Of a stretch of DNA of 45,809 bases, positions 1 through 45,809 are shown in pieces. Position 1 is the first letter of the stretch. Each line of letters opens with the position of its first letter. A program made the position numbers and the translations under genes. The stretch is from an uncultured Oscillospiraceae bacterium. Lineage in GTDB: Bacteria > Bacillota > Clostridia > Oscillospirales > Oscillospiraceae. The notes beneath the pieces are model-generated. The model was not told the origin of the DNA, did not search any database, and saw nothing but the letters and a program-made list of their open reading frames with translations. Location of the stretch: the NCBI GenBank assembly GCA_944385445.1, contig CALWXF010000017.1, positions 1 through 45,809 of the forward strand. The letters are read 5' to 3'.

Positions 1-7
1 CATGACA

Positions 8-48
8 ATACCCCCTGATGTAGTCTATTTTCCTACATCAGGGGGTAT
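8..48. terminator. Bidirectional hairpin terminator at the window edge
   Basis: A perfect 16-bp stem (8-23 with 33-48) has a 9-base loop and is followed on the plus strand by a short T-rich run. It probably ends a plus-strand gene lying outside the window and may also stop minus-strand transcription from the M20 hydrolase gene. The rest of 49-173 shows nothing recognisable. Confidence 0.7.
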
Positions 49-173
49 TTTGTCACTGTCCGTTTTTACTGGACCTGTTCACAGCCTCCCTGGTGGCCGG
101 TATTTTTCTTTCTCAACTTTCGTTCGCACAGCCGTGCATCGGGATGGCTCACGGGTTCAAAGGCTGTCCATTC

Positions 174-1391
174 TCATCCGTGCAGCTCCCCCACTGCCTG
201 AGACGGGTGGGCCAGATCCTCCAGGCCCACCCAAGCGGAATGGGCCAGCAGCGCAGCGCTCAAAGGCAAGGCCGCATCGTCGGTGCGAAAGCTCTCATTG
301 TGCCAACAGGGGTTGAAACAGTTGGGAAAGCCAGAGCCCACCCAGTAGAAGAAGGACGGGATGTGCTGCCCCAAAACAGCAAAGTCCTCCGACCCCATGT
401 CCGGTGCAGGGGTCACAATGTGCGCCCGGTCCACCAGCGCTGTGGCCGCCTCCATCGCCAGGCGAGTCATCCGGGGAGAATTGATGGTAGGAGGAACACC
501 GGGCTGAAAGGCCACCGATGCCGTGCAGCCCAGGGCACCAGCCACGGCCTGGGTGATGTCCTGAATGCGCTGCTGGGCATATGCCTGGGTGTCCTGGGAG
601 AGGAAGCGGATGCTCCCGGTCATAGTCAGGGTATCGGGAACAAAGTTGTCGGGCGTACCAGCGTGGATGGAAAGGACGGAACAGACCAGGCTGTCCAAGG
701 GGTCGGTGTTGCGGCTGACCACCGTCTGGAGGGCATTGACGATCCCGGCACCTGCCACAATGACATCTGCGCACTTGTGGGGGGAGCCTCCGTGGCCGGA
801 ACGGCCGTGGAGGGTCAGTGTAAAGTGGCTTTTCCCCGCCATGATGGCGCCTTCCCGGACGGCAATGGTCCCGGCAGGCAGCTCAGGCCGATTGTGCAGG
901 CCGAAGAGGCGCTGGGGCACCTGGGGAAGCCGCTCCAGCAGGCCGTGCTCCACCAGGGCCTGTGCGCCCTGGGTGATCTCCTCCGCAGGTTGAAAGAGAA
1001 AGACCACGGTGCCGGGCAACTGCTGTCGGCGTTGGGACAACAGGATGGCCGCTCCATATAGGGCCGCTGTGTGGAAATCGTGGCCACAGCCGTGCATGAC
1101 GCCAGGCGTGAGGGACATGACGCCCGGGTGGGTAGCCTCCTGCTGGGGGATAGCGTCGATATCCGCCCGCAGGGCCACAGTGCCGCCGGGAAGGGCTCCG
1201 TGGAGCACCGCCACAACTCCACTTTCCATGCCCAGATCCACCAACTCCAGGCCCAGCTCCGTCAGCCGCTGCCTCAGTACCCCCGTGGTGCGGTACTCCT
1301 GAAAGCTCAGCTCAGGGTGACGGTGCAAGTCGTCCTTCAACTCCTGAAGGGTATGGGATATTTCATGGGCCTGAGAGAGAAAATGGTTCAT
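174..1391 (-). CDS. M20-family amidohydrolase (aminoacylase/carbamoylase type)
   Basis: A 405-residue zinc hydrolase of the M20D aminoacylase type, which cleaves N-acyl or N-carbamoyl amino acids. Visible motifs are RADIDA (about 75-80), the metal-binding MHGCGHDFH (99-107), PAEE (135-138) with the general-base glutamate, and HN at 166-167. The ATG at 1391 is preceded by GGAAAGGA at good spacing; the open frame extends 80 codons further upstream but without a ribosome site. It lies downstream of hyuA on the same strand, separated by a terminator. Hydantoinase and M20 carbamoylase often act in sequence (ring opening, then decarbamoylation), so a role in the purine/hydantoin pathway is inferred. 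A general aminoacylase is the alternative. Confidence 0.85.
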   Translation of the reverse strand: MNHFLSQAHEISHTLQELKDDLHRHPELSFQEYRTTGVLRQRLTELGLELVDLGMESGVVAVLHGALPGGTVALRADIDAIPQQEATHPGVMSLTPGVMHGCGHDFHTAALYGAAILLSQRRQQLPGTVVFLFQPAEEITQGAQALVEHGLLERLPQVPQRLFGLHNRPELPAGTIAVREGAIMAGKSHFTLTLHGRSGHGGSPHKCADVIVAGAGIVNALQTVVSRNTDPLDSLVCSVLSIHAGTPDNFVPDTLTMTGSIRFLSQDTQAYAQQRIQDITQAVAGALGCTASVAFQPGVPPTINSPRMTRLAMEAATALVDRAHIVTPAPDMGSEDFAVLGQHIPSFFYWVGSGFPNCFNPCWHNESFRTDDAALPLSAALLAHSAWVGLEDLAHPSQAVGELHG

Positions 1392-1480
1392 AGGATCGCT
1401 TCCTTTCCGTAACTGAGGGCCCCTCCATGCAGAGGGTGCCGTAAGGTGTGGGGAATTGTCCAGGCCAGAGCCTGCCCCCA

Positions 1481-1520
1481 AAGAGAAAACTGCTGCGGCC
1501 AATCCCAGCCGCAGCAGTTT
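1481..1520 (-). terminator. Intrinsic terminator after hyuA
   Basis: A perfect 13-bp stem (1487-1499 with 1508-1520) with an 8-base loop is followed on the minus strand by TTTTCTCTT. It lies 5 bases after the hyuA stop, so transcription into the M20 gene is probably reduced, or that gene has its own promoter. Confidence 0.75.
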
Positions 1521-1525
1521 GATGC

Positions 1526-2914
1526 TTATTCCACCAGGATGCTCTGACCCCGCTTGAGGTATTGGCCTGCGCCCTTCTGGCCCAGAAACTTCTGCTTTTC
1601 CACGATGACACGGCCATGGGACAACACGCAATCAATGGAGCCGCACAGCTGCATCCCCTCGTAGCAGGTGTAGTCTGCGGCGGAATGGAGGTCGCTGTGG
1701 GTCAGGGTGTGGGTGCCGTTGGGGTCGAAGATGACCACATCTCCATCCGAGCCAGGCTGCAAGATTCCCTTTTTAGGATACAGCCCGTACATTTTGCTGG
1801 GGTTTGCACACAGCAGACGCACCAGGTCGCAGATGCTCAGACGGCCCTGAGCCACGCCGTAGGTGTACATCACAGCCAGGCGCTCCTCTACGCCGGGAGC
1901 TCCGTTGGGACAGGCGGTAAAATCCCCCAGCCCCGCCTGCTTCTCCACGGCAAAGCGGAACGGGCAGTGGTCGGTAGCCACCACGTCGATGCTGCCGTCC
2001 TGCAGCCCGGCCCACAGGGCCTCGTTGTCCTGCTGGGTGCGCAGCGGCGGGGACATAATGGCCTTGAGGCCCTCCTGGGGATCTGCATACGCCTGCTCCG
2101 TAAGGACCAGGTACTGGGGACACGTCTCCACTCCCAGCCCCTTCTGGTGCCGTTGCCGGGCGGCGCACACCTCCCGCAGTCCCTCCTGGCTAGACAGATG
2201 CACAATGTAGAGAGGAGCGTCTCCAGCCATGGCCGCCAGGTGGATCATACGGTTGACCGCTTCCGCCTCACAGCGTGCCGGACGGCTCCGGGCGTGGTAA
2301 ATGGGCTGACCCAATCCCTGCTGTCGATACCAGCTGCGGAGATAGTTGATGACCCCGTCGTTTTCACAGTGGACCGGGATGACAATGCCATCTTTCTTGG
2401 CCTGCTGGAGCACACGCAGCAGCTCCTCATCCCGGAGCTTTCCGTCGTAGGTCATGTACACCTTGCAACTGGTGATGCCCTCACGCTGGGCCAATTCCCC
2501 CATTTCCCTCAGGATGGTGTCATCCACATGCTGGATCACGCCGTGGAAGCCGTAGTCGATGACGGCCTTTCCATCTGCCAGGCGGTGATACTCCTCCACC
2601 TGGTGCCACAGACTGCACCCGGCAGGGCCAAAGGCCATGTGATCGACAATGGTGGTGGTCCCGCCGCAGGCCGCTGCCACGGTGCCGGTATAAAAGTCGT
2701 CCACCGCCCGGTAAGGGCCTGCCTGGAGGTCCATGTGGGTGTGTACATCCACAGCGCCGGGGAGGACATACTTTCCGGCGGCATCCAGAACCACCGCCCC
2801 CGGGGCGTGCAGCTGGGTGCCGATGGCCTTGACCACCCCATCCTGGATGAGGAGATCGCCGTGGACTACGTCGCTCTCACTGACGATTTGACCGTTGCGA
2901 ATCAGAGTATACAT
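1526..2914 (-). CDS. hyuA: Hydantoinase/dihydropyrimidinase-family cyclic amidohydrolase
   Basis: A 462-residue cyclic amidohydrolase that opens cyclic ureides (hydantoins, dihydropyrimidines). The binuclear metal set is complete: H58 and H60 (HTH), K151 (the carbamylated lysine, in SCKVYMTY), H182 (VHCEN), H239 (VHLSS) and D315 (ATDHCP), close to D-hydantoinase numbering. The start at 2914 has GAGGAG 8 bases upstream; an upstream start 8 codons earlier is possible but lacks a site. A good promoter lies at 3032-3060. In E. coli the homologous hyuA sits in the ygeWXY-yqeA cluster, and the same partners occur here, so ring opening of a purine-derived cyclic ureide is the likely job. The true substrate cannot be read from sequence. 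Confidence 0.9.
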   Translation of the reverse strand: MYTLIRNGQIVSESDVVHGDLLIQDGVVKAIGTQLHAPGAVVLDAAGKYVLPGAVDVHTHMDLQAGPYRAVDDFYTGTVAAACGGTTTIVDHMAFGPAGCSLWHQVEEYHRLADGKAVIDYGFHGVIQHVDDTILREMGELAQREGITSCKVYMTYDGKLRDEELLRVLQQAKKDGIVIPVHCENDGVINYLRSWYRQQGLGQPIYHARSRPARCEAEAVNRMIHLAAMAGDAPLYIVHLSSQEGLREVCAARQRHQKGLGVETCPQYLVLTEQAYADPQEGLKAIMSPPLRTQQDNEALWAGLQDGSIDVVATDHCPFRFAVEKQAGLGDFTACPNGAPGVEERLAVMYTYGVAQGRLSICDLVRLLCANPSKMYGLYPKKGILQPGSDGDVVIFDPNGTHTLTHSDLHSAADYTCYEGMQLCGSIDCVLSHGRVIVEKQKFLGQKGAGQYLKRGQSILVE

Positions 2915-3031
2915 AGATGATTCTCCTCGTAGACACATGGGACGGGCTGGGGCTGGACGGGACCCATTCAGACAGGCACCCAGATCCCCCGGCCCGGTTT
3001 GAAGAAAATTTTTTAGCTCAAACTAATTGTT

Positions 3032-3060
3032 ATACTACGCCAAGAACGCTGTGTTGTAAA
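3032..3060 (-). promoter_or_regulatory. Sigma-A promoter of hyuA
   Basis: On the minus strand TTTACA (3055-3060) and TAGTAT (3032-3037) are 17 bases apart. This gives hyuA an untranslated leader of roughly 110 bases, in which I see no known riboswitch. Confidence 0.6.
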
Positions 3061-3116
3061 TACTATCGCAAGAGAAAAGAACCGCTGTGATATGTGGATT
3101 ATGCACAAAACATGCT

Positions 3117-3155
3117 GAAAAAAAACGGCGCCGTCCAGGAAGGACGACGCCGTTT
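3117..3155 (-). terminator. Intrinsic terminator after pyrI
   Basis: A 14-bp stem with one mismatch (3123-3136 with 3142-3155) is followed on the minus strand by eight T residues. It ends the pyrBI transcript 13 bases after the pyrI stop and so separates pyrBI from hyuA. Confidence 0.85.
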
Positions 3156-3168
3156 GGCCATATGGGAA

Positions 3169-3588
3169 TTATCTGTGATACTCCGTATCGCAGTACGCAC
3201 AGCAGTAGGTGCGCTGCTCCGGGTTGGTCAGGACAAACTCAGACTTCAGGTGAGGCTCGGCGGTGGTGATGCACCGGGGGTTTTTGCAGGTGAGCACGTT
3301 GACCAGCTTGGAGGGCAGGGACAGGTGCCGTTTCTCGCTGCGCTCCCCGTTGCGGATGATGTCCACCGTGATGCCGGGGTCCACATAGCCCAGCACATCC
3401 AGATTCAGGTCAATGATCTCATCGATCTTGATGATGTCCTTGCGTCCCAGCTTGGAGGACTTGGCGTTTTTGATGATGGCTACGGAGCAATCCAGCTTGT
3501 GCAGGCCCAGCAGCTGGTAAATTTCCATGCTGGCCCCGGCCTTGATGTGGTCCAGAACAATGCCGTTTTGAATGCTGTCGATTTTCAT
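3169..3588 (-). CDS. pyrI: Aspartate carbamoyltransferase regulatory chain
   Basis: A 139-residue allosteric subunit of aspartate transcarbamoylase, which binds nucleotides and joins catalytic trimers. The zinc site is visible as C101, C106, C130 and C133, with the family's CxxxxC then CxxC spacing. The start has GGAGGAGAG upstream, and the gene follows pyrB after 14 bases, so the two are one operon ending at the terminator at 3117-3155. Length and motifs are normal. The pairing implies feedback-controlled pyrimidine synthesis; its position inside a purine-catabolism island is unusual, because the other pyr genes are not nearby. Confidence 0.95.
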   Translation of the reverse strand: MKIDSIQNGIVLDHIKAGASMEIYQLLGLHKLDCSVAIIKNAKSSKLGRKDIIKIDEIIDLNLDVLGYVDPGITVDIIRNGERSEKRHLSLPSKLVNVLTCKNPRCITTAEPHLKSEFVLTNPEQRTYCCAYCDTEYHR

Positions 3589-3602
3589 GTTCTCTCCTCC
3601 AT

Positions 3603-4520
3603 TTACAGATGAATGCCCAGCATATCCAAAATGAGGGCCATGCGAATATACTTGCCGTACGCCACCTGCTGGAAGTAACGGGCACGGGGGTCCTGGTCCA
3701 CCTCAGGGGTGATCTCGTTGACACGGGGAAGGGGATGCATGATGACCAGGGAGGACTTGGCGTGGATCAGCTTGTCGGGGTCCACGATGTAGGTGTCCTT
3801 CAGGCGGATATAGTCGGCCTCGTTAAAGAAGCGCTCCCGCTGCACCCGGGTGACATAGAGGATGTCCAGCTGGGGCATGGCCTCCTCCAGGCTCTCCGTC
3901 TGCACATAGCTGATGCCGGCAGGCTCCAGCACGTTGGTGATGATGTAGTCGGGGATGCGCAGCTCGGGGGGAGAGATGAACACCATCTTCACGCCCTGAT
4001 AGCGGCTCAGAGCAGCCACCAGAGAGTGGACGGTACGGCCGAACTTCAAATCACCGCACAGACCGATGGTGAAGTTCTCCAGAGAGCCCCGCTCCCGGTG
4101 AATGGTGAGCAGGTCGGTGAGGGTCTGAGTGGGGTGGTTGTGACCGCCGTCGCCGGCGTTGATCACAGGGACCTGGGCCGTCTGAATGGCGGCGTAGGGG
4201 GCACCCTCCTTGGGGTGTCTCATGGCGATGATATCGGCATAGCAGCTGACGGTGCGCACGGTGTCTCCCACGCTCTCACCCTTTGCCGTGGAGCTGCTGT
4301 TTGCCTCGGAGAAGCCCAGGACGTTTCCGCCCAGCTCCATCATGGCGGACTCAAAGCTCAGGCGGGTACGGGTGGAGGGCTCGAAGAAGAGGGTGGCCAG
4401 CTTTTTGTAACGGCAGGCATCCCGGTACTTTTCCGGGTTTTGCATGATGTCCTCGGCAGTGGCAATCAGCCGATCAATATCCTGGGTGGACAAATCGGTA
4501 ATGTTGAGTAGATGCTGCAT
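3603..4520 (-). CDS. pyrB: Aspartate carbamoyltransferase catalytic chain
   Basis: A 305-residue catalytic chain that makes N-carbamoyl-aspartate from carbamoyl phosphate and aspartate. The carbamoyl-phosphate motif STRTR is at 49-53, and HPTQTLTDL and the HPLPR motif follow in the usual order. The ATG at 4520 has GAGGTG at 8 bases. A promoter (TGGACC-N17-TACACT, 4571-4599) lies just upstream. The gene competes with, and is clearly distinct from, the knotted carbamoyltransferase YgeW in the same window. Either it draws carbamoyl phosphate released by purine breakdown into pyrimidine synthesis, or the location is accidental. Confidence 0.95.
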
Positions 4521-4570
4521 GTGTCTTCACCTCATGTCGTGTATTTACATTAAAAAGAATCATTGGGAAA

Positions 4571-4599
4571 AGTGTAGCATGTTTTGGGGAAAAGGTCCA
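4571..4599 (-). promoter_or_regulatory. Probable promoter of pyrBI
   Basis: On the minus strand TGGACC (4594-4599) and TACACT (4571-4576) are 17 bases apart, about 50 bases before the pyrB start. I see no PyrR-binding loop or attenuator terminator between promoter and gene. The stretch 4600-4780 shows nothing else recognisable. Confidence 0.5.
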
Positions 4600-4787
4600 G
4601 CGTTTTTCCGAAAAGAAGTGGTGTTGTCCCCCGCCGAAGTGGGCCTACCGGGAACAAACGGTGGGAAAACAGCGGATACCTGGGGCTGTGGCGTAAGGAC
4701 ATCCACCCCAAACACAGGGTCTTGTGTCCCTTTGGAAAACAAAAAATAATTTTAACAAAAATTTTTATGAGCCAAAAATTATTTTTG

Positions 4788-4816
4788 TTGACTTTAGAGA
4801 TAGGAAGGATTATACT
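4788..4816 (+). promoter_or_regulatory. Strong sigma-A promoter of the NCS1 permease gene
   Basis: TTGACT (4788-4793) and TATACT (4811-4816) are exactly 17 bases apart, in AT-rich surroundings. The start codon is 190 bases downstream, which leaves a long leader. Confidence 0.8.
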
Positions 4817-4846
4817 GGAGATACAGACAGAAATCGAACAATATGA

Positions 4847-4929
4847 CCCCCTGTGTTTTATCAAATGTGCATAATACCAGCCTCAGTCAGTGCACGGGCT
4901 GGGGCAACGGTGTTGGCGCTCACTGGGGG
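4847..4929 (+). promoter_or_regulatory. Structured leader of the permease gene, possible riboswitch
   Basis: Within the untranslated leader, 4847-4855 can pair with 4921-4929 (nine positions, one mismatch). This encloses a 6-bp hairpin (4877-4882 with 4897-4902) and a short one (4905-4908 with 4912-4915). The layout is a three-way junction, but the conserved core of the classical purine riboswitch is not present. No terminator lies between it and the start, so any control would be translational. The structure is my reading by eye only. Confidence 0.35.
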
Positions 4930-5007
4930 AAATATGGCGTTTCTGTGCAGCATCCGGCAATGAGATTGAAAAACGGGAAAAGAATTGAAGAAAAGGAGAG
5001 AGCCCTG

Positions 5008-6327
5008 GTGAAACAACAAGTGAAATCCAAGGCCGTGGAGCAGGATAGTGAGTTCTCACTGTGCGCTGTTCCTGAAAGTGAGCGAAAATCCTACATCAGC
5101 CTGACCATTGTGTGGACCGGATTCATCTTTGCCATCATCAGCCTGATGGCAGGCGGAACGCTTGCCCTGGGCCTGAGCTTCCGGGAGATCCTGATTGCCA
5201 GTTTTGTGGGAAATATCTTTTTGTGTGCCATTGCGGTGGCCGTCAGCGTCATTGCCAGCCGCACCGGTTTGACCTTTGCGCTGCTGACCCGCTATAGCTT
5301 CGGCTCCAGCGGTTCCAGAATCGCCTCCCTGTTTGTACCCGTGGTCAACGTAGGGTGGTATACCATCCAATCTGCATCCTACGGGCACTTTGTGGCCAGT
5401 ATTTTTGGCTTCGGCGACGTGGGCGAGGCCATCTGCATGGTGGCCAGCGCCGCTTTGATGGGCATCTTCGCCTTCTACGGGGTGAAGGCCATCGCCATTT
5501 TGGGCTATGTGGCCATCCCTGCCATCATTTTCCTCACCGTGGCCACCACCATTCGCTCCGTGGGCGTGATGGGTTCCCTGGAGGCCCTGATGGCTTACCG
5601 TCCCTCCGCCCCCATCTCTCTGGCTGCTGGCATCACCGTGGTAATCGGGGCGTGGATCTTGTCCACGGCCACCTGTCTGGCGGACATCATGCGGTATGCC
5701 AAATCCACCAAGTCGGCAGTGGCGGCAGCCCTCACCGGACTGCTGGGCGGCAACATTCTCATGCTCATCTGCGGTGCAATCGCCACCATTGCCATGGACG
5801 AGTATGATCTGACCGCCATTTTGCTGGGCTTCGGTCTGGTGGTCCCCTCTCTGATTCTGATGACCACCAACATTTTCACCACCAATGCCGCCAATCTGTA
5901 TTCCACTGGCCTGAACCTGGCCAACTCCTTTAAAATCGGTCGGACCAAGATGATGCTGATCCTCATCGGAATCTCTTCGGTGGCCACCCTGCTCAAGCCC
6001 CACGAGGCGGATTTCTACTACACCTTCCTCAACGCACTGGGCAATGTGATTCCTCCCCTGGCGGGCATCATTCTGGCTGATTACTTTATCGTCAACAAGG
6101 GACGCTATCTGGCTCTGGAGAAGAGCAAGTTCATCCGTTGGAATCCTGTGCCCTGGATCAGCTGGCTGGTCAGCGTGATCATCGTGTTTGCACTGGTGTC
6201 TCTGCTGCCCGCCGTGGTGGCCAATATTCCCGCTCCCTTTATCGGAATCGTGCTGGGCGCTGTATTCCACACGGTACTGATGAAGGTCACAGGTATTCGT
6301 GTCAATCTCAAAGAGACGGAGGGATGA
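5008..6327 (+). CDS. NCS1-family (cytosine/purine/hydantoin) permease
   Basis: A 439-residue integral membrane transporter of the NCS1 family (relatives: CodB for cytosine, PucI for allantoin, Mhp1 for hydantoin). About twelve hydrophobic segments are visible, beginning at SYISLTIVWTGFIFAI, and the first is preceded by a short charged tail as in CodB. I chose the GTG at 5008 because AAGGAGAG lies 8 bases upstream; the frame stays open back to 4843 without a ribosome site and through the structured leader. A small membrane protein gene follows after 4 bases. Context makes a purine, cytosine, hydantoin or allantoin substrate likely; known uric-acid permeases are mostly of the unrelated NCS2 family. 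Confidence 0.88.
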   Translation: MKQQVKSKAVEQDSEFSLCAVPESERKSYISLTIVWTGFIFAIISLMAGGTLALGLSFREILIASFVGNIFLCAIAVAVSVIASRTGLTFALLTRYSFGSSGSRIASLFVPVVNVGWYTIQSASYGHFVASIFGFGDVGEAICMVASAALMGIFAFYGVKAIAILGYVAIPAIIFLTVATTIRSVGVMGSLEALMAYRPSAPISLAAGITVVIGAWILSTATCLADIMRYAKSTKSAVAAALTGLLGGNILMLICGAIATIAMDEYDLTAILLGFGLVVPSLILMTTNIFTTNAANLYSTGLNLANSFKIGRTKMMLILIGISSVATLLKPHEADFYYTFLNALGNVIPPLAGIILADYFIVNKGRYLALEKSKFIRWNPVPWISWLVSVIIVFALVSLLPAVVANIPAPFIGIVLGAVFHTVLMKVTGIRVNLKETEG

Positions 6328-6331
6328 TTCC

Positions 6332-6514
6332 ATGAAGAAGAGTAAGAATTTGACGCTCCACAAAACAGCGGCCCTGGTTGGCACCGTGATCATGGCCATC
6401 GGCTCTTTCATGGCCTGTCTGAGCACCAATGTGGTGGCAACCCAGGTAGGGAATGTCCTGCTGGTGGCGAGTATCCTCGTGATGTTCTACGGATATTCTG
6501 CCTGGCAACCCTGA
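6332..6514 (+). CDS. Small two-helix membrane protein of unknown function
   Basis: A 60-residue protein with a lysine-rich start and two hydrophobic helices (about 10-27 and 38-55). The ATG at 6332 has ACGGAGGG upstream and lies 4 bases after the permease stop, so it is surely co-translated with it. I do not recognise a family. By position it may be an accessory subunit or stability factor of the permease; that is inference. Confidence 0.7.
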   Translation: MKKSKNLTLHKTAALVGTVIMAIGSFMACLSTNVVATQVGNVLLVASILVMFYGYSAWQP

Positions 6515-6520
6515 TTTTAA

Positions 6521-6561
6521 CACCAAACCGACGCAGAGCCATAGACTGCGTCGGTTTGGTG
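6521..6561. terminator. Shared hairpin terminator between permease unit and regulator
   Basis: A perfect 16-bp stem (6521-6536 with 6546-6561) with a 9-base loop sits between two converging genes. T-runs on either side are weak, so it probably serves both directions. Confidence 0.7.
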
Positions 6562-6564
6562 CGC

Positions 6565-7218
6565 TCAGTCTGCCTTGCTGGCATCCATGTAACTGTATAG
6601 GGTGTACTTGCTGATGTTGAATTGGCGGCTGATCTTATCCCCGCTCTTGGTGATGAGAAAGGCACCTGCGTTGTTGAGAAACTGGATGGCCTTGATCTTG
6701 TCCTCTTTGTTCATCATGGCTACCGGCTTGCCCACCAGCTGAATGGACTGGTTGATCAGCTCATCCAGCAGATCGTTGACGTTGAGGGGGATGTTTTCCG
6801 GCTGGCTCTGAGTGTCCCCCTCTGGGGTGGTGACAGATACCAGAGAGCGGATGGAACCCTCAATGGCCAGCAGGGCGGTGATGTCATGGTTGATGGAGAA
6901 AATAGCAGCGACCTCCCCCTCTTCGTCCCGGATGTACATGGTGCTGCTTTTCAGGATACGGCCGTCATGGGTCCGTGTGAGGTAGCACAGCTTGTCCTCC
7001 AGGGTCTCGGGGTTGTGCTTCATCGCCTCCAATACGATGTGGCTGGGGCCGTCCCCCACCTTGCGGCTACTAACATGGCCGTTTTCGATGAAAATGATGC
7101 TGTTGTCCAGCTGACCATGCCGCAAATCGTGGATGACCACCTCGCAGTTGTTGCCGAATTGCTGGCTGACACCATGGGCGATCTGGCGAAGAGTTTGTAA
7201 TGTGGCACGACTAAGCAA
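6565..7218 (-). CDS. YheO-type PAS/helix-turn-helix transcriptional regulator
   Basis: A 217-residue DNA-binding regulator. The N-terminal two thirds match the YheO-like PAS sensor domain (motif NCEVVIHDL near 22-30, later a KSSTMYIRDEEG strand), and the last 60 residues match the helix-turn-helix usually paired with it (GAFLITKSGDKISRQFNISKYTLYSYMD). I place the start at a TTG at 7218: AAAGGAG lies 8 bases before it and the family homology begins there; the 35 extra upstream codons have no site. It is transcribed away from ssnA out of a shared 167-base region, the classic position for the local regulator. A purine or purine-derived ligand for the PAS domain is inferred. Confidence 0.85.
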   Translation of the reverse strand: MLSRATLQTLRQIAHGVSQQFGNNCEVVIHDLRHGQLDNSIIFIENGHVSSRKVGDGPSHIVLEAMKHNPETLEDKLCYLTRTHDGRILKSSTMYIRDEEGEVAAIFSINHDITALLAIEGSIRSLVSVTTPEGDTQSQPENIPLNVNDLLDELINQSIQLVGKPVAMMNKEDKIKAIQFLNNAGAFLITKSGDKISRQFNISKYTLYSYMDASKAD

Positions 7219-7270
7219 TCTAAACGCTCCTTTATTGACAGATATGCAAGGTTCGCACGAGGTTTTTCTA

Positions 7271-7299
7271 ATAGTATCACAAAATAATTGAGAGGACAA
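7271..7299 (-). promoter_or_regulatory. Promoter of the YheO-type regulator
   Basis: On the minus strand TTGTCC (7294-7299) and TACTAT (7271-7276) are 17 bases apart, about 55 bases before the TTG start. Confidence 0.65.
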
Positions 7300-7300
7300 G

Positions 7301-7340
7301 CATGGGAATAGACCGGGCCGCACCGGGCCCTCAGCCCATG
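7301..7340. promoter_or_regulatory. Inverted repeats between regulator and ssnA, candidate operator
   Basis: CATGGG (7301-7306) and CCCATG (7335-7340) enclose a second GC-rich inverted repeat (GGGCC at 7315-7319, GGCCC near 7326-7330). They sit just upstream of the regulator's -35 box and 45 bases before the ssnA start, where a divergent regulator could control both units. Confidence 0.35.
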
Positions 7341-7385
7341 AGATAACAAAAGTATCGTAATATTAATATAAGGAGGAATACAGCT

Positions 7386-8720
7386 ATGATCCTAGTGGGG
7401 AATGGAACTGTTGTGACCCGTGACCCGGAAAATCCGTTTATTTTCCAGGGCGCCGTGGTGACAAATGAGCAGGGGCTCATCGAAAAGGTGGGCACCTGGG
7501 AGCAGCTGAAGGCAGAGTATCCCCAGGCGGAGTTTGTGGATGCCCATGGCGGCGTGATCATGCCGGGCCTGATCAACATGCACCACCACATTTACTCCGC
7601 CTTTGCCCGGGGGCTCTCCCTGACCAACTACAATCCCAAGGGCTTTATGGACATTCTGGAGGGGATGTGGTGGCGTCTGGACCGGACACTGGACCTGGCG
7701 GACACCTATCACAGCGCCACCTCCACCTATCTGGACTGCATTCGCAACGGTGTTACCACCGTGTTTGACCACCATGCCAGCTACGGAGCCATCACCGGCA
7801 GCCTCCACGAGATCAGCCGGGCGGCAGACCTTATGGGAATCCGCACCTGCCTGTGCTACGAGGTCAGCGATCGGGACGGAGCGGACAAGTGCCGGGAATC
7901 CATTGAAGAAAACCTCTCCTTTATTCACACGGCCGCCGGTCGAGACGACGACATGCAGCACGCCATGATGGGAATGCATGCGGCCTTTACCCTCAGCGAC
8001 AAGACGCTGGAGGCGTGTCTGAAGGACCTGCCCCAGGGCGTGGGATGCCACGTCCATGTGGCCGAGGGCATGGACGACGCCACCCACAGCCTGAGGACCT
8101 ACGGCTGCTCGGTGGTGCGCCGCCTCATGGACCGTGGCGTCCTGGGGCCCCAGTCCATTGCAGCCCACAGCATCCACCTCAACTGGGAGGACATGCAGCT
8201 GCTCAAGGAGAGCCAGACCATGGTGGTGCACAACCCGGAGAGCAACATGGGCAATGCGGTGGGATGCGCCAACATCCCCTCCTATTATCAGGCTGGTCTC
8301 TGTCTGGGCCTGGGCACGGACGGCTATACCAGCGACATGCTGGAGAGCTACAAGGCCGCCAATGCCCTGGCCAAGCACAACGCCAAGGACCCCACGGTGG
8401 GATGGACCGAGATTCCCTCCATGCTCTTTGAGGGCAACCCCGCCCTGGCCGGCCGATACTTCCGCACCCCTCTGGGCGTGCTCAAGGAGCAGGCAGCGGC
8501 AGACATTATCATTTTGGACTATGATCCCCTGACCCCCATGACGGCGGACAACATCAACGGACACCTGCTGTTCGGCACCAACGGACGCAGCGTGATCACC
8601 ACCATGGTGGCAGGCAAGGTGCTGATGAAGGACCGGGTGTTCCAGCATGTAGACGAGGCAAAAATACTGGCCGATGCCAGACAGCAGGCCGCTCAGCTCT
8701 GGAGCCGAGTGAACCGCTGA
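7386..8720 (+). CDS. ssnA: SsnA-type aminohydrolase
   Basis: A 444-residue metal-dependent aminohydrolase of the guanine deaminase/chlorohydrolase superfamily, SsnA branch. Metal ligands are visible: NMHHHIY (H66-H68), CHVHVAEG (H222, H224, E227), AAHSIH (H261, H264) and GTDGY (D312). The ATG at 7386 follows AAGGAGGAATACAGCT. SsnA is a standing member of the YgeX/YgeY/YgfK/Se-hydroxylase gene set in both E. coli and clostridia; the reaction is presumably hydrolytic deamination of a purine or purine-derived intermediate, though the exact substrate is not established from sequence. ygfK follows after 31 bases. Confidence 0.9.
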   Translation: MILVGNGTVVTRDPENPFIFQGAVVTNEQGLIEKVGTWEQLKAEYPQAEFVDAHGGVIMPGLINMHHHIYSAFARGLSLTNYNPKGFMDILEGMWWRLDRTLDLADTYHSATSTYLDCIRNGVTTVFDHHASYGAITGSLHEISRAADLMGIRTCLCYEVSDRDGADKCRESIEENLSFIHTAAGRDDDMQHAMMGMHAAFTLSDKTLEACLKDLPQGVGCHVHVAEGMDDATHSLRTYGCSVVRRLMDRGVLGPQSIAAHSIHLNWEDMQLLKESQTMVVHNPESNMGNAVGCANIPSYYQAGLCLGLGTDGYTSDMLESYKAANALAKHNAKDPTVGWTEIPSMLFEGNPALAGRYFRTPLGVLKEQAAADIIILDYDPLTPMTADNINGHLLFGTNGRSVITTMVAGKVLMKDRVFQHVDEAKILADARQQAAQLWSRVNR

Positions 8721-8751
8721 ATATGAGATGACATTGAGGAGGAGCGTTATC

Positions 8752-10446
8752 ATGAGTGATCGTATGCATCCCATCCCCTTTTCCAGTCTGGTGGACTGGG
8801 CCCTGACCGAGTGGAGCCAGCAGGGCACCGTGTTTGGCTGTCAGAAGACCTACCACGCCACCGCTCAGCAGAGCATCCCCTACGCAGGCCGGCAGCTGGA
8901 GCTGCCCCTGGGCGTTGCGGCTGGCCCCCACACCCAGCTGGCCCAAAACCTGGCGGCGGCCTATGTGTGCGGCGGGCGTGTCTTCGAACTGAAGACCGTG
9001 CAAATCTTGGACGGCGAGGACCTCCATGTGTCCAAGCCCTGCATTCTGGCAGAGGACGAGGGGTACAACTGTGAGTGGTCCACCGAGCTCACCGTGCCCC
9101 AGGCCATGGAGGAGTATGTCAAGGGCTGGTGCCTGCTCCATCTGCTGGCCAAGGAGCTGCAGCTGGGCGAGCAGGACGGCTTCGTCTTTAATATGAGCGT
9201 GGGCTATGACCTGGCCGGCATTCAAAGCGAGAAAATCGACCGCTTTATCCGGGGCCTGAAGGACGCCTCCCAGACCGACATTTTCCAGCGCTGCAAGGAG
9301 GAGCTGCGGGCCGTGCTGCCCCGGTGCCGCTACATGACGGCGGAGGATGTGGACAACATCTCTCCCCACATCTGCAACAGCGTGACCATGTCCACCATGC
9401 ACGGGTGTCCCGCAGCCCAGATCGAGGAGATCGCCAACTACCTGCTGGAGGAAAAAAACCTGGACCTGTACCTGAAGTGCAACCCCACGCTGCTGGGCTA
9501 TGACCGGGTACGAGAGGCTCTGGACGGGCTGGGCTTTCACTACATCCAGTTTGACCGGGAGCAGTTTGCATCCGACCTGCAGTATGAGGACGCCGTGCCC
9601 ATGATCCGCCGTCTGTGGGAAAAGGCCCAGAAGCTGGGCCGGTTCTTTGGGGTAAAGCTGACCAACACCTTCCCCGTACAGGTGCACAACCACGAGCTGC
9701 CCGATGAGACCATGTACATGAGCGGACGCACCCTGCTCCCCCTGAGCCTGGGTGTGGCCCAGCTGCTGGGCCAGGAATTCCAGGGCAAGCTGCCCATCTC
9801 CTACTGCGGAGGCATCAATGCCCAGAATGTGGCGTCGGTGTACGCCACGGGCATCTCCCCCATCACCGTGTGCACCGACCTGCTCAAGCCGGGCGGGTAT
9901 CACCGGCTCCACTCCACGGCCATCAATCTGGAGTCCGCCCAGCTCTCCCCCCGCCAAGAGGTGGACGTGGAGGCAGTGGGAAGACTGGCCCGCACCCTCT
10001 GCGGACCCGCCGGAGCCACTCACGACGTACGGCGCAAGCCGGTGCCGGAGACGCCGGTGTGCACCCACGCCTGCAAGACCACCTGCGGCTGCTGCGTCAC
10101 CCTGTGTCCCAACCGTGCCAACGTGGTCATCACCGTGGCGGGCCAGCGCCAGATGCTCCATCTGGACGGCCTGTGCAACGAGTGCGGCAACTGCGCCAGC
10201 TTCTGCCCCGAGAAGTTCGCCCCCTATCTGGAGAAATTCACGGTGTTCTGCTCCCCGGAGGAGATGGAAAACAGCCGCAACAGCGGCTTCGCCCCCCTGG
10301 ACCAACAGAGATACCGCTTTGCCGTGCGCCTCAACGGCCAGCGCTGGGAGCTGGACCTGACCCAGCCCGATCCAGCCATTCCCCGGGATCTGGTGGACAT
10401 CATCCTCACAGTGGTGGATGTGTACCCCTACCTGCTCTACTGCTGA
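8752..10446 (+). CDS. ygfK: YgfK-type iron-sulfur oxidoreductase lacking the central FAD/NAD(P)H domain
   Basis: A 564-residue protein in an uninterrupted frame (ATG at 8752 after GAGGAGG). Residues 1-395 match the N-terminal dihydroorotate-dehydrogenase-like domain of YgfK (AAGPHTQLAQN near 56-66, FELKTVQILD, STMHGCP near 214-220, TDLLKPGGY near 375-383). Residues 437-490 match its C-terminal ferredoxin domain, with a first cysteine set at 437, 441, 445, 447, 448, 452 and a second at 475, 478, 481, 485. E. coli YgfK, as I recall it, is about 1030 residues and carries a glutamate-synthase-small-subunit-like FAD/NAD(P)H domain between these parts; here it is absent and the flanks join directly. 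It is probably an electron-transfer partner of the hydroxylase. Confidence 0.88.
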   Translation: MSDRMHPIPFSSLVDWALTEWSQQGTVFGCQKTYHATAQQSIPYAGRQLELPLGVAAGPHTQLAQNLAAAYVCGGRVFELKTVQILDGEDLHVSKPCILAEDEGYNCEWSTELTVPQAMEEYVKGWCLLHLLAKELQLGEQDGFVFNMSVGYDLAGIQSEKIDRFIRGLKDASQTDIFQRCKEELRAVLPRCRYMTAEDVDNISPHICNSVTMSTMHGCPAAQIEEIANYLLEEKNLDLYLKCNPTLLGYDRVREALDGLGFHYIQFDREQFASDLQYEDAVPMIRRLWEKAQKLGRFFGVKLTNTFPVQVHNHELPDETMYMSGRTLLPLSLGVAQLLGQEFQGKLPISYCGGINAQNVASVYATGISPITVCTDLLKPGGYHRLHSTAINLESAQLSPRQEVDVEAVGRLARTLCGPAGATHDVRRKPVPETPVCTHACKTTCGCCVTLCPNRANVVITVAGQRQMLHLDGLCNECGNCASFCPEKFAPYLEKFTVFCSPEEMENSRNSGFAPLDQQRYRFAVRLNGQRWELDLTQPDPAIPRDLVDIILTVVDVYPYLLYC

Positions 10447-10545
10447 GCTCAGCCGCCTGAAGCGAGGGGGCAGAGAGAATCCCCTGATTTTTCCATTTAA
10501 GTGGCGACGCAAATGAAATTCTCACAAATTTTTCTCTCCACCCTC

Positions 10546-10573
10546 TTGATTTTTTTACGTTCTGTGCTATGAT
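10546..10573 (+). promoter_or_regulatory. Promoter of the ygeX operon
   Basis: TTGATT (10546-10551) and TATGAT (10568-10573) are 16 bases apart, in an AT-rich stretch 65 bases before ygeX. It separates ygeX-ygeY-ygeW-arcC-ridA from ssnA-ygfK as a second transcription unit; no strong terminator follows ygfK, so read-through is also likely. Confidence 0.65.
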
Positions 10574-10637
10574 AAGCATGTAAGCTAAAAAAGATTTTGG
10601 CAGTATTAAAATAATTTAGTTTTAGGAGGCGGACCAA

Positions 10638-11843
10638 ATGGACGCGATCAAATGGGTGGCCAACCGGATGCCCAAAACCGAGGACACACAGCTGTCTGTG
10701 ATGTCCCTGGACCATGTCAAGAAAGCGCGTGCGTTTCACCAGAGTTTCCCCCAATATAATCAGACTCCCCTGGCTCAGCTGGATGGCATGGCCAAAGAGT
10801 TGGGTCTGGGCGGCTTGTTTGTCAAGGACGAGAGCTACCGGTTCGGCCTGAATGCCTTTAAGGTGCTGGGCGGTTCCTTTGCCATGGCCAACTACATCGC
10901 TGAGGCGCTGGGCCGGGACGTGTCGGAGATGACCTATGACTATCTCACCAGCCAGCAGCTGAAGGATGAGTTTGGACAGGCCACCTTCTTCACCGCCACC
11001 GATGGCAACCATGGCCGTGGCGTGGCTTGGGCCGCCAATAAGCTGGGTCAGAAGTCCGTGGTGCTCATGCCCAAGGGGAGCACCAAGACCCGCTTTGACA
11101 ACATCGCCAAGGAGGGCGCCAAAGTCACCATCGAGGAAGTCAACTACGACGAGTGCGTGCGCCGTGCCAACGCCATGGCCGAGCAGACCGAGCATGGTGT
11201 GATGGTGCAGGACACTGCCTGGGATGGCTACGAGAAGATCCCCGCCTGGATCATGCAGGGCTACGGGACCATGGCCAGCGAGGCCAGCGAGCAGCTGCAG
11301 GCCGCCGGCGTCAAGCGTCCCACCCACATCTTTGTGCAGGCGGGCGTAGGCAGCCTGGCCGGCGCCGTCCAGGGGTATTTTGCCAACCTGTACCCGGACT
11401 GCTGCCCCACCACGGTGATTATGGAGGCCCAGGTGGCCGACTGTCTGTACCGCAGCGCTGCGGCAGCGGACGGAGATATCCGCTTTGCCACCGGCGATTT
11501 GCAGACCATCATGGCCGGCCTGGCCTGCGGCGAGCCCAACACCATCAGCTTTGACATCCTCAAGAACCACAGCTCCTTCTTTGTCTCCTGCCCGGACTGG
11601 GTGGCAGCCAAGGGTATGCGCATGCTGGGCGCTCCCGTCAAGGGGGACCCCCAGGTGGTGTCCGGCGAGTCCGGCGCTGTGGGCATGGGCCTGATCGCCA
11701 CCCTGATGACCGATCCCGCCTATCAGGAGCTAAGGGAGGCCATCGGCCTGGACGAGAACAGCGTGGTGCTGATGTTCTCCACCGAGGGCGATACCGATCC
11801 CGAGAACTATCGTGCCATCGTCTGGGAAGGCAAGCAGGTCTGA
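10638..11843 (+). CDS. ygeX: Diaminopropionate ammonia-lyase
   Basis: A 401-residue PLP enzyme that converts 2,3-diaminopropionate to pyruvate and two ammonia via 2-aminoacrylate. The Schiff-base lysine is K75 in FGLNAFKVLGG; TDGNHGRG (121-128, phosphate/cofactor contact and a candidate catalytic aspartate) and QDTAWDGYEKIP (191-202, second candidate aspartate) match the E. coli enzyme. Length equals the family norm. AGGAGGCGGACCAA precedes the ATG. It is first in an operon with ygeY, ygeW, arcC and ridA. In the purine pathway it is the carbon exit to central metabolism. Confidence 0.94.
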   Translation: MDAIKWVANRMPKTEDTQLSVMSLDHVKKARAFHQSFPQYNQTPLAQLDGMAKELGLGGLFVKDESYRFGLNAFKVLGGSFAMANYIAEALGRDVSEMTYDYLTSQQLKDEFGQATFFTATDGNHGRGVAWAANKLGQKSVVLMPKGSTKTRFDNIAKEGAKVTIEEVNYDECVRRANAMAEQTEHGVMVQDTAWDGYEKIPAWIMQGYGTMASEASEQLQAAGVKRPTHIFVQAGVGSLAGAVQGYFANLYPDCCPTTVIMEAQVADCLYRSAAAADGDIRFATGDLQTIMAGLACGEPNTISFDILKNHSSFFVSCPDWVAAKGMRMLGAPVKGDPQVVSGESGAVGMGLIATLMTDPAYQELREAIGLDENSVVLMFSTEGDTDPENYRAIVWEGKQV

Positions 11844-11895
11844 GGACCAACGGAACTGTATGTGATAAATGATATGATATAAGGAGGAACTTACC

Positions 11896-13287
11896 ATGGA
11901 TTTTGAGCAGATCAAAAAGGCAGCGGAGGGCTACCGTGCCGACATGACCAGCTTCCTGCGTGCCATGATCTCCCACCCCAGCGAGAGCTGCGAGGAGAAG
12001 GAAGTGGTGGCCTGCATCAAGGCCGAGATGGAGAAGCTGAACTTCGACAAGGTCGAGGTGGACGGCCTGGGCAACGTCATCGGTTGGATGGGCCAGGGCG
12101 ATAAGATCATCGCCATCGACTCCCACATCGACACCGTGGGCGTGGGCAACATCGACAACTGGACCCATGACCCCTACCAGGGCTATGAGGACGACCAGGT
12201 CATCTATGGCCGCGGCGGCTCCGACCAGGAGGGCGGCATGGCTTCCGCGGTGTACGGCGCCAAGATCATGAAGGACATGGGCCTGATTCCCCAGGGCTAC
12301 AAGATCATGGTTGTGGGCTCCGTCCAGGAAGAGGACTGCGACGGCATGTGCTGGCAGTACATCGTCAACAAGTACTTCCCCGCCAACGGCATCCAGAAGG
12401 AGCAGGTGGAGTTCGTCATCTCCACCGAGCCCACCGACGGCGGTATCTACCGTGGCCACCGTGGCCGCATGGAGATCCGTGTGGACGTCAAGGGCGTCTC
12501 CTGCCATGGCTCCGCCCCCGAGCGTGGTGACAACGCCATTTACAAGATGGCTGACATTCTCCAGGACGTGCGTGCCCTCAACGAGAACCCCGCCGATGAC
12601 TCCGTGGAGATCAAGGGCCTGGTCAAGATGCTGGACCCCAAGTACAATCCCGACCACTACGAGGACGCCCGCTTCCTGGGCCGCGGCACCTGCACCACCT
12701 CTCAGATCTTCTATACCTCTCCCAGCCGCTGCGCTGTGGCTGACTCCTGCTCCATCTCCATTGACCGCCGCATGACCGCCGGCGAGACCTGGGACTCCTG
12801 CCTGCAGGAGATCCGTGACCTGCCCAGCGTCAAGAAGTACGGCGACGACGTGAAGGTCTCCATGTACATGTATGACCGTCCCTCCTGGACCGGCGAGGTC
12901 TACGAGACCGAGTGCTACTTCCCCACCTGGATCAACAAGGAAAACGCCGCCCACGTCCAGGCTCTGGTGGACGCCCACCACGCCCTGTTCGGGGACAAGC
13001 GTGTGGGTCCCGAGGGCGCCATGCACCTGCGCAACCGTCCGCTCACCGACAAGTGGACCTTCTCCACCAACGGCGTGGCCATTCAGGGCCGCTACGGCAT
13101 CCCCTGCGTGGGCTTCGGCCCCGGCGCTGAGAGCCAGGCTCACGCCCCCAACGAGATCACCTGGAAGGACGATCTGGTGGCCTGCGCCGCTCTGTACGCC
13201 GCCGTTCCCGGCCTGTACAAGGAAGAGAACAAGACCGCCGACGTCTCTCAGTTCCGTGCCGGCAAGACCGACAACGACATCCGCTGA
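11896..13287 (+). CDS. ygeY: YgeY-type M20 hydrolase (selenium-metabolism-associated)
   Basis: A 463-residue metallohydrolase of the M20 family, YgeY subgroup. Metal motifs: SHIDTVGVG (76-84, H77 and D79), [10 protein letters not shown] (D110) and QEED (144-147, with E145 as probable base). The ATG follows AAGGAGGAACTTACC. It sits between ygeX and ygeW, the same order as in E. coli read backwards. The family is known by genomic association with SsnA and selenium hydroxylases; in the pathway it probably cleaves an amide or ureido bond to free diaminopropionate. It is a different subgroup from the M20 hydrolase at 174-1391. Confidence 0.92.
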
Positions 13288-13347
13288 TGGACCCTGACGG
13301 TGTTCCACAGTGCCTGAACCATCAAATATAAAGGAGTACGATAAATC

Positions 13348-14544
13348 ATGGATAAGACTTTGCAGATGTATATTGACAAGCTCAATGCCCTGAACTTCAA
13401 GGAGATGTACGAGGGCGACTTCTTCCTGACCTGGGACAAGACCGACGATGAGCTGGAGGCCGTCTTCACCGTGGCCGACGCCCTGCGCTACATGCGTGAG
13501 AACAACATCTCCACCAAGATCTTCGAGTCCGGTCTGGGCATTTCCCTGTTCCGTGACAACTCCACCCGTACCCGTTTCTCCTTCGCCTCCGCCTGCAACC
13601 TGCTGGGCCTGGAGGTCCAGGACCTGGACGAGGGCAAGAGCCAGATCGCTCACGGCGAGACTGTGCGTGAGACTGCCAACATGATCTCCTTCATGGCTGA
13701 TGTCATCGGCATCCGTGACGACATGTACATCGGCAAGGGCCACACCTACATGAAAGAGGTGGTGGAGGCCGTTACCCAGGGCCACGAGGACGGCGTGCTG
13801 GAGCAGAAGCCCACTCTGGTGAACCTGCAGTGCGACATCGACCACCCCACCCAGTGCATGGCTGATATGCTGCACATCATCCACGAGTTCGGTGGCGTGG
13901 AGAACCTGAAGGGCAAGAAGGTCGCCATGACCTGGGCCTACTCCCCCAGCTATGGCAAGCCCCTGAGCGTGCCCCAGGGCGTCATCGGTCTGATGACCCG
14001 CTTCGGCATGGACGTGGTTCTGGCCCATCCCGAGGGCTATGAGGTCATGCCCGAGGTGGAGGAAGTGGCCAAGAAGAACGCCGAAGCTTCCGGCGGCACC
14101 TTCCGCCGCACCAACTCCATGGCCGATGCCTTCAAGGACGCCGACATCGTCTACCCCAAGAGCTGGGCTCCCTTCGCCGCCATGGAGAAGCGCACCGAGC
14201 TGTACGGCAACGGCGATACCGACGGCATCAAGGCTCTGGAGAAGGAGCTGCTGGCTCAGAACGCCGAGCACAAGGATTGGTGCTGCACCGAGGAGCTGAT
14301 GGCCACCACCAAGGACGGAAAGGCCCTGTATCTGCACTGCCTGCCCGCCGACATCAACGATGTCTCCTGTGTGGACGGCGAGGTGGAGGCCTCTGTGTTT
14401 GACCGCTATCGCACCCCCCTGTACAAGGAGGCCAGCTACAAGCCCTATGTGATTGCCGCCATGATCCTGCTGGCTAAGGTGAAGGATCCTGCCGAGGCCC
14501 TCAAGGCTCTGGAGGAGCGGGGCACTGCTCGCAAGTTCCGCTGA
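13348..14544 (+). CDS. ygeW: Knotted carbamoyltransferase YgeW
   Basis: A 398-residue member of the aspartate/ornithine transcarbamoylase superfamily, YgeW branch. The carbamoyl-phosphate loop STRTR is at 72-76, HPTQCMADM is the second phosphate/carbamoyl contact, and HCLPAD lies near the C-terminus. Length and sequence separate it from PyrB at 3603-4520. An AAAGGAG site precedes the ATG at 13348. With ArcC immediately downstream, it most likely works in the phosphorolytic direction, transferring a carbamoyl group from a ureido intermediate to phosphate. The natural substrate was unknown for long; a ureido compound from purine breakdown fits the context. Confidence 0.93.
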   Translation: MDKTLQMYIDKLNALNFKEMYEGDFFLTWDKTDDELEAVFTVADALRYMRENNISTKIFESGLGISLFRDNSTRTRFSFASACNLLGLEVQDLDEGKSQIAHGETVRETANMISFMADVIGIRDDMYIGKGHTYMKEVVEAVTQGHEDGVLEQKPTLVNLQCDIDHPTQCMADMLHIIHEFGGVENLKGKKVAMTWAYSPSYGKPLSVPQGVIGLMTRFGMDVVLAHPEGYEVMPEVEEVAKKNAEASGGTFRRTNSMADAFKDADIVYPKSWAPFAAMEKRTELYGNGDTDGIKALEKELLAQNAEHKDWCCTEELMATTKDGKALYLHCLPADINDVSCVDGEVEASVFDRYRTPLYKEASYKPYVIAAMILLAKVKDPAEALKALEERGTARKFR

Positions 14545-14562
14545 GTTTTCGCTGCATCCCAG

Positions 14563-14617
14563 AAACATATCGGCCGCCTCTTCCATTGCCTGGTGAGGTG
14601 GCCGGCATGTTTTCAAG
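14563..14617 (+). terminator. Hairpin between ygeW and arcC, partial terminator
   Basis: GGCCGCCTC (14572-14580) pairs with GAGGTGGCC (14594-14602), and the flanking AACAT/ATGTT extends the stem. It is followed by a short TTTT. As arcC belongs to the same pathway, it may lower rather than stop transcription. Confidence 0.45.
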
Positions 14618-14667
14618 GCTGCCAGCTGACATGTTTCATTGAACCAACATGATTTTTGGAGGTAATT

Positions 14668-15612
14668 ATGGGTAAGCGTATTGTCGTTGCCCTGGGGGGC
14701 AATGCTCTAGGAAACAATCTGCCCGAGCAGATGCTTGCCGTGAAGGAGACTGCCCGTGCCATTGCGGATCTGATTGAAGGGGGCAACGAGGTCATCGTGG
14801 CCCACGGAAACGGTCCCCAGGTGGGCATGATTCAAAAGGCCATGGCGGAGCTCACCCGCTCCGACCCTGAGAAGTACATCCCCTGTCCCTTGTCGGTGTG
14901 TGTGGCCATGAGCCAGGGGTACATCGGATACGACCTGCAAAATGCACTCCGGGAGGAGTTGCTGGACCGGGGCATCGACAAGGGTGTGGCCACCGTGCTC
15001 ACCCAGGTGGAGGTGGACCCCGAGGACCCCGCATTCAACAACCCCAACAAGCCCATCGGCGCCTTTATGACCAAGGAAGAGGCGGATAAGCTGGTGGCAG
15101 AGCGGGGCTATCAGGTGATGGAGGACGCTGGCAGAGGGTACCGCCGTGTGGTGGCCTCTCCCCGCCCCCAGAACGTGGTGGAGCTGGGGACCATCCGGGC
15201 CCTGGTGGACACCGACCATGTGGTGGTGGCCTGCGGCGGCGGCGGCATTCCCGTATTCGCCACAGAGGGCAACCACCTCAAGGGCGCCGCAGCCGTGATC
15301 GACAAGGACTTTGCCAGCGAGAAGCTGGCGGAGCTGTTGGATGCGGACTATCTCATCATCCTCACCGCCGTGGAGAAGGCCGCCATCAACTTCGGCAAGC
15401 CCAACCAGAAATGGCTGGATACCATCTCGGTGGCAGAGGCCGAGCAGTACTGCCAGGAGGGCCACTTCGCCCCCGGCTCCATGCTGCCCAAGGTGCAGGC
15501 TGCCATGACGTTTGCCCAGTCTAAGCCCGGCCGTCGTGCCCTGATCACCCTGCTGGAAAAGGCACGGGATGGCATTGAGGGCCGCACCGGAACCGTGATC
15601 GTCAACTCTTGA
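14668..15612 (+). CDS. arcC: Carbamate kinase
   Basis: A 314-residue kinase (YqeA/ArcC family) that converts carbamoyl phosphate plus ADP to ATP, ammonia and CO2. The N-terminal VALGGNALG (7-15), HGNGPQVG (about 48-55) and a glycine-rich CGGGGIPV stretch are typical. The ATG at 14668 follows TGGAGGT at 4-5 bases; an upstream start 4 codons earlier has none. It lies between ygeW and ridA and is the energy-conserving step of the island. No arginine deiminase or ornithine carbamoyltransferase is nearby, which argues against arginine fermentation. Confidence 0.95.
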   Translation: MGKRIVVALGGNALGNNLPEQMLAVKETARAIADLIEGGNEVIVAHGNGPQVGMIQKAMAELTRSDPEKYIPCPLSVCVAMSQGYIGYDLQNALREELLDRGIDKGVATVLTQVEVDPEDPAFNNPNKPIGAFMTKEEADKLVAERGYQVMEDAGRGYRRVVASPRPQNVVELGTIRALVDTDHVVVACGGGGIPVFATEGNHLKGAAAVIDKDFASEKLAELLDADYLIILTAVEKAAINFGKPNQKWLDTISVAEAEQYCQEGHFAPGSMLPKVQAAMTFAQSKPGRRALITLLEKARDGIEGRTGTVIVNS

Positions 15613-15648
15613 CCCACGGCATCAACATTGAAAAAGGAAGTGCTGCAT

Positions 15649-16026
15649 ATGAATAAGGCAATTGCCACTGTGAACGCTCCTGGAGCCATTGGCCCCTACT
15701 CCCAGGCCGTGCAGGCCGGGAACACCGTCTATGTCTCCGGCCAGCTGCCCATCGACCCCGCCACCGGCGCCTTTGCCGCCGAGGACATCGCCGGACAGAC
15801 TGAGCAGAGCCTGAAGAACATCGGCGCCATCCTGGCTGAGGCCGGGTATGGCTTTGAGGATGTGGTCAAGACCACCGTGCTCCTGGCGGACATCAACGAT
15901 TTTGCCGCCATGAACGAGGTGTACGGCCGGTACTTCACCGGCACCTGCCCCGCCCGTGCCGCCTTTGCAGTCAAGGATCTGCCCAAGGGCGCCCGTGTGG
16001 AGATCGAGGCCATTGCCGTAAAGTAA
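15649..16026 (+). CDS. ridA: RidA-family 2-aminoacrylate deaminase
   Basis: A 125-residue protein of the Rid/YER057c/UK114 family, which hydrolyses reactive enamines and imines such as 2-aminoacrylate. The motifs IGPYSQAV (near 12-19), SGQLPIDP, and CPARAAFAV with the substrate-binding arginine are present. The ATG at 15649 has AAAAGGAAG upstream; a TTG 7 codons earlier is less likely. It is last in the ygeX operon, 36 bases after arcC, and a terminator follows. Co-transcription with ygeX, which makes 2-aminoacrylate, suggests a dedicated role in finishing that reaction and protecting PLP enzymes. Confidence 0.93.
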
Positions 16027-16061
16027 TCGCCTCAGACAACTTGATTTAGGCCGACAGAGGA

Positions 16062-16102
16062 GAATCACCTGCGCCCGTGTGTTGGCCAGGTGATTCCTTT
16101 TT
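16062..16102 (+). terminator. Intrinsic terminator after ridA
   Basis: A 10-bp stem (16062-16071 with 16087-16096) is followed by TTTTT (16098-16102). It lies 35 bases after the ridA stop and 145 bases before the hydroxylase gene. Confidence 0.8.
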
Positions 16103-16109
16103 ACCACCC

Positions 16110-16222
16110 GGAGGAGATGACAGCAGGACTCCTGTCTCCTCCACAGCAGTAGCACAAGGACAGCGGCTGAGCCCCATGGCCGGGTATGGCGTTGGACGGC
16201 GCCATGCTCTGCCACAGCATGG
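16110..16222 (+). promoter_or_regulatory. Hairpin-rich leader of the hydroxylase gene
   Basis: Two further hairpins follow the ridA terminator: GGAGGAGA (16110-16117) with TCTCCTCC (16135-16142), and CCATGCT (16202-16208) with AGCATGG (16216-16222). No convincing promoter is seen between the terminator and the gene, so expression may depend on read-through. A molybdenum-cofactor riboswitch could not be recognised by eye. Confidence 0.3.
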
Positions 16223-16247
16223 GAGCAAACACGAAAGGAGCAGTCAT

Positions 16248-18803
16248 ATGTACACGTTGTATGTCAACGGTGTGGAGCACACCACACAGGAAAACAAAAA
16301 ACTGCTGGACTATCTGCGAGAGGACCTGCGCATCACCAGCGCAAAAAATGGCTGCGGTGAAGGGGCCTGCGGGACCTGCACCGTATTGGTGGACGGAAAA
16401 AAGACCAAGGCGTGTATTTTTACCACGGAAAAGCTCAACGGAAAGCACATCACCACCGTGGAAGGGCTAACGGAGCGGGAGCGGGAGGTATATGTCTATG
16501 CCTTCGGACAGACGGGCGCCGTACAGTGCGGCTTCTGCATTCCCGGCATGGTCATCAGCGCCAAGAGCCTGTTGGATGAAAACGTAAACCCCACCCGGGA
16601 GGACGTGAAAAAGGCCATCCGGGGAAATATCTGCCGCTGCACTGGATATGTCAAGATCGAGGAGGCCATTTTGCTGGCGGCCAAGATGTTCCGTGAGAAT
16701 TTGCCTGTACCCCACGATGACAGCGAGGCCCGCATCGGGCACCACTTCCCCCGGGTGGATGTGGCGGAAAAGGTGTTGGGCACCGGCCTGTTCGTGGACG
16801 ATATCAAGGTGCCCGGCATGATCTATGCCAAGGCGCTGCGCTCCAAGTATCCCCGGGCCCGGGTGGAAAAAATTGACCTGACCCGTGCCCTGGCCCACCC
16901 GGACGTGGTGAAGATTCTCACCGCCAAGGATGTACCCTTCAATAAGACCGGACACATCATCCCGGACTGGGACGTGCTCATCGCCGAGGGGGATTGTACC
17001 CGGTATGTGGGAGACGCCATTGTGCTGGTGGCCACCCAGCACCAGGAGACCCTGGATGAAGTGCTGGCTCTGGTGGATGTGACCTACACCGAGCTGGAGC
17101 CCATCACCGACCCCCAGCAGGCCATGCAGCCGGATGCCCCCAAGCTCCATGAAAAAGGAAACATCCTGGCCGAAGAGCATTTGAAGCGGGGCAACGCCGA
17201 TGAGGTCATCGCCAACGCCCCCTTTGTGGTCACAAACCACTACTCCACCCCCATGACTGACCACGCCTTCATGGAGCCGGAATGCGCCATTGGCATCCCC
17301 GACGGCGAGGGCGGCCTGCTGATGTACACCGCCAGCCAATCGGTGTACGATGAGCAGAGGGAAATTTCCCGGATGCTGTGTCTGGAGCCCGAGAAAGTGC
17401 GCTGCCAGACCAAGCTGGTGGGCGGCGGCTTTGGCGGCAAGGAGGACATGAGTGTCCAGCACCATGCGGCCCTGATGGCCTGGGCCACGGGCCGGCCGGT
17501 GAAGGTGAAGTTCAGCCGCCAGGAGAGCCTGAACATCCACACCAAGCGCCATGCCATGGAGATGGATGTGACCACGGCCTGTGACGAGAAGGGCCGACTG
17601 CTGGCCATGAAGGCCACCCTGATCTCCGACTGCGGCGCCTACGCCAGCCTGGGCGGGCCGGTGCTCCAGCGTGCTTGCACCCACTGCGGCGGCCCCTACA
17701 ATTTCCAGAACATTGACATCACCGGCATCTGTGTATACACCAACAACGTCCCCGGCGGCGCCTTCCGTGGCTTTGGCGTGACCCAGAGCTGCTTTGCCGC
17801 AGAGCTGAACCTGGACATGCTGGCGGAGAAGGTGGGGATCAGCCCCTGGGAGATTCGCTATCTCAACGCCATCCGCCCCGGTCAGGTGCTGCCCAACGGC
17901 CAGATCGCCAGCCCGGATACCGGCTACGCCGAATGTCTGGAGGCGGTGAAGGAGGCCTATGAGAGCAGCCCCTATGCGGGCATCGCCGGGTGCATGAAAA
18001 ACAGCGGCATTGGCGTGGGACTGCCGGACATCGGCCGCTGTGAGCTGGCCGTGGTGGACGGTGTGGTGCATATCCGCACCAGCGCCGCCTGCATGGGCCA
18101 GGGCGTGGCCACCGTGTGTACCCAGGTGGTCCACGAGGTCAGCGGCGTGACCCCCGACCACATCTTCCACGAGCGGGCAGACACCGCCATCACCCCCAAC
18201 TCCGGCACCTCCACCGCCTCCCGCCAGACCGTCTTCTGCGGAGAGGCCACCCGCCGGGCCGCCGGGCTGCTGGCCCAGGCCCTGGAGGGAAAGACCCTGC
18301 GTGATTTGGAGGGCCAGACCTTCTACGGAGAGTACAGCGGCATCACCGACCGTATGGGCAGCGACAAGCCCAACCCCGTCAGCCATGTGGCCTACGGCTA
18401 TGGCGCCCAGGTGGTCATCATGGACGAGAATAAGCGGGTGGTGAAGGTGGTGGCCGCCCACGATGTGGGCCGAGTGGTCAACCCTGCCGCCTGTGAGGGC
18501 CAGATCGAGGGCGGCGTGGCCATGGGCCTGGGCTTCGCCCTCACCGAGAACTTCAAGATGGAGGGCGGATACGTCAAGAGCAAGTACGGCACCCTGGGCC
18601 TGCTGCGTGCCACCGATGTGCCGCCCATCGAGGTACACCTGGTGGAGAAGGGCACCAGCGATCAGAACACCTTCGGCGCCAAGGGCATCGGAGAGATCTG
18701 CGCGGTGCCCACCGCTCCGGCCGCCGCTCATGCCGCCTACCGGGTGGACGGCAAGTTCCGAACCAAGCTGCCCCTGTGTGACACCTTCTACAAGAAAGCC
18801 TAA
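16248..18803 (+). CDS. xdhD: Selenium-dependent-type xanthine dehydrogenase (fused 2Fe-2S and molybdopterin domains)
   Basis: An 851-residue molybdenum hydroxylase fusing the [2Fe-2S] domains (C36, C41, C44, C56; C94, C97, C129, C131, in CGEGACGTC, QCGFC and CRCTGY) to the molybdopterin subunit. The latter shows GGGFGGKED, GAFRGFGVTQ and the catalytic GAKGIGE near the C-terminus. Architecture and length match the clostridial selenium-dependent xanthine dehydrogenase family and resemble E. coli XdhD; I name it accordingly. The ATG at 16248 has AAAGGAG at 7 bases. The FAD subunit of ordinary xanthine dehydrogenases is missing. Likely reaction: interconversion of purines with xanthine or uric acid. 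The selenium is a labile cofactor ligand, not selenocysteine, so it cannot be seen directly. Confidence 0.9.
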   Translation: MYTLYVNGVEHTTQENKKLLDYLREDLRITSAKNGCGEGACGTCTVLVDGKKTKACIFTTEKLNGKHITTVEGLTEREREVYVYAFGQTGAVQCGFCIPGMVISAKSLLDENVNPTREDVKKAIRGNICRCTGYVKIEEAILLAAKMFRENLPVPHDDSEARIGHHFPRVDVAEKVLGTGLFVDDIKVPGMIYAKALRSKYPRARVEKIDLTRALAHPDVVKILTAKDVPFNKTGHIIPDWDVLIAEGDCTRYVGDAIVLVATQHQETLDEVLALVDVTYTELEPITDPQQAMQPDAPKLHEKGNILAEEHLKRGNADEVIANAPFVVTNHYSTPMTDHAFMEPECAIGIPDGEGGLLMYTASQSVYDEQREISRMLCLEPEKVRCQTKLVGGGFGGKEDMSVQHHAALMAWATGRPVKVKFSRQESLNIHTKRHAMEMDVTTACDEKGRLLAMKATLISDCGAYASLGGPVLQRACTHCGGPYNFQNIDITGICVYTNNVPGGAFRGFGVTQSCFAAELNLDMLAEKVGISPWEIRYLNAIRPGQVLPNGQIASPDTGYAECLEAVKEAYESSPYAGIAGCMKNSGIGVGLPDIGRCELAVVDGVVHIRTSAACMGQGVATVCTQVVHEVSGVTPDHIFHERADTAITPNSGTSTASRQTVFCGEATRRAAGLLAQALEGKTLRDLEGQTFYGEYSGITDRMGSDKPNPVSHVAYGYGAQVVIMDENKRVVKVVAAHDVGRVVNPAACEGQIEGGVAMGLGFALTENFKMEGGYVKSKYGTLGLLRATDVPPIEVHLVEKGTSDQNTFGAKGIGEICAVPTAPAAAHAAYRVDGKFRTKLPLCDTFYKKA

Positions 18804-18829
18804 GAGCTGACCATCGTCTCTGCTATACA

Positions 18830-18867
18830 CAATGCGCTCCGAATCCCACGAGGTTCGGAGCGCATTG
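18830..18867 (+). terminator. Terminator after the hydroxylase gene
   Basis: A perfect 14-bp stem (18830-18843 with 18854-18867) lies 27 bases after the stop; only a weak T-rich stretch follows at 18875-18880. Confidence 0.7.
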
Positions 18868-18889
18868 TCATACGGTTTTCATTCCTCCC

Positions 18890-18914
18890 CTGGCGTTGCC
18901 AACGCCAGACTTTT
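18890..18914 (+). terminator. Second hairpin with T-run before dacF
   Basis: CTGGCGTT (18890-18897) and AACGCCAG (18901-18908) form a tight 8-bp hairpin followed by ACTTTT, a backup terminator closing the purine island. Confidence 0.5.
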
Positions 18915-18989
18915 CCCCACAGACATGAATAGTCCGCCCCCCTCCCTCATAGGCTGGTATTACCATACAGGAAATGAGGGATTGACACC

Positions 18990-20129
18990 ATGAAAGCCGT
19001 ACTTGCCCTGTCTCTGGTACTGCTGTGCCTGCTGCCCACCCACGCCCGGGCCGCTGAGGTGGACCTCACGGCCCCTTCCGCCATTCTCATGGAGAAAAGC
19101 ACCGGAGAGGTGCTCTTTGAGCAGGAGTCCCACGCCGTCTACGAGCCCGCCTCGGTGACCAAGGTGATGACCCTGCTGCTGGTGATGGAGGCCATTGACG
19201 CCGGGACACTCTCCTGGGACGACGTGATCACCGCCTCTCCCTACGCCTGCTCCATGGGCGGCTCCCAGATCTGGCTGAAGGAGGGGGAACAGCTCACCGT
19301 CAGCGAGATGGTGAAGGCAGTGGCTGTGGCGTCCGCCAACGACTGCGCCGTGGCACTGGCGGAGGCGGTATCCGGCAGCGAGACTGCCTTCGTCCAGCGC
19401 ATGAACGAGCGGGCCAAGGAGCTGGGCATGGAGTCCACGGTCTTTTGCAACTGCACCGGACTGCCCGCCGAGGGGCATGTGTCCTCCGCCTATGACATCG
19501 CCCTCATGAGCCGGGAGCTGATTTTGAACCATCCCCAACTGCGGGAGTACACCACCATCTGGATGGACACCCTTCGGGACGGTGCATTTCAGCTGACCAA
19601 TACCAACCGGCTCATCTACTCCTATCCCGGGGCCACAGGACTGAAAACCGGCTCTACAGATACCGCCCTCTACTGCCTGTCCGCCACCGCAGAGCGGGAC
19701 GGCATGGAGCTCATTACCGTGGTGATGCACGCCGCCACCCCCTCCGACCGCTTCGACAGCGCCGCCGCACTGCTCAACTACGGCTTTGCCAACTACTCCC
19801 TCACCCAGGTCTATCCGGAGCAGGTACTCCCCCCCATCTCGGTGCTGCTGGGGGAGCAGGACACGGTACAGCCTGTGCTGGACCACGACTGCACCATCCT
19901 CACCCACCAGAGCCAGAGCGCCGCTGTCACCACCCAGGTCCATCTGCCGGAAGAGGTCTCCGCCCCAGTGGAGGAGGGGCAGAAGCTGGGAGAGATGATC
20001 GTGTATCTGGACGGCGAAGAACATGAGCGGGTGGATCTGGTGGCCTCCGCTGGAGTGGCCCGCCTCACCGTGTGGGGCATCTTCCAGCAGCTGCTGGACA
20101 CCTTACTTTTTCTCCCTACTAACGCATAG
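18990..20129 (+). CDS. dacF: D-alanyl-D-alanine carboxypeptidase (DacF/PBP5 family)
   Basis: A 379-residue exported serine peptidase that trims the terminal D-alanine from peptidoglycan stems. It has a signal peptide (1-21, cleaved after HARA), the SVTK active-site motif (S55, K58), the SAN motif (S115-N117) and KTGS (219-222). A beta-rich C-terminal domain and a weakly hydrophobic tail follow. GAGGG precedes the ATG at 18990. In Bacillus dacF is joined to spoIIA, but here spoIIA is 17 kb away, so a sporulation role is not certain. A 7-bp inverted repeat (18944-18950 with 18974-18980) overlaps the ribosome site. Confidence 0.92.
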   Translation: MKAVLALSLVLLCLLPTHARAAEVDLTAPSAILMEKSTGEVLFEQESHAVYEPASVTKVMTLLLVMEAIDAGTLSWDDVITASPYACSMGGSQIWLKEGEQLTVSEMVKAVAVASANDCAVALAEAVSGSETAFVQRMNERAKELGMESTVFCNCTGLPAEGHVSSAYDIALMSRELILNHPQLREYTTIWMDTLRDGAFQLTNTNRLIYSYPGATGLKTGSTDTALYCLSATAERDGMELITVVMHAATPSDRFDSAAALLNYGFANYSLTQVYPEQVLPPISVLLGEQDTVQPVLDHDCTILTHQSQSAAVTTQVHLPEEVSAPVEEGQKLGEMIVYLDGEEHERVDLVASAGVARLTVWGIFQQLLDTLLFLPTNA

Positions 20130-20132
20130 TTA

Positions 20133-20172
20133 AAACGGCGTAGGAAGCCTTCAAACGCTTCCTACGCCGTTT
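20133..20172. terminator. Bidirectional terminator between dacF and murC
   Basis: A perfect 15-bp stem (20133-20147 with 20158-20172) lies between convergent genes, with A and T flanks giving both directions a short T-run. Confidence 0.85.
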
Positions 20173-20182
20173 CCTATTTCTA

Positions 20183-21559
20183 TTACTTCTCGGTTGCCAC
20201 CAGCATCTCACCGGCCCGGTAGATGTCGCCAGCGCCTACGGTGAGAATCAGGTCGCCAGGCTGGGCCAGCTTCCGGAGCTTGGCGGTCACGTCCTCCAGG
20301 GTGGGGCAGAAGATACTGCCGGGAATCTGGGCAGCCAGATCTGCCGAGGAGATGCCCAGGTCGTTGGTCTCCCGGGCGGCATAGATCTCCGCCAGCAGGG
20401 TGACATCTGGCTTTTTCAGCACCCGCACAAAGTCGTCAAAGAGCTCGTGGGTGCGGGTATAGGTATGGGGCTGGAAGGCACAGATGACCCGCTTGTGCCC
20501 CAGGCTCTTGGCCGAGTCCAGCAGCACCTCCAGCTCGCCGGGGTGGTGGGCGTAGTCGTCGCACACCTCTGCCCCGTTGTAGTCCCCCTTATACTCAAAG
20601 CGGCGTCCAGGCAGGCGGAAGTCCCGCATCCCCTGCTCCACCGCCCAGCCGGGAACCCCCAGCACGGCGGCGGCGGCAGAGGCCGCCAGCACGTTTTTCA
20701 CGTTGTGCATACCGGGAATGGACAGCTCCACATGGGCGTACACCTGGCCCCGATACACCACGTCAAAGGTGGCAAAGCCGTGGCTCATCTCCAGGTTCTC
20801 GGCGTGCACATCGCCCTTCTCCACGCCGAAGGTGATCATGGGGCGCTTCTCCCCCTCCAACGCCTTCATGGTGTTGGCATCCTCGCAGTTGGCCACGATG
20901 CAACCGCTGTCCGGCACCAGATCGGCAAAGGCCCGGAAGGAGTGCTCCACGTCCTCCAGGTCCTTGAAGAAGTCCAGGTGGTCCGCCTCAATGTTCAGAA
21001 TCACCGCCACCGTGGGACGGAAGGAGAGGAAGGAGTTGCAGTACTCGCAGGACTCCAGAATGATGGTGTCACCCTGGCCCACCCGGTGCCCGGCCTTCAG
21101 CAGGGGCAGGGTGCCGCCGATCATCACGGTGGGGTCCAGCTGGGCGGCCATGAAGATGTGGGTACAAATGGAGGTGGTGGTGGTCTTGCCGTGGGTGCCG
21201 GAGATGCACAGGGCGTTCTTATACCCCGTCATGATGGCGCCCCAGGCCTGGGCCCGCTCGAACACAGGGATGCCAGCGGACAGAGCGGCAGCGATCTCCG
21301 GGTTGTCGTTGTGTACGGCGGCGGTGCGCACCACGCAGTCCGCCCCCTCCACGCTCTCAGGCAGATGGCCAATGGTCACCGGGATACCCAGGCTGCGCAG
21401 GTGGGCCACAGTGGCGCTCTCCTGCCGATCCGAACCCGTGATGATGACCCCGTTGCCCAGCAGCACCTCGGCCAGAGAGGCCATGGAAACACCGCCAATG
21501 CCCACCAGATGGGCCCGCTTTCCCGGTTTGATATACTCATGGATGTTATTGACTGACAT
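20183..21559 (-). CDS. murC: UDP-N-acetylmuramate-L-alanine ligase
   Basis: A 458-residue cytoplasmic Mur ligase adding L-alanine to UDP-N-acetylmuramate. It shows the N-terminal Rossmann motif HLVGIGGVSMASLA, the ATP loop GTHGKTTTTS (near 118) and the C-terminal domain motif DDYAHHPGE. I use the ATG at 21559, with GGGGTG 6 bases upstream; a GTG two codons earlier is also open. A promoter (TTGCCA at 21646-21651, TATAAT at 21623-21628, 17-base spacer, minus strand) precedes it. It is divergent from cca and stands alone, away from a dcw cluster. Confidence 0.96.
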   Translation of the reverse strand: MSVNNIHEYIKPGKRAHLVGIGGVSMASLAEVLLGNGVIITGSDRQESATVAHLRSLGIPVTIGHLPESVEGADCVVRTAAVHNDNPEIAAALSAGIPVFERAQAWGAIMTGYKNALCISGTHGKTTTTSICTHIFMAAQLDPTVMIGGTLPLLKAGHRVGQGDTIILESCEYCNSFLSFRPTVAVILNIEADHLDFFKDLEDVEHSFRAFADLVPDSGCIVANCEDANTMKALEGEKRPMITFGVEKGDVHAENLEMSHGFATFDVVYRGQVYAHVELSIPGMHNVKNVLAASAAAAVLGVPGWAVEQGMRDFRLPGRRFEYKGDYNGAEVCDDYAHHPGELEVLLDSAKSLGHKRVICAFQPHTYTRTHELFDDFVRVLKKPDVTLLAEIYAARETNDLGISSADLAAQIPGSIFCPTLEDVTAKLRKLAQPGDLILTVGAGDIYRAGEMLVATEK

Positions 21560-21622
21560 ATGCACACCCCATATAATAAAATTATCCTCATTCTTCTGGT
21601 ACTATAAACTCAAAACCACTAT

Positions 21623-21651
21623 ATTATACTATGCGCCATGGAGAATGGCAA
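21623..21651 (-). promoter_or_regulatory. Promoter of murC
   Basis: On the minus strand TTGCCA (21646-21651) and a perfect TATAAT (21623-21628) are 17 bases apart, about 65 bases before the murC start. Confidence 0.75.
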
Positions 21652-21699
21652 CCGGATTCTTCCCTTTTTTCCGTTTTTCCACAAGGAAAGGAGCACACC

Positions 21700-22878
21700 A
21701 TGGATCACCCCAACTCCCTCCCCCCTGCCGTCACCCACTGCTGCCGCACCCTGTGGCAGGACGGGTTTGAAGCCTATCCCGTGGGCGGCTGCGTCCGGGA
21801 CTTGCTGCTGGCCCGCACCCCCCAGGACTGGGATATCTGCACCTCTGCCCTCCCCCAACAAGTACAGAATCTTTTCCCCCACACCGTCCCCACGGGAATC
21901 GACTACGGCACCGTGACGGTGGTGCTGGACAGGCAGGGGCTGGAGGTGACCACCTTCCGGTGTGAGGGCAGCTATCGGGACGGCCGCCGCCCCGACACCG
22001 TGTCCTTCGTCTCCTCTCTCACCCACGACCTGTCCCGCCGGGACTTCACCGTCAATGCCATGGCGCTGGCCCCGGACGGCACGGTCATGGACCCCTTTGG
22101 CGGACAGGCAGACCTGGAGGGCCGGGTCATCCGCTGCGTGGGGGCCCCCATGCAGCGGTTCCAGGAGGATCGGCTGCGCATGTTCCGGGCCATCCGCTTC
22201 GCCGCCCAGCTGGACTTTACCCTTGCCCCAGACCTGGTCCACGCCCTGAAGGAGCTGGGCCCCCAGCCCCACCACCTGCCCCCGGAGCGCATCCGCCCCG
22301 AGGTGGAGAAAACCCTGTGCGCCCCCGCTCCCCACTGGGCCAAGCTATTCTTCTCCTCTGGGCTACTCCACGGCCCGGAGATGGACACTTCGATTCTCAC
22401 ACGCCTTTCCAATGCGCCGCTGCCCCGCTGGGCCGGGTTGGCCTCCTTGATGGCAGAGAGTGGCTACGACCCGCTCCCCCTGCTCCAGACTCTCATCCGG
22501 GACAAAAAGCTCATCGTACCACTGTCTCGTGGTCTCGCCCTATTTCGGGAGGATCTGCCTCAAGACGCCTCTGGCTGGCGGCACGCCCTGGCCCGGTATG
22601 GTGTTCCTGCCTGTGAAGCAGGGGCTGCCATGGCTCAGGTACAGGGCCATGAGGCCCCCAGGGAACTGCTGGACCAGGTATTGGCCCAAAGGCCCTGTCT
22701 CAGTGCCAAGGAACTGGCCCTATCCGGGCGAGAGCTGGCAGCCATGGGGTTGTCAGGTCCGGACATTGGCCGAGTCCAGGGGATGCTGCTGGGCCACGTG
22801 CTAGACTGCCCGGAGGACAACACCCCGGACAAGCTCCGCCAACAAATCACCACTCACATAAAAGACGGAGGCTGTTGA
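21700..22878 (+). CDS. cca: CCA tRNA nucleotidyltransferase / polyA-polymerase family
   Basis: A 392-residue class II nucleotidyltransferase that builds or repairs the CCA end of tRNAs. The catalytic GGCVRDLLL motif (about 27-35) is followed by the DWDICT acid pair (about 44-49), then RRDFTVNAMAL (near 112-122) and a template-arginine region (EDRLRMFRAIRFAAQLDF). The ATG at 21700 has AAAGGAG at 6 bases; the frame is open 23 codons earlier without a site. Its own terminator overlaps the last codons. The C-terminal HD-like region is weak, so a CC-adding or A-adding variant cannot be excluded. Confidence 0.93.
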   Translation: MDHPNSLPPAVTHCCRTLWQDGFEAYPVGGCVRDLLLARTPQDWDICTSALPQQVQNLFPHTVPTGIDYGTVTVVLDRQGLEVTTFRCEGSYRDGRRPDTVSFVSSLTHDLSRRDFTVNAMALAPDGTVMDPFGGQADLEGRVIRCVGAPMQRFQEDRLRMFRAIRFAAQLDFTLAPDLVHALKELGPQPHHLPPERIRPEVEKTLCAPAPHWAKLFFSSGLLHGPEMDTSILTRLSNAPLPRWAGLASLMAESGYDPLPLLQTLIRDKKLIVPLSRGLALFREDLPQDASGWRHALARYGVPACEAGAAMAQVQGHEAPRELLDQVLAQRPCLSAKELALSGRELAAMGLSGPDIGRVQGMLLGHVLDCPEDNTPDKLRQQITTHIKDGGC

Positions 22879-22894
22879 TTGCCTCCGTCTTTTT
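22861..22894 (+). terminator. Terminator overlapping the end of cca
   Basis: A perfect 12-bp stem (22861-22872 with 22881-22892) runs into TTTTT. The stop codon (22876-22878) lies in the loop, so the last codons are part of the terminator. Confidence 0.85.
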
Positions 22895-22905
22895 AGCATT
22901 CTCTT

Positions 22906-23874
22906 TTACTGACAAGCAGCTAAGACTGCATCAAATAGCTCGCCAGGCATTTTGACAAATACCCAACCAAGGCTTTCACTTCCCACATACCCACCGTCCA
23001 GGAGCCTAAGTTCCACCACCGTTCCATCTTTCATATTCAAGTACAGGTGCCCCTGTGTCTCGGCACGCTCATAAAACCCCGGGTCACGCTCAGGATCGAT
23101 TCGCACAAAGGGGCTGCTGCAAAGCTCACGGAAGAACTCATTCATATCCTCTTCTGACACACCGGTGAATGGTTTCTCGCTGTTCTGTTTTTCCCAATCT
23201 CCATGGGTTCGATAGGTCACGCTTTCCACATTCCCCGTGATGTGGAGGCGTTCTTCAAAGAGATCGGCCCCAGTATTCAGTCCAATGCCGTCATAGTTGT
23301 CTAGGATTTGCAACCACTCCTCCTGACCTTGGTTTACATAAATGCAAAGCCGAAACTCCTCACTATATCCCTTCACCTTGTATACAGGACCGGAATACGT
23401 GGAGGCAAATTCTGTCGCCCAATCCTCTTGTGAGGACCAACAATCTAATGTTCCTTTGGCCTCGCCCACATATTCCCCCACTAACTGCTGGGCTGTCGCT
23501 GCGTCATACTGGTAAAAGTCCGCAGATTGGGTGTAAACCTTGCCCTTATAAACCAGACAGCCTATCATGTCTACCGCTATCCCCGAGTTGTTTTCCGGGA
23601 GATGGACAGAATCGGTATAAACCGCATACGCGGTATTATCCGTTGTGTCAGCAATGGAACTTCCTCCCTGACTGGATGTATCTCCCGGAATGGGAGCATT
23701 GTACCGTCCCAACATGCCGGATTGCCAAATACCAACCCCAAGCATTGCCACCAGACAAAGTCCCATAACAGGCGTCAAAACCTTTGTCACGGCTCGTTTC
23801 CTTTTTCTCCGAGCCTCCGTCTCTCCCTCAATGCGTTTGAGCGCGCTGCGTGCTTTTTCTTCATAGGTTTTCAT
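22906..23874 (-). CDS. Membrane-anchored protein, probable anti-sigma factor
   Basis: A 322-residue protein with a charged cytoplasmic tail (1-30, rich in K/R/E), one membrane helix (about 32-51) and a long extracytoplasmic part. I do not recognise the outer domain. The start ATG at 23874 lies inside the end of the sigma-factor gene (14-base overlap), so translation is coupled and it most likely holds that sigma factor inactive until an envelope signal arrives. Base composition is more AT-rich than the neighbours, suggesting a different history. Confidence 0.7.
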   Translation of the reverse strand: MKTYEEKARSALKRIEGETEARRKRKRAVTKVLTPVMGLCLVAMLGVGIWQSGMLGRYNAPIPGDTSSQGGSSIADTTDNTAYAVYTDSVHLPENNSGIAVDMIGCLVYKGKVYTQSADFYQYDAATAQQLVGEYVGEAKGTLDCWSSQEDWATEFASTYSGPVYKVKGYSEEFRLCIYVNQGQEEWLQILDNYDGIGLNTGADLFEERLHITGNVESVTYRTHGDWEKQNSEKPFTGVSEEDMNEFFRELCSSPFVRIDPERDPGFYERAETQGHLYLNMKDGTVVELRLLDGGYVGSESLGWVFVKMPGELFDAVLAACQ

Positions 23875-24415
23875 ACACAAAGCCCTCCTCGTTTAATTTG
23901 GTTCTCAGCGATTGTCTGGCTCTGGACGCAAGGGATTCTGTGGCATGGACGGATTTTCTCATAATCTTTGCAACTTCCTTGTGGCTAAATCCTTCAAAAT
24001 AAATCAGCCATAAAACCTGTCTGTACTCGGGTTTCAGATGGTTCATCGCTCTGTGGAGAATAATTTTCTTCTCCTCCTGTATGTAGCGGCTTTCCAGCAA
24101 TTCTTCATCCGCATGCTCCGCACAATCATCCAGAGGAATGGTTTTCTCCTTGGCCTTTTTTCTGATATAATCAATGGCAACATTTCGACCGATGGCATAC
24201 AACCAGGTCTTGAAGGATGATCTACCCGTGTACCGAGGCTTTTTGACGCCCAGCTTTACAAACGCATCTTCCGCAAGCTCATCTGCAACCGAGATATTAT
24301 TGACGAAGCTGTTCAGATACAAAATCAAGCCGTCATTATAACCCCTCACGATTTCTACAAAACCGTCGTCATCCCCATCAAGGAAACGGCGATAGCTCGC
24401 TGCACCATGATCCAT
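23861..24415 (-). CDS. ECF-type RNA polymerase sigma factor
   Basis: A 184-residue sigma-70-family protein of the extracytoplasmic-function type. Region 2 (about 22-90: LILYLNSFVNN..., ADELAEDAFVKL, SSFKTWLYAIGRNVAIDYIRKK) and region 4 (about 120-175: LKPEYRQVLWLIYFEGFSHKEVAKIM, then the recognition helix) are both present, and region 3 is absent. AAAGGAG precedes the ATG at 24415. It overlaps the putative anti-sigma gene. Its target promoters are unknown; a self-regulated promoter was not identified in the AT-rich upstream bases. Confidence 0.9.
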   Translation of the reverse strand: MDHGAASYRRFLDGDDDGFVEIVRGYNDGLILYLNSFVNNISVADELAEDAFVKLGVKKPRYTGRSSFKTWLYAIGRNVAIDYIRKKAKEKTIPLDDCAEHADEELLESRYIQEEKKIILHRAMNHLKPEYRQVLWLIYFEGFSHKEVAKIMRKSVHATESLASRARQSLRTKLNEEGFVYENL

Positions 24416-24518
24416 GGACTCGCTCCTTTCCGAAAGGCGCTTCGACCTCTTTTCACTTATTAGACGAGAGGACCGACCAAAACCTCACAGTCGTTTGAAA
24501 CATTCTCTTCTCCATAAC

Positions 24519-24562
24519 AAAAGCCCCCGCATCCGATGACGTTTCACCAGATACGGGGGCTT
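24519..24562 (-). terminator. Terminator downstream of mreB and its 3' repeat
   Basis: AAGCCCCCGCATC (24521-24533) pairs with GATACGGGGGCTT (24550-24562) apart from one mismatch, and on the minus strand TTTTG follows. It would end a transcript coming from mreB through repeat copy A. Confidence 0.6.
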
Positions 24563-24578
24563 CCAATTGAACAGACGA

Positions 24579-24609
24579 AAGCGGACAGCTCACAGTGAGC
24601 TGTCCGCTT
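24579..24609. repeat. Perfect 31-base palindrome
   Basis: Two 15-base arms (24579-24593, 24595-24609) are perfectly complementary around one central base. It lies between the terminator at 24519-24562 and repeat copy A. It may be a very stable RNA hairpin or a protein-binding site; the rest of 24610-24683 shows nothing clear. Confidence 0.8.
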
Positions 24610-24683
24610 CAAACCGTCAAAAGGCCTCACAATGACGCCAGAAAAGAACAAAATCTTGCAGAGCTTCAAAGCCCTCGGCAGAG

Positions 24684-24850
24684 TTTTCCCATCCTCAGAT
24701 GGGAAAATAAATTGAAATCTGTTTTTTCCGAGGACATGTGCATCGGGAAAAACTCCTCTCAGCCCGCCAGTGTGGAATCGGGTCGTCCTTTGACCCGATT
24801 CTGCATACAGCGGGCTGTACCCCCTCCAAAAAATGCAAGCATTTTTTGGA
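24684..24850 (-). repeat. Structured intergenic repeat, copy A (behind mreB)
   Basis: A 167-base element matching copy B at 26571-26738. Four hairpins can form: 24684-24693 with 24698-24707; 24722-24730 with 24744-24752; 24761-24767 with 24810-24816 enclosing 24776-24784 with 24792-24800; and 24829-24838 with 24841-24850 near the mreB stop. Shared unpaired sequence includes CCGCCAGTGTGG and GGACATG. Most differences between copies fall in the stems and keep pairing. It starts 3 bases after the mreB stop. No open frame or transposase is present. Confidence 0.85.
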
Positions 24851-24853
24851 CGT

Positions 24854-25876
24854 TTAAAGCATCTGACGGCTGCGGGAGATGTTCATGGTGCCGTCCTGCA
24901 TCTCGCCCACCCAGTCCAGGCTGCGGCCGGTACCCAGGGCCACGCAGGAAATGGCGTCGTCGGCCACATAGGTCTCGATGCCGGTGTGGGATTCGATGAG
25001 CTTGTCAAAGCCCCACACCAGAGAGCCGCCGCCGGTCATGACAATGCCGTTGGTGGAGATGTCCGCCACCAACTCGGGGGGCGTACGCTCCAGCACCCCG
25101 TGCACCGCCTCCAGAATGCGGGCGCAGGGCTCCTCGAAGGCCTCGATCATCTCGCTGGAGGTGACGGTGAACACCCGGGGCAGGCCGGTCATCAGGCAAC
25201 GGCCCTTGATCTCCATGCTGACCTCCTCAGGCCGGGGGAAGACACAGCCGATCTTCATCTTCAGCTCCTCAGCGGTACGGTCGCCGATGAGCACGTTGTG
25301 GCGCTTGCGAATGTACTTCACCACCGCCTCACTGAAGGAGTCGCCAGCCACCTTGATGGAGGCGGACTCCACAATGCCGGACAAGGAGATGACGGCGATG
25401 TCAGCGGTACCGCCGCCGATGTCCACCACCATGTGGCCGTCGGGCTGAGTGATGTCGATGCCAGCGCCGATGGCAGCGGCCAGAGGCTCCTCAATGAGGT
25501 ACACCCGGCGGGCGCCAGCCTGGATGCCGGCGTCGATGACGGCGCGCTCCTCTACCTCGGTGATGCCGGAGGGCACGCAGATCACCACACGGGGCTTGAA
25601 CAGACGGATGGGGGCCACCTTGCGGATGAACTCCCGGAGCATCCGCTCGGTCATATCGTAGTCGGAGATGACGCCCTCCCGCAGGGGACGGATGGCCACA
25701 ATGTTGCCGGGGGTACGGCCCAGCATGTTCTGAGCGTCGGTACCCACCTTCAACAGCTTCCCAGTATTCTTGTCCAGGGCCACCACGGAGGGCTCCCGCA
25801 GCACGATGCCCTTATCTTTGATATATACCAACACACTGGCTGTACCCAGGTCAATTCCAATATCCTTTGCAAACAT
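24854..25876 (-). CDS. mreB: Rod-shape-determining actin MreB/Mbl
   Basis: A 340-residue bacterial actin that forms filaments under the membrane and guides lateral wall synthesis. The phosphate-1 motif IGIDLGTASV (7-16), the VVDIGGGTADIAV loop (about 152-164), and the GGGSLVWGFD adenosine motif are present. The N-terminus MFAKDIG is typical. GAGGTGATAAC precedes the ATG. It stands alone without mreC/mreD, as extra mreB-like genes (mbl, mreBH) often do, so the exact paralogue is uncertain. The 3' end leads straight into a structured repeat. Confidence 0.95.
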   Translation of the reverse strand: MFAKDIGIDLGTASVLVYIKDKGIVLREPSVVALDKNTGKLLKVGTDAQNMLGRTPGNIVAIRPLREGVISDYDMTERMLREFIRKVAPIRLFKPRVVICVPSGITEVEERAVIDAGIQAGARRVYLIEEPLAAAIGAGIDITQPDGHMVVDIGGGTADIAVISLSGIVESASIKVAGDSFSEAVVKYIRKRHNVLIGDRTAEELKMKIGCVFPRPEEVSMEIKGRCLMTGLPRVFTVTSSEMIEAFEEPCARILEAVHGVLERTPPELVADISTNGIVMTGGGSLVWGFDKLIESHTGIETYVADDAISCVALGTGRSLDWVGEMQDGTMNISRSRQML

Positions 25877-25925
25877 GTTATCACCTCATAGCACTTTCCA
25901 CACAATACAATGCATACTATGAAAT

Positions 25926-25954
25926 AGTATACTGGAATACAGCCATTTTTGCAA
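25926..25954 (-). promoter_or_regulatory. Promoter of mreB
   Basis: On the minus strand TTGCAA (25949-25954) and TATACT (25926-25931) are 17 bases apart, about 50 bases before the mreB start. Confidence 0.75.
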
Positions 25955-26019
25955 TGCACATTGCTCCACAAACTTCGACATCATTCGCCCCCTGGATTTA
26001 TCTGAATTTCTCTCCAAAA

Positions 26020-26396
26020 TACACCAAGCCCCCAGCTGTCCCAAATCGCAGCTGGGGGCTTACTTCTGGCTAGAAATTTCCAATGGACGCTACCTACTCT
26101 TTCTTTGGATTTTTTGACCTTGGATTCCGAAGAGAAATGACGAACTCATGGTTTCTGCAAACGCTCACACCTTGGTTTCCGCCTTGTCTGCCACTGGCAT
26201 CAGGGGATTCTCCTACGTGTCTTCTGCTTACTCAAGCCTGTTTGGAACTTTCCGAGTTTCACTTCACTTTGCGCAACCCAATCATCGAAGTCTGGATGTG
26301 TGTTACCTTCTTCCTTCATATTTTTCATATCGCGATATGTTTACTGAAGTAGTCGGTTTCCGGTTAGTACATCGGACTCACCTTTCCTTTCTTCTT
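26020..26396 (-). ncRNA. Candidate non-coding RNA of about 375 bases between rlmH and mreB
   Basis: A near-consensus promoter (26403-26431) fires into this stretch, and an intrinsic terminator (26026-26061) closes it; nothing convincing is encoded between. The longest reasonable minus-strand frame is 42 codons (26200-26328), without a ribosome site, and plus-strand frames lack any start signal. I compared it by eye with RNase P RNA, tmRNA, SRP RNA and 6S RNA and found none of their signature sequences. A short regulatory or structural RNA is the best reading; a leader peptide gene or a degraded gene is possible. Confidence 0.5.
26026..26061 (-). terminator. Terminator of the candidate RNA upstream of mreB
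   Basis: A perfect 13-bp stem (26026-26038 with 26049-26061) with a 10-base loop. On the minus strand a moderately T-rich stretch follows. The mreB promoter starts some 70 bases further on. Confidence 0.75.
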
Positions 26397-26402
26397 GTCT
26401 GT

Positions 26403-26431
26403 ATTGTACTATGACCATCCCGTTTTGTCAA
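26403..26431 (-). promoter_or_regulatory. Near-consensus sigma-A promoter of the candidate RNA
   Basis: On the minus strand a perfect TTGACA (26426-26431) and TACAAT (26403-26408) are 17 bases apart. It is one of the best promoters in the window yet is followed by no gene with a ribosome site. Confidence 0.8.
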
Positions 26432-26467
26432 CAGTTTTTTATGAAATTTTTCTAAGAAATTTGAAGC

Positions 26468-26496
26468 AAAAACCGTGCGGCCTCAAGGCCGCACGG
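26468..26496 (-). terminator. Terminator downstream of rlmH and its 3' repeat
   Basis: A perfect 10-bp GC-rich stem (26473-26482 with 26487-26496) with a 4-base loop, followed on the minus strand by TTTTT. The rlmH transcript would end here after passing through repeat copy B. Confidence 0.85.
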
Positions 26497-26570
26497 CGCA
26501 AACACGCAAACACTCCATGCCAATGCAAGAAAAATCGCTTATCATTGTATAAAAAAGCTCTGAAACAGAA

Positions 26571-26738
26571 TTTTCCCGCCCTCAAGGCGGGAAAATCAAT
26601 CAAAATTCGTTTTTCCCGGGGACATGCGCATCGGGAAAAACACCTCTGGAGCCCGCCAGTGTGGCCTTGGGTCGCCCTTTGACCCAAGGATGCATGCAGC
26701 GGGCTGTAATCCTCTCAAAAATGCTAGCATTTTTGAGA
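26571..26738 (-). repeat. Structured intergenic repeat, copy B (behind rlmH)
   Basis: The second copy of the element at 24684-24850, in the same orientation, starting 2 bases after the rlmH stop. Hairpins: 26571-26580 with 26586-26595; 26610-26618 with 26632-26640; 26650-26656 with 26699-26705 enclosing 26665-26673 with 26681-26689; and 26713-26724 with 26727-26738. The inner stem differs from copy A at three positions and all three partners change with them. Confidence 0.85.
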
Positions 26739-26740
26739 AG

Positions 26741-27223
26741 TTATTTATGGTATCCAGACCCCTCTTGGATCTTAAATGCCCGGTAAATCTGCTCCAGCAG
26801 CATCACCCGAGCCAGGTGGTGAGGGAAAGTCATGGGGGACATGGACAGGCGCAGATGGGCCTTGTCCTTCACCGTCTGGCTCATGCCGAAGGAACCGCCC
26901 ACCAGGAAGGTGAGGTCAGAGGCCCCCTCCACCATCCAGCGGCTTACCTGCTGTGCCAGCTGTGGGCTGTCCATGGTCTTGCCCTCAATGCACATGGCCA
27001 CCACCTTGCCGCCCTTGGGCAGTTTAGCAAGAATCGCCGCCCCCTCTCGCTCCAAAGCGGCTTGGATTTGGGCCTGGGTGGGGCGGTCCGGCAGCCGCTC
27101 CTCGGGCAGCTCGGTGACGGTGAGGCGGCAGTATCCGCCCAGACGCTTGGCATATTCCGCCGCTGCCTCCAGGTAAAACTTCTCCTTCATCTTGCCCACG
27201 CAGATGATATGTACACTCACCAT
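26741..27223 (-). CDS. rlmH: 23S rRNA pseudouridine-1915 N3-methyltransferase
   Basis: A 160-residue SPOUT-class methyltransferase that modifies pseudouridine 1915 in helix 69 of 23S rRNA. The C-terminal knot motifs LTFLVGGSFGMS (near 105-116) and the SMTFPHHLARVMLLEQIYRA stretch are characteristic. GAGG lies close before the ATG at 27223; a GTG one codon later would have better spacing. It follows the metallo-hydrolase gene after 4 bases, forming an operon. Its stop is directly followed by repeat copy B. Confidence 0.96.
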   Translation of the reverse strand: MVSVHIICVGKMKEKFYLEAAAEYAKRLGGYCRLTVTELPEERLPDRPTQAQIQAALEREGAAILAKLPKGGKVVAMCIEGKTMDSPQLAQQVSRWMVEGASDLTFLVGGSFGMSQTVKDKAHLRLSMSPMTFPHHLARVMLLEQIYRAFKIQEGSGYHK

Positions 27224-27227
27224 GTCC

Positions 27228-28004
27228 TCACACCTCCATCCACGCCGAGGCCTCGCTGCGGGGCGCTACGCACAGCTCCACGCTCTGCTCCCGCTCTCCA
27301 ATCCCCGCCTGGGCCGCCAGTTTGGCGGTGGCGGGCTGGTTGTTCTCCTTGGACAGATGGGCCAGCACCACTTGCCGGGTGCCTCGCTCCACCGCCCAGC
27401 GGGTGAGCTGGGCTCCCACCTGATTGGACAGGTGGCCCCGCTGCCCTGCAATGCGGCTCTTTAAGTATTCCGGGTAGGGGCCTGTGCGCAGCATCTCCGG
27501 GTCGTAGTTATACTCCGCCACCAGGGTGCTGGCCCCCTGTACCGCCTCCAACACTGGCTGGGTCACCACACCCAGGTCGGTACAGAAGGTGAGCTTCCGG
27601 TCCCCACGGGTCACCGTGTAGCCCACGGGGCTGACACAGTCGTGGCTGACGGGGAAGCTGCCCACCACCAGGTCCCCCAGAGCAAAGCGCTCCCCGGGGT
27701 CAAAGACCCGAAACCGGGGCTGCAACTCCGGATTCTTTCGGCATATCTCCCGGGCCGTCCCCTCGGCGGTGTACAGCTCCACATCCAGCTGACGGCACAG
27801 CACCGGGATGCCGCTGATGTGGTCGCTGTGCTCGTGGGTGATGAGAATAGCGGACAACTCCCCCGGCTGAATGCCCAGGCTCTTGAGCCCAGTGGTGATG
27901 CGCCGGGCGGATACCCCGGCGTCAATGAGGATATGGGTGCTGCCGTCGGTGATGACCGAGCAGTTGCCAGAGGAGCCGCTGGCCACGGTGGCAAACTTCA
28001 ACAA
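27228..28004 (-). CDS. walJ: MBL-fold metallohydrolase, WalJ/YycJ type
   Basis: A 258-residue metallo-beta-lactamase-fold hydrolase of the YycJ/WalJ group, linked in Firmicutes to cell-wall and DNA-repair coordination. The ASGSSGNC start (near 6-13) and the metal motif THEHSDH (near 56-62) followed by conserved His/Asp residues fit. I place the start at a TTG at 28004, 9 bases after GGAGG; the adjacent TTG at 28001 is possible. The open frame runs 19 codons further up through the murA terminator, so the longer start is rejected. In Bacillus the gene lies with walRK, which are not here. Confidence 0.88.
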   Translation of the reverse strand: MLKFATVASGSSGNCSVITDGSTHILIDAGVSARRITTGLKSLGIQPGELSAILITHEHSDHISGIPVLCRQLDVELYTAEGTAREICRKNPELQPRFRVFDPGERFALGDLVVGSFPVSHDCVSPVGYTVTRGDRKLTFCTDLGVVTQPVLEAVQGASTLVAEYNYDPEMLRTGPYPEYLKSRIAGQRGHLSNQVGAQLTRWAVERGTRQVVLAHLSKENNQPATAKLAAQAGIGEREQSVELCVAPRSEASAWMEV

Positions 28005-28021
28005 ACTTCTCTCCCTCCCCA

Positions 28022-28054
28022 CAAAAAGCGGCAGCCCCTTGTCGGGACTGCCGC
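28022..28054 (-). terminator. Terminator after murA
   Basis: GCGGCAG (28028-28034) pairs with CTGCCGC (28048-28054), the inner bases extend the stem with one mismatch, and on the minus strand TTTTT follows. walJ translation starts about 20 bases beyond. Confidence 0.7.
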
Positions 28055-28076
28055 AGTCCATGTGTATCTTTGATGT

Positions 28077-29375
28077 TTAGCCCGCTGCGTTGGCGTTCTC
28101 CACCTGGGGATCAGGCAGGTCCACCACTTCGATCTGGGCTCCAATGCCGGTGAGCTTGGCCACGATGTCCTCATAGCCCCGCTCCACATGGCGGATGTTG
28201 CCCACCTCAGAGACACCCTGAGCGGCCAGAGCGGCCACCACCAGAGCGGCGCCGGCCCGCAGGTCACAGGCCTCCACCGGGGCTGCCATAAGCTGGGGCA
28301 CGCCCTCAATGATGGCGATCTTGCCGTCCACCTGAATCTTGGCACCCATGCGGCGGAACTCCTCGGTATAGCGGAATCGGTTATCCCACACACCCTCGGT
28401 GATGACGCTGGTGCCCTCTGCCAGACAGAGGACTGCGGCAATCTGGGGCTGCATATCAGTGGGGAAGCCGGGATAGGGCATGGTCTTGATGTTGGCCCGG
28501 TGCAGAGGGCCATTGCGGCGGACAATGAGGCTGTCGCCGTCCTCTTCCACCTCGACGCCCATCTCCAGCAGCTTGGCGGTGATGCACTCCATGTGCTTGG
28601 GGATGATGTTATTCACCCGCACCTCGCCGCCTGCGGCGGCCACAGCGGCCATATAGGTGCCCGCCTCGATCTGGTCGGGAATGATGGAGTATTCGCCCCC
28701 GTGGAGGTGCTCCACGCCCCGCACCTTGATGACGTCGGTGCCAGCACCGGTGATCTGAGCGCCCATGGAGTTGAGGAAGTTGGCCAGGTCCACGATGTGA
28801 GGCTCCTTGGCGGCGTTTTCGATGACCGTGAGCCCATCGGCCAAAGTGGCGGCCAGCATCACGTTCATGGTGGCGCCCACGGTAACCACGTCCAGGTAGA
28901 TGTGGCTGCCCTTGAGCCGTCCGTCGGGCACCTTGGCGCACATAAAGCCGTTTTTCACTTCCACGTCCGCCCCCAGGGCCCGCAGACCCTTCAGGTGCTG
29001 GTCGATGGGTCGGCCACCGAAGTCACAGCCGCCGGGCAGAGGCACTTCTGCCTGGCCAAAACGCCCCAAAAGCGCGCCAAGCAGGTAATAGCTGGCACGG
29101 ATTTTACGCCCGGATTCGTAGGCCACCGGGCAGTTATGGATGGCGGTGCAGTCCACCTCCACCGTAGAACGGTTGATGGTGCGCACGTTGGCCCCCAGTT
29201 CCTGGAGGATATTGAGCATCAGGGTCACATCGCTGATCTGAGGCAGGTTGCCAATGCGGCACACGCCATTGACCAGCAGAGCAGCGGGAATAATACCGAC
29301 AGCGGCATTCTTGGCTCCGCTGATCTCGACTTTACCATACAGCGGTCTACCGCCGTGAATGAAATATTTTTTCAA
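28077..29375 (-). CDS. murA: UDP-N-acetylglucosamine 1-carboxyvinyltransferase
   Basis: A 432-residue enzyme transferring enolpyruvate from PEP to UDP-GlcNAc, the first committed step of peptidoglycan synthesis. K22 and N23 (SGAKNA) and the active-site loop PGGCDFGGRP are present, with the fosfomycin-target cysteine at C117. I choose a TTG at 29375 with GAGGTG 6 bases upstream; a GTG at 29384, inside that same site, is the longer option. The promoter at 29498-29526 drives it. It ends in a terminator before walJ. Confidence 0.95.
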   Translation of the reverse strand: MKKYFIHGGRPLYGKVEISGAKNAAVGIIPAALLVNGVCRIGNLPQISDVTLMLNILQELGANVRTINRSTVEVDCTAIHNCPVAYESGRKIRASYYLLGALLGRFGQAEVPLPGGCDFGGRPIDQHLKGLRALGADVEVKNGFMCAKVPDGRLKGSHIYLDVVTVGATMNVMLAATLADGLTVIENAAKEPHIVDLANFLNSMGAQITGAGTDVIKVRGVEHLHGGEYSIIPDQIEAGTYMAAVAAAGGEVRVNNIIPKHMECITAKLLEMGVEVEEDGDSLIVRRNGPLHRANIKTMPYPGFPTDMQPQIAAVLCLAEGTSVITEGVWDNRFRYTEEFRRMGAKIQVDGKIAIIEGVPQLMAAPVEACDLRAGAALVVAALAAQGVSEVGNIRHVERGYEDIVAKLTGIGAQIEVVDLPDPQVENANAAG

Positions 29376-29497
29376 AAAAGACACCTCATAGCGTCCCCGG
29401 CCTGGCCGGGTTGGTAATTGCTCCCTGAATGGGGGCTATCTATATGGAAGAATTCTACCACTGGGATAGAACTACACCTTTACTTTAATGCGCATAT

Positions 29498-29526
29498 ATT
29501 ATAGCATTGCCCCCATGCCATGGCAA
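29498..29526 (-). promoter_or_regulatory. Promoter of murA
   Basis: On the minus strand TTGCCA (29521-29526) and a perfect TATAAT (29498-29503) are 17 bases apart, leaving a leader of about 115 bases. The remaining stretch 29527-29627 shows nothing else. Confidence 0.8.
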
Positions 29527-29627
29527 CCTCAATTTTGATTCTGGTGCATTTTCTCCCCTTTGCCCATAGTCTCTCCATTTCAGGGGCTACTATTCTGATA
29601 AAGTTTGTGAATTTTTTGTTACACCCC

Positions 29628-29656
29628 TTGCAAAACATGGGAGTAAGTATTATAGT
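29628..29656 (+). promoter_or_regulatory. Promoter of htpG
   Basis: TTGCAA (29628-29633) and TATAGT (29651-29656) are 17 bases apart. The predicted start of transcription falls within the CIRCE element. Confidence 0.8.
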
Positions 29657-29660
29657 ACAG

Positions 29661-29687
29661 TTAGCACTCAACATGTGAGAGTGCTAA
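29661..29687 (+). promoter_or_regulatory. CIRCE element (HrcA operator) before htpG
   Basis: Perfect inverted arms TTAGCACTC (29661-29669) and GAGTGCTAA (29679-29687) around nine bases, exactly the CIRCE consensus. It overlaps the transcription start, so HrcA would block htpG in the absence of heat stress. Confidence 0.95.
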
Positions 29688-29713
29688 AACATGCAATTCG
29701 AGGTGTACCACTC

Positions 29714-31624
29714 ATGGAGAAAAAACAGTTTCAGGCCGAGTCCAAACGGCTGATGGATCTGATGATCAATTCCATTTATACCCACAAAGAGATTTTCCTG
29801 CGGGAGATCATTTCCAACGCCAGCGACGCCATTGACAAGCTGGCCTATCTGGCCCTCAGCGACGGCAGCATTGATGTAAAGTCTTCTGACTTTACCATCA
29901 CTGTGACGCCGGACAAAGAGCAGCGCACCCTCACCGTCACCGATAACGGCATCGGCATGACCCAGGAGGAGCTGGAGAACAACCTGGGCACCATCGCCCG
30001 CAGCGGCTCTCTGCAGTTCAAGCAGGAGATGGGCAAGGACAACGCCGCCGACATCATCGGCCAGTTCGGCGTGGGCTTCTACTCCGCCTTCATGGTGGCC
30101 AAGCAAGTCACGGTGCTCACCCGCCGCTTTGGCGACCAGCAGGCCTACCGCTGGGAGTCCTCCGGTGTGGACGGCTACACCATCACCCCCTGTGAGATGG
30201 AGGGCTGGGGCACCCAGGTCATCATGACCATCAAGGACAACACCGAGGAAGAGAATTACGATGAGTATCTGGACAGCAACCATCTTCAGAGCCTCATCAA
30301 GAAGTACTCCGACTACATCCGTCACCCCATCCGCATGGTGGTGGAGGACTACCGCATGAAGGAGAAGCCCGCCGACGCCCCCGAGGACTACAAGCCCGAG
30401 TGGGAGACGGTGCAGGAGGAGAAGACCATCAACTCCATGGTGCCTCTGTGGCAGCGCCCCCGCTCCAAGGTGGAGCAGGAGGAGTACGACCGCTTCTATC
30501 AGGAGAAGTTCATGGACTGGCAGGCCCCCCTGGCCACCATCACCACCTCCTCCGAGGGTACCGTCACCTACAAGGCCCTGCTCTTTGTCCCCGGCCAGAC
30601 TCCCTTTGACTTCTACACCCGGGAGTATGAGAAGGGCTTGCAGCTGTACTCCTCCGGCGTGCTCATCATGGACAAGTGCGCCGATCTGCTCCCCGACTGC
30701 TTCCGCTTCGTCAAGGGCGTGGTGGACTCCCCCGACTTCTCTCTGAACATCTCCCGTGAGATGCTCCAGCACACCCGTCAGCTGAAGATCATCGCCAACG
30801 CCCTGGAGAAGAAGATCAAGAACGAGCTTTCTAAGATGATGAAGGACGACCGGGAGACCTATGAAAAGTTCTGGGCCGCCTTTGGCCGCCAGCTCAAGTA
30901 CAGCGTGGTGGACCAGTACGGTGCCAAGAAGGACCTGCTGCGGGATCTGCTGCTGTTCGGCTCCACCGCTTCGGACAAGCTCACCTCTCTGGCGGAGTAT
31001 GTGGAGCGGATGAAGGAGGGCCAGGAGTATGTCTACTACGTCTGCGCCGACTCCGCCGCTCAGGCCGCCTCCCTGCCCCAGGTGGAGCGGGTGGCCGACC
31101 GTGGCTACGAGATCCTCTGCCTCACCGAAGAGGTAGACGAGTTTGTCATGCAGGCCCTGGCTGAGGTGGACGGCAAGAAGATCAAGTCTGTGTCCGACCC
31201 CGACGCCCTGCCCGAGACCGACGAGGAGAAGGCCCAGCAGGAGAAGCAGGCCGAGGAGAGCAAGTCTGTGCTGGACTTTGTGAAGGAGACCCTGGGGGAC
31301 AAGATCAAGGAAGCCCGCATCTCCAAAATCCTTAAAACCGCTCCCGTGTGCATGACCGCCGATGGCCCCATGACCCTGGAGATGGAGAAGTACTTCTCCC
31401 GCATGGAGGGCAACCAGGCGGGCATGATGAAAGCGGAGCGAGTGCTGGAACTCAACCCCAACTCCGATGCCTTTGCCGCTCTGCGTGCCGCCGTGGACAA
31501 CGGCGACAAAGAGAAGGCCGCCACCTATGTGCAGGTGCTCTACCACCAGGCCCTGCTCATTGCAGGCCTGCCCATTGAGGATGCCGCCGCCTACACCCAG
31601 CTGGTGTGCTCCCTGATGAAGTAA
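29714..31624 (+). CDS. htpG: Hsp90-family chaperone HtpG
   Basis: A 636-residue ATP-dependent chaperone. The GHKL ATPase motifs are visible: NASDAIDKL (near 35-43), DNGIGM (near 78-83) and GQFGVGFYSAF (near 116-126). The middle domain follows with the usual SREMLQ motif (near 352), and the C-terminal dimerisation domain is complete. The ATG at 29714 follows GAGGTG at 8 bases, 26 bases after CIRCE; an upstream start in the CIRCE arm is rejected. A terminator follows. Confidence 0.97.
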   Translation: MEKKQFQAESKRLMDLMINSIYTHKEIFLREIISNASDAIDKLAYLALSDGSIDVKSSDFTITVTPDKEQRTLTVTDNGIGMTQEELENNLGTIARSGSLQFKQEMGKDNAADIIGQFGVGFYSAFMVAKQVTVLTRRFGDQQAYRWESSGVDGYTITPCEMEGWGTQVIMTIKDNTEEENYDEYLDSNHLQSLIKKYSDYIRHPIRMVVEDYRMKEKPADAPEDYKPEWETVQEEKTINSMVPLWQRPRSKVEQEEYDRFYQEKFMDWQAPLATITTSSEGTVTYKALLFVPGQTPFDFYTREYEKGLQLYSSGVLIMDKCADLLPDCFRFVKGVVDSPDFSLNISREMLQHTRQLKIIANALEKKIKNELSKMMKDDRETYEKFWAAFGRQLKYSVVDQYGAKKDLLRDLLLFGSTASDKLTSLAEYVERMKEGQEYVYYVCADSAAQAASLPQVERVADRGYEILCLTEEVDEFVMQALAEVDGKKIKSVSDPDALPETDEEKAQQEKQAEESKSVLDFVKETLGDKIKEARISKILKTAPVCMTADGPMTLEMEKYFSRMEGNQAGMMKAERVLELNPNSDAFAALRAAVDNGDKEKAATYVQVLYHQALLIAGLPIEDAAAYTQLVCSLMK

Positions 31625-31637
31625 AACTCAACTTCTT

Positions 31638-31674
31638 GAAAGCCCCCGCCTGATTTTCCCAGGCGGGGGCTTTC
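31638..31674 (+). terminator. Terminator after htpG
   Basis: A perfect 15-bp stem (31638-31652 with 31660-31674) with a 7-base loop, 13 bases after the htpG stop. Confidence 0.85.
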
Positions 31675-31675
31675 T

Positions 31676-31700
31676 GTAACCACTGTAACCATTGGTAACC
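31676..31700 (+). repeat. Three direct GTAACC repeats upstream of the lipoprotein gene
   Basis: GTAACC occurs at 31676-31681, 31685-31690 and 31695-31700, spaced 9-10 bases, with a further GTAAC at 31728-31732. A -10-like TATCAT (31754-31759) follows without a good -35 box. This arrangement resembles response-regulator sites that replace a -35 box. Confidence 0.4.
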
Positions 31701-31806
31701 GCATTGTAGCCCCTTTGCATCCCCTCTGTAACGACTTCCCCCCAGCGCCATGGTATCATGAGAGCGTAGACCACCATGCCGTTTGTTTTTTACGAGGAGG
31801 TACGTT

Positions 31807-33804
31807 ATGAAGGCTGTGAAATCCGCCGCCATGCTGTCTATGGCGCTGCTGTTTACCCTCTCCGCCTGCAAAAGCCCCACCGGAGAGGTCACTCCATCCT
31901 CTGACCCCGCCCCCCAGGAGCTCACCTTCACCCGGAAGAACTTTCCCCGGCTGGATGGCTCCGCCGACGCCGTCCCCCTGGCCCAGAACCTGGCCGCCGT
32001 GCTGCTGGGGGAGTTCCAGCAGCAGACCAGCGATCTGACCAAGTTCAACGGCGCCGAGAGCGCCCTCCGGCGGCTGAGGATGGGAAAGAATGACCTGATT
32101 CTCCTCTCAGACCCGCCCCAGGCCATGCTGGACCAGCTGGAGCAGGATGGGTTCGAGGTACAGATGGAGGAGCTGGCCACCGACGGGCTGGTCTTTGTGG
32201 TCCACGCCGACAACCCGGTGGACTCCCTCACCGTGGAGCAGCTCCGGGACATCTACACCGGGGACATCACCAACTGGAAGGAGGTAGGCGGCAAGGATGC
32301 GGAGATTCTCCCCTTCCAGCACACCGACGACACGGGCAGCCAGGCCCTGATGGACCGCCTGGTGATGGATGGGGAAACACGGATAGAGCCCCTGGAGGGC
32401 TACTCCATGATCGGCCTCTGGGACTTCAGCGGGCTGCCGTACACCTATGACAACTCCCCCAACGCCATCGGCTACACCTTCTACCGCCACACCCAGGACC
32501 TGGAGGGGACCCAGAACATGAAGCTGCTGAAGGTGGAAGGGGTGACCCCCTCCACCCAGACTGTCAGCGACCACACCTATCCCCTGACCACCACCTACTA
32601 TGTGGCCATGGGGGCGCAGCAGGACCCCAACTCCCCCACCGCCGCCCTCTTCTCCTGGCTGCTGAGCCCCACCGGGCGGCAGCTGCTGGAGGGCTACCCC
32701 TCCACCGCCCAGGGCAGTGACACGGCGCTCACCACCACCGTCACCGCCCACTGGGACATGCTGGAGCCCATCCACACCCCCAAGTCCCAGCGGTGGTATG
32801 AGGAATACACCGATCACCTGATCCCCTCCAAGGAATATGGTCCCCTCATTCCCTACATCGGCGGCTCCCTCGCCACCACTCCAGACCCGTTATGGATTTA
32901 TGGTCTGGCCACCCAGGATGGCGTGATGGTCACAGACCCAGTCTTTTATGAGGTCTCCTATTTGGAGGACACAGACACCCCCATGCTGGTACTGACCACA
33001 TATGAAACGGATGCCAACGGCAACGCCCAGCAGCAGCTGGGCCTGGCTGCCGCCGATGGCAGCTGGTACAGCGGACAAGATTACACCCGCCTTTTGGGGG
33101 TCTGGCAGCAAGGTGTCATCATGGTCACCCCAGAGGAAACACTGGAGATCGTTGCCCCGGACGGTACAGCCACCCCCTTCCACACCAGCCGTAAGGTTGA
33201 CCTTCCTGCCCTGCCCTCCGGCGTGATTTGGCCCTACCTGCACTGGCCCACCGACGACACCATGCTCAACTATTTGTACATTGACCTGCGAGACGGCACC
33301 GTCTCCACCCAGACCCCCGCCGACTTCCACCCCTCCACCTACACGGAGGGCAAGGGCACCTTCGCCGACGGCTGGTTCCAGCTGGAGGGCACCACCCTCA
33401 CCATCCACACCACCGCCGACGCCACCCACACCCTGGATGTAGGTGAAAACTGCAGCCGGGCCGATGTGAACGGGGACCGGGTGCTGCTGGTGTACGACAC
33501 CGACCACACCTCCTTCCGGGTCACCGACTGGGAGGGCAACACCATCTTCTCCGGGGAGGGCTATGCCCCCGCCTTCCTCACTCCCACCCACAGCGACACC
33601 CCCGCCCTGCTGTCCTACCACACCGTCTCCTCTGGTGTCCCCACCAGCTATGTGGTGATGAGCCGGGACGGCAAGTCCCCCTTCGCCGCCCAGGGGTTTG
33701 TGCACCAGCACGGCAATCGGCTGATCTATGTCACCCAGAGCCACTACATCCTCAGCAATCTGGCGGGAGACCCTCTGCTGTGTCTGCCCCGGCTGGGCGG
33801 CTGA
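31807..33804 (+). CDS. PstS-like substrate-binding lipoprotein with large C-terminal domain
   Basis: A 665-residue lipoprotein: signal peptide with lipobox LSAC (C21). A PstS/phosphate-binding-like domain follows (about 45-300, with NAAES-like ALRRLRMGKNDLIL, LTVEQLRDIYTGDITNW and the TDDTGSQ anion-loop region). About 350 further residues contain repeated beta-strand-rich stretches rich in W, Y and D (for example LATQDGVMVTDPVFYEV, LVYDTDHTSFRVTDWEG), which I cannot assign. Ordinary PstS is about 300 residues. GAGGAGG precedes the ATG at 31807. No pst transporter genes adjoin it, so it may sense or hold a ligand rather than feed a transporter. Confidence 0.75.
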   Translation: MKAVKSAAMLSMALLFTLSACKSPTGEVTPSSDPAPQELTFTRKNFPRLDGSADAVPLAQNLAAVLLGEFQQQTSDLTKFNGAESALRRLRMGKNDLILLSDPPQAMLDQLEQDGFEVQMEELATDGLVFVVHADNPVDSLTVEQLRDIYTGDITNWKEVGGKDAEILPFQHTDDTGSQALMDRLVMDGETRIEPLEGYSMIGLWDFSGLPYTYDNSPNAIGYTFYRHTQDLEGTQNMKLLKVEGVTPSTQTVSDHTYPLTTTYYVAMGAQQDPNSPTAALFSWLLSPTGRQLLEGYPSTAQGSDTALTTTVTAHWDMLEPIHTPKSQRWYEEYTDHLIPSKEYGPLIPYIGGSLATTPDPLWIYGLATQDGVMVTDPVFYEVSYLEDTDTPMLVLTTYETDANGNAQQQLGLAAADGSWYSGQDYTRLLGVWQQGVIMVTPEETLEIVAPDGTATPFHTSRKVDLPALPSGVIWPYLHWPTDDTMLNYLYIDLRDGTVSTQTPADFHPSTYTEGKGTFADGWFQLEGTTLTIHTTADATHTLDVGENCSRADVNGDRVLLVYDTDHTSFRVTDWEGNTIFSGEGYAPAFLTPTHSDTPALLSYHTVSSGVPTSYVVMSRDGKSPFAAQGFVHQHGNRLIYVTQSHYILSNLAGDPLLCLPRLGG

Positions 33805-33820
33805 ATCCACCTGCTTTTCC

Positions 33821-33849
33821 TTGACAACGCTCCCGATTTTGCATATACT
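33821..33849 (+). promoter_or_regulatory. Promoter of the T-box/valS unit
   Basis: A perfect TTGACA (33821-33826) and TATACT (33844-33849) are 17 bases apart, just upstream of the T-box leader. Confidence 0.85.
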
Positions 33850-33859
33850 GTTACGGTAC

Positions 33860-34107
33860 AATGGCTGTGATGGGAAGGAGTACCCACCCGCTTCTGGTTC
33901 AGAGAGATGCCGGTTTGGTGCAAGGCATGGCAGAGAGTGTGGGGAAGGTGGTCCCGGAGCTGCGGCGTTGAACACAAGGAGTAAATGCCGCCGTGTCCCT
34001 ACGTCAGTGGGAAAAGAGTGCGGGCCGAGGCTTTCGGCTCGAATTCAGGTGGTACCGCGGACATGTTTCGTTCGCCCTGAGTCTACGACTTGGGGCGAAC
34101 TTTTTTT
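33860..34107 (+). promoter_or_regulatory. T-box riboswitch of valS
   Basis: The leader shows the T-box signature AGGTGGTACCGCGG (34047-34060), an early AAGGAGTA, CAGAGAG and GGTTTGGTGC distal-loop motifs, and a terminator (34070-34077 with 34093-34100, then seven T). The specifier is probably GTG at 33948-33950 or the overlapping GTC at 33951-33953; both are valine codons. Uncharged tRNA-Val would favour the antiterminator and allow valS transcription. Confidence 0.95.
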
Positions 34108-34134
34108 GCCCCATGACAAATAAGGAGTGTTGTT

Positions 34135-36768
34135 ATGAAGAAAGAACTGCCCAAGGTCTATGAACCCCAGGAGGTGGAGGGCCGCATCTACGAGATGTGG
34201 GAGAAGAACGGCTGCTTTGCCGGGCACCGTGACCCGGACAAGAAGCCCTTCACCATCGTCATGCCGCCCCCCAACGTCACCGGACAGCTGCACATGGGCC
34301 ACGCCATGGACTGCACCCTCCAGGACATCCTGATCCGCTTCAAGCGGATGCAGGGCTACGCCGCTTTGTGGGTGCCCGGCACCGACCACGCCGGCATCGC
34401 CACCCAGATCAAGGTGGAGGAAGAACTGCGCAAGAAGGAGGGCCTGTCCCGCCACGACCTGGGCCGTGAGAAGTTCCTGGAGCGGGTGTGGGACTGGAAG
34501 CACCAGTACGGCAACCGCATCGTGGCCCAGCAGAAAAAGATGGGCGCCTCCTGTGACTGGGACCGCTCCCGGTTCACCATGGACGAGGGCCTGTCCAAGG
34601 CCGTGCGCCATGTGTTTGTCTCCCTGTACAAGAAGGGCCTCATCTATAAGGGCAGCCGCATCGTCAACTGGTGCCCCCACTGCGTCACCGCCCTGTCCGA
34701 CGCCGAGGTGGAGTACCAGGACAAGCCCGGCCACCTGTGGCACCTGCGCTACCCCATCGTGGGGGAGGAGGGCCGCTATGTCATCGTGGCCACCACCCGT
34801 CCTGAGACCATGCTGGGCGACACCGGCGTGGCCGTCAACCCCAACGACGAGCGGTACAAGGACCTCATCGGCAAGAAGTGCCTGCTGCCCCTGGTCAACC
34901 GGGAGATCCCCATTGTGGCCGACGAGTATGTGGACATGGAGTTCGGCACCGGCTGCGTGAAGATGACCCCCGCCCACGACCCCAACGACTTCGAGGTGGG
35001 TCTGCGGTGCAACCTGGAGTCCATCCGGGTGCTGGATGACCACGGCGTGGTGAATGAAAACGGCGGTAAGTATCAGGGCATGGAGCGCTACGAGGCCCGG
35101 AAAGCCATTGTGGCTGACCTGGACGAGCTGGGCCTGCTGGAGAAGATCGAGGACCACCAGCACAACGTGGGCACCTGCTACCGCTGCGGCACCGACGTGG
35201 AGCCCATCATCTCCGCCCAGTGGTTTGTCAAAATGGGCCCCCTGGCCGAGGAGGCCCTGCGGGTGGTGAAGGAGGGCGAGACCAAGTTCGTCCCCGAGCG
35301 GTTCACCAAGACCTACACCAACTGGATGGAGAACGTCCATGACTGGTGTATCTCCCGTCAGCTGTGGTGGGGCCACCAGATCCCCGCCTGGACCTGCTCC
35401 GAGTGCGGCCACATCACTGTGTCCGAGACCGACCCCACCGAGTGCGAGCACTGCCACTCCCACAACATCACCCAGGAGGAGGACGTGCTGGACACCTGGT
35501 TCTCCTCTGCCCTGTGGCCCTTCTCCACCCTGGGCTGGCCGGACGAGAACAGCGAGGACTTCAAGTACTTCTACCCCACCGATGTACTGGTCACCGGCTA
35601 CGACATCATCTTCTTCTGGGTGGCCCGGATGATCTTCTCCGGCTGCGCCCACACCGGCAAGACACCCTTCCACACCGTGTTCATCCACGGTCTGGTGCGG
35701 GACGACAAGGGCCGCAAGATGTCCAAGAGCCTGGGCAACGGCATTGACCCCCTGGAGATGGCGGAGAAGTACGGCGCCGACGCCCTGCGCTTCAACCTTA
35801 TCACCGGCAACAGCCCCGGCAACGACATGCGCTTCTATGTGGAGAAGTGCGAGGCCATGCGCAACTTTGCCAACAAGATTTGGAACGCCAGCCGCTTCGT
35901 GATGATGAACCTGACCATCACCGAGAACAAGCTGCCCGACACCCTGGAGCCGGAGGACAAGTGGATCCTCTGCCGCCTGGGCGAGGTCATCCATGAGGTC
36001 ACCGAGAATATGGAGGCCTATGAGCTGGGCGTGGCCTCCGCCAAGGTCTACGACTTCATCTGGAGCGACTACTGCGACTGGTATATCGAGCTGACCAAGG
36101 CCCGCCTCCAGGGCGAGGACGAGGCTGCCAAGGTGCAGGCCCAGCAGGTGCTGGTGTACGTCCTCACCGAGACCCTCAAGCTTCTCCACCCCTTCATGCC
36201 CTTCATCAGCGAGGAGATCTGGCAGGCTCTGCCCCATGAGGGTGACTTCCTCATGCTCCAGTCCTGGCCCAAGGCCGCCCCCGCCTGGAGCGATGTGGAG
36301 GCCAAGGAGTCCATGGAGGCCGTCATGGACGTCATCCGTGCCATTCGTGCCCGCCGCTCCGAGATGAACGTGCCCCCCTCCAAGAAGGCCGCTCTCACCA
36401 TCGTCACCAACGAGCCGGGCATCTTCGCCTCCGGTGAGGCCCATCTCAAGCGTCTGGCCTGGTGTGCCAGCGTGGAGGTGCGCAGCGAAGACCTCACCGA
36501 CACCGCCGGCATGGTGTGCGACATCACCCACATGGCCAAGCTGTATATGCCTCTGGCCGAGCTGGTGGACCTGGCCAAGGAAAAGGCCCGCCTGGAGAAG
36601 GACCTGGGCAAGAAGCAGGGCGAGCTCAAGGGCCTGGAAGGCAAGCTGTCCAACCCCGGCTTCCTGAGCAAGGCCCCCGAGCATGTGGTGGCCGCCGAGA
36701 AGGACCGGGCCGAGAAGCTGAAGGTGCTCATTGCCAAGATCGAAGAGCAGCTCAGCGCCATGAACTAA
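34135..36768 (+). CDS. valS: Valyl-tRNA synthetase
   Basis: An 877-residue class I aminoacyl-tRNA synthetase. The HIGH-type signature is [13 protein letters not shown] (44-56) and the KMSKS loop lies near 527-531; a CP1 editing domain ([15 protein letters not shown]) and the C-terminal coiled-coil arm (last 65 residues, rich in K/E/L) are both present. AAGGAGTGTTGTT precedes the ATG. It is controlled by the T-box upstream and ends at a strong terminator. Length is normal for the bacterial enzyme. Confidence 0.98.
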
Positions 36769-36782
36769 AAATTTTCTTCCCC

Positions 36783-36819
36783 ATTCCGGGGTGTGCGTGG
36801 CACACCCCGGAATTTTTTT
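36783..36819 (+). terminator. Terminator after valS
   Basis: A perfect 13-bp stem (36783-36795 with 36801-36813) with a 5-base loop runs into seven T residues. Confidence 0.9.
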
Positions 36820-36897
36820 GCTTTTTGGCAGACTTCGCCACGGTTCCCGTCCCACGCCGGATATAATGAGAGCAATCTCACTTCAGGAGGACAAGCC

Positions 36898-37203
36898 ATG
36901 CCCATTACCATTGACAAGCAAAACGGGGCCACCGTCATCTCCGTGCGTGGAGAGATCGACCACCACAGCGCCCGTACCATTATGGAAAACATCGACAACA
37001 CCATCTCTTCCACCCTGCCCATGCGCCTGGTGCTGGATTTGTCCAGCGTCACCTTCATGGACAGCTCCGGCATCGCCGTCCTGCTCCGGGCCCTGAGACA
37101 GATGGACCAGCTGGGTGGAAATCTGCGGGTGGTGGGGATTCCGTCCCAGCCCCGCCGGGTACTGGACGCCGCCGGCATCGGACGGCTCATCACACTGGAA
37201 TAA
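36898..37203 (+). CDS. spoIIAA: Anti-sigma F factor antagonist
   Basis: A 101-residue STAS-domain protein. The phosphorylatable serine lies in FMDSSGIAVL (near 54-63), as in SpoIIAA. Unphosphorylated, it frees sigma F by binding SpoIIAB. AGGAGG lies 7 bases before the ATG at 36898. It begins the three-gene spoIIA operon; a TATAAT (36862-36867) lies upstream without a clear -35 box. In Bacillus this operon starts with sigma-H promotion and dacF precedes it; dacF here lies elsewhere. Confidence 0.94.
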   Translation: MPITIDKQNGATVISVRGEIDHHSARTIMENIDNTISSTLPMRLVLDLSSVTFMDSSGIAVLLRALRQMDQLGGNLRVVGIPSQPRRVLDAAGIGRLITLE

Positions 37204-37216
37204 GGAGGGCTACATA

Positions 37217-37660
37217 GTGAAAGCTTTGGATCAGACCACCGTGGTGTTCACCTCCCGGTCCGCCAATGAGGGCTTTGCCCGGGCGGTGGCGGCCTGCTTT
37301 GCCACCCAGCTGGACCCCACTTTAGACGAAATCGCCGACATCAAAACCGCTGTATCTGAGGCGGTGACCAACGCCATCGTCCACGCCTACCCCAACACCC
37401 TGGGAAAGATCACCATGCGCCTGCGGCTACTGGAGGACCTGCAGCTGGAAATCCAAATCAAGGACGGCGGCGTAGGCATCCCCGACGTGGAGCAAGCCCG
37501 CACCCCCCTGTTCACCACCGGAAACGAGGAGCGCTCCGGCATGGGCTTTACCATTATGGAGAGCTTCATGGACACAGTGAAGGTGCGCTCCACCGTGGGC
37601 AAGGGTACCACCGTGACCATGCGCCGCCGCATCGCCCGCCGGGTGGGTGGGGGGCAATGA
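37217..37660 (+). CDS. spoIIAB: Anti-sigma F factor / serine kinase
   Basis: A 147-residue GHKL-type protein kinase that binds sigma F and phosphorylates SpoIIAA. The N-box is SEAVTNAIVHAYP (near 55-67); G1 DGGVGIPD and G2 GMGFTIME follow. The start is a GTG at 37217 with AAGGAGG at 7 bases, and the gene ends overlapping sigF by 4 bases, the usual coupling. The order spoIIAA-spoIIAB-sigF is the classic one. Confidence 0.95.
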   Translation: MKALDQTTVVFTSRSANEGFARAVAACFATQLDPTLDEIADIKTAVSEAVTNAIVHAYPNTLGKITMRLRLLEDLQLEIQIKDGGVGIPDVEQARTPLFTTGNEERSGMGFTIMESFMDTVKVRSTVGKGTTVTMRRRIARRVGGGQ

Positions 37661-38394
37661 ACACCCTGGACACCCTCTCTCTGCTGGACGCCGCCCGGGG
37701 CGGGGACAACGACGCCTGTGAGCGGCTGCTGCTGGAAAACAGCGGCCTCATCTGGTCGGTGGCCCGCCGCTACTATGGCCGAGGGGTGGACCCGGAGGAC
37801 CTGTATCAGCTGGGCTGCCTGGGGTTTCTCAAGGCGGTGCGGGGGTTTGACACCAGCTACGGCACCCAGTTCTCCACCTATGCCGTCCCCAAAATCGCCG
37901 GAGAGATCCGCCGCTTTCTCCGGGATGACGGCTCGGTGAAGGTCAGCCGTGGCATCAAGGAGCGGGCCATGGCCCTGCGCCAGTGCCGCCAGGATCTGTA
38001 CCACCGCCTGGGCCGGGACCCCACCGTGGGGGAGCTGGCCCAGGCCACCGGGCTGGAGCCGGAGGACATCGCCGCCGCCGAGACCGCCACCCTGTCCGTG
38101 GCCTCCCTCCAGAGCCAGACGGGAGAGGACGGCTTTACCCTGGAGTCCATTCTGGGCTGCGACGGCATGGAGGAGGAAGTGGTGGAGCGGCTGGCCCTGC
38201 GCCAGGCCATTGACGCCCTGCCGGACCGGGAGCGAAAGGTCATCCTGCTGCGCTTCTACAAAAATCTCACCCAGGAGCGCACCGCCCGGATTTTGGGGGT
38301 CAGCCAGGTACAGATCTCCCGCATGGAGCGGCGGGCCATCGGACACCTCAGGGAATGGCTCACCGAAGAGTCCTTGCCAACCACCGTGGGATAG
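37657..38394 (+). CDS. sigF: Forespore sigma factor F
   Basis: A 245-residue sigma-70 protein with regions 2 (LYQLGCLGFLKAVRGFDTSYGTQFSTYAVPKI, about 49-81), 3 and 4 (LPDRERKVILLRFYKNLTQERTARILGVSQVQISRMER, about 189-226) all present. It directs the first forespore gene set. The ATG overlaps the spoIIAB stop. Presence of the intact operon shows the organism can form endospores or descends from one that could. The last codons contain the -35 box of the next gene. Confidence 0.96.
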   Translation: MNTLDTLSLLDAARGGDNDACERLLLENSGLIWSVARRYYGRGVDPEDLYQLGCLGFLKAVRGFDTSYGTQFSTYAVPKIAGEIRRFLRDDGSVKVSRGIKERAMALRQCRQDLYHRLGRDPTVGELAQATGLEPEDIAAAETATLSVASLQSQTGEDGFTLESILGCDGMEEEVVERLALRQAIDALPDRERKVILLRFYKNLTQERTARILGVSQVQISRMERRAIGHLREWLTEESLPTTVG

Positions 38395-38402
38395 ATTATA
38401 AT
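38374..38402 (+). promoter_or_regulatory. Promoter of the glycosyltransferase gene
   Basis: TTGCCA (38374-38379) within the end of sigF and a perfect TATAAT (38397-38402) are 17 bases apart. It gives the next gene expression independent of the sporulation operon. Confidence 0.75.
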
Positions 38403-38439
38403 AATTGCAGTATATCCCAAGGAAAGGGTGTGGGTTCCC

Positions 38440-39393
38440 ATGCAAAATACCCTCTATGTGGTGGTCCCCTGCTACAATGAGCAGGAAGTACTGCCTGAAA
38501 CCGCCCGGCGGCTGCGGGACAAGCTGCAATACCTGATGAATCGTGGCCGCATCAGCCGCAAAAGCCGCATTCTCTTTGTCAACGACGGCTCCCGGGACGG
38601 CACCTGGGAGATCATTGAGCGCCTGCACATCGGCAATCATCTCTTTTCCGGCCTCAACCTCAGCCGCAACCGGGGCCACCAGAACGCCCTGCTGGCGGGG
38701 CTGATGTACGCCAAGGACCGGGCGGACATGGCCATCTCCATGGACGCCGACCTGCAAGACGACATAGACGCCGTGGACGAGATGGTGGACAAGTATCTGG
38801 AAGGGGTGGATATCGTCTACGGCGTGCGCTCCAGCCGGGAGCGGGACACTTTCTTTAAGCGCACCACCGCCGAAGCCTTCTACCGCCTCATGAACGCCCT
38901 GGGGGCGGAGACGGTGTTCAACCACGCCGACTACCGCCTCATGTCCCGGCGGGCCCTGGAAGGGCTGTCCCAGTTCCGGGAAGTGAACCTGTTTTTGCGG
39001 GGCATCGTCCCCATGATCGGCTACCGCACCGACGTGGTCACCTACGAGCGGGGGGAACGATTTGCCGGCGAGAGCAAGTACCCGCTGAAAAAAATGCTGG
39101 CCTTCGCCCTGGAGGGCATCACCTCCCTGTCGGTGAAGCCCCTGCGCCTCATCACCGGGCTGGGCTTTTTCGTCTTTCTCGTCTCCCTGTTTATGATCCT
39201 CTACAACGTCATCCGCTGGGTTACGGGCAACACTGTCACCGGCTGGGCCAGCCTTTCCTGCTCGGTGTGGCTCATCGGCGGGCTCATCTTGCTGGCTCTG
39301 GGGGTAATCGGCGAATATGTGGGCAAGCTATACATGGAGGCCAAAGGCCGCCCCCGTTTCCTGGTTTCCGATGTGGTGGACGAACAGGACTAA
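38440..39393 (+). CDS. Family 2 glycosyltransferase, polyprenyl-phosphate type
   Basis: A 317-residue membrane glycosyltransferase of the GtrB/DPM1 group, which transfers sugars from a nucleotide to undecaprenyl phosphate. The N-terminal GT-A fold shows VVVPCYNEQEVLP (about 6-18), VNDGSRDGT (about 46-54) and SMDADLQDD (about 103-111). Two membrane helices lie at about 235-260 and 270-295. The ATG at 38440 is 12 bases from AGGAAAGG; a GTG at 38428 is too close to that site. The sugar and acceptor polymer cannot be read from sequence. Confidence 0.88.
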   Translation: MQNTLYVVVPCYNEQEVLPETARRLRDKLQYLMNRGRISRKSRILFVNDGSRDGTWEIIERLHIGNHLFSGLNLSRNRGHQNALLAGLMYAKDRADMAISMDADLQDDIDAVDEMVDKYLEGVDIVYGVRSSRERDTFFKRTTAEAFYRLMNALGAETVFNHADYRLMSRRALEGLSQFREVNLFLRGIVPMIGYRTDVVTYERGERFAGESKYPLKKMLAFALEGITSLSVKPLRLITGLGFFVFLVSLFMILYNVIRWVTGNTVTGWASLSCSVWLIGGLILLALGVIGEYVGKLYMEAKGRPRFLVSDVVDEQD

Positions 39394-39487
39394 GCGCAGC
39401 CTAGAAAGTCCTTGCTTTTTCGTCCAACTCAGCATAAAATAGCCTCAAAGAGACTATGGGAACCATCCCCGATAAGGAGGCACCGTT

Positions 39488-39988
39488 ATGAATATCAACA
39501 TTGATCTCAACGACCTGAAGGAGCGTGCCAAGGACCTGGCCCAGACTGGCGTGGCCAAGGCGCTGGAGCTCACCGACACCGGCGTGTCCAAGGCCAAGCA
39601 GCTGGCCGAAATCAGCAAGCTCAAGGTGCTCAACCTCAGCGAGCAGGACGCCATTCGCCGGGCCTATATGGACCTGGGCCGCCTGTACTACGCCGAGCGG
39701 GGCTCCGCTCCCGAGGCCGCCTATGCGGATCTGTGCGATAAGATCACCCGCTCCAAGGCCCAGATTCAGGTCAACGAGCAGCGCATTGCCGATCTCAAGT
39801 CCTCCGGCAACCTCACCGACGAGGAAGTGGAGCACGCCTGTGAGTCCGACTTTGAGGACGCCGACTGGGAGTATGTGGGCAACACCCCCACCGAGGACAC
39901 CGCTCCCCAGGCAGACGCTGACGCAGAGGCCGAAGCAGATGCCGCCGACTTTGAAGAGCCTGAGGTCAAGACCGACGACCAGGTGTAA
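39488..39988 (+). CDS. Unknown acidic coiled-coil protein
   Basis: A 166-residue soluble protein. The first 50 residues form a charged amphipathic helix, the middle contains a helical pair (RRAYMDLGRLYYAERG; ADLCDKITRSKAQIQVNEQRIADLK) typical of a coiled coil, and the last 45 residues are very acidic (E, D, A) and probably unfolded. AAGGAGG precedes the ATG at 39488. I do not recognise a characterised family. It is a single-gene unit between its upstream gap and a shared terminator. Confidence 0.75.
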   Translation: MNINIDLNDLKERAKDLAQTGVAKALELTDTGVSKAKQLAEISKLKVLNLSEQDAIRRAYMDLGRLYYAERGSAPEAAYADLCDKITRSKAQIQVNEQRIADLKSSGNLTDEEVEHACESDFEDADWEYVGNTPTEDTAPQADADAEAEADAADFEEPEVKTDDQV

Positions 39989-40002
39989 TCACCCAAACAC
40001 GC

Positions 40003-40043
40003 AAAAAGACCGTTGCAGAGAGACGTTCTGCAACGGTCTTTTT
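40003..40043. terminator. Bidirectional terminator between the acidic protein gene and recR
   Basis: A perfect 17-bp stem (40003-40019 with 40027-40043) with five A on one side and five T on the other, working for both convergent genes. Confidence 0.92.
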
Positions 40044-40047
40044 CTTC

Positions 40048-40650
40048 TCACATTTCCCGGCGGCCCTCCATGGCCCGCATCAACGTGGCGTCGTCGGCAA
40101 ACTCCAGGTGGCTGCCCACGGGGATGCCGTAGGCCAGACGGCTGACCTTCACCCCGAAGGGCTTGAGCAGCCGGGAGAGGTACATGGCGGTGGCCTCCCC
40201 CTCCGTATCCGGATTGGTGGCCATGATGACCTCCTCCACCTCTCCACCAGACACCCGCTCCACCAGCTGGGCAATGCGCAGATCGTCGGGGCCCACATGG
40301 TTCATGGGCGAGATGACTCCGTGGAGCACATGGTACACCCCCTGGTACTCGTGGGCCCGCTCCAGGGCGATGACGTCCTTGGGGTCTGCCACCACGCACA
40401 CGGTGTGCTGGTCCCGCCGAGGGGAACTGCACAGGGAGCACAGCCCCTCCCCCTGGGTGAGGTTCTGGCACTTGGGGCAGTAGCCGATGCTCCCCTTGGC
40501 CTGGAGGATGGCGTCGGCAAAGGCCTTTGCCTCCTCCTCCGGGCGGCCCAACAGGTACAGGGCCAGCCGCTGGGCGCTCTTACGCCCCACGCCGGGCAGC
40601 TTTGCAAATTGTTCCACTAGGTTTTCCAATGCCGGGGGAAAATAATCCAT
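40048..40650 (-). CDS. recR: Recombination mediator RecR
   Basis: A 200-residue DNA-repair protein that acts with RecO/RecF to load RecA at gaps. It shows the helix-hairpin-helix LPGVGRKSAQRLA (about 18-30), the zinc motif CPKC...CSLC (about 58-75) and the Toprim domain (CVVADPKDV, TNPDTEGEATA). TGGAGG lies 8 bases before the ATG. dnaX and yaaK, its usual partners, are not upstream; rpe lies 26 bases upstream on the same strand. Confidence 0.97.
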   Translation of the reverse strand: MDYFPPALENLVEQFAKLPGVGRKSAQRLALYLLGRPEEEAKAFADAILQAKGSIGYCPKCQNLTQGEGLCSLCSSPRRDQHTVCVVADPKDVIALERAHEYQGVYHVLHGVISPMNHVGPDDLRIAQLVERVSGGEVEEVIMATNPDTEGEATAMYLSRLLKPFGVKVSRLAYGIPVGSHLEFADDATLMRAMEGRREM

Positions 40651-40676
40651 GCTCTTGCCTCCAGATGTTGTACGTC

Positions 40677-41327
40677 TTACTCTGCCGCCCGCAGCGCTGC
40701 AATGGCGGCGGAAATGTCAGGGGCTCCGTACACCGCAGAGCCCGCCACCAGCACGTTGGCGCCCGCCTCCACCACACGCCGTGCCGTGGACGGGCTGATG
40801 CCGCCGTCCACCTCCAGGTCACAGCTGGGGTTGTGGGCCTGGATGATCTCCCGTACCCGGGCGATGGTCTTGAGCTGGTGCTCCATAAAGGCCTGACCGC
40901 CGAAGCCCGGCTCCACCGTCATCACCAGCACCATGTCCAGCTGGTCAATGTAGGGCAGGATGGCCTCCGGGGAGGTGATGGGCCGCAGGGCAACTGCCTT
41001 TTTCACTCCGTGGTCCCCGATGATATCCAGGGCCTGCTGGATGCGGGTGGGGTGGTCTGCCTCCAGGTGGATGCTCACCAAATCCGCCCCCGCCTTACAG
41101 AAGTCCTCCACATACCGCACCGGCTTGTCAATCATCAGGTGGACATCCAAAAACATATCCGTATGGCTGCGAATGGACTTCACCACCGGGATGCCAATGG
41201 TGATGTTAGGCACAAAGGCCCCATCCATCACATCCACATGGAGCAGGTCGGCGGTGTGGACCCGCTGAATGTCCCGCCCCAAATTACAAAAATCTGCTGA
41301 TAAAATGGATGGCGCAATCTTTATCAT
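40677..41327 (-). CDS. rpe: Ribulose-phosphate 3-epimerase
   Basis: A 216-residue TIM-barrel enzyme converting ribulose-5-phosphate to xylulose-5-phosphate. The motifs IAPSILSAD (4-12), LHVDVMDG (about 32-39), DVHLMID (about 65-71), MTVEPGFGGQ (about 140-149) and DGGI (about 176-179) carry the metal ligands and catalytic aspartates. The ATG at 41327 follows GGTGGAAGA; the open frame runs 75 codons further upstream through non-coding sequence without a site. Co-transcribed with recR. Confidence 0.96.
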   Translation of the reverse strand: MIKIAPSILSADFCNLGRDIQRVHTADLLHVDVMDGAFVPNITIGIPVVKSIRSHTDMFLDVHLMIDKPVRYVEDFCKAGADLVSIHLEADHPTRIQQALDIIGDHGVKKAVALRPITSPEAILPYIDQLDMVLVMTVEPGFGGQAFMEHQLKTIARVREIIQAHNPSCDLEVDGGISPSTARRVVEAGANVLVAGSAVYGAPDISAAIAALRAAE

Positions 41328-41518
41328 GTTCTCTTCCACCTTTGTCTTTCTTCTTTTGATTGTTTTCCCCTCTCTCAGGGGCTGGGGAGGGCACACCGCC
41401 CACGGGGCATCCTCATAGGATACCACAAGCGGATACCGCTGCCGGCTGCCCGGGCGCTCTCCCCCCGATCTCCCACGCTCGCCCGGTCTCCAAGCCGACC
41501 GTGTGCCGCATTGGCATA

Positions 41519-41553
41519 GCCGTCCGGCAAAGGAGTCCCCTTTGCCGGACGGC
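41519..41553 (-). terminator. Hairpin downstream of ilvA
   Basis: A perfect 15-bp stem (41519-41533 with 41539-41553) with a 5-base loop lies 9 bases after the ilvA stop. On the minus strand no T-run follows, so it may instead protect the mRNA end. The stretch 41328-41518 shows nothing else recognisable. Confidence 0.6.
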
Positions 41554-41562
41554 AATTGGAAC

Positions 41563-42783
41563 TTATTCGTACACGCAGGAGGTGGCCACTTCGCTCACCT
41601 GATAACCTGCCTTGGCCAGGGAGGACAACATCTCCTCCTTGTGCTGGTGGCCAAAGGCCTCCAAAGTCACCTTCAGCTCCACCCCGGCCTGACGGTTGAT
41701 GTTGACAAACTGGTTGTGGTCCAGCTTGATGATGTTGCCGTTTTCTCGGGCCACCAGCTCCGCCACACGGAGCAGCTCGCCGGGCCGGTCGGGCAGCTGC
41801 ACCGAGAAGGTAAAGATGCGGCCCCGGTTGATGAGCCCATGCTGCACCAGAGAGGAGATGGTGATCACGTCCATATTGCCCCCGGAGAGCACCGACACCA
41901 CATTCTTGCCCTTGCACTCCAGGTGGCGCAGGGCGGCGATGGTGAGCAGGCCCGCATTTTCCACCACCATTTTGTGCTTCTCCATCACATCCAGGAAGGC
42001 GTCCACCAGCTCTCCATCTCCGATGGTTAGGATGTCGTCCACGTTCTTCTGAATGTAGGGGAACACCAGGTCGCCGGGGGTCTTCACCGCCACGCCGTCG
42101 GCAATGGTATTCACGGCGGACAGCGTGACCACATGTCCGGCCTCCAGGCTGGCCTTCATGGACGCCGCACCTGTGGGCTCCACGCCGATGACCTGCACCG
42201 AGGGGTTGAGCAGCTTGGCCAGAGTGGCCACGCCAGCGGCCAGCCCGCCGCCGCCGATGGGCACCAGAATCACATCCACATCCGGCAGATCCTTGAAAAT
42301 CTCATAGGCAATGGTGCCCTGGCCCGTGGACACAGTGAGGTCGTTGAAGGGGTGTACATAGGTGTACCCCTCCTCCTGGCTCATCAGGGCCGCCATGGAC
42401 GCTGCATCATCAAAGGTCTCGCCGTGCAAAATAACACGGGCCCCGTAGTCCTTGGTGTTGTTGACCTTCACCAGCGGGGTGGTGGTGGGCATGATGATGG
42501 TGGCGGGAATGCCGGCGGCCTGGGCCGCATAGGCCACGCCCTGGGCGTGGTTGCCCGCCGAGGCGGTAATGAGCCCCCGCTCCTTCTCCTCCTGGGTGAG
42601 AGTGGAGCACTTAAAGTAAGCGCCCCGGATTTTGTAGGCCCCGGTCACCTGCATGTTCTCCGGCTTGATGTAGACATGGTTGCCGGTGGACTTGGAGAAG
42701 AAGGTGCTGTAAATCAGGTCCGTGGGGTGGAGCACACCTTCCAGAACCTTTCTGGCCTGTTTGAAATTTTCTAGGGTCATCAT
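41563..42783 (-). CDS. ilvA: Threonine ammonia-lyase with C-terminal ACT domain
   Basis: A 406-residue PLP enzyme that deaminates threonine to 2-oxobutyrate. The PLP lysine is K51 in TGAYKIRGA; SAGNHAQG (75-82) and the GGGGLAAG phosphate loop follow. Residues 330-405 form an ACT-type regulatory domain. The length is that of the shorter clostridial/catabolic form rather than the 514-residue E. coli IlvA. CAGGTG precedes two adjacent ATG codons. Promoter at 42820-42848. The gene may serve isoleucine synthesis or threonine fermentation; no other ilv genes adjoin. Confidence 0.94.
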   Translation of the reverse strand: MMTLENFKQARKVLEGVLHPTDLIYSTFFSKSTGNHVYIKPENMQVTGAYKIRGAYFKCSTLTQEEKERGLITASAGNHAQGVAYAAQAAGIPATIIMPTTTPLVKVNNTKDYGARVILHGETFDDAASMAALMSQEEGYTYVHPFNDLTVSTGQGTIAYEIFKDLPDVDVILVPIGGGGLAAGVATLAKLLNPSVQVIGVEPTGAASMKASLEAGHVVTLSAVNTIADGVAVKTPGDLVFPYIQKNVDDILTIGDGELVDAFLDVMEKHKMVVENAGLLTIAALRHLECKGKNVVSVLSGGNMDVITISSLVQHGLINRGRIFTFSVQLPDRPGELLRVAELVARENGNIIKLDHNQFVNINRQAGVELKVTLEAFGHQHKEEMLSSLAKAGYQVSEVATSCVYE

Positions 42784-42819
42784 GGCTGTACACCTGCCTG
42801 TTTTATGGTCTAGAGTTTC

Positions 42820-42848
42820 ATTCTACCCCACAAAATAGGGAAAGTCAA
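42820..42848 (-). promoter_or_regulatory. Promoter of ilvA
   Basis: On the minus strand TTGACT (42843-42848) and TAGAAT (42820-42825) are 17 bases apart, about 37 bases before the start. Confidence 0.8.
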
Positions 42849-42872
42849 TGCCTTGCCCCGGGCCTCATTTTC

Positions 42873-42901
42873 TTGACACCCCCACTTTAGTGCGTTACAA
42901 T
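42873..42901 (+). promoter_or_regulatory. Promoter of the xpaC-telA unit
   Basis: A perfect TTGACA (42873-42878) and TACAAT (42896-42901) are 17 bases apart, about 38 bases before the first start codon. Confidence 0.85.
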
Positions 42902-42939
42902 AAAGCAAATATCCATGCTGGAAGAAAGGAGCGTGCGCT

Positions 42940-43635
42940 GTGGCTTTCGTTCGCAAAAAAAGCGTCCTCCCCATTTATCTGGTGGGAGGCACCTGGCTGG
43001 TGTGGTCTCTGGCCGCCCCTCTGTATAAACCCACCCACTATATTATGGCCGGTCTGGCCTCTGCAGTGGTGTACTATCTGGGCAAGATCATCCTCCCCGA
43101 CCGAGGCTATGAAATCGACGACCTGGAAGAGGACGACAACGAGTCTGAGCCTCAACCCCAGAAGCCCCAGGCCGAGCCCGTCTCCCCTGAGGTCCAGCAG
43201 CTGCTCCAAGAGCGGGACCGGGCCCTATCCGAGATGCGCCGCCTCAACGACGCCATCCAAGACCCGACCCTCTCCCAGCAGATCGACCGACTGGAGCACA
43301 CCACCCAGAAGATCATGGACGCCGTGGTCAAGAGCCCGGACAAGCTGCCCCAGATCCGCCGATTCCTCAACTACTACCTCCCCACCACCCTGAAGCTGCT
43401 CAACGCCTATGACCGCATGGACGCCACCGGGGTGGAGGGAGCCAACATCGACGGCACCAAGGGTCGCATTGAGGACATCATGTCCACCATCTGCACCGCC
43501 TTTGACCGCCAACTGGACGCCCTGTATGGCCAGGAGGCCATGGACATCAGCACCGACATTGACGTACTGGAACAGATGCTGGCCCGGGAAGGCCTGGGCT
43601 CCATGAATCTGTCCACCGACGACATTCAAAAATGA
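42940..43635 (+). CDS. xpaC: XpaC-like membrane protein (5-bromo-4-chloroindolyl phosphate hydrolysis family)
   Basis: A 231-residue protein with two membrane helices near the N-terminus (about 9-27 and 32-51), an acidic proline-rich linker (60-85) and a helical C-terminal domain ending in YGQEAMDISTDIDVLEQML. This matches the XpaC family, which almost always precedes telA-like genes. The start is a GTG at 42940 with AAAGGAG at 8 bases. It leads an operon with telA; the family's name reflects an early phenotype, and the biochemical role is unsettled. Confidence 0.85.
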   Translation: MAFVRKKSVLPIYLVGGTWLVWSLAAPLYKPTHYIMAGLASAVVYYLGKIILPDRGYEIDDLEEDDNESEPQPQKPQAEPVSPEVQQLLQERDRALSEMRRLNDAIQDPTLSQQIDRLEHTTQKIMDAVVKSPDKLPQIRRFLNYYLPTTLKLLNAYDRMDATGVEGANIDGTKGRIEDIMSTICTAFDRQLDALYGQEAMDISTDIDVLEQMLAREGLGSMNLSTDDIQK

Positions 43636-43654
43636 CCCGTAGGAGGAATGTACC

Positions 43655-44788
43655 ATGAATGACAATCAGGATTTCACCCCCACTCTCACCTTGAATCCCA
43701 CTCTGGACACCTCTGCCCCCGCTGCGCCTGTGGCGCCCACTCCTGCCCCCCAGGAGGCCGTGGCTGAGATTCAGCTCTCCCCCCAGGAGCAGCAGATGGT
43801 GGAGGATTTCGCCCAGAAAATCGACCTCACCGACACCGCCATGGTGCTTCAATACGGCGCTGCCGCCCAGAAGAACATCGCTGACTTCTCGGAAAATGCC
43901 CTGAACAACGTGCGCACCAAGGACCTGGGCCAGGTGGGGCAGGCCCTGTCCTCCCTGGTGGTGGAGCTGAAAACCTTTGGTGAGGAGGAGAAAAGCGGCA
44001 TCTTCGGCTTCTTCCAGAAGAAGAAAAAGGAGGCCATGGCCCTGAAGGCCAGCTACGACAAGGCCGAGGCCAATGTGGATAAAATCGTGGCGGTGCTGGA
44101 GAACCACCAGCTGACCCTGATGAAGGACATCGCCATGCTGGACCAGATGTACGATCTGAACACCAAATATTATAAGGAGCTGACCATGTATATCCTGGCG
44201 GGCAAGAAGGCCCTGGACAAGGCCCGCAGCGAGACCCTGGCCCAGCTCCAGCAGACCGCCACCCAGACCAAAACCCAGGAGGCGGCCCAGAAGTACAACG
44301 ACTACGCCAACCTGTGCAACCGCTTTGAAAAGAAGCTCCACGACCTGGAACTGACCCGCATGGTGTCCATCCAGATGGGCCCCCAGACCCGGATGATTCA
44401 GAACAACGACGCCTTGATGCTGGAGAAGATTCAGTCCTCTCTGGTCAACACCATTCCTCTTTGGAAGAGCCAGATGGTGCTGGCCTTAGGGTTAGAGCAC
44501 TCCCGTCAGGCCGCCGCAGCCCAGAGCGCTGTGTCGGATATGACCAACCAGCTGCTGCAAAAGAATGCAGAGATGCTCCACATGGGCACCGTGGAGGCCG
44601 CCCGGGAGTCCGAGCGGGGCATTGTGGACCTGGAGACCCTTCAACACACCAACCAGCAGCTCATCGCCACCCTGGACGAGGTCATGGACATCCAGACCCA
44701 GGGCGCACAGAAGCGCCGGGAGGCAGAGGCGGAGCTTCAGCGCATCGAGGGCGAGCTGAAGCAGAAGCTGCTGGAGCTGCGGGGCTGA
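43655..44788 (+). CDS. telA: TelA/KlaA-like toxic anion resistance protein
   Basis: A 377-residue cytoplasmic, mostly helical protein of the TelA family, associated with tellurite and cell-envelope stress resistance in Firmicutes. The N-terminal 40 residues are Pro/Ala-rich and probably flexible; the rest has long coiled-coil stretches and the family motif MVLALGLEHSRQAAAAQ (near 272-288). AGGAGG lies 8 bases before the ATG. It follows xpaC by 19 bases, the conserved pairing. A direct detoxifying role is not implied by the sequence. Confidence 0.92.
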   Translation: MNDNQDFTPTLTLNPTLDTSAPAAPVAPTPAPQEAVAEIQLSPQEQQMVEDFAQKIDLTDTAMVLQYGAAAQKNIADFSENALNNVRTKDLGQVGQALSSLVVELKTFGEEEKSGIFGFFQKKKKEAMALKASYDKAEANVDKIVAVLENHQLTLMKDIAMLDQMYDLNTKYYKELTMYILAGKKALDKARSETLAQLQQTATQTKTQEAAQKYNDYANLCNRFEKKLHDLELTRMVSIQMGPQTRMIQNNDALMLEKIQSSLVNTIPLWKSQMVLALGLEHSRQAAAAQSAVSDMTNQLLQKNAEMLHMGTVEAARESERGIVDLETLQHTNQQLIATLDEVMDIQTQGAQKRREAEAELQRIEGELKQKLLELRG

Positions 44789-44806
44789 TCCCCGGGGTGA
44801 GCTCCT

Positions 44807-45325
44807 ATGAAACTATTCAAACGAACCGGCGTGGCCGTTCTGCTCACCGCCATGATGATCATCCTGGCGGTGGGAATCGGACTGGCCCGCCGACCAGGCA
44901 GCGGCGGACACGTTGCCACCTCCCAAGATGCCCCGTGGTTCGTCTCGGACCAGGCGGAAGTCCTCACCTCCTCCTGCATCAAGCAGTTGGAGAGCAATAA
45001 CCGCTCTCTGGACAGCTCCATGGGGGTAGTCATCGGCTTTCTGACCTGCAACTACGGAAAAGACGACCTGGACAACTACGCCATGGAACAGGCAGAACAG
45101 ATGGGTCTGGGCGCCAACGACTTCATGGTGGTGCTGGACATCTCGGGGGAGAACTACTGGCTCATTCAGGGCAGCAGTCTCATGGACGTGTTCACCGACG
45201 ATGACTGTGCCGCCTATGCCTACGAGTATATGGAAAAGTCCTTTGCCAAGGGGGACTACACCCAGGCCCTGCTCTCCCTCTCCGACGCTTTGACCCAGTG
45301 GTATCAGACCCACTACCTGGCCTGA
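44807..45325 (+). CDS. Secreted or membrane-anchored TPM-domain protein
   Basis: A 172-residue protein with one N-terminal membrane helix (about 7-27) and a TPM-type domain outside (WFVSDQAEVLTSSC..., LDSSMGVVIGFL, DDLDNYAMEQAEQMGLGANDFMVVLDIS). The TPM family is found in cell-envelope maintenance and photosystem repair proteins, often as a phosphatase-like fold. A weak GGGGTGAGC site precedes the ATG, 18 bases after telA. The usual C-terminal Gly-rich anchor is missing here but appears as the separate next gene. Confidence 0.82.
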   Translation: MKLFKRTGVAVLLTAMMIILAVGIGLARRPGSGGHVATSQDAPWFVSDQAEVLTSSCIKQLESNNRSLDSSMGVVIGFLTCNYGKDDLDNYAMEQAEQMGLGANDFMVVLDISGENYWLIQGSSLMDVFTDDDCAAYAYEYMEKSFAKGDYTQALLSLSDALTQWYQTHYLA

Positions 45326-45338
45326 CTTGGGAGGAACT

Positions 45339-45725
45339 ATGGATATTCTGATGATTTTCCTGTTGGTAGTTGTGGTGCTCTCCCTGATGGAGGGCTCCCG
45401 GTACCGTCGGTATCGGGGCGGCTACTACGGCCCCAACTACACATATCGCCCCTTCTGGATGTTCCCCCCTCGCCCCCACCACCATCATCACCACCACCCT
45501 CACCCGCCCATGGGCGGGCGTCCTATGGGGGGACGGCCTGGGCATGGCCCCACCACCTCCTTCCGTGGTCCCCGTCCTGGCGGCGGGTTCGGCGGCGGAC
45601 GACCCAACCGCCCCGGCAGCTTCGGAGGCGGTCGCTCCTTCGGGGGCGGCGGGCGTTCGTTTGGCGGTGGCCGCTCCTTTGGCGGCGGTGGCCGAGGAGG
45701 TCCCCGGGGCGGCGGACGGCGCTGA
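45339..45725 (+). CDS. Small membrane protein with His-rich and Gly/Arg-rich low-complexity tail
   Basis: A 128-residue protein: one membrane helix (about 2-18), a Tyr/Arg-rich juxtamembrane segment, a run of histidines and prolines (about 47-60), and a tail of repeated SFGGG and GGR units. Tails of this kind end many TPM-domain membrane proteins. It is 13 bases after the TPM-domain gene and starts with GGGAGG upstream. The two may be one protein split in two genes. Low complexity makes homology searches unreliable. Metal binding by the His run is possible but inferred. Confidence 0.65.
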   Translation: MDILMIFLLVVVVLSLMEGSRYRRYRGGYYGPNYTYRPFWMFPPRPHHHHHHHPHPPMGGRPMGGRPGHGPTTSFRGPRPGGGFGGGRPNRPGSFGGGRSFGGGGRSFGGGRSFGGGGRGGPRGGGRR

Positions 45726-45787
45726 CCCTTCCGGGCCTGTTGCAAAATACGTAGATTGCCTAACTCCCCACCAGAGACAATCCCCCA

Positions 45788-45802
45788 GTCACCTACGGTG
45801 AC
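45788..45802 (+). other. Small hairpin near the window end
   Basis: GTCACC and GGTGAC form a 6-bp hairpin with a 3-base loop. The rest of 45726-45809 shows nothing recognisable, and the window ends here. Confidence 0.3.
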
Positions 45803-45809
45803 AGCCCCC

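Follow-up and report, generated by a model that had tools for sequence, protein, structure and literature searches.

The window, a stretch of 45,809 bases which makes up the entire contig C17 (DNA left of base 1 lies outside view), carries a cluster at positions 174-18,803 that is likely a nearly self-contained and probably acquired route of reductive anaerobic urate degradation, with a short form of the reductase YgfK most likely fed by ferredoxin. The eight-gene uric acid pathway is already known; the variant with the shortened YgfK is the unusual part.

Gene content and predicted pathway

The cluster consists of 14 genes and one small ORF. Eight genes belong to the reductive uric acid pathway (XDH, YgfK, SsnA, HyuA, YgeW, YgeY, YgeX and ArcC); the others encode an NCS1 permease, RidA, a YheO-type regulator, a second M20 hydrolase and PyrBI. 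Profile searches and the ORF list agree with the original prediction on the existence of the cluster and on gene identities, order and strands. Its figure of eleven genes for the set from YgeW to the Se-hydroxylase has to be corrected: it named eight components, which together with NCS1, RidA, M20 and YheO make twelve. All twelve are present, but pyrB and pyrI, located among them, had gone unreported. Note that mechanical ORFs begin too early for some genes; the starts of the M20 gene (~1391) and of the regulator (~7218) were read from the sequence.

In the published pathway, urate is converted to yanthine by XDH, to dihydro-yanthine by YgfK, to ureidomethyl-hydantoin by SsnA, to 2,3-diureidopropionate by HyuA, to a mono-ureido acid by YgeW, to diaminopropionate by YgeY and to pyruvate by YgeX (PMC12507026, available excerpt; PMC12990295); the sequence in which the ureido groups are cleaved is under dispute (same sources). 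The proposal of an anaerobic uric acid route that leads to 2,3-diaminopropionate, pyruvate and ammonia and gains ATP from carbamoyl phosphate is in agreement with this characterised scheme, and the remark that the steps from ring opening to diaminopropionate were still open is outdated, as they were published in 2025 (PMC12507026, available excerpt; PMC12990295).

By analogy with this work on relatives, the steps in the host would be as follows. Urate would be taken up, probably via the NCS1-family nucleobase permease (4960..6327, plus strand, predicted start; PF02133), which stays below the CodB cut-off (269.7 of 326 bits) and has the cytosine permease 7qoa as its nearest solved relative, Mhp1 being weaker; in related clusters an NCS2 permease is often found instead. 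A 60-residue hydrophobic ORF (6332..6514, plus) follows directly and is 57% identical over 60 residues to an ORF of L047, a locus of the Lachnospiraceae MAG STD2_98. The selenium/molybdenum enzyme, a Se-dependent xanthine dehydrogenase family member and predicted urate reductase (16248..18803, plus, predicted start; TIGR03311 1398.1 bits, cut-off 830.45), would form yanthine, which the short YgfK would dearomatise. The two rings would be opened by SsnA (7386..8720, plus; NF005540 641.8 bits, cut-off 444; TIGR03314 603.9 bits) and by HyuA, a D-hydantoinase/dihydropyrimidinase and predicted ureidomethyl-hydantoin hydrolase (1526..2938, minus; TIGR02033 558 bits, cut-off 393.25) whose nearest solved structures are D-hydantoinases. 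One ureido group would yield carbamoyl phosphate and ATP through the knotted carbamoyltransferase YgeW (13348..14544, plus; TIGR03316 804 bits, cut-off 500) and the carbamate kinase ArcC/YqeA (14668..15612, plus, predicted start; TIGR00746 383.8 bits, cut-off 358.25), the other would be removed by the M20 ureido hydrolase YgeY (11896..13287, plus; NF009555 619.5 bits, cut-off 321), and the 2,3-diaminopropionate ammonia-lyase YgeX (10638..11843, plus; TIGR03528 651.0 bits, cut-off 532.25) would release pyruvate and ammonia. Seven of the eight pathway genes pass curated NCBIfam cut-offs, the exception being YgfK. The features that define a uric acid cluster are found together: the SsnA marker, an XDH homologue nearby, and HyuA, YgeW, carbamate kinase, YgeY and YgeX all over cut-off.

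The XDH contains the domains Fer2, Fer2_2, Ald_Xan_dh_C and MoCoBD. It lies far below TIGR03313 (231.6 of 1101.9 bits), the type to which E. coli XdhD presumably belongs. Glu606 of XdhD has been proposed to favour yanthine formation (PMC12507026, available excerpt); an alignment with the E. coli protein gave no counterpart in the window's XDH. The selenium maturation genes SelD (392.6 bits), YqeB (369.3) and YqeC (158.5) are all over cut-off and lie within about 7 kb on contig C2.

Among the accessory genes are those for RidA, an enamine/imine deaminase (15649..16026, plus, predicted start; TIGR00004 177.5 bits, cut-off 106.25), and for the second M20 amidohydrolase (174..1391, minus, predicted start; TIGR01891 328.6 bits, cut-off 153.75), whose nearest solved relatives are YxeP and an ILR1-like protein. 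The ATCase regulatory subunit PyrI (3169..3588, minus; NF002063 190.8 bits, cut-off 171) and the aspartate carbamoyltransferase PyrB (3603..4520, minus; TIGR00670 342.4 bits, nearest solved relatives ATCases) both exceed their cut-offs and are encoded side by side with a gap of 14 bases, as in an allosteric aspartate transcarbamoylase. This pyrB is a second copy, another being located on contig C1, and the PyrI domain occurs in only one of 41 genomes of the genus, that of the host.

For the YheO-type regulator (6565..7218, minus, predicted TTG start; PAS_6 and HTH_22), an ORF search found homologues in 47 of 80 related loci and tblastn in 44 of 80. With up to three mismatches, an A/T-rich palindrome matched twice in the 45,809 bases (0.02 expected), both times before cluster genes: at 3001..3016, 63 bases before hyuA, and at 10585..10600, 38 bases before ygeX. 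A variant (4772..4787) directly precedes the promoter-like TTGACT (4788) of the NCS1 gene, and L047 has a similar arrangement before its NCS1 gene. Judged from these motifs, the regulator would bind the candidate operator and probably controls the cluster through it; hyuA, NCS1 and ygeX form a candidate regulon which is directly testable.

Could the cluster serve another heterocycle (hydantoins, cytosine, another purine)? The NCS1 family does contain carriers of cytosine and hydantoin, and hyuA and the M20 gene are separate from the ssnA unit. We consider this very improbable: SsnA, YgfK, YgeX, YgeY and YgeW are members of the characterised urate set (PMC12507026, available excerpt), L047 has a similar NCS1 gene within the same cassette, and the candidate operator is shared by hyuA, NCS1 and ygeX.

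The short YgfK and its electron donor

The window's YgfK (8752..10446, plus) comprises 564 residues, compared with about 1000 in the usual form, and matches positions 1-414 and 884-1012 of the 1012 in profile TIGR03315. Its score is below the equivalog cut-off (702.5 versus 835.3 bits); therefore, substrate specificity is deduced from context. The FMN domain (~1-423) and all eight cysteines (441-485) of the C-terminal 2x[4Fe-4S] domain, the only ferredoxin domain, are retained; a profile scan detected neither DPD domain II nor a FAD/NAD(P)H domain. Pyr_redox_2 and Fer4_20 were present in 20 of 20 full-length and in none of 13 short YgfK proteins scanned; PF07992, the FAD/NAD(P)H domain named for YgfK (PMC12507026, available excerpt), shows the same counts and is absent from the window's protein. 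The original prediction recognised the family member but overlooked the lost module.

Since the part that handles NAD(P)H electrons is missing, another carrier such as ferredoxin probably takes its place. By analogy with the dihydropyrimidine dehydrogenase PydAc, we infer that the short YgfK is a ferredoxin-fed yanthine reductase: a soluble low-potential carrier (reduced ferredoxin, from PFOR or NfnAB) would feed the C-terminal ferredoxin-like domain directly, and then FMN. PFOR and NfnAB are both encoded in the host genome.

A decaying or non-functional remnant, with the pathway broken or running via another reductase, might also score below the family cut-off and have lost a large internal segment, and the nearest sister species have no SsnA over cut-off. 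But the reading frame is intact, Lys81, Cys219, Lys242, Lys302 and seven ferredoxin cysteines are common to all 33 aligned YgfK proteins, and dN (0.28) is smaller than dS (0.81) relative to the nearest relative. Moreover, short forms occur in several genomes labelled as isolate strains, the tree shows repeated changes of state (see below), and a PF01180 search of the host genome found PyrD and one weak match, but no alternative yanthine reductase. Decay is thus hardly credible.

More weight, though still little, is due to the idea that NAD(P)H is used via a separate subunit encoded elsewhere, in the manner of PydA1/PydA2 or PreA/PreT, e.g. with GltD or NfnB serving in trans. Such a division is established for PydA and PreAT (PMC7332683, available excerpt). 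GltD and NfnB are the two strong hits to the FAD module outside the cluster; both carry the required modules and align to the FAD region of profile TIGR03315. Each, however, adjoins its own partner (GltB and NfnA, respectively). Five weaker FAD-module matches score under 53 bits. The genome, which is 91% complete, yielded neither a dedicated FAD partner nor UacX, the C. difficile enzyme; given its incompleteness, an orphan partner could be missing. Among the ORFs named in the 14 other short-form loci, of which L042, L043 and L064 lie on short contigs, none matched NfnB or YgfT of the reference set best; three loci (L048, L050, L051) do encode a FAD subunit, which there adjoins an XdhABC set. 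The cluster likewise has no FAD subunit beside its XDH. This holds for 51 of the 53 Firmicutes loci with XDH, some of them contig-cut, and because it is common even where YgfK is full-length, it does not point to a coordinated switch.

Short forms in Firmicutes and origin of the cluster

Short YgfK recurs in Firmicutes, and the length distribution is bimodal except for one intermediate and one contig-cut entry. Six other short proteins scored with TIGR03315 reached 639-877 bits; including the window's, six of seven are below the cut-off. SsnA is present in 12 of the 14 other short-form loci; L065 contains a HyuA homologue and XDH; no other pathway gene is present in L064, which lies at a contig end. 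The YgfK tree requires at least four changes of state (five by parsimony); a single clade of short forms was rejected (p-AU 0.0012). The YgfK nearest to the window's is that of L042, whose SsnA falls outside the smallest set containing the window's SsnA; the nearest SsnA by path belongs to a Treponema with full-length YgfK. Judged from these two trees, gene histories within the cluster disagree. It is conceivable, though we would not lean towards it, that the NAD(P)H module was lost several times independently in Firmicutes, each loss turning the urate pathway into a ferredoxin-electron sink with both reductive steps independent of NAD(P)H. Urate breakdown would then be partly self-feeding: oxidation of urate-derived pyruvate by PFOR would return reduced ferredoxin to the yanthine reductase.

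The cluster looks acquired. The DNA match to the nearest sister species (G066) breaks off at 18,922, about 70 bases before dac, which marks the right edge; for three further genomes (G200, G217, G221) it ends at 18,929-18,945. The break at 18,922 might conceivably be an assembly join, and the left edge coincides with the contig end. Sister genomes mostly have different contents at this site, and SsnA over cut-off is absent in four near sisters. In nine congeners the cluster is built differently: eight of them have a full-length YgfK, and in the ninth its form is undecided; in the SsnA tree the window groups with L047, apart from the congeners. The compact island described earlier is confirmed as a gene set; the signs of acquisition and the difference from the genus's own cluster had been missed.

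Comparison with known systems

For the initiating enzyme XdhAC, the physiological electron donor has been named as undiscovered (PMC12990295). As the short YgfK isolates the catalytic from the NAD(P)H half, the donor of the second reductive step becomes testable with one smaller protein. Uric acid breakdown in the gut is relevant to gout, and family cut-offs may lead to an undercount of urate degraders: with six of seven short enzymes below the cut-off and none of 13 containing the naming Pfam domain, annotation-based surveys would tend to miss them.

The E. coli urate cluster has the same eight activities and the same end of ammonia-lyase, carbamoyltransferase and carbamate kinase. In contrast, the cluster described here lacks the FAD subunit ygfM, its XDH is of the TIGR03311 type, its YgfK has no FAD/NAD(P)H module, and it has an NCS1 permease and a YheO-type regulator where E. 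coli has XanQ/UacT and the sigma54-dependent YgeV.

The UacX/UacY cluster of C. difficile resembles that of the window in having a yanthine reductase without FAD domain and an XDH without FAD subunit; its authors proposed ferredoxin as donor and assayed UacX with methyl viologen (PMC12507026, available excerpt). It differs in using the hydrolase UacY in place of the ATP-yielding YgeW and ArcC, and in its reductase family, PF01180 for UacX compared with TIGR03315 (same excerpt). If the short YgfK were UacX, a ferredoxin-type yanthine reductase would already have been described. The locus of Metaclostridioides mangenotii (L049) makes this worth considering: its short ygfK is flanked by ssnA on one side and an NCS2-hyuA pair on the other, and a UacY-like Amidohydro_3 gene lies upstream. 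We take this species to be in the same family as C. difficile. The gene order fits the neighbouring UniProt numbers of C. difficile UacY, UacX and HyuA, and UacX likewise has no FAD domain (PMC12507026, available excerpt). Against this, UacX was assigned by PF01180 (same excerpt), to which only 3 of 13 short YgfKs gave a match, of at most 14.4 bits (cut-off 27), and the window's YgfK none up to E 1, whereas the six others scored match TIGR03315 (639-877 bits). Identity with UacX (Q181U4) is rather unlikely, the two being set apart by family assignment.

The ferredoxin-fed reductase proposed here has a parallel in PydAc of C. chromiireducens, a ferredoxin-dependent dihydropyrimidine dehydrogenase without FAD domain (PMC7332683, available excerpt). 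Both are FMN reductases with a ferredoxin domain and without FAD/NAD(P)H domain in a strict anaerobe; PydAc belongs to another family, acts on another substrate and has two ferredoxin domains, compared with one in short YgfK (same excerpt). Locus L047 has the same order of NCS1, small ORF, YheO (minus strand), SsnA, short YgfK, YgeX, YgeY, YgeW and ArcC, with identities of 56-86% for the seven larger plus-strand genes (tblastn) and 66% for YheO. It differs in that its XDH lies outside the 21.6-kb locus, elsewhere in the genome, and that pyrBI, hyuA and the M20 gene were not found in the locus.

Gene content of the urate island

The island (174–18,803) comprises 14 genes and one ORF of 60 aa. 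The gene cluster of the original prediction is real, with its genes found between these positions; the set, which had been counted as eleven genes, has eight components, and the pyrBI genes, which lie inside the same coordinates, had been omitted. On the minus strand, the genes for an M20 amidohydrolase, hyuA, pyrI and pyrB follow each other in this order. The NCS1 permease gene and the small ORF (both on the plus strand) precede a gene for a YheO-type regulator on the minus strand (6565–7218), and the plus-strand series consists of ssnA, ygfK, ygeX, ygeY, ygeW, arcC, ridA, and the gene for a selenium-dependent xanthine dehydrogenase-type enzyme (XDH). All pathway genes except ygfK passed the curated cut-offs of their profiles. 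As computed from the ORF starts, ssnA and ygfK are 31 bases apart and the remaining gaps of the plus series span 15–215 bases. A promoter-like site (10546–10573) lies upstream of ygeX, which may have its own promoter. Terminator-like hairpins were found after pyrI (3155–3123) and between hyuA and the M20 gene (1520–1487); therefore more than one transcript may cover pyrBI, hyuA and the M20 gene. An Rfam search of positions 1–20,000 with E-values up to 5 gave five matches, none at gathering score.

The assignment to anaerobic uric acid breakdown was right in outline, as it agrees with the pathway which Li et al. 2025 reconstituted with enzymes from E. coli and C. difficile (PMC12507026); due to this reconstitution, the chemistry, of which individual steps had been considered open, is no longer so. 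According to the available text of that paper, XDH reduces urate to 2,8-dioxopurine (yanthine), which is dearomatised by YgfK or by UacX, the yanthine reductase of C. difficile. The product of SsnA is ureidomethyl-hydantoin and that of HyuA is 2,3-diureidopropionate; one ureido group is removed by YgeW, with carbamoyl phosphate, or by the C. difficile ureido hydrolase UacY, the other one by YgeY, and YgeX produces pyruvate (PMC12507026). According to a commentary, neither the sequence in which the ureido groups are cleaved nor the physiological source of electrons for XdhAC is settled (PMC12990295). The pathway itself is already published; the novelty lies in a recurrent YgfK free of the NAD(P)H module, an island of foreign type, and a candidate regulon. 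The available text of PMC12507026 describes no YgfK lacking the FAD domain; absence from print at large is not claimed.

The hydrophobic 60-aa ORF (6332–6514) lies directly 3' of the NCS1 permease gene and has a counterpart (57% identity) after NCS1 in the Lachnospiraceae locus L047; its product is possibly a small partner of the permease. The M20 amidohydrolase gene (174–1391) adjoins hyuA; homologues occur near the urate cluster in two of the best 80 loci of 576 relatives. The pair pyrBI (3169–4520) encodes a second, island-borne aspartate transcarbamoylase with regulatory subunit. The other PyrB is located on contig C1, and in our own reading this ORF seems to carry a cysteine-rich, PyrI-like tail at its C-terminus. 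Among 41 genomes of the genus, the source genome is the only one with a PyrI domain. The idea of a recurrent association with urate clusters was rejected, as the loci of the best 80 of 576 relatives contain no PyrI and a single PyrB (a 366-aa ORF in L105); for the same reason, pyrBI is held to be a passenger. In principle, PyrBI could capture the carbamoyl phosphate made by YgeW.

A short form of YgfK

The window's YgfK (564 aa) matches positions 1–414 and 884–1012 of the 1012 positions of TIGR03315. In an alignment with E. coli YgfK, a single long gap removes the Fe-S region of DPD domain II and the FAD/NAD(P)H domain, such that the FMN domain is followed by a short linker and the C-terminal ferredoxin domain. 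A Pfam scan detected Pyr_redox_2 and Fer4_20 in 20 of 20 full-length and in none of 13 short proteins; of the 15 short forms, L042 and L043 had been left out. All 33 aligned proteins share seven of the eight ferredoxin cysteines. The eighth, C441, occurs in 20 of 20 full-length proteins and, in an alignment of short forms only, in 12 of 13 (L048 has a histidine); the mixed alignment gave a lower count of 7 of 13 because of gaps. Lys 81, Cys 219, Lys 242 and Lys 302 are found in all 33 aligned YgfKs and Asn 147 in 31. With respect to L042, the dN value of the window's ygfK (0.28) is smaller than its dS value (0.81); therefore the gene appears to be maintained. A profile-profile comparison of the short YgfK with PyrD of its own genome gave no significant match (probability 2.7%).

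GTDB genomes were scanned with three short proteins as queries and the best 80 of at least 576 confirmed relatives were kept; these comprise 12 short forms, one intermediate and 67 full-length proteins, a sample in which short forms are enriched because the queries were short. Adding 30 further full-length loci to the 80, lengths were 525–588 aa for short and 972–1061 aa for full-length proteins, except for L124 (925 aa, cut by a contig end) and the intermediate. The latter, a Megasphaera protein of 836 aa (L113:10001–12508), shows matches to domain II and to the beginning of the FAD domain, its best profile stretch extending up to position 632; two other genomes (G307, G532) contain 860-aa frames matching profile positions 1–632. 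Among 398 genomes across the phylum, 49 had a match with an E-value up to 1e-130: 43 were over the cut-off (open frames of at least 821 aa) and six under it (570–581 aa), including the window's own genome. Of 200 family genomes, 56 had a match over the cut-off, and short forms were found in the window and two other genomes (G196, G103); some further matches below the cut-off (e.g. G172, G177) look like contig-end pieces. Evidence against an assembly artefact comes from records titled as strains rather than MAGs that also carry the short form: Clostridium magnum DSM 2767, Metaclostridioides mangenotii DSM 1289, Veillonella sp. R32, Blautia sp. Marseille-P3087, and Clostridium sp. KNHs205.

A YgfK tree was computed from 59 rows (14 short loci, the window, one intermediate, E. 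coli, and 42 full-length loci hand-picked from the larger set) after removing the columns of the FAD region; L001 and L004 (the window itself) were excluded. The window's protein falls into a clade of ten short proteins (98/95), nearest to L042 and then to L047. A single clade for all 15 short proteins was rejected (p-AU 0.0012). The label short or full changes five times in the tree and the starred branches force at least four changes, their exact number being uncertain due to the long branches of L068, L074 and E. coli. As the tree is unrooted, label changes alone do not separate loss of the module from its gain. We favour loss, because L043 and L048 are single short forms nested in full-length groups of eight and nine rows, respectively, both of which are starred.

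Signs of acquisition and a candidate operator

The source genome (2,152,896 bases, 37 contigs, 91.14% complete, contig C17 being the whole window) was compared with sister species. The dac–murC DNA is homologous to that of G066 (94%) and of G200, G217 and G221 (86%); this homology stops at window position 18,922 for G066 and at 18,929–18,945 for the other three. Upstream of dac, the contents of G200, G221/G217 and G218 are unlike the window, and they also differ among the sisters, barring the G221/G217 pair and two short matches between G200 and G218. For positions 1–4900, a comparison with five sisters gave a pyrB paralogue (65–79% over pieces) and matches of about 35 bases. At the contig start, bases 5–83 match G217 and G221 (81–85%), and an inverted repeat spans 7–49.

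SsnA over the cut-off was detected in 10 of the 41 genus genomes, but in none of G066, G200, G217 and G221; G201 contains a contig-edge piece. The nine other SsnA-positive congeners possess a cluster with a XanQ-like (NCS2) permease; YgfK is full length in eight of these clusters, and the ygfK gene of the ninth is cut by a contig end. The window's SsnA is 51–53% identical to that of its genus mates. In a quick SsnA tree, which contains long branches, it pairs with a row of the short form (SH-aLRT 98), by branch lengths L047. This locus has the same order as the window: NCS1, small ORF, YheO, SsnA, short YgfK, YgeX, YgeY, YgeW, ArcC. L042, which is nearest in YgfK, is outside the SsnA pair, and the nearest SsnA by path belongs to a Treponema with full-length YgfK; thus the cluster genes differ in part in their histories. 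Taken together, the window's cluster shows signs of acquisition and would be an island of foreign type.

The search for regulatory motifs used 36 intergenic regions that separate a YheO gene from a divergent SsnA gene. A/T-rich 8-mers are enriched in these regions; AAAAATTT occurs in 21 of them, the maximum in shuffles being 10. The enriched 8-mers form the palindrome CTAAAAAATTTTTTAG, which is found with up to three mismatches in 18 of the 36 regions, whereas 100 dinucleotide shuffles gave 0.83 on average and 4 at most; as the consensus stems from the same regions, this count is partly circular. A second count, for which a second palindrome variant was allowed, is less circular, but the sites at YheO/SsnA and perhaps others overlap the deriving regions. 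Here, the 44 YheO-bearing loci among the best 80 of 576 contain 68 sites, 57 of which lie close to a cluster-gene start (20 YheO, 12 YgeX, 11 SsnA, 10 NCS2, and 4 others); the 36 YheO-free loci, some of which are short contigs, contain 20 sites, 7 of them near a cluster gene. Within the 45,809 bases of the window, matches with at most three mismatches occur twice (0.02 expected), before hyuA (3001–3016) and before ygeX (10585–10600), and a variant (4772–4787) abuts the promoter-like site of NCS1. The YheO–SsnA gaps of the window and of L047 lack the palindrome. Judging from this distribution, the palindrome is likely the YheO operator; if so, hyuA would be tied into the same regulon.

Electron supply

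The window's XDH gene has no adjoining FAD subunit. Among loci with XDH, 51 of 53 full-length and all 9 short ones have no adjacent subunit; its lack beside the gene is ordinary, and a coordinated loss of FAD modules at XDH and in YgfK was rejected, since nearly all full-length loci with XDH are also without it. Five short-form loci contain no XDH in the stretch; in four of these cases, an XDH over the cut-off is encoded elsewhere in the genome, and G103 (68% complete) has weaker matches only. SelD, YqeB and YqeC are encoded together on contig C2, consistent with a selenium-dependent enzyme. Contig C6 encodes a second XDH-type enzyme; from the ORFs, and not by a family match, we read its neighbours as putative FAD and 2Fe-2S subunits. 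Glu 606 of E. coli XdhD was unusable as a marker, as it sits in an insertion private to this protein in a 13-row alignment.

Elsewhere in the genome, the strongest FAD-module proteins resembling the missing region of YgfK are NfnB, adjoining NfnA, and GltD, adjoining GltB; five weaker matches score below 53 bits each. UacX was not seen in the 91.14%-complete genome, where the PF01180 matches are PyrD and one weak match. From urate to diaminopropionate, a net four-electron reduction is required, as stated in the available text of PMC12507026. The source genome encodes the ferredoxin-linked enzyme PFOR. Because PFOR returns two electrons per pyruvate, urate itself could supply half of the electrons needed for its reduction. 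A 1167-aa ORF directly after the short ygfK of L105 (L105:11660–15160), suspected to be a PFOR, was dropped, as it had no Pfam match.

By analogy, the simplest reading is that reduced ferredoxin, not NAD(P)H, would be the electron donor of the short YgfK. PydAc, a clostridial dihydropyrimidine dehydrogenase in which the FAD domain is lacking, takes its electrons from reduced ferredoxin instead of NAD(P)H, according to the available part of PMC7332683. The two differ in that PydAc keeps two ferredoxin domains, whereas the short YgfK keeps one.
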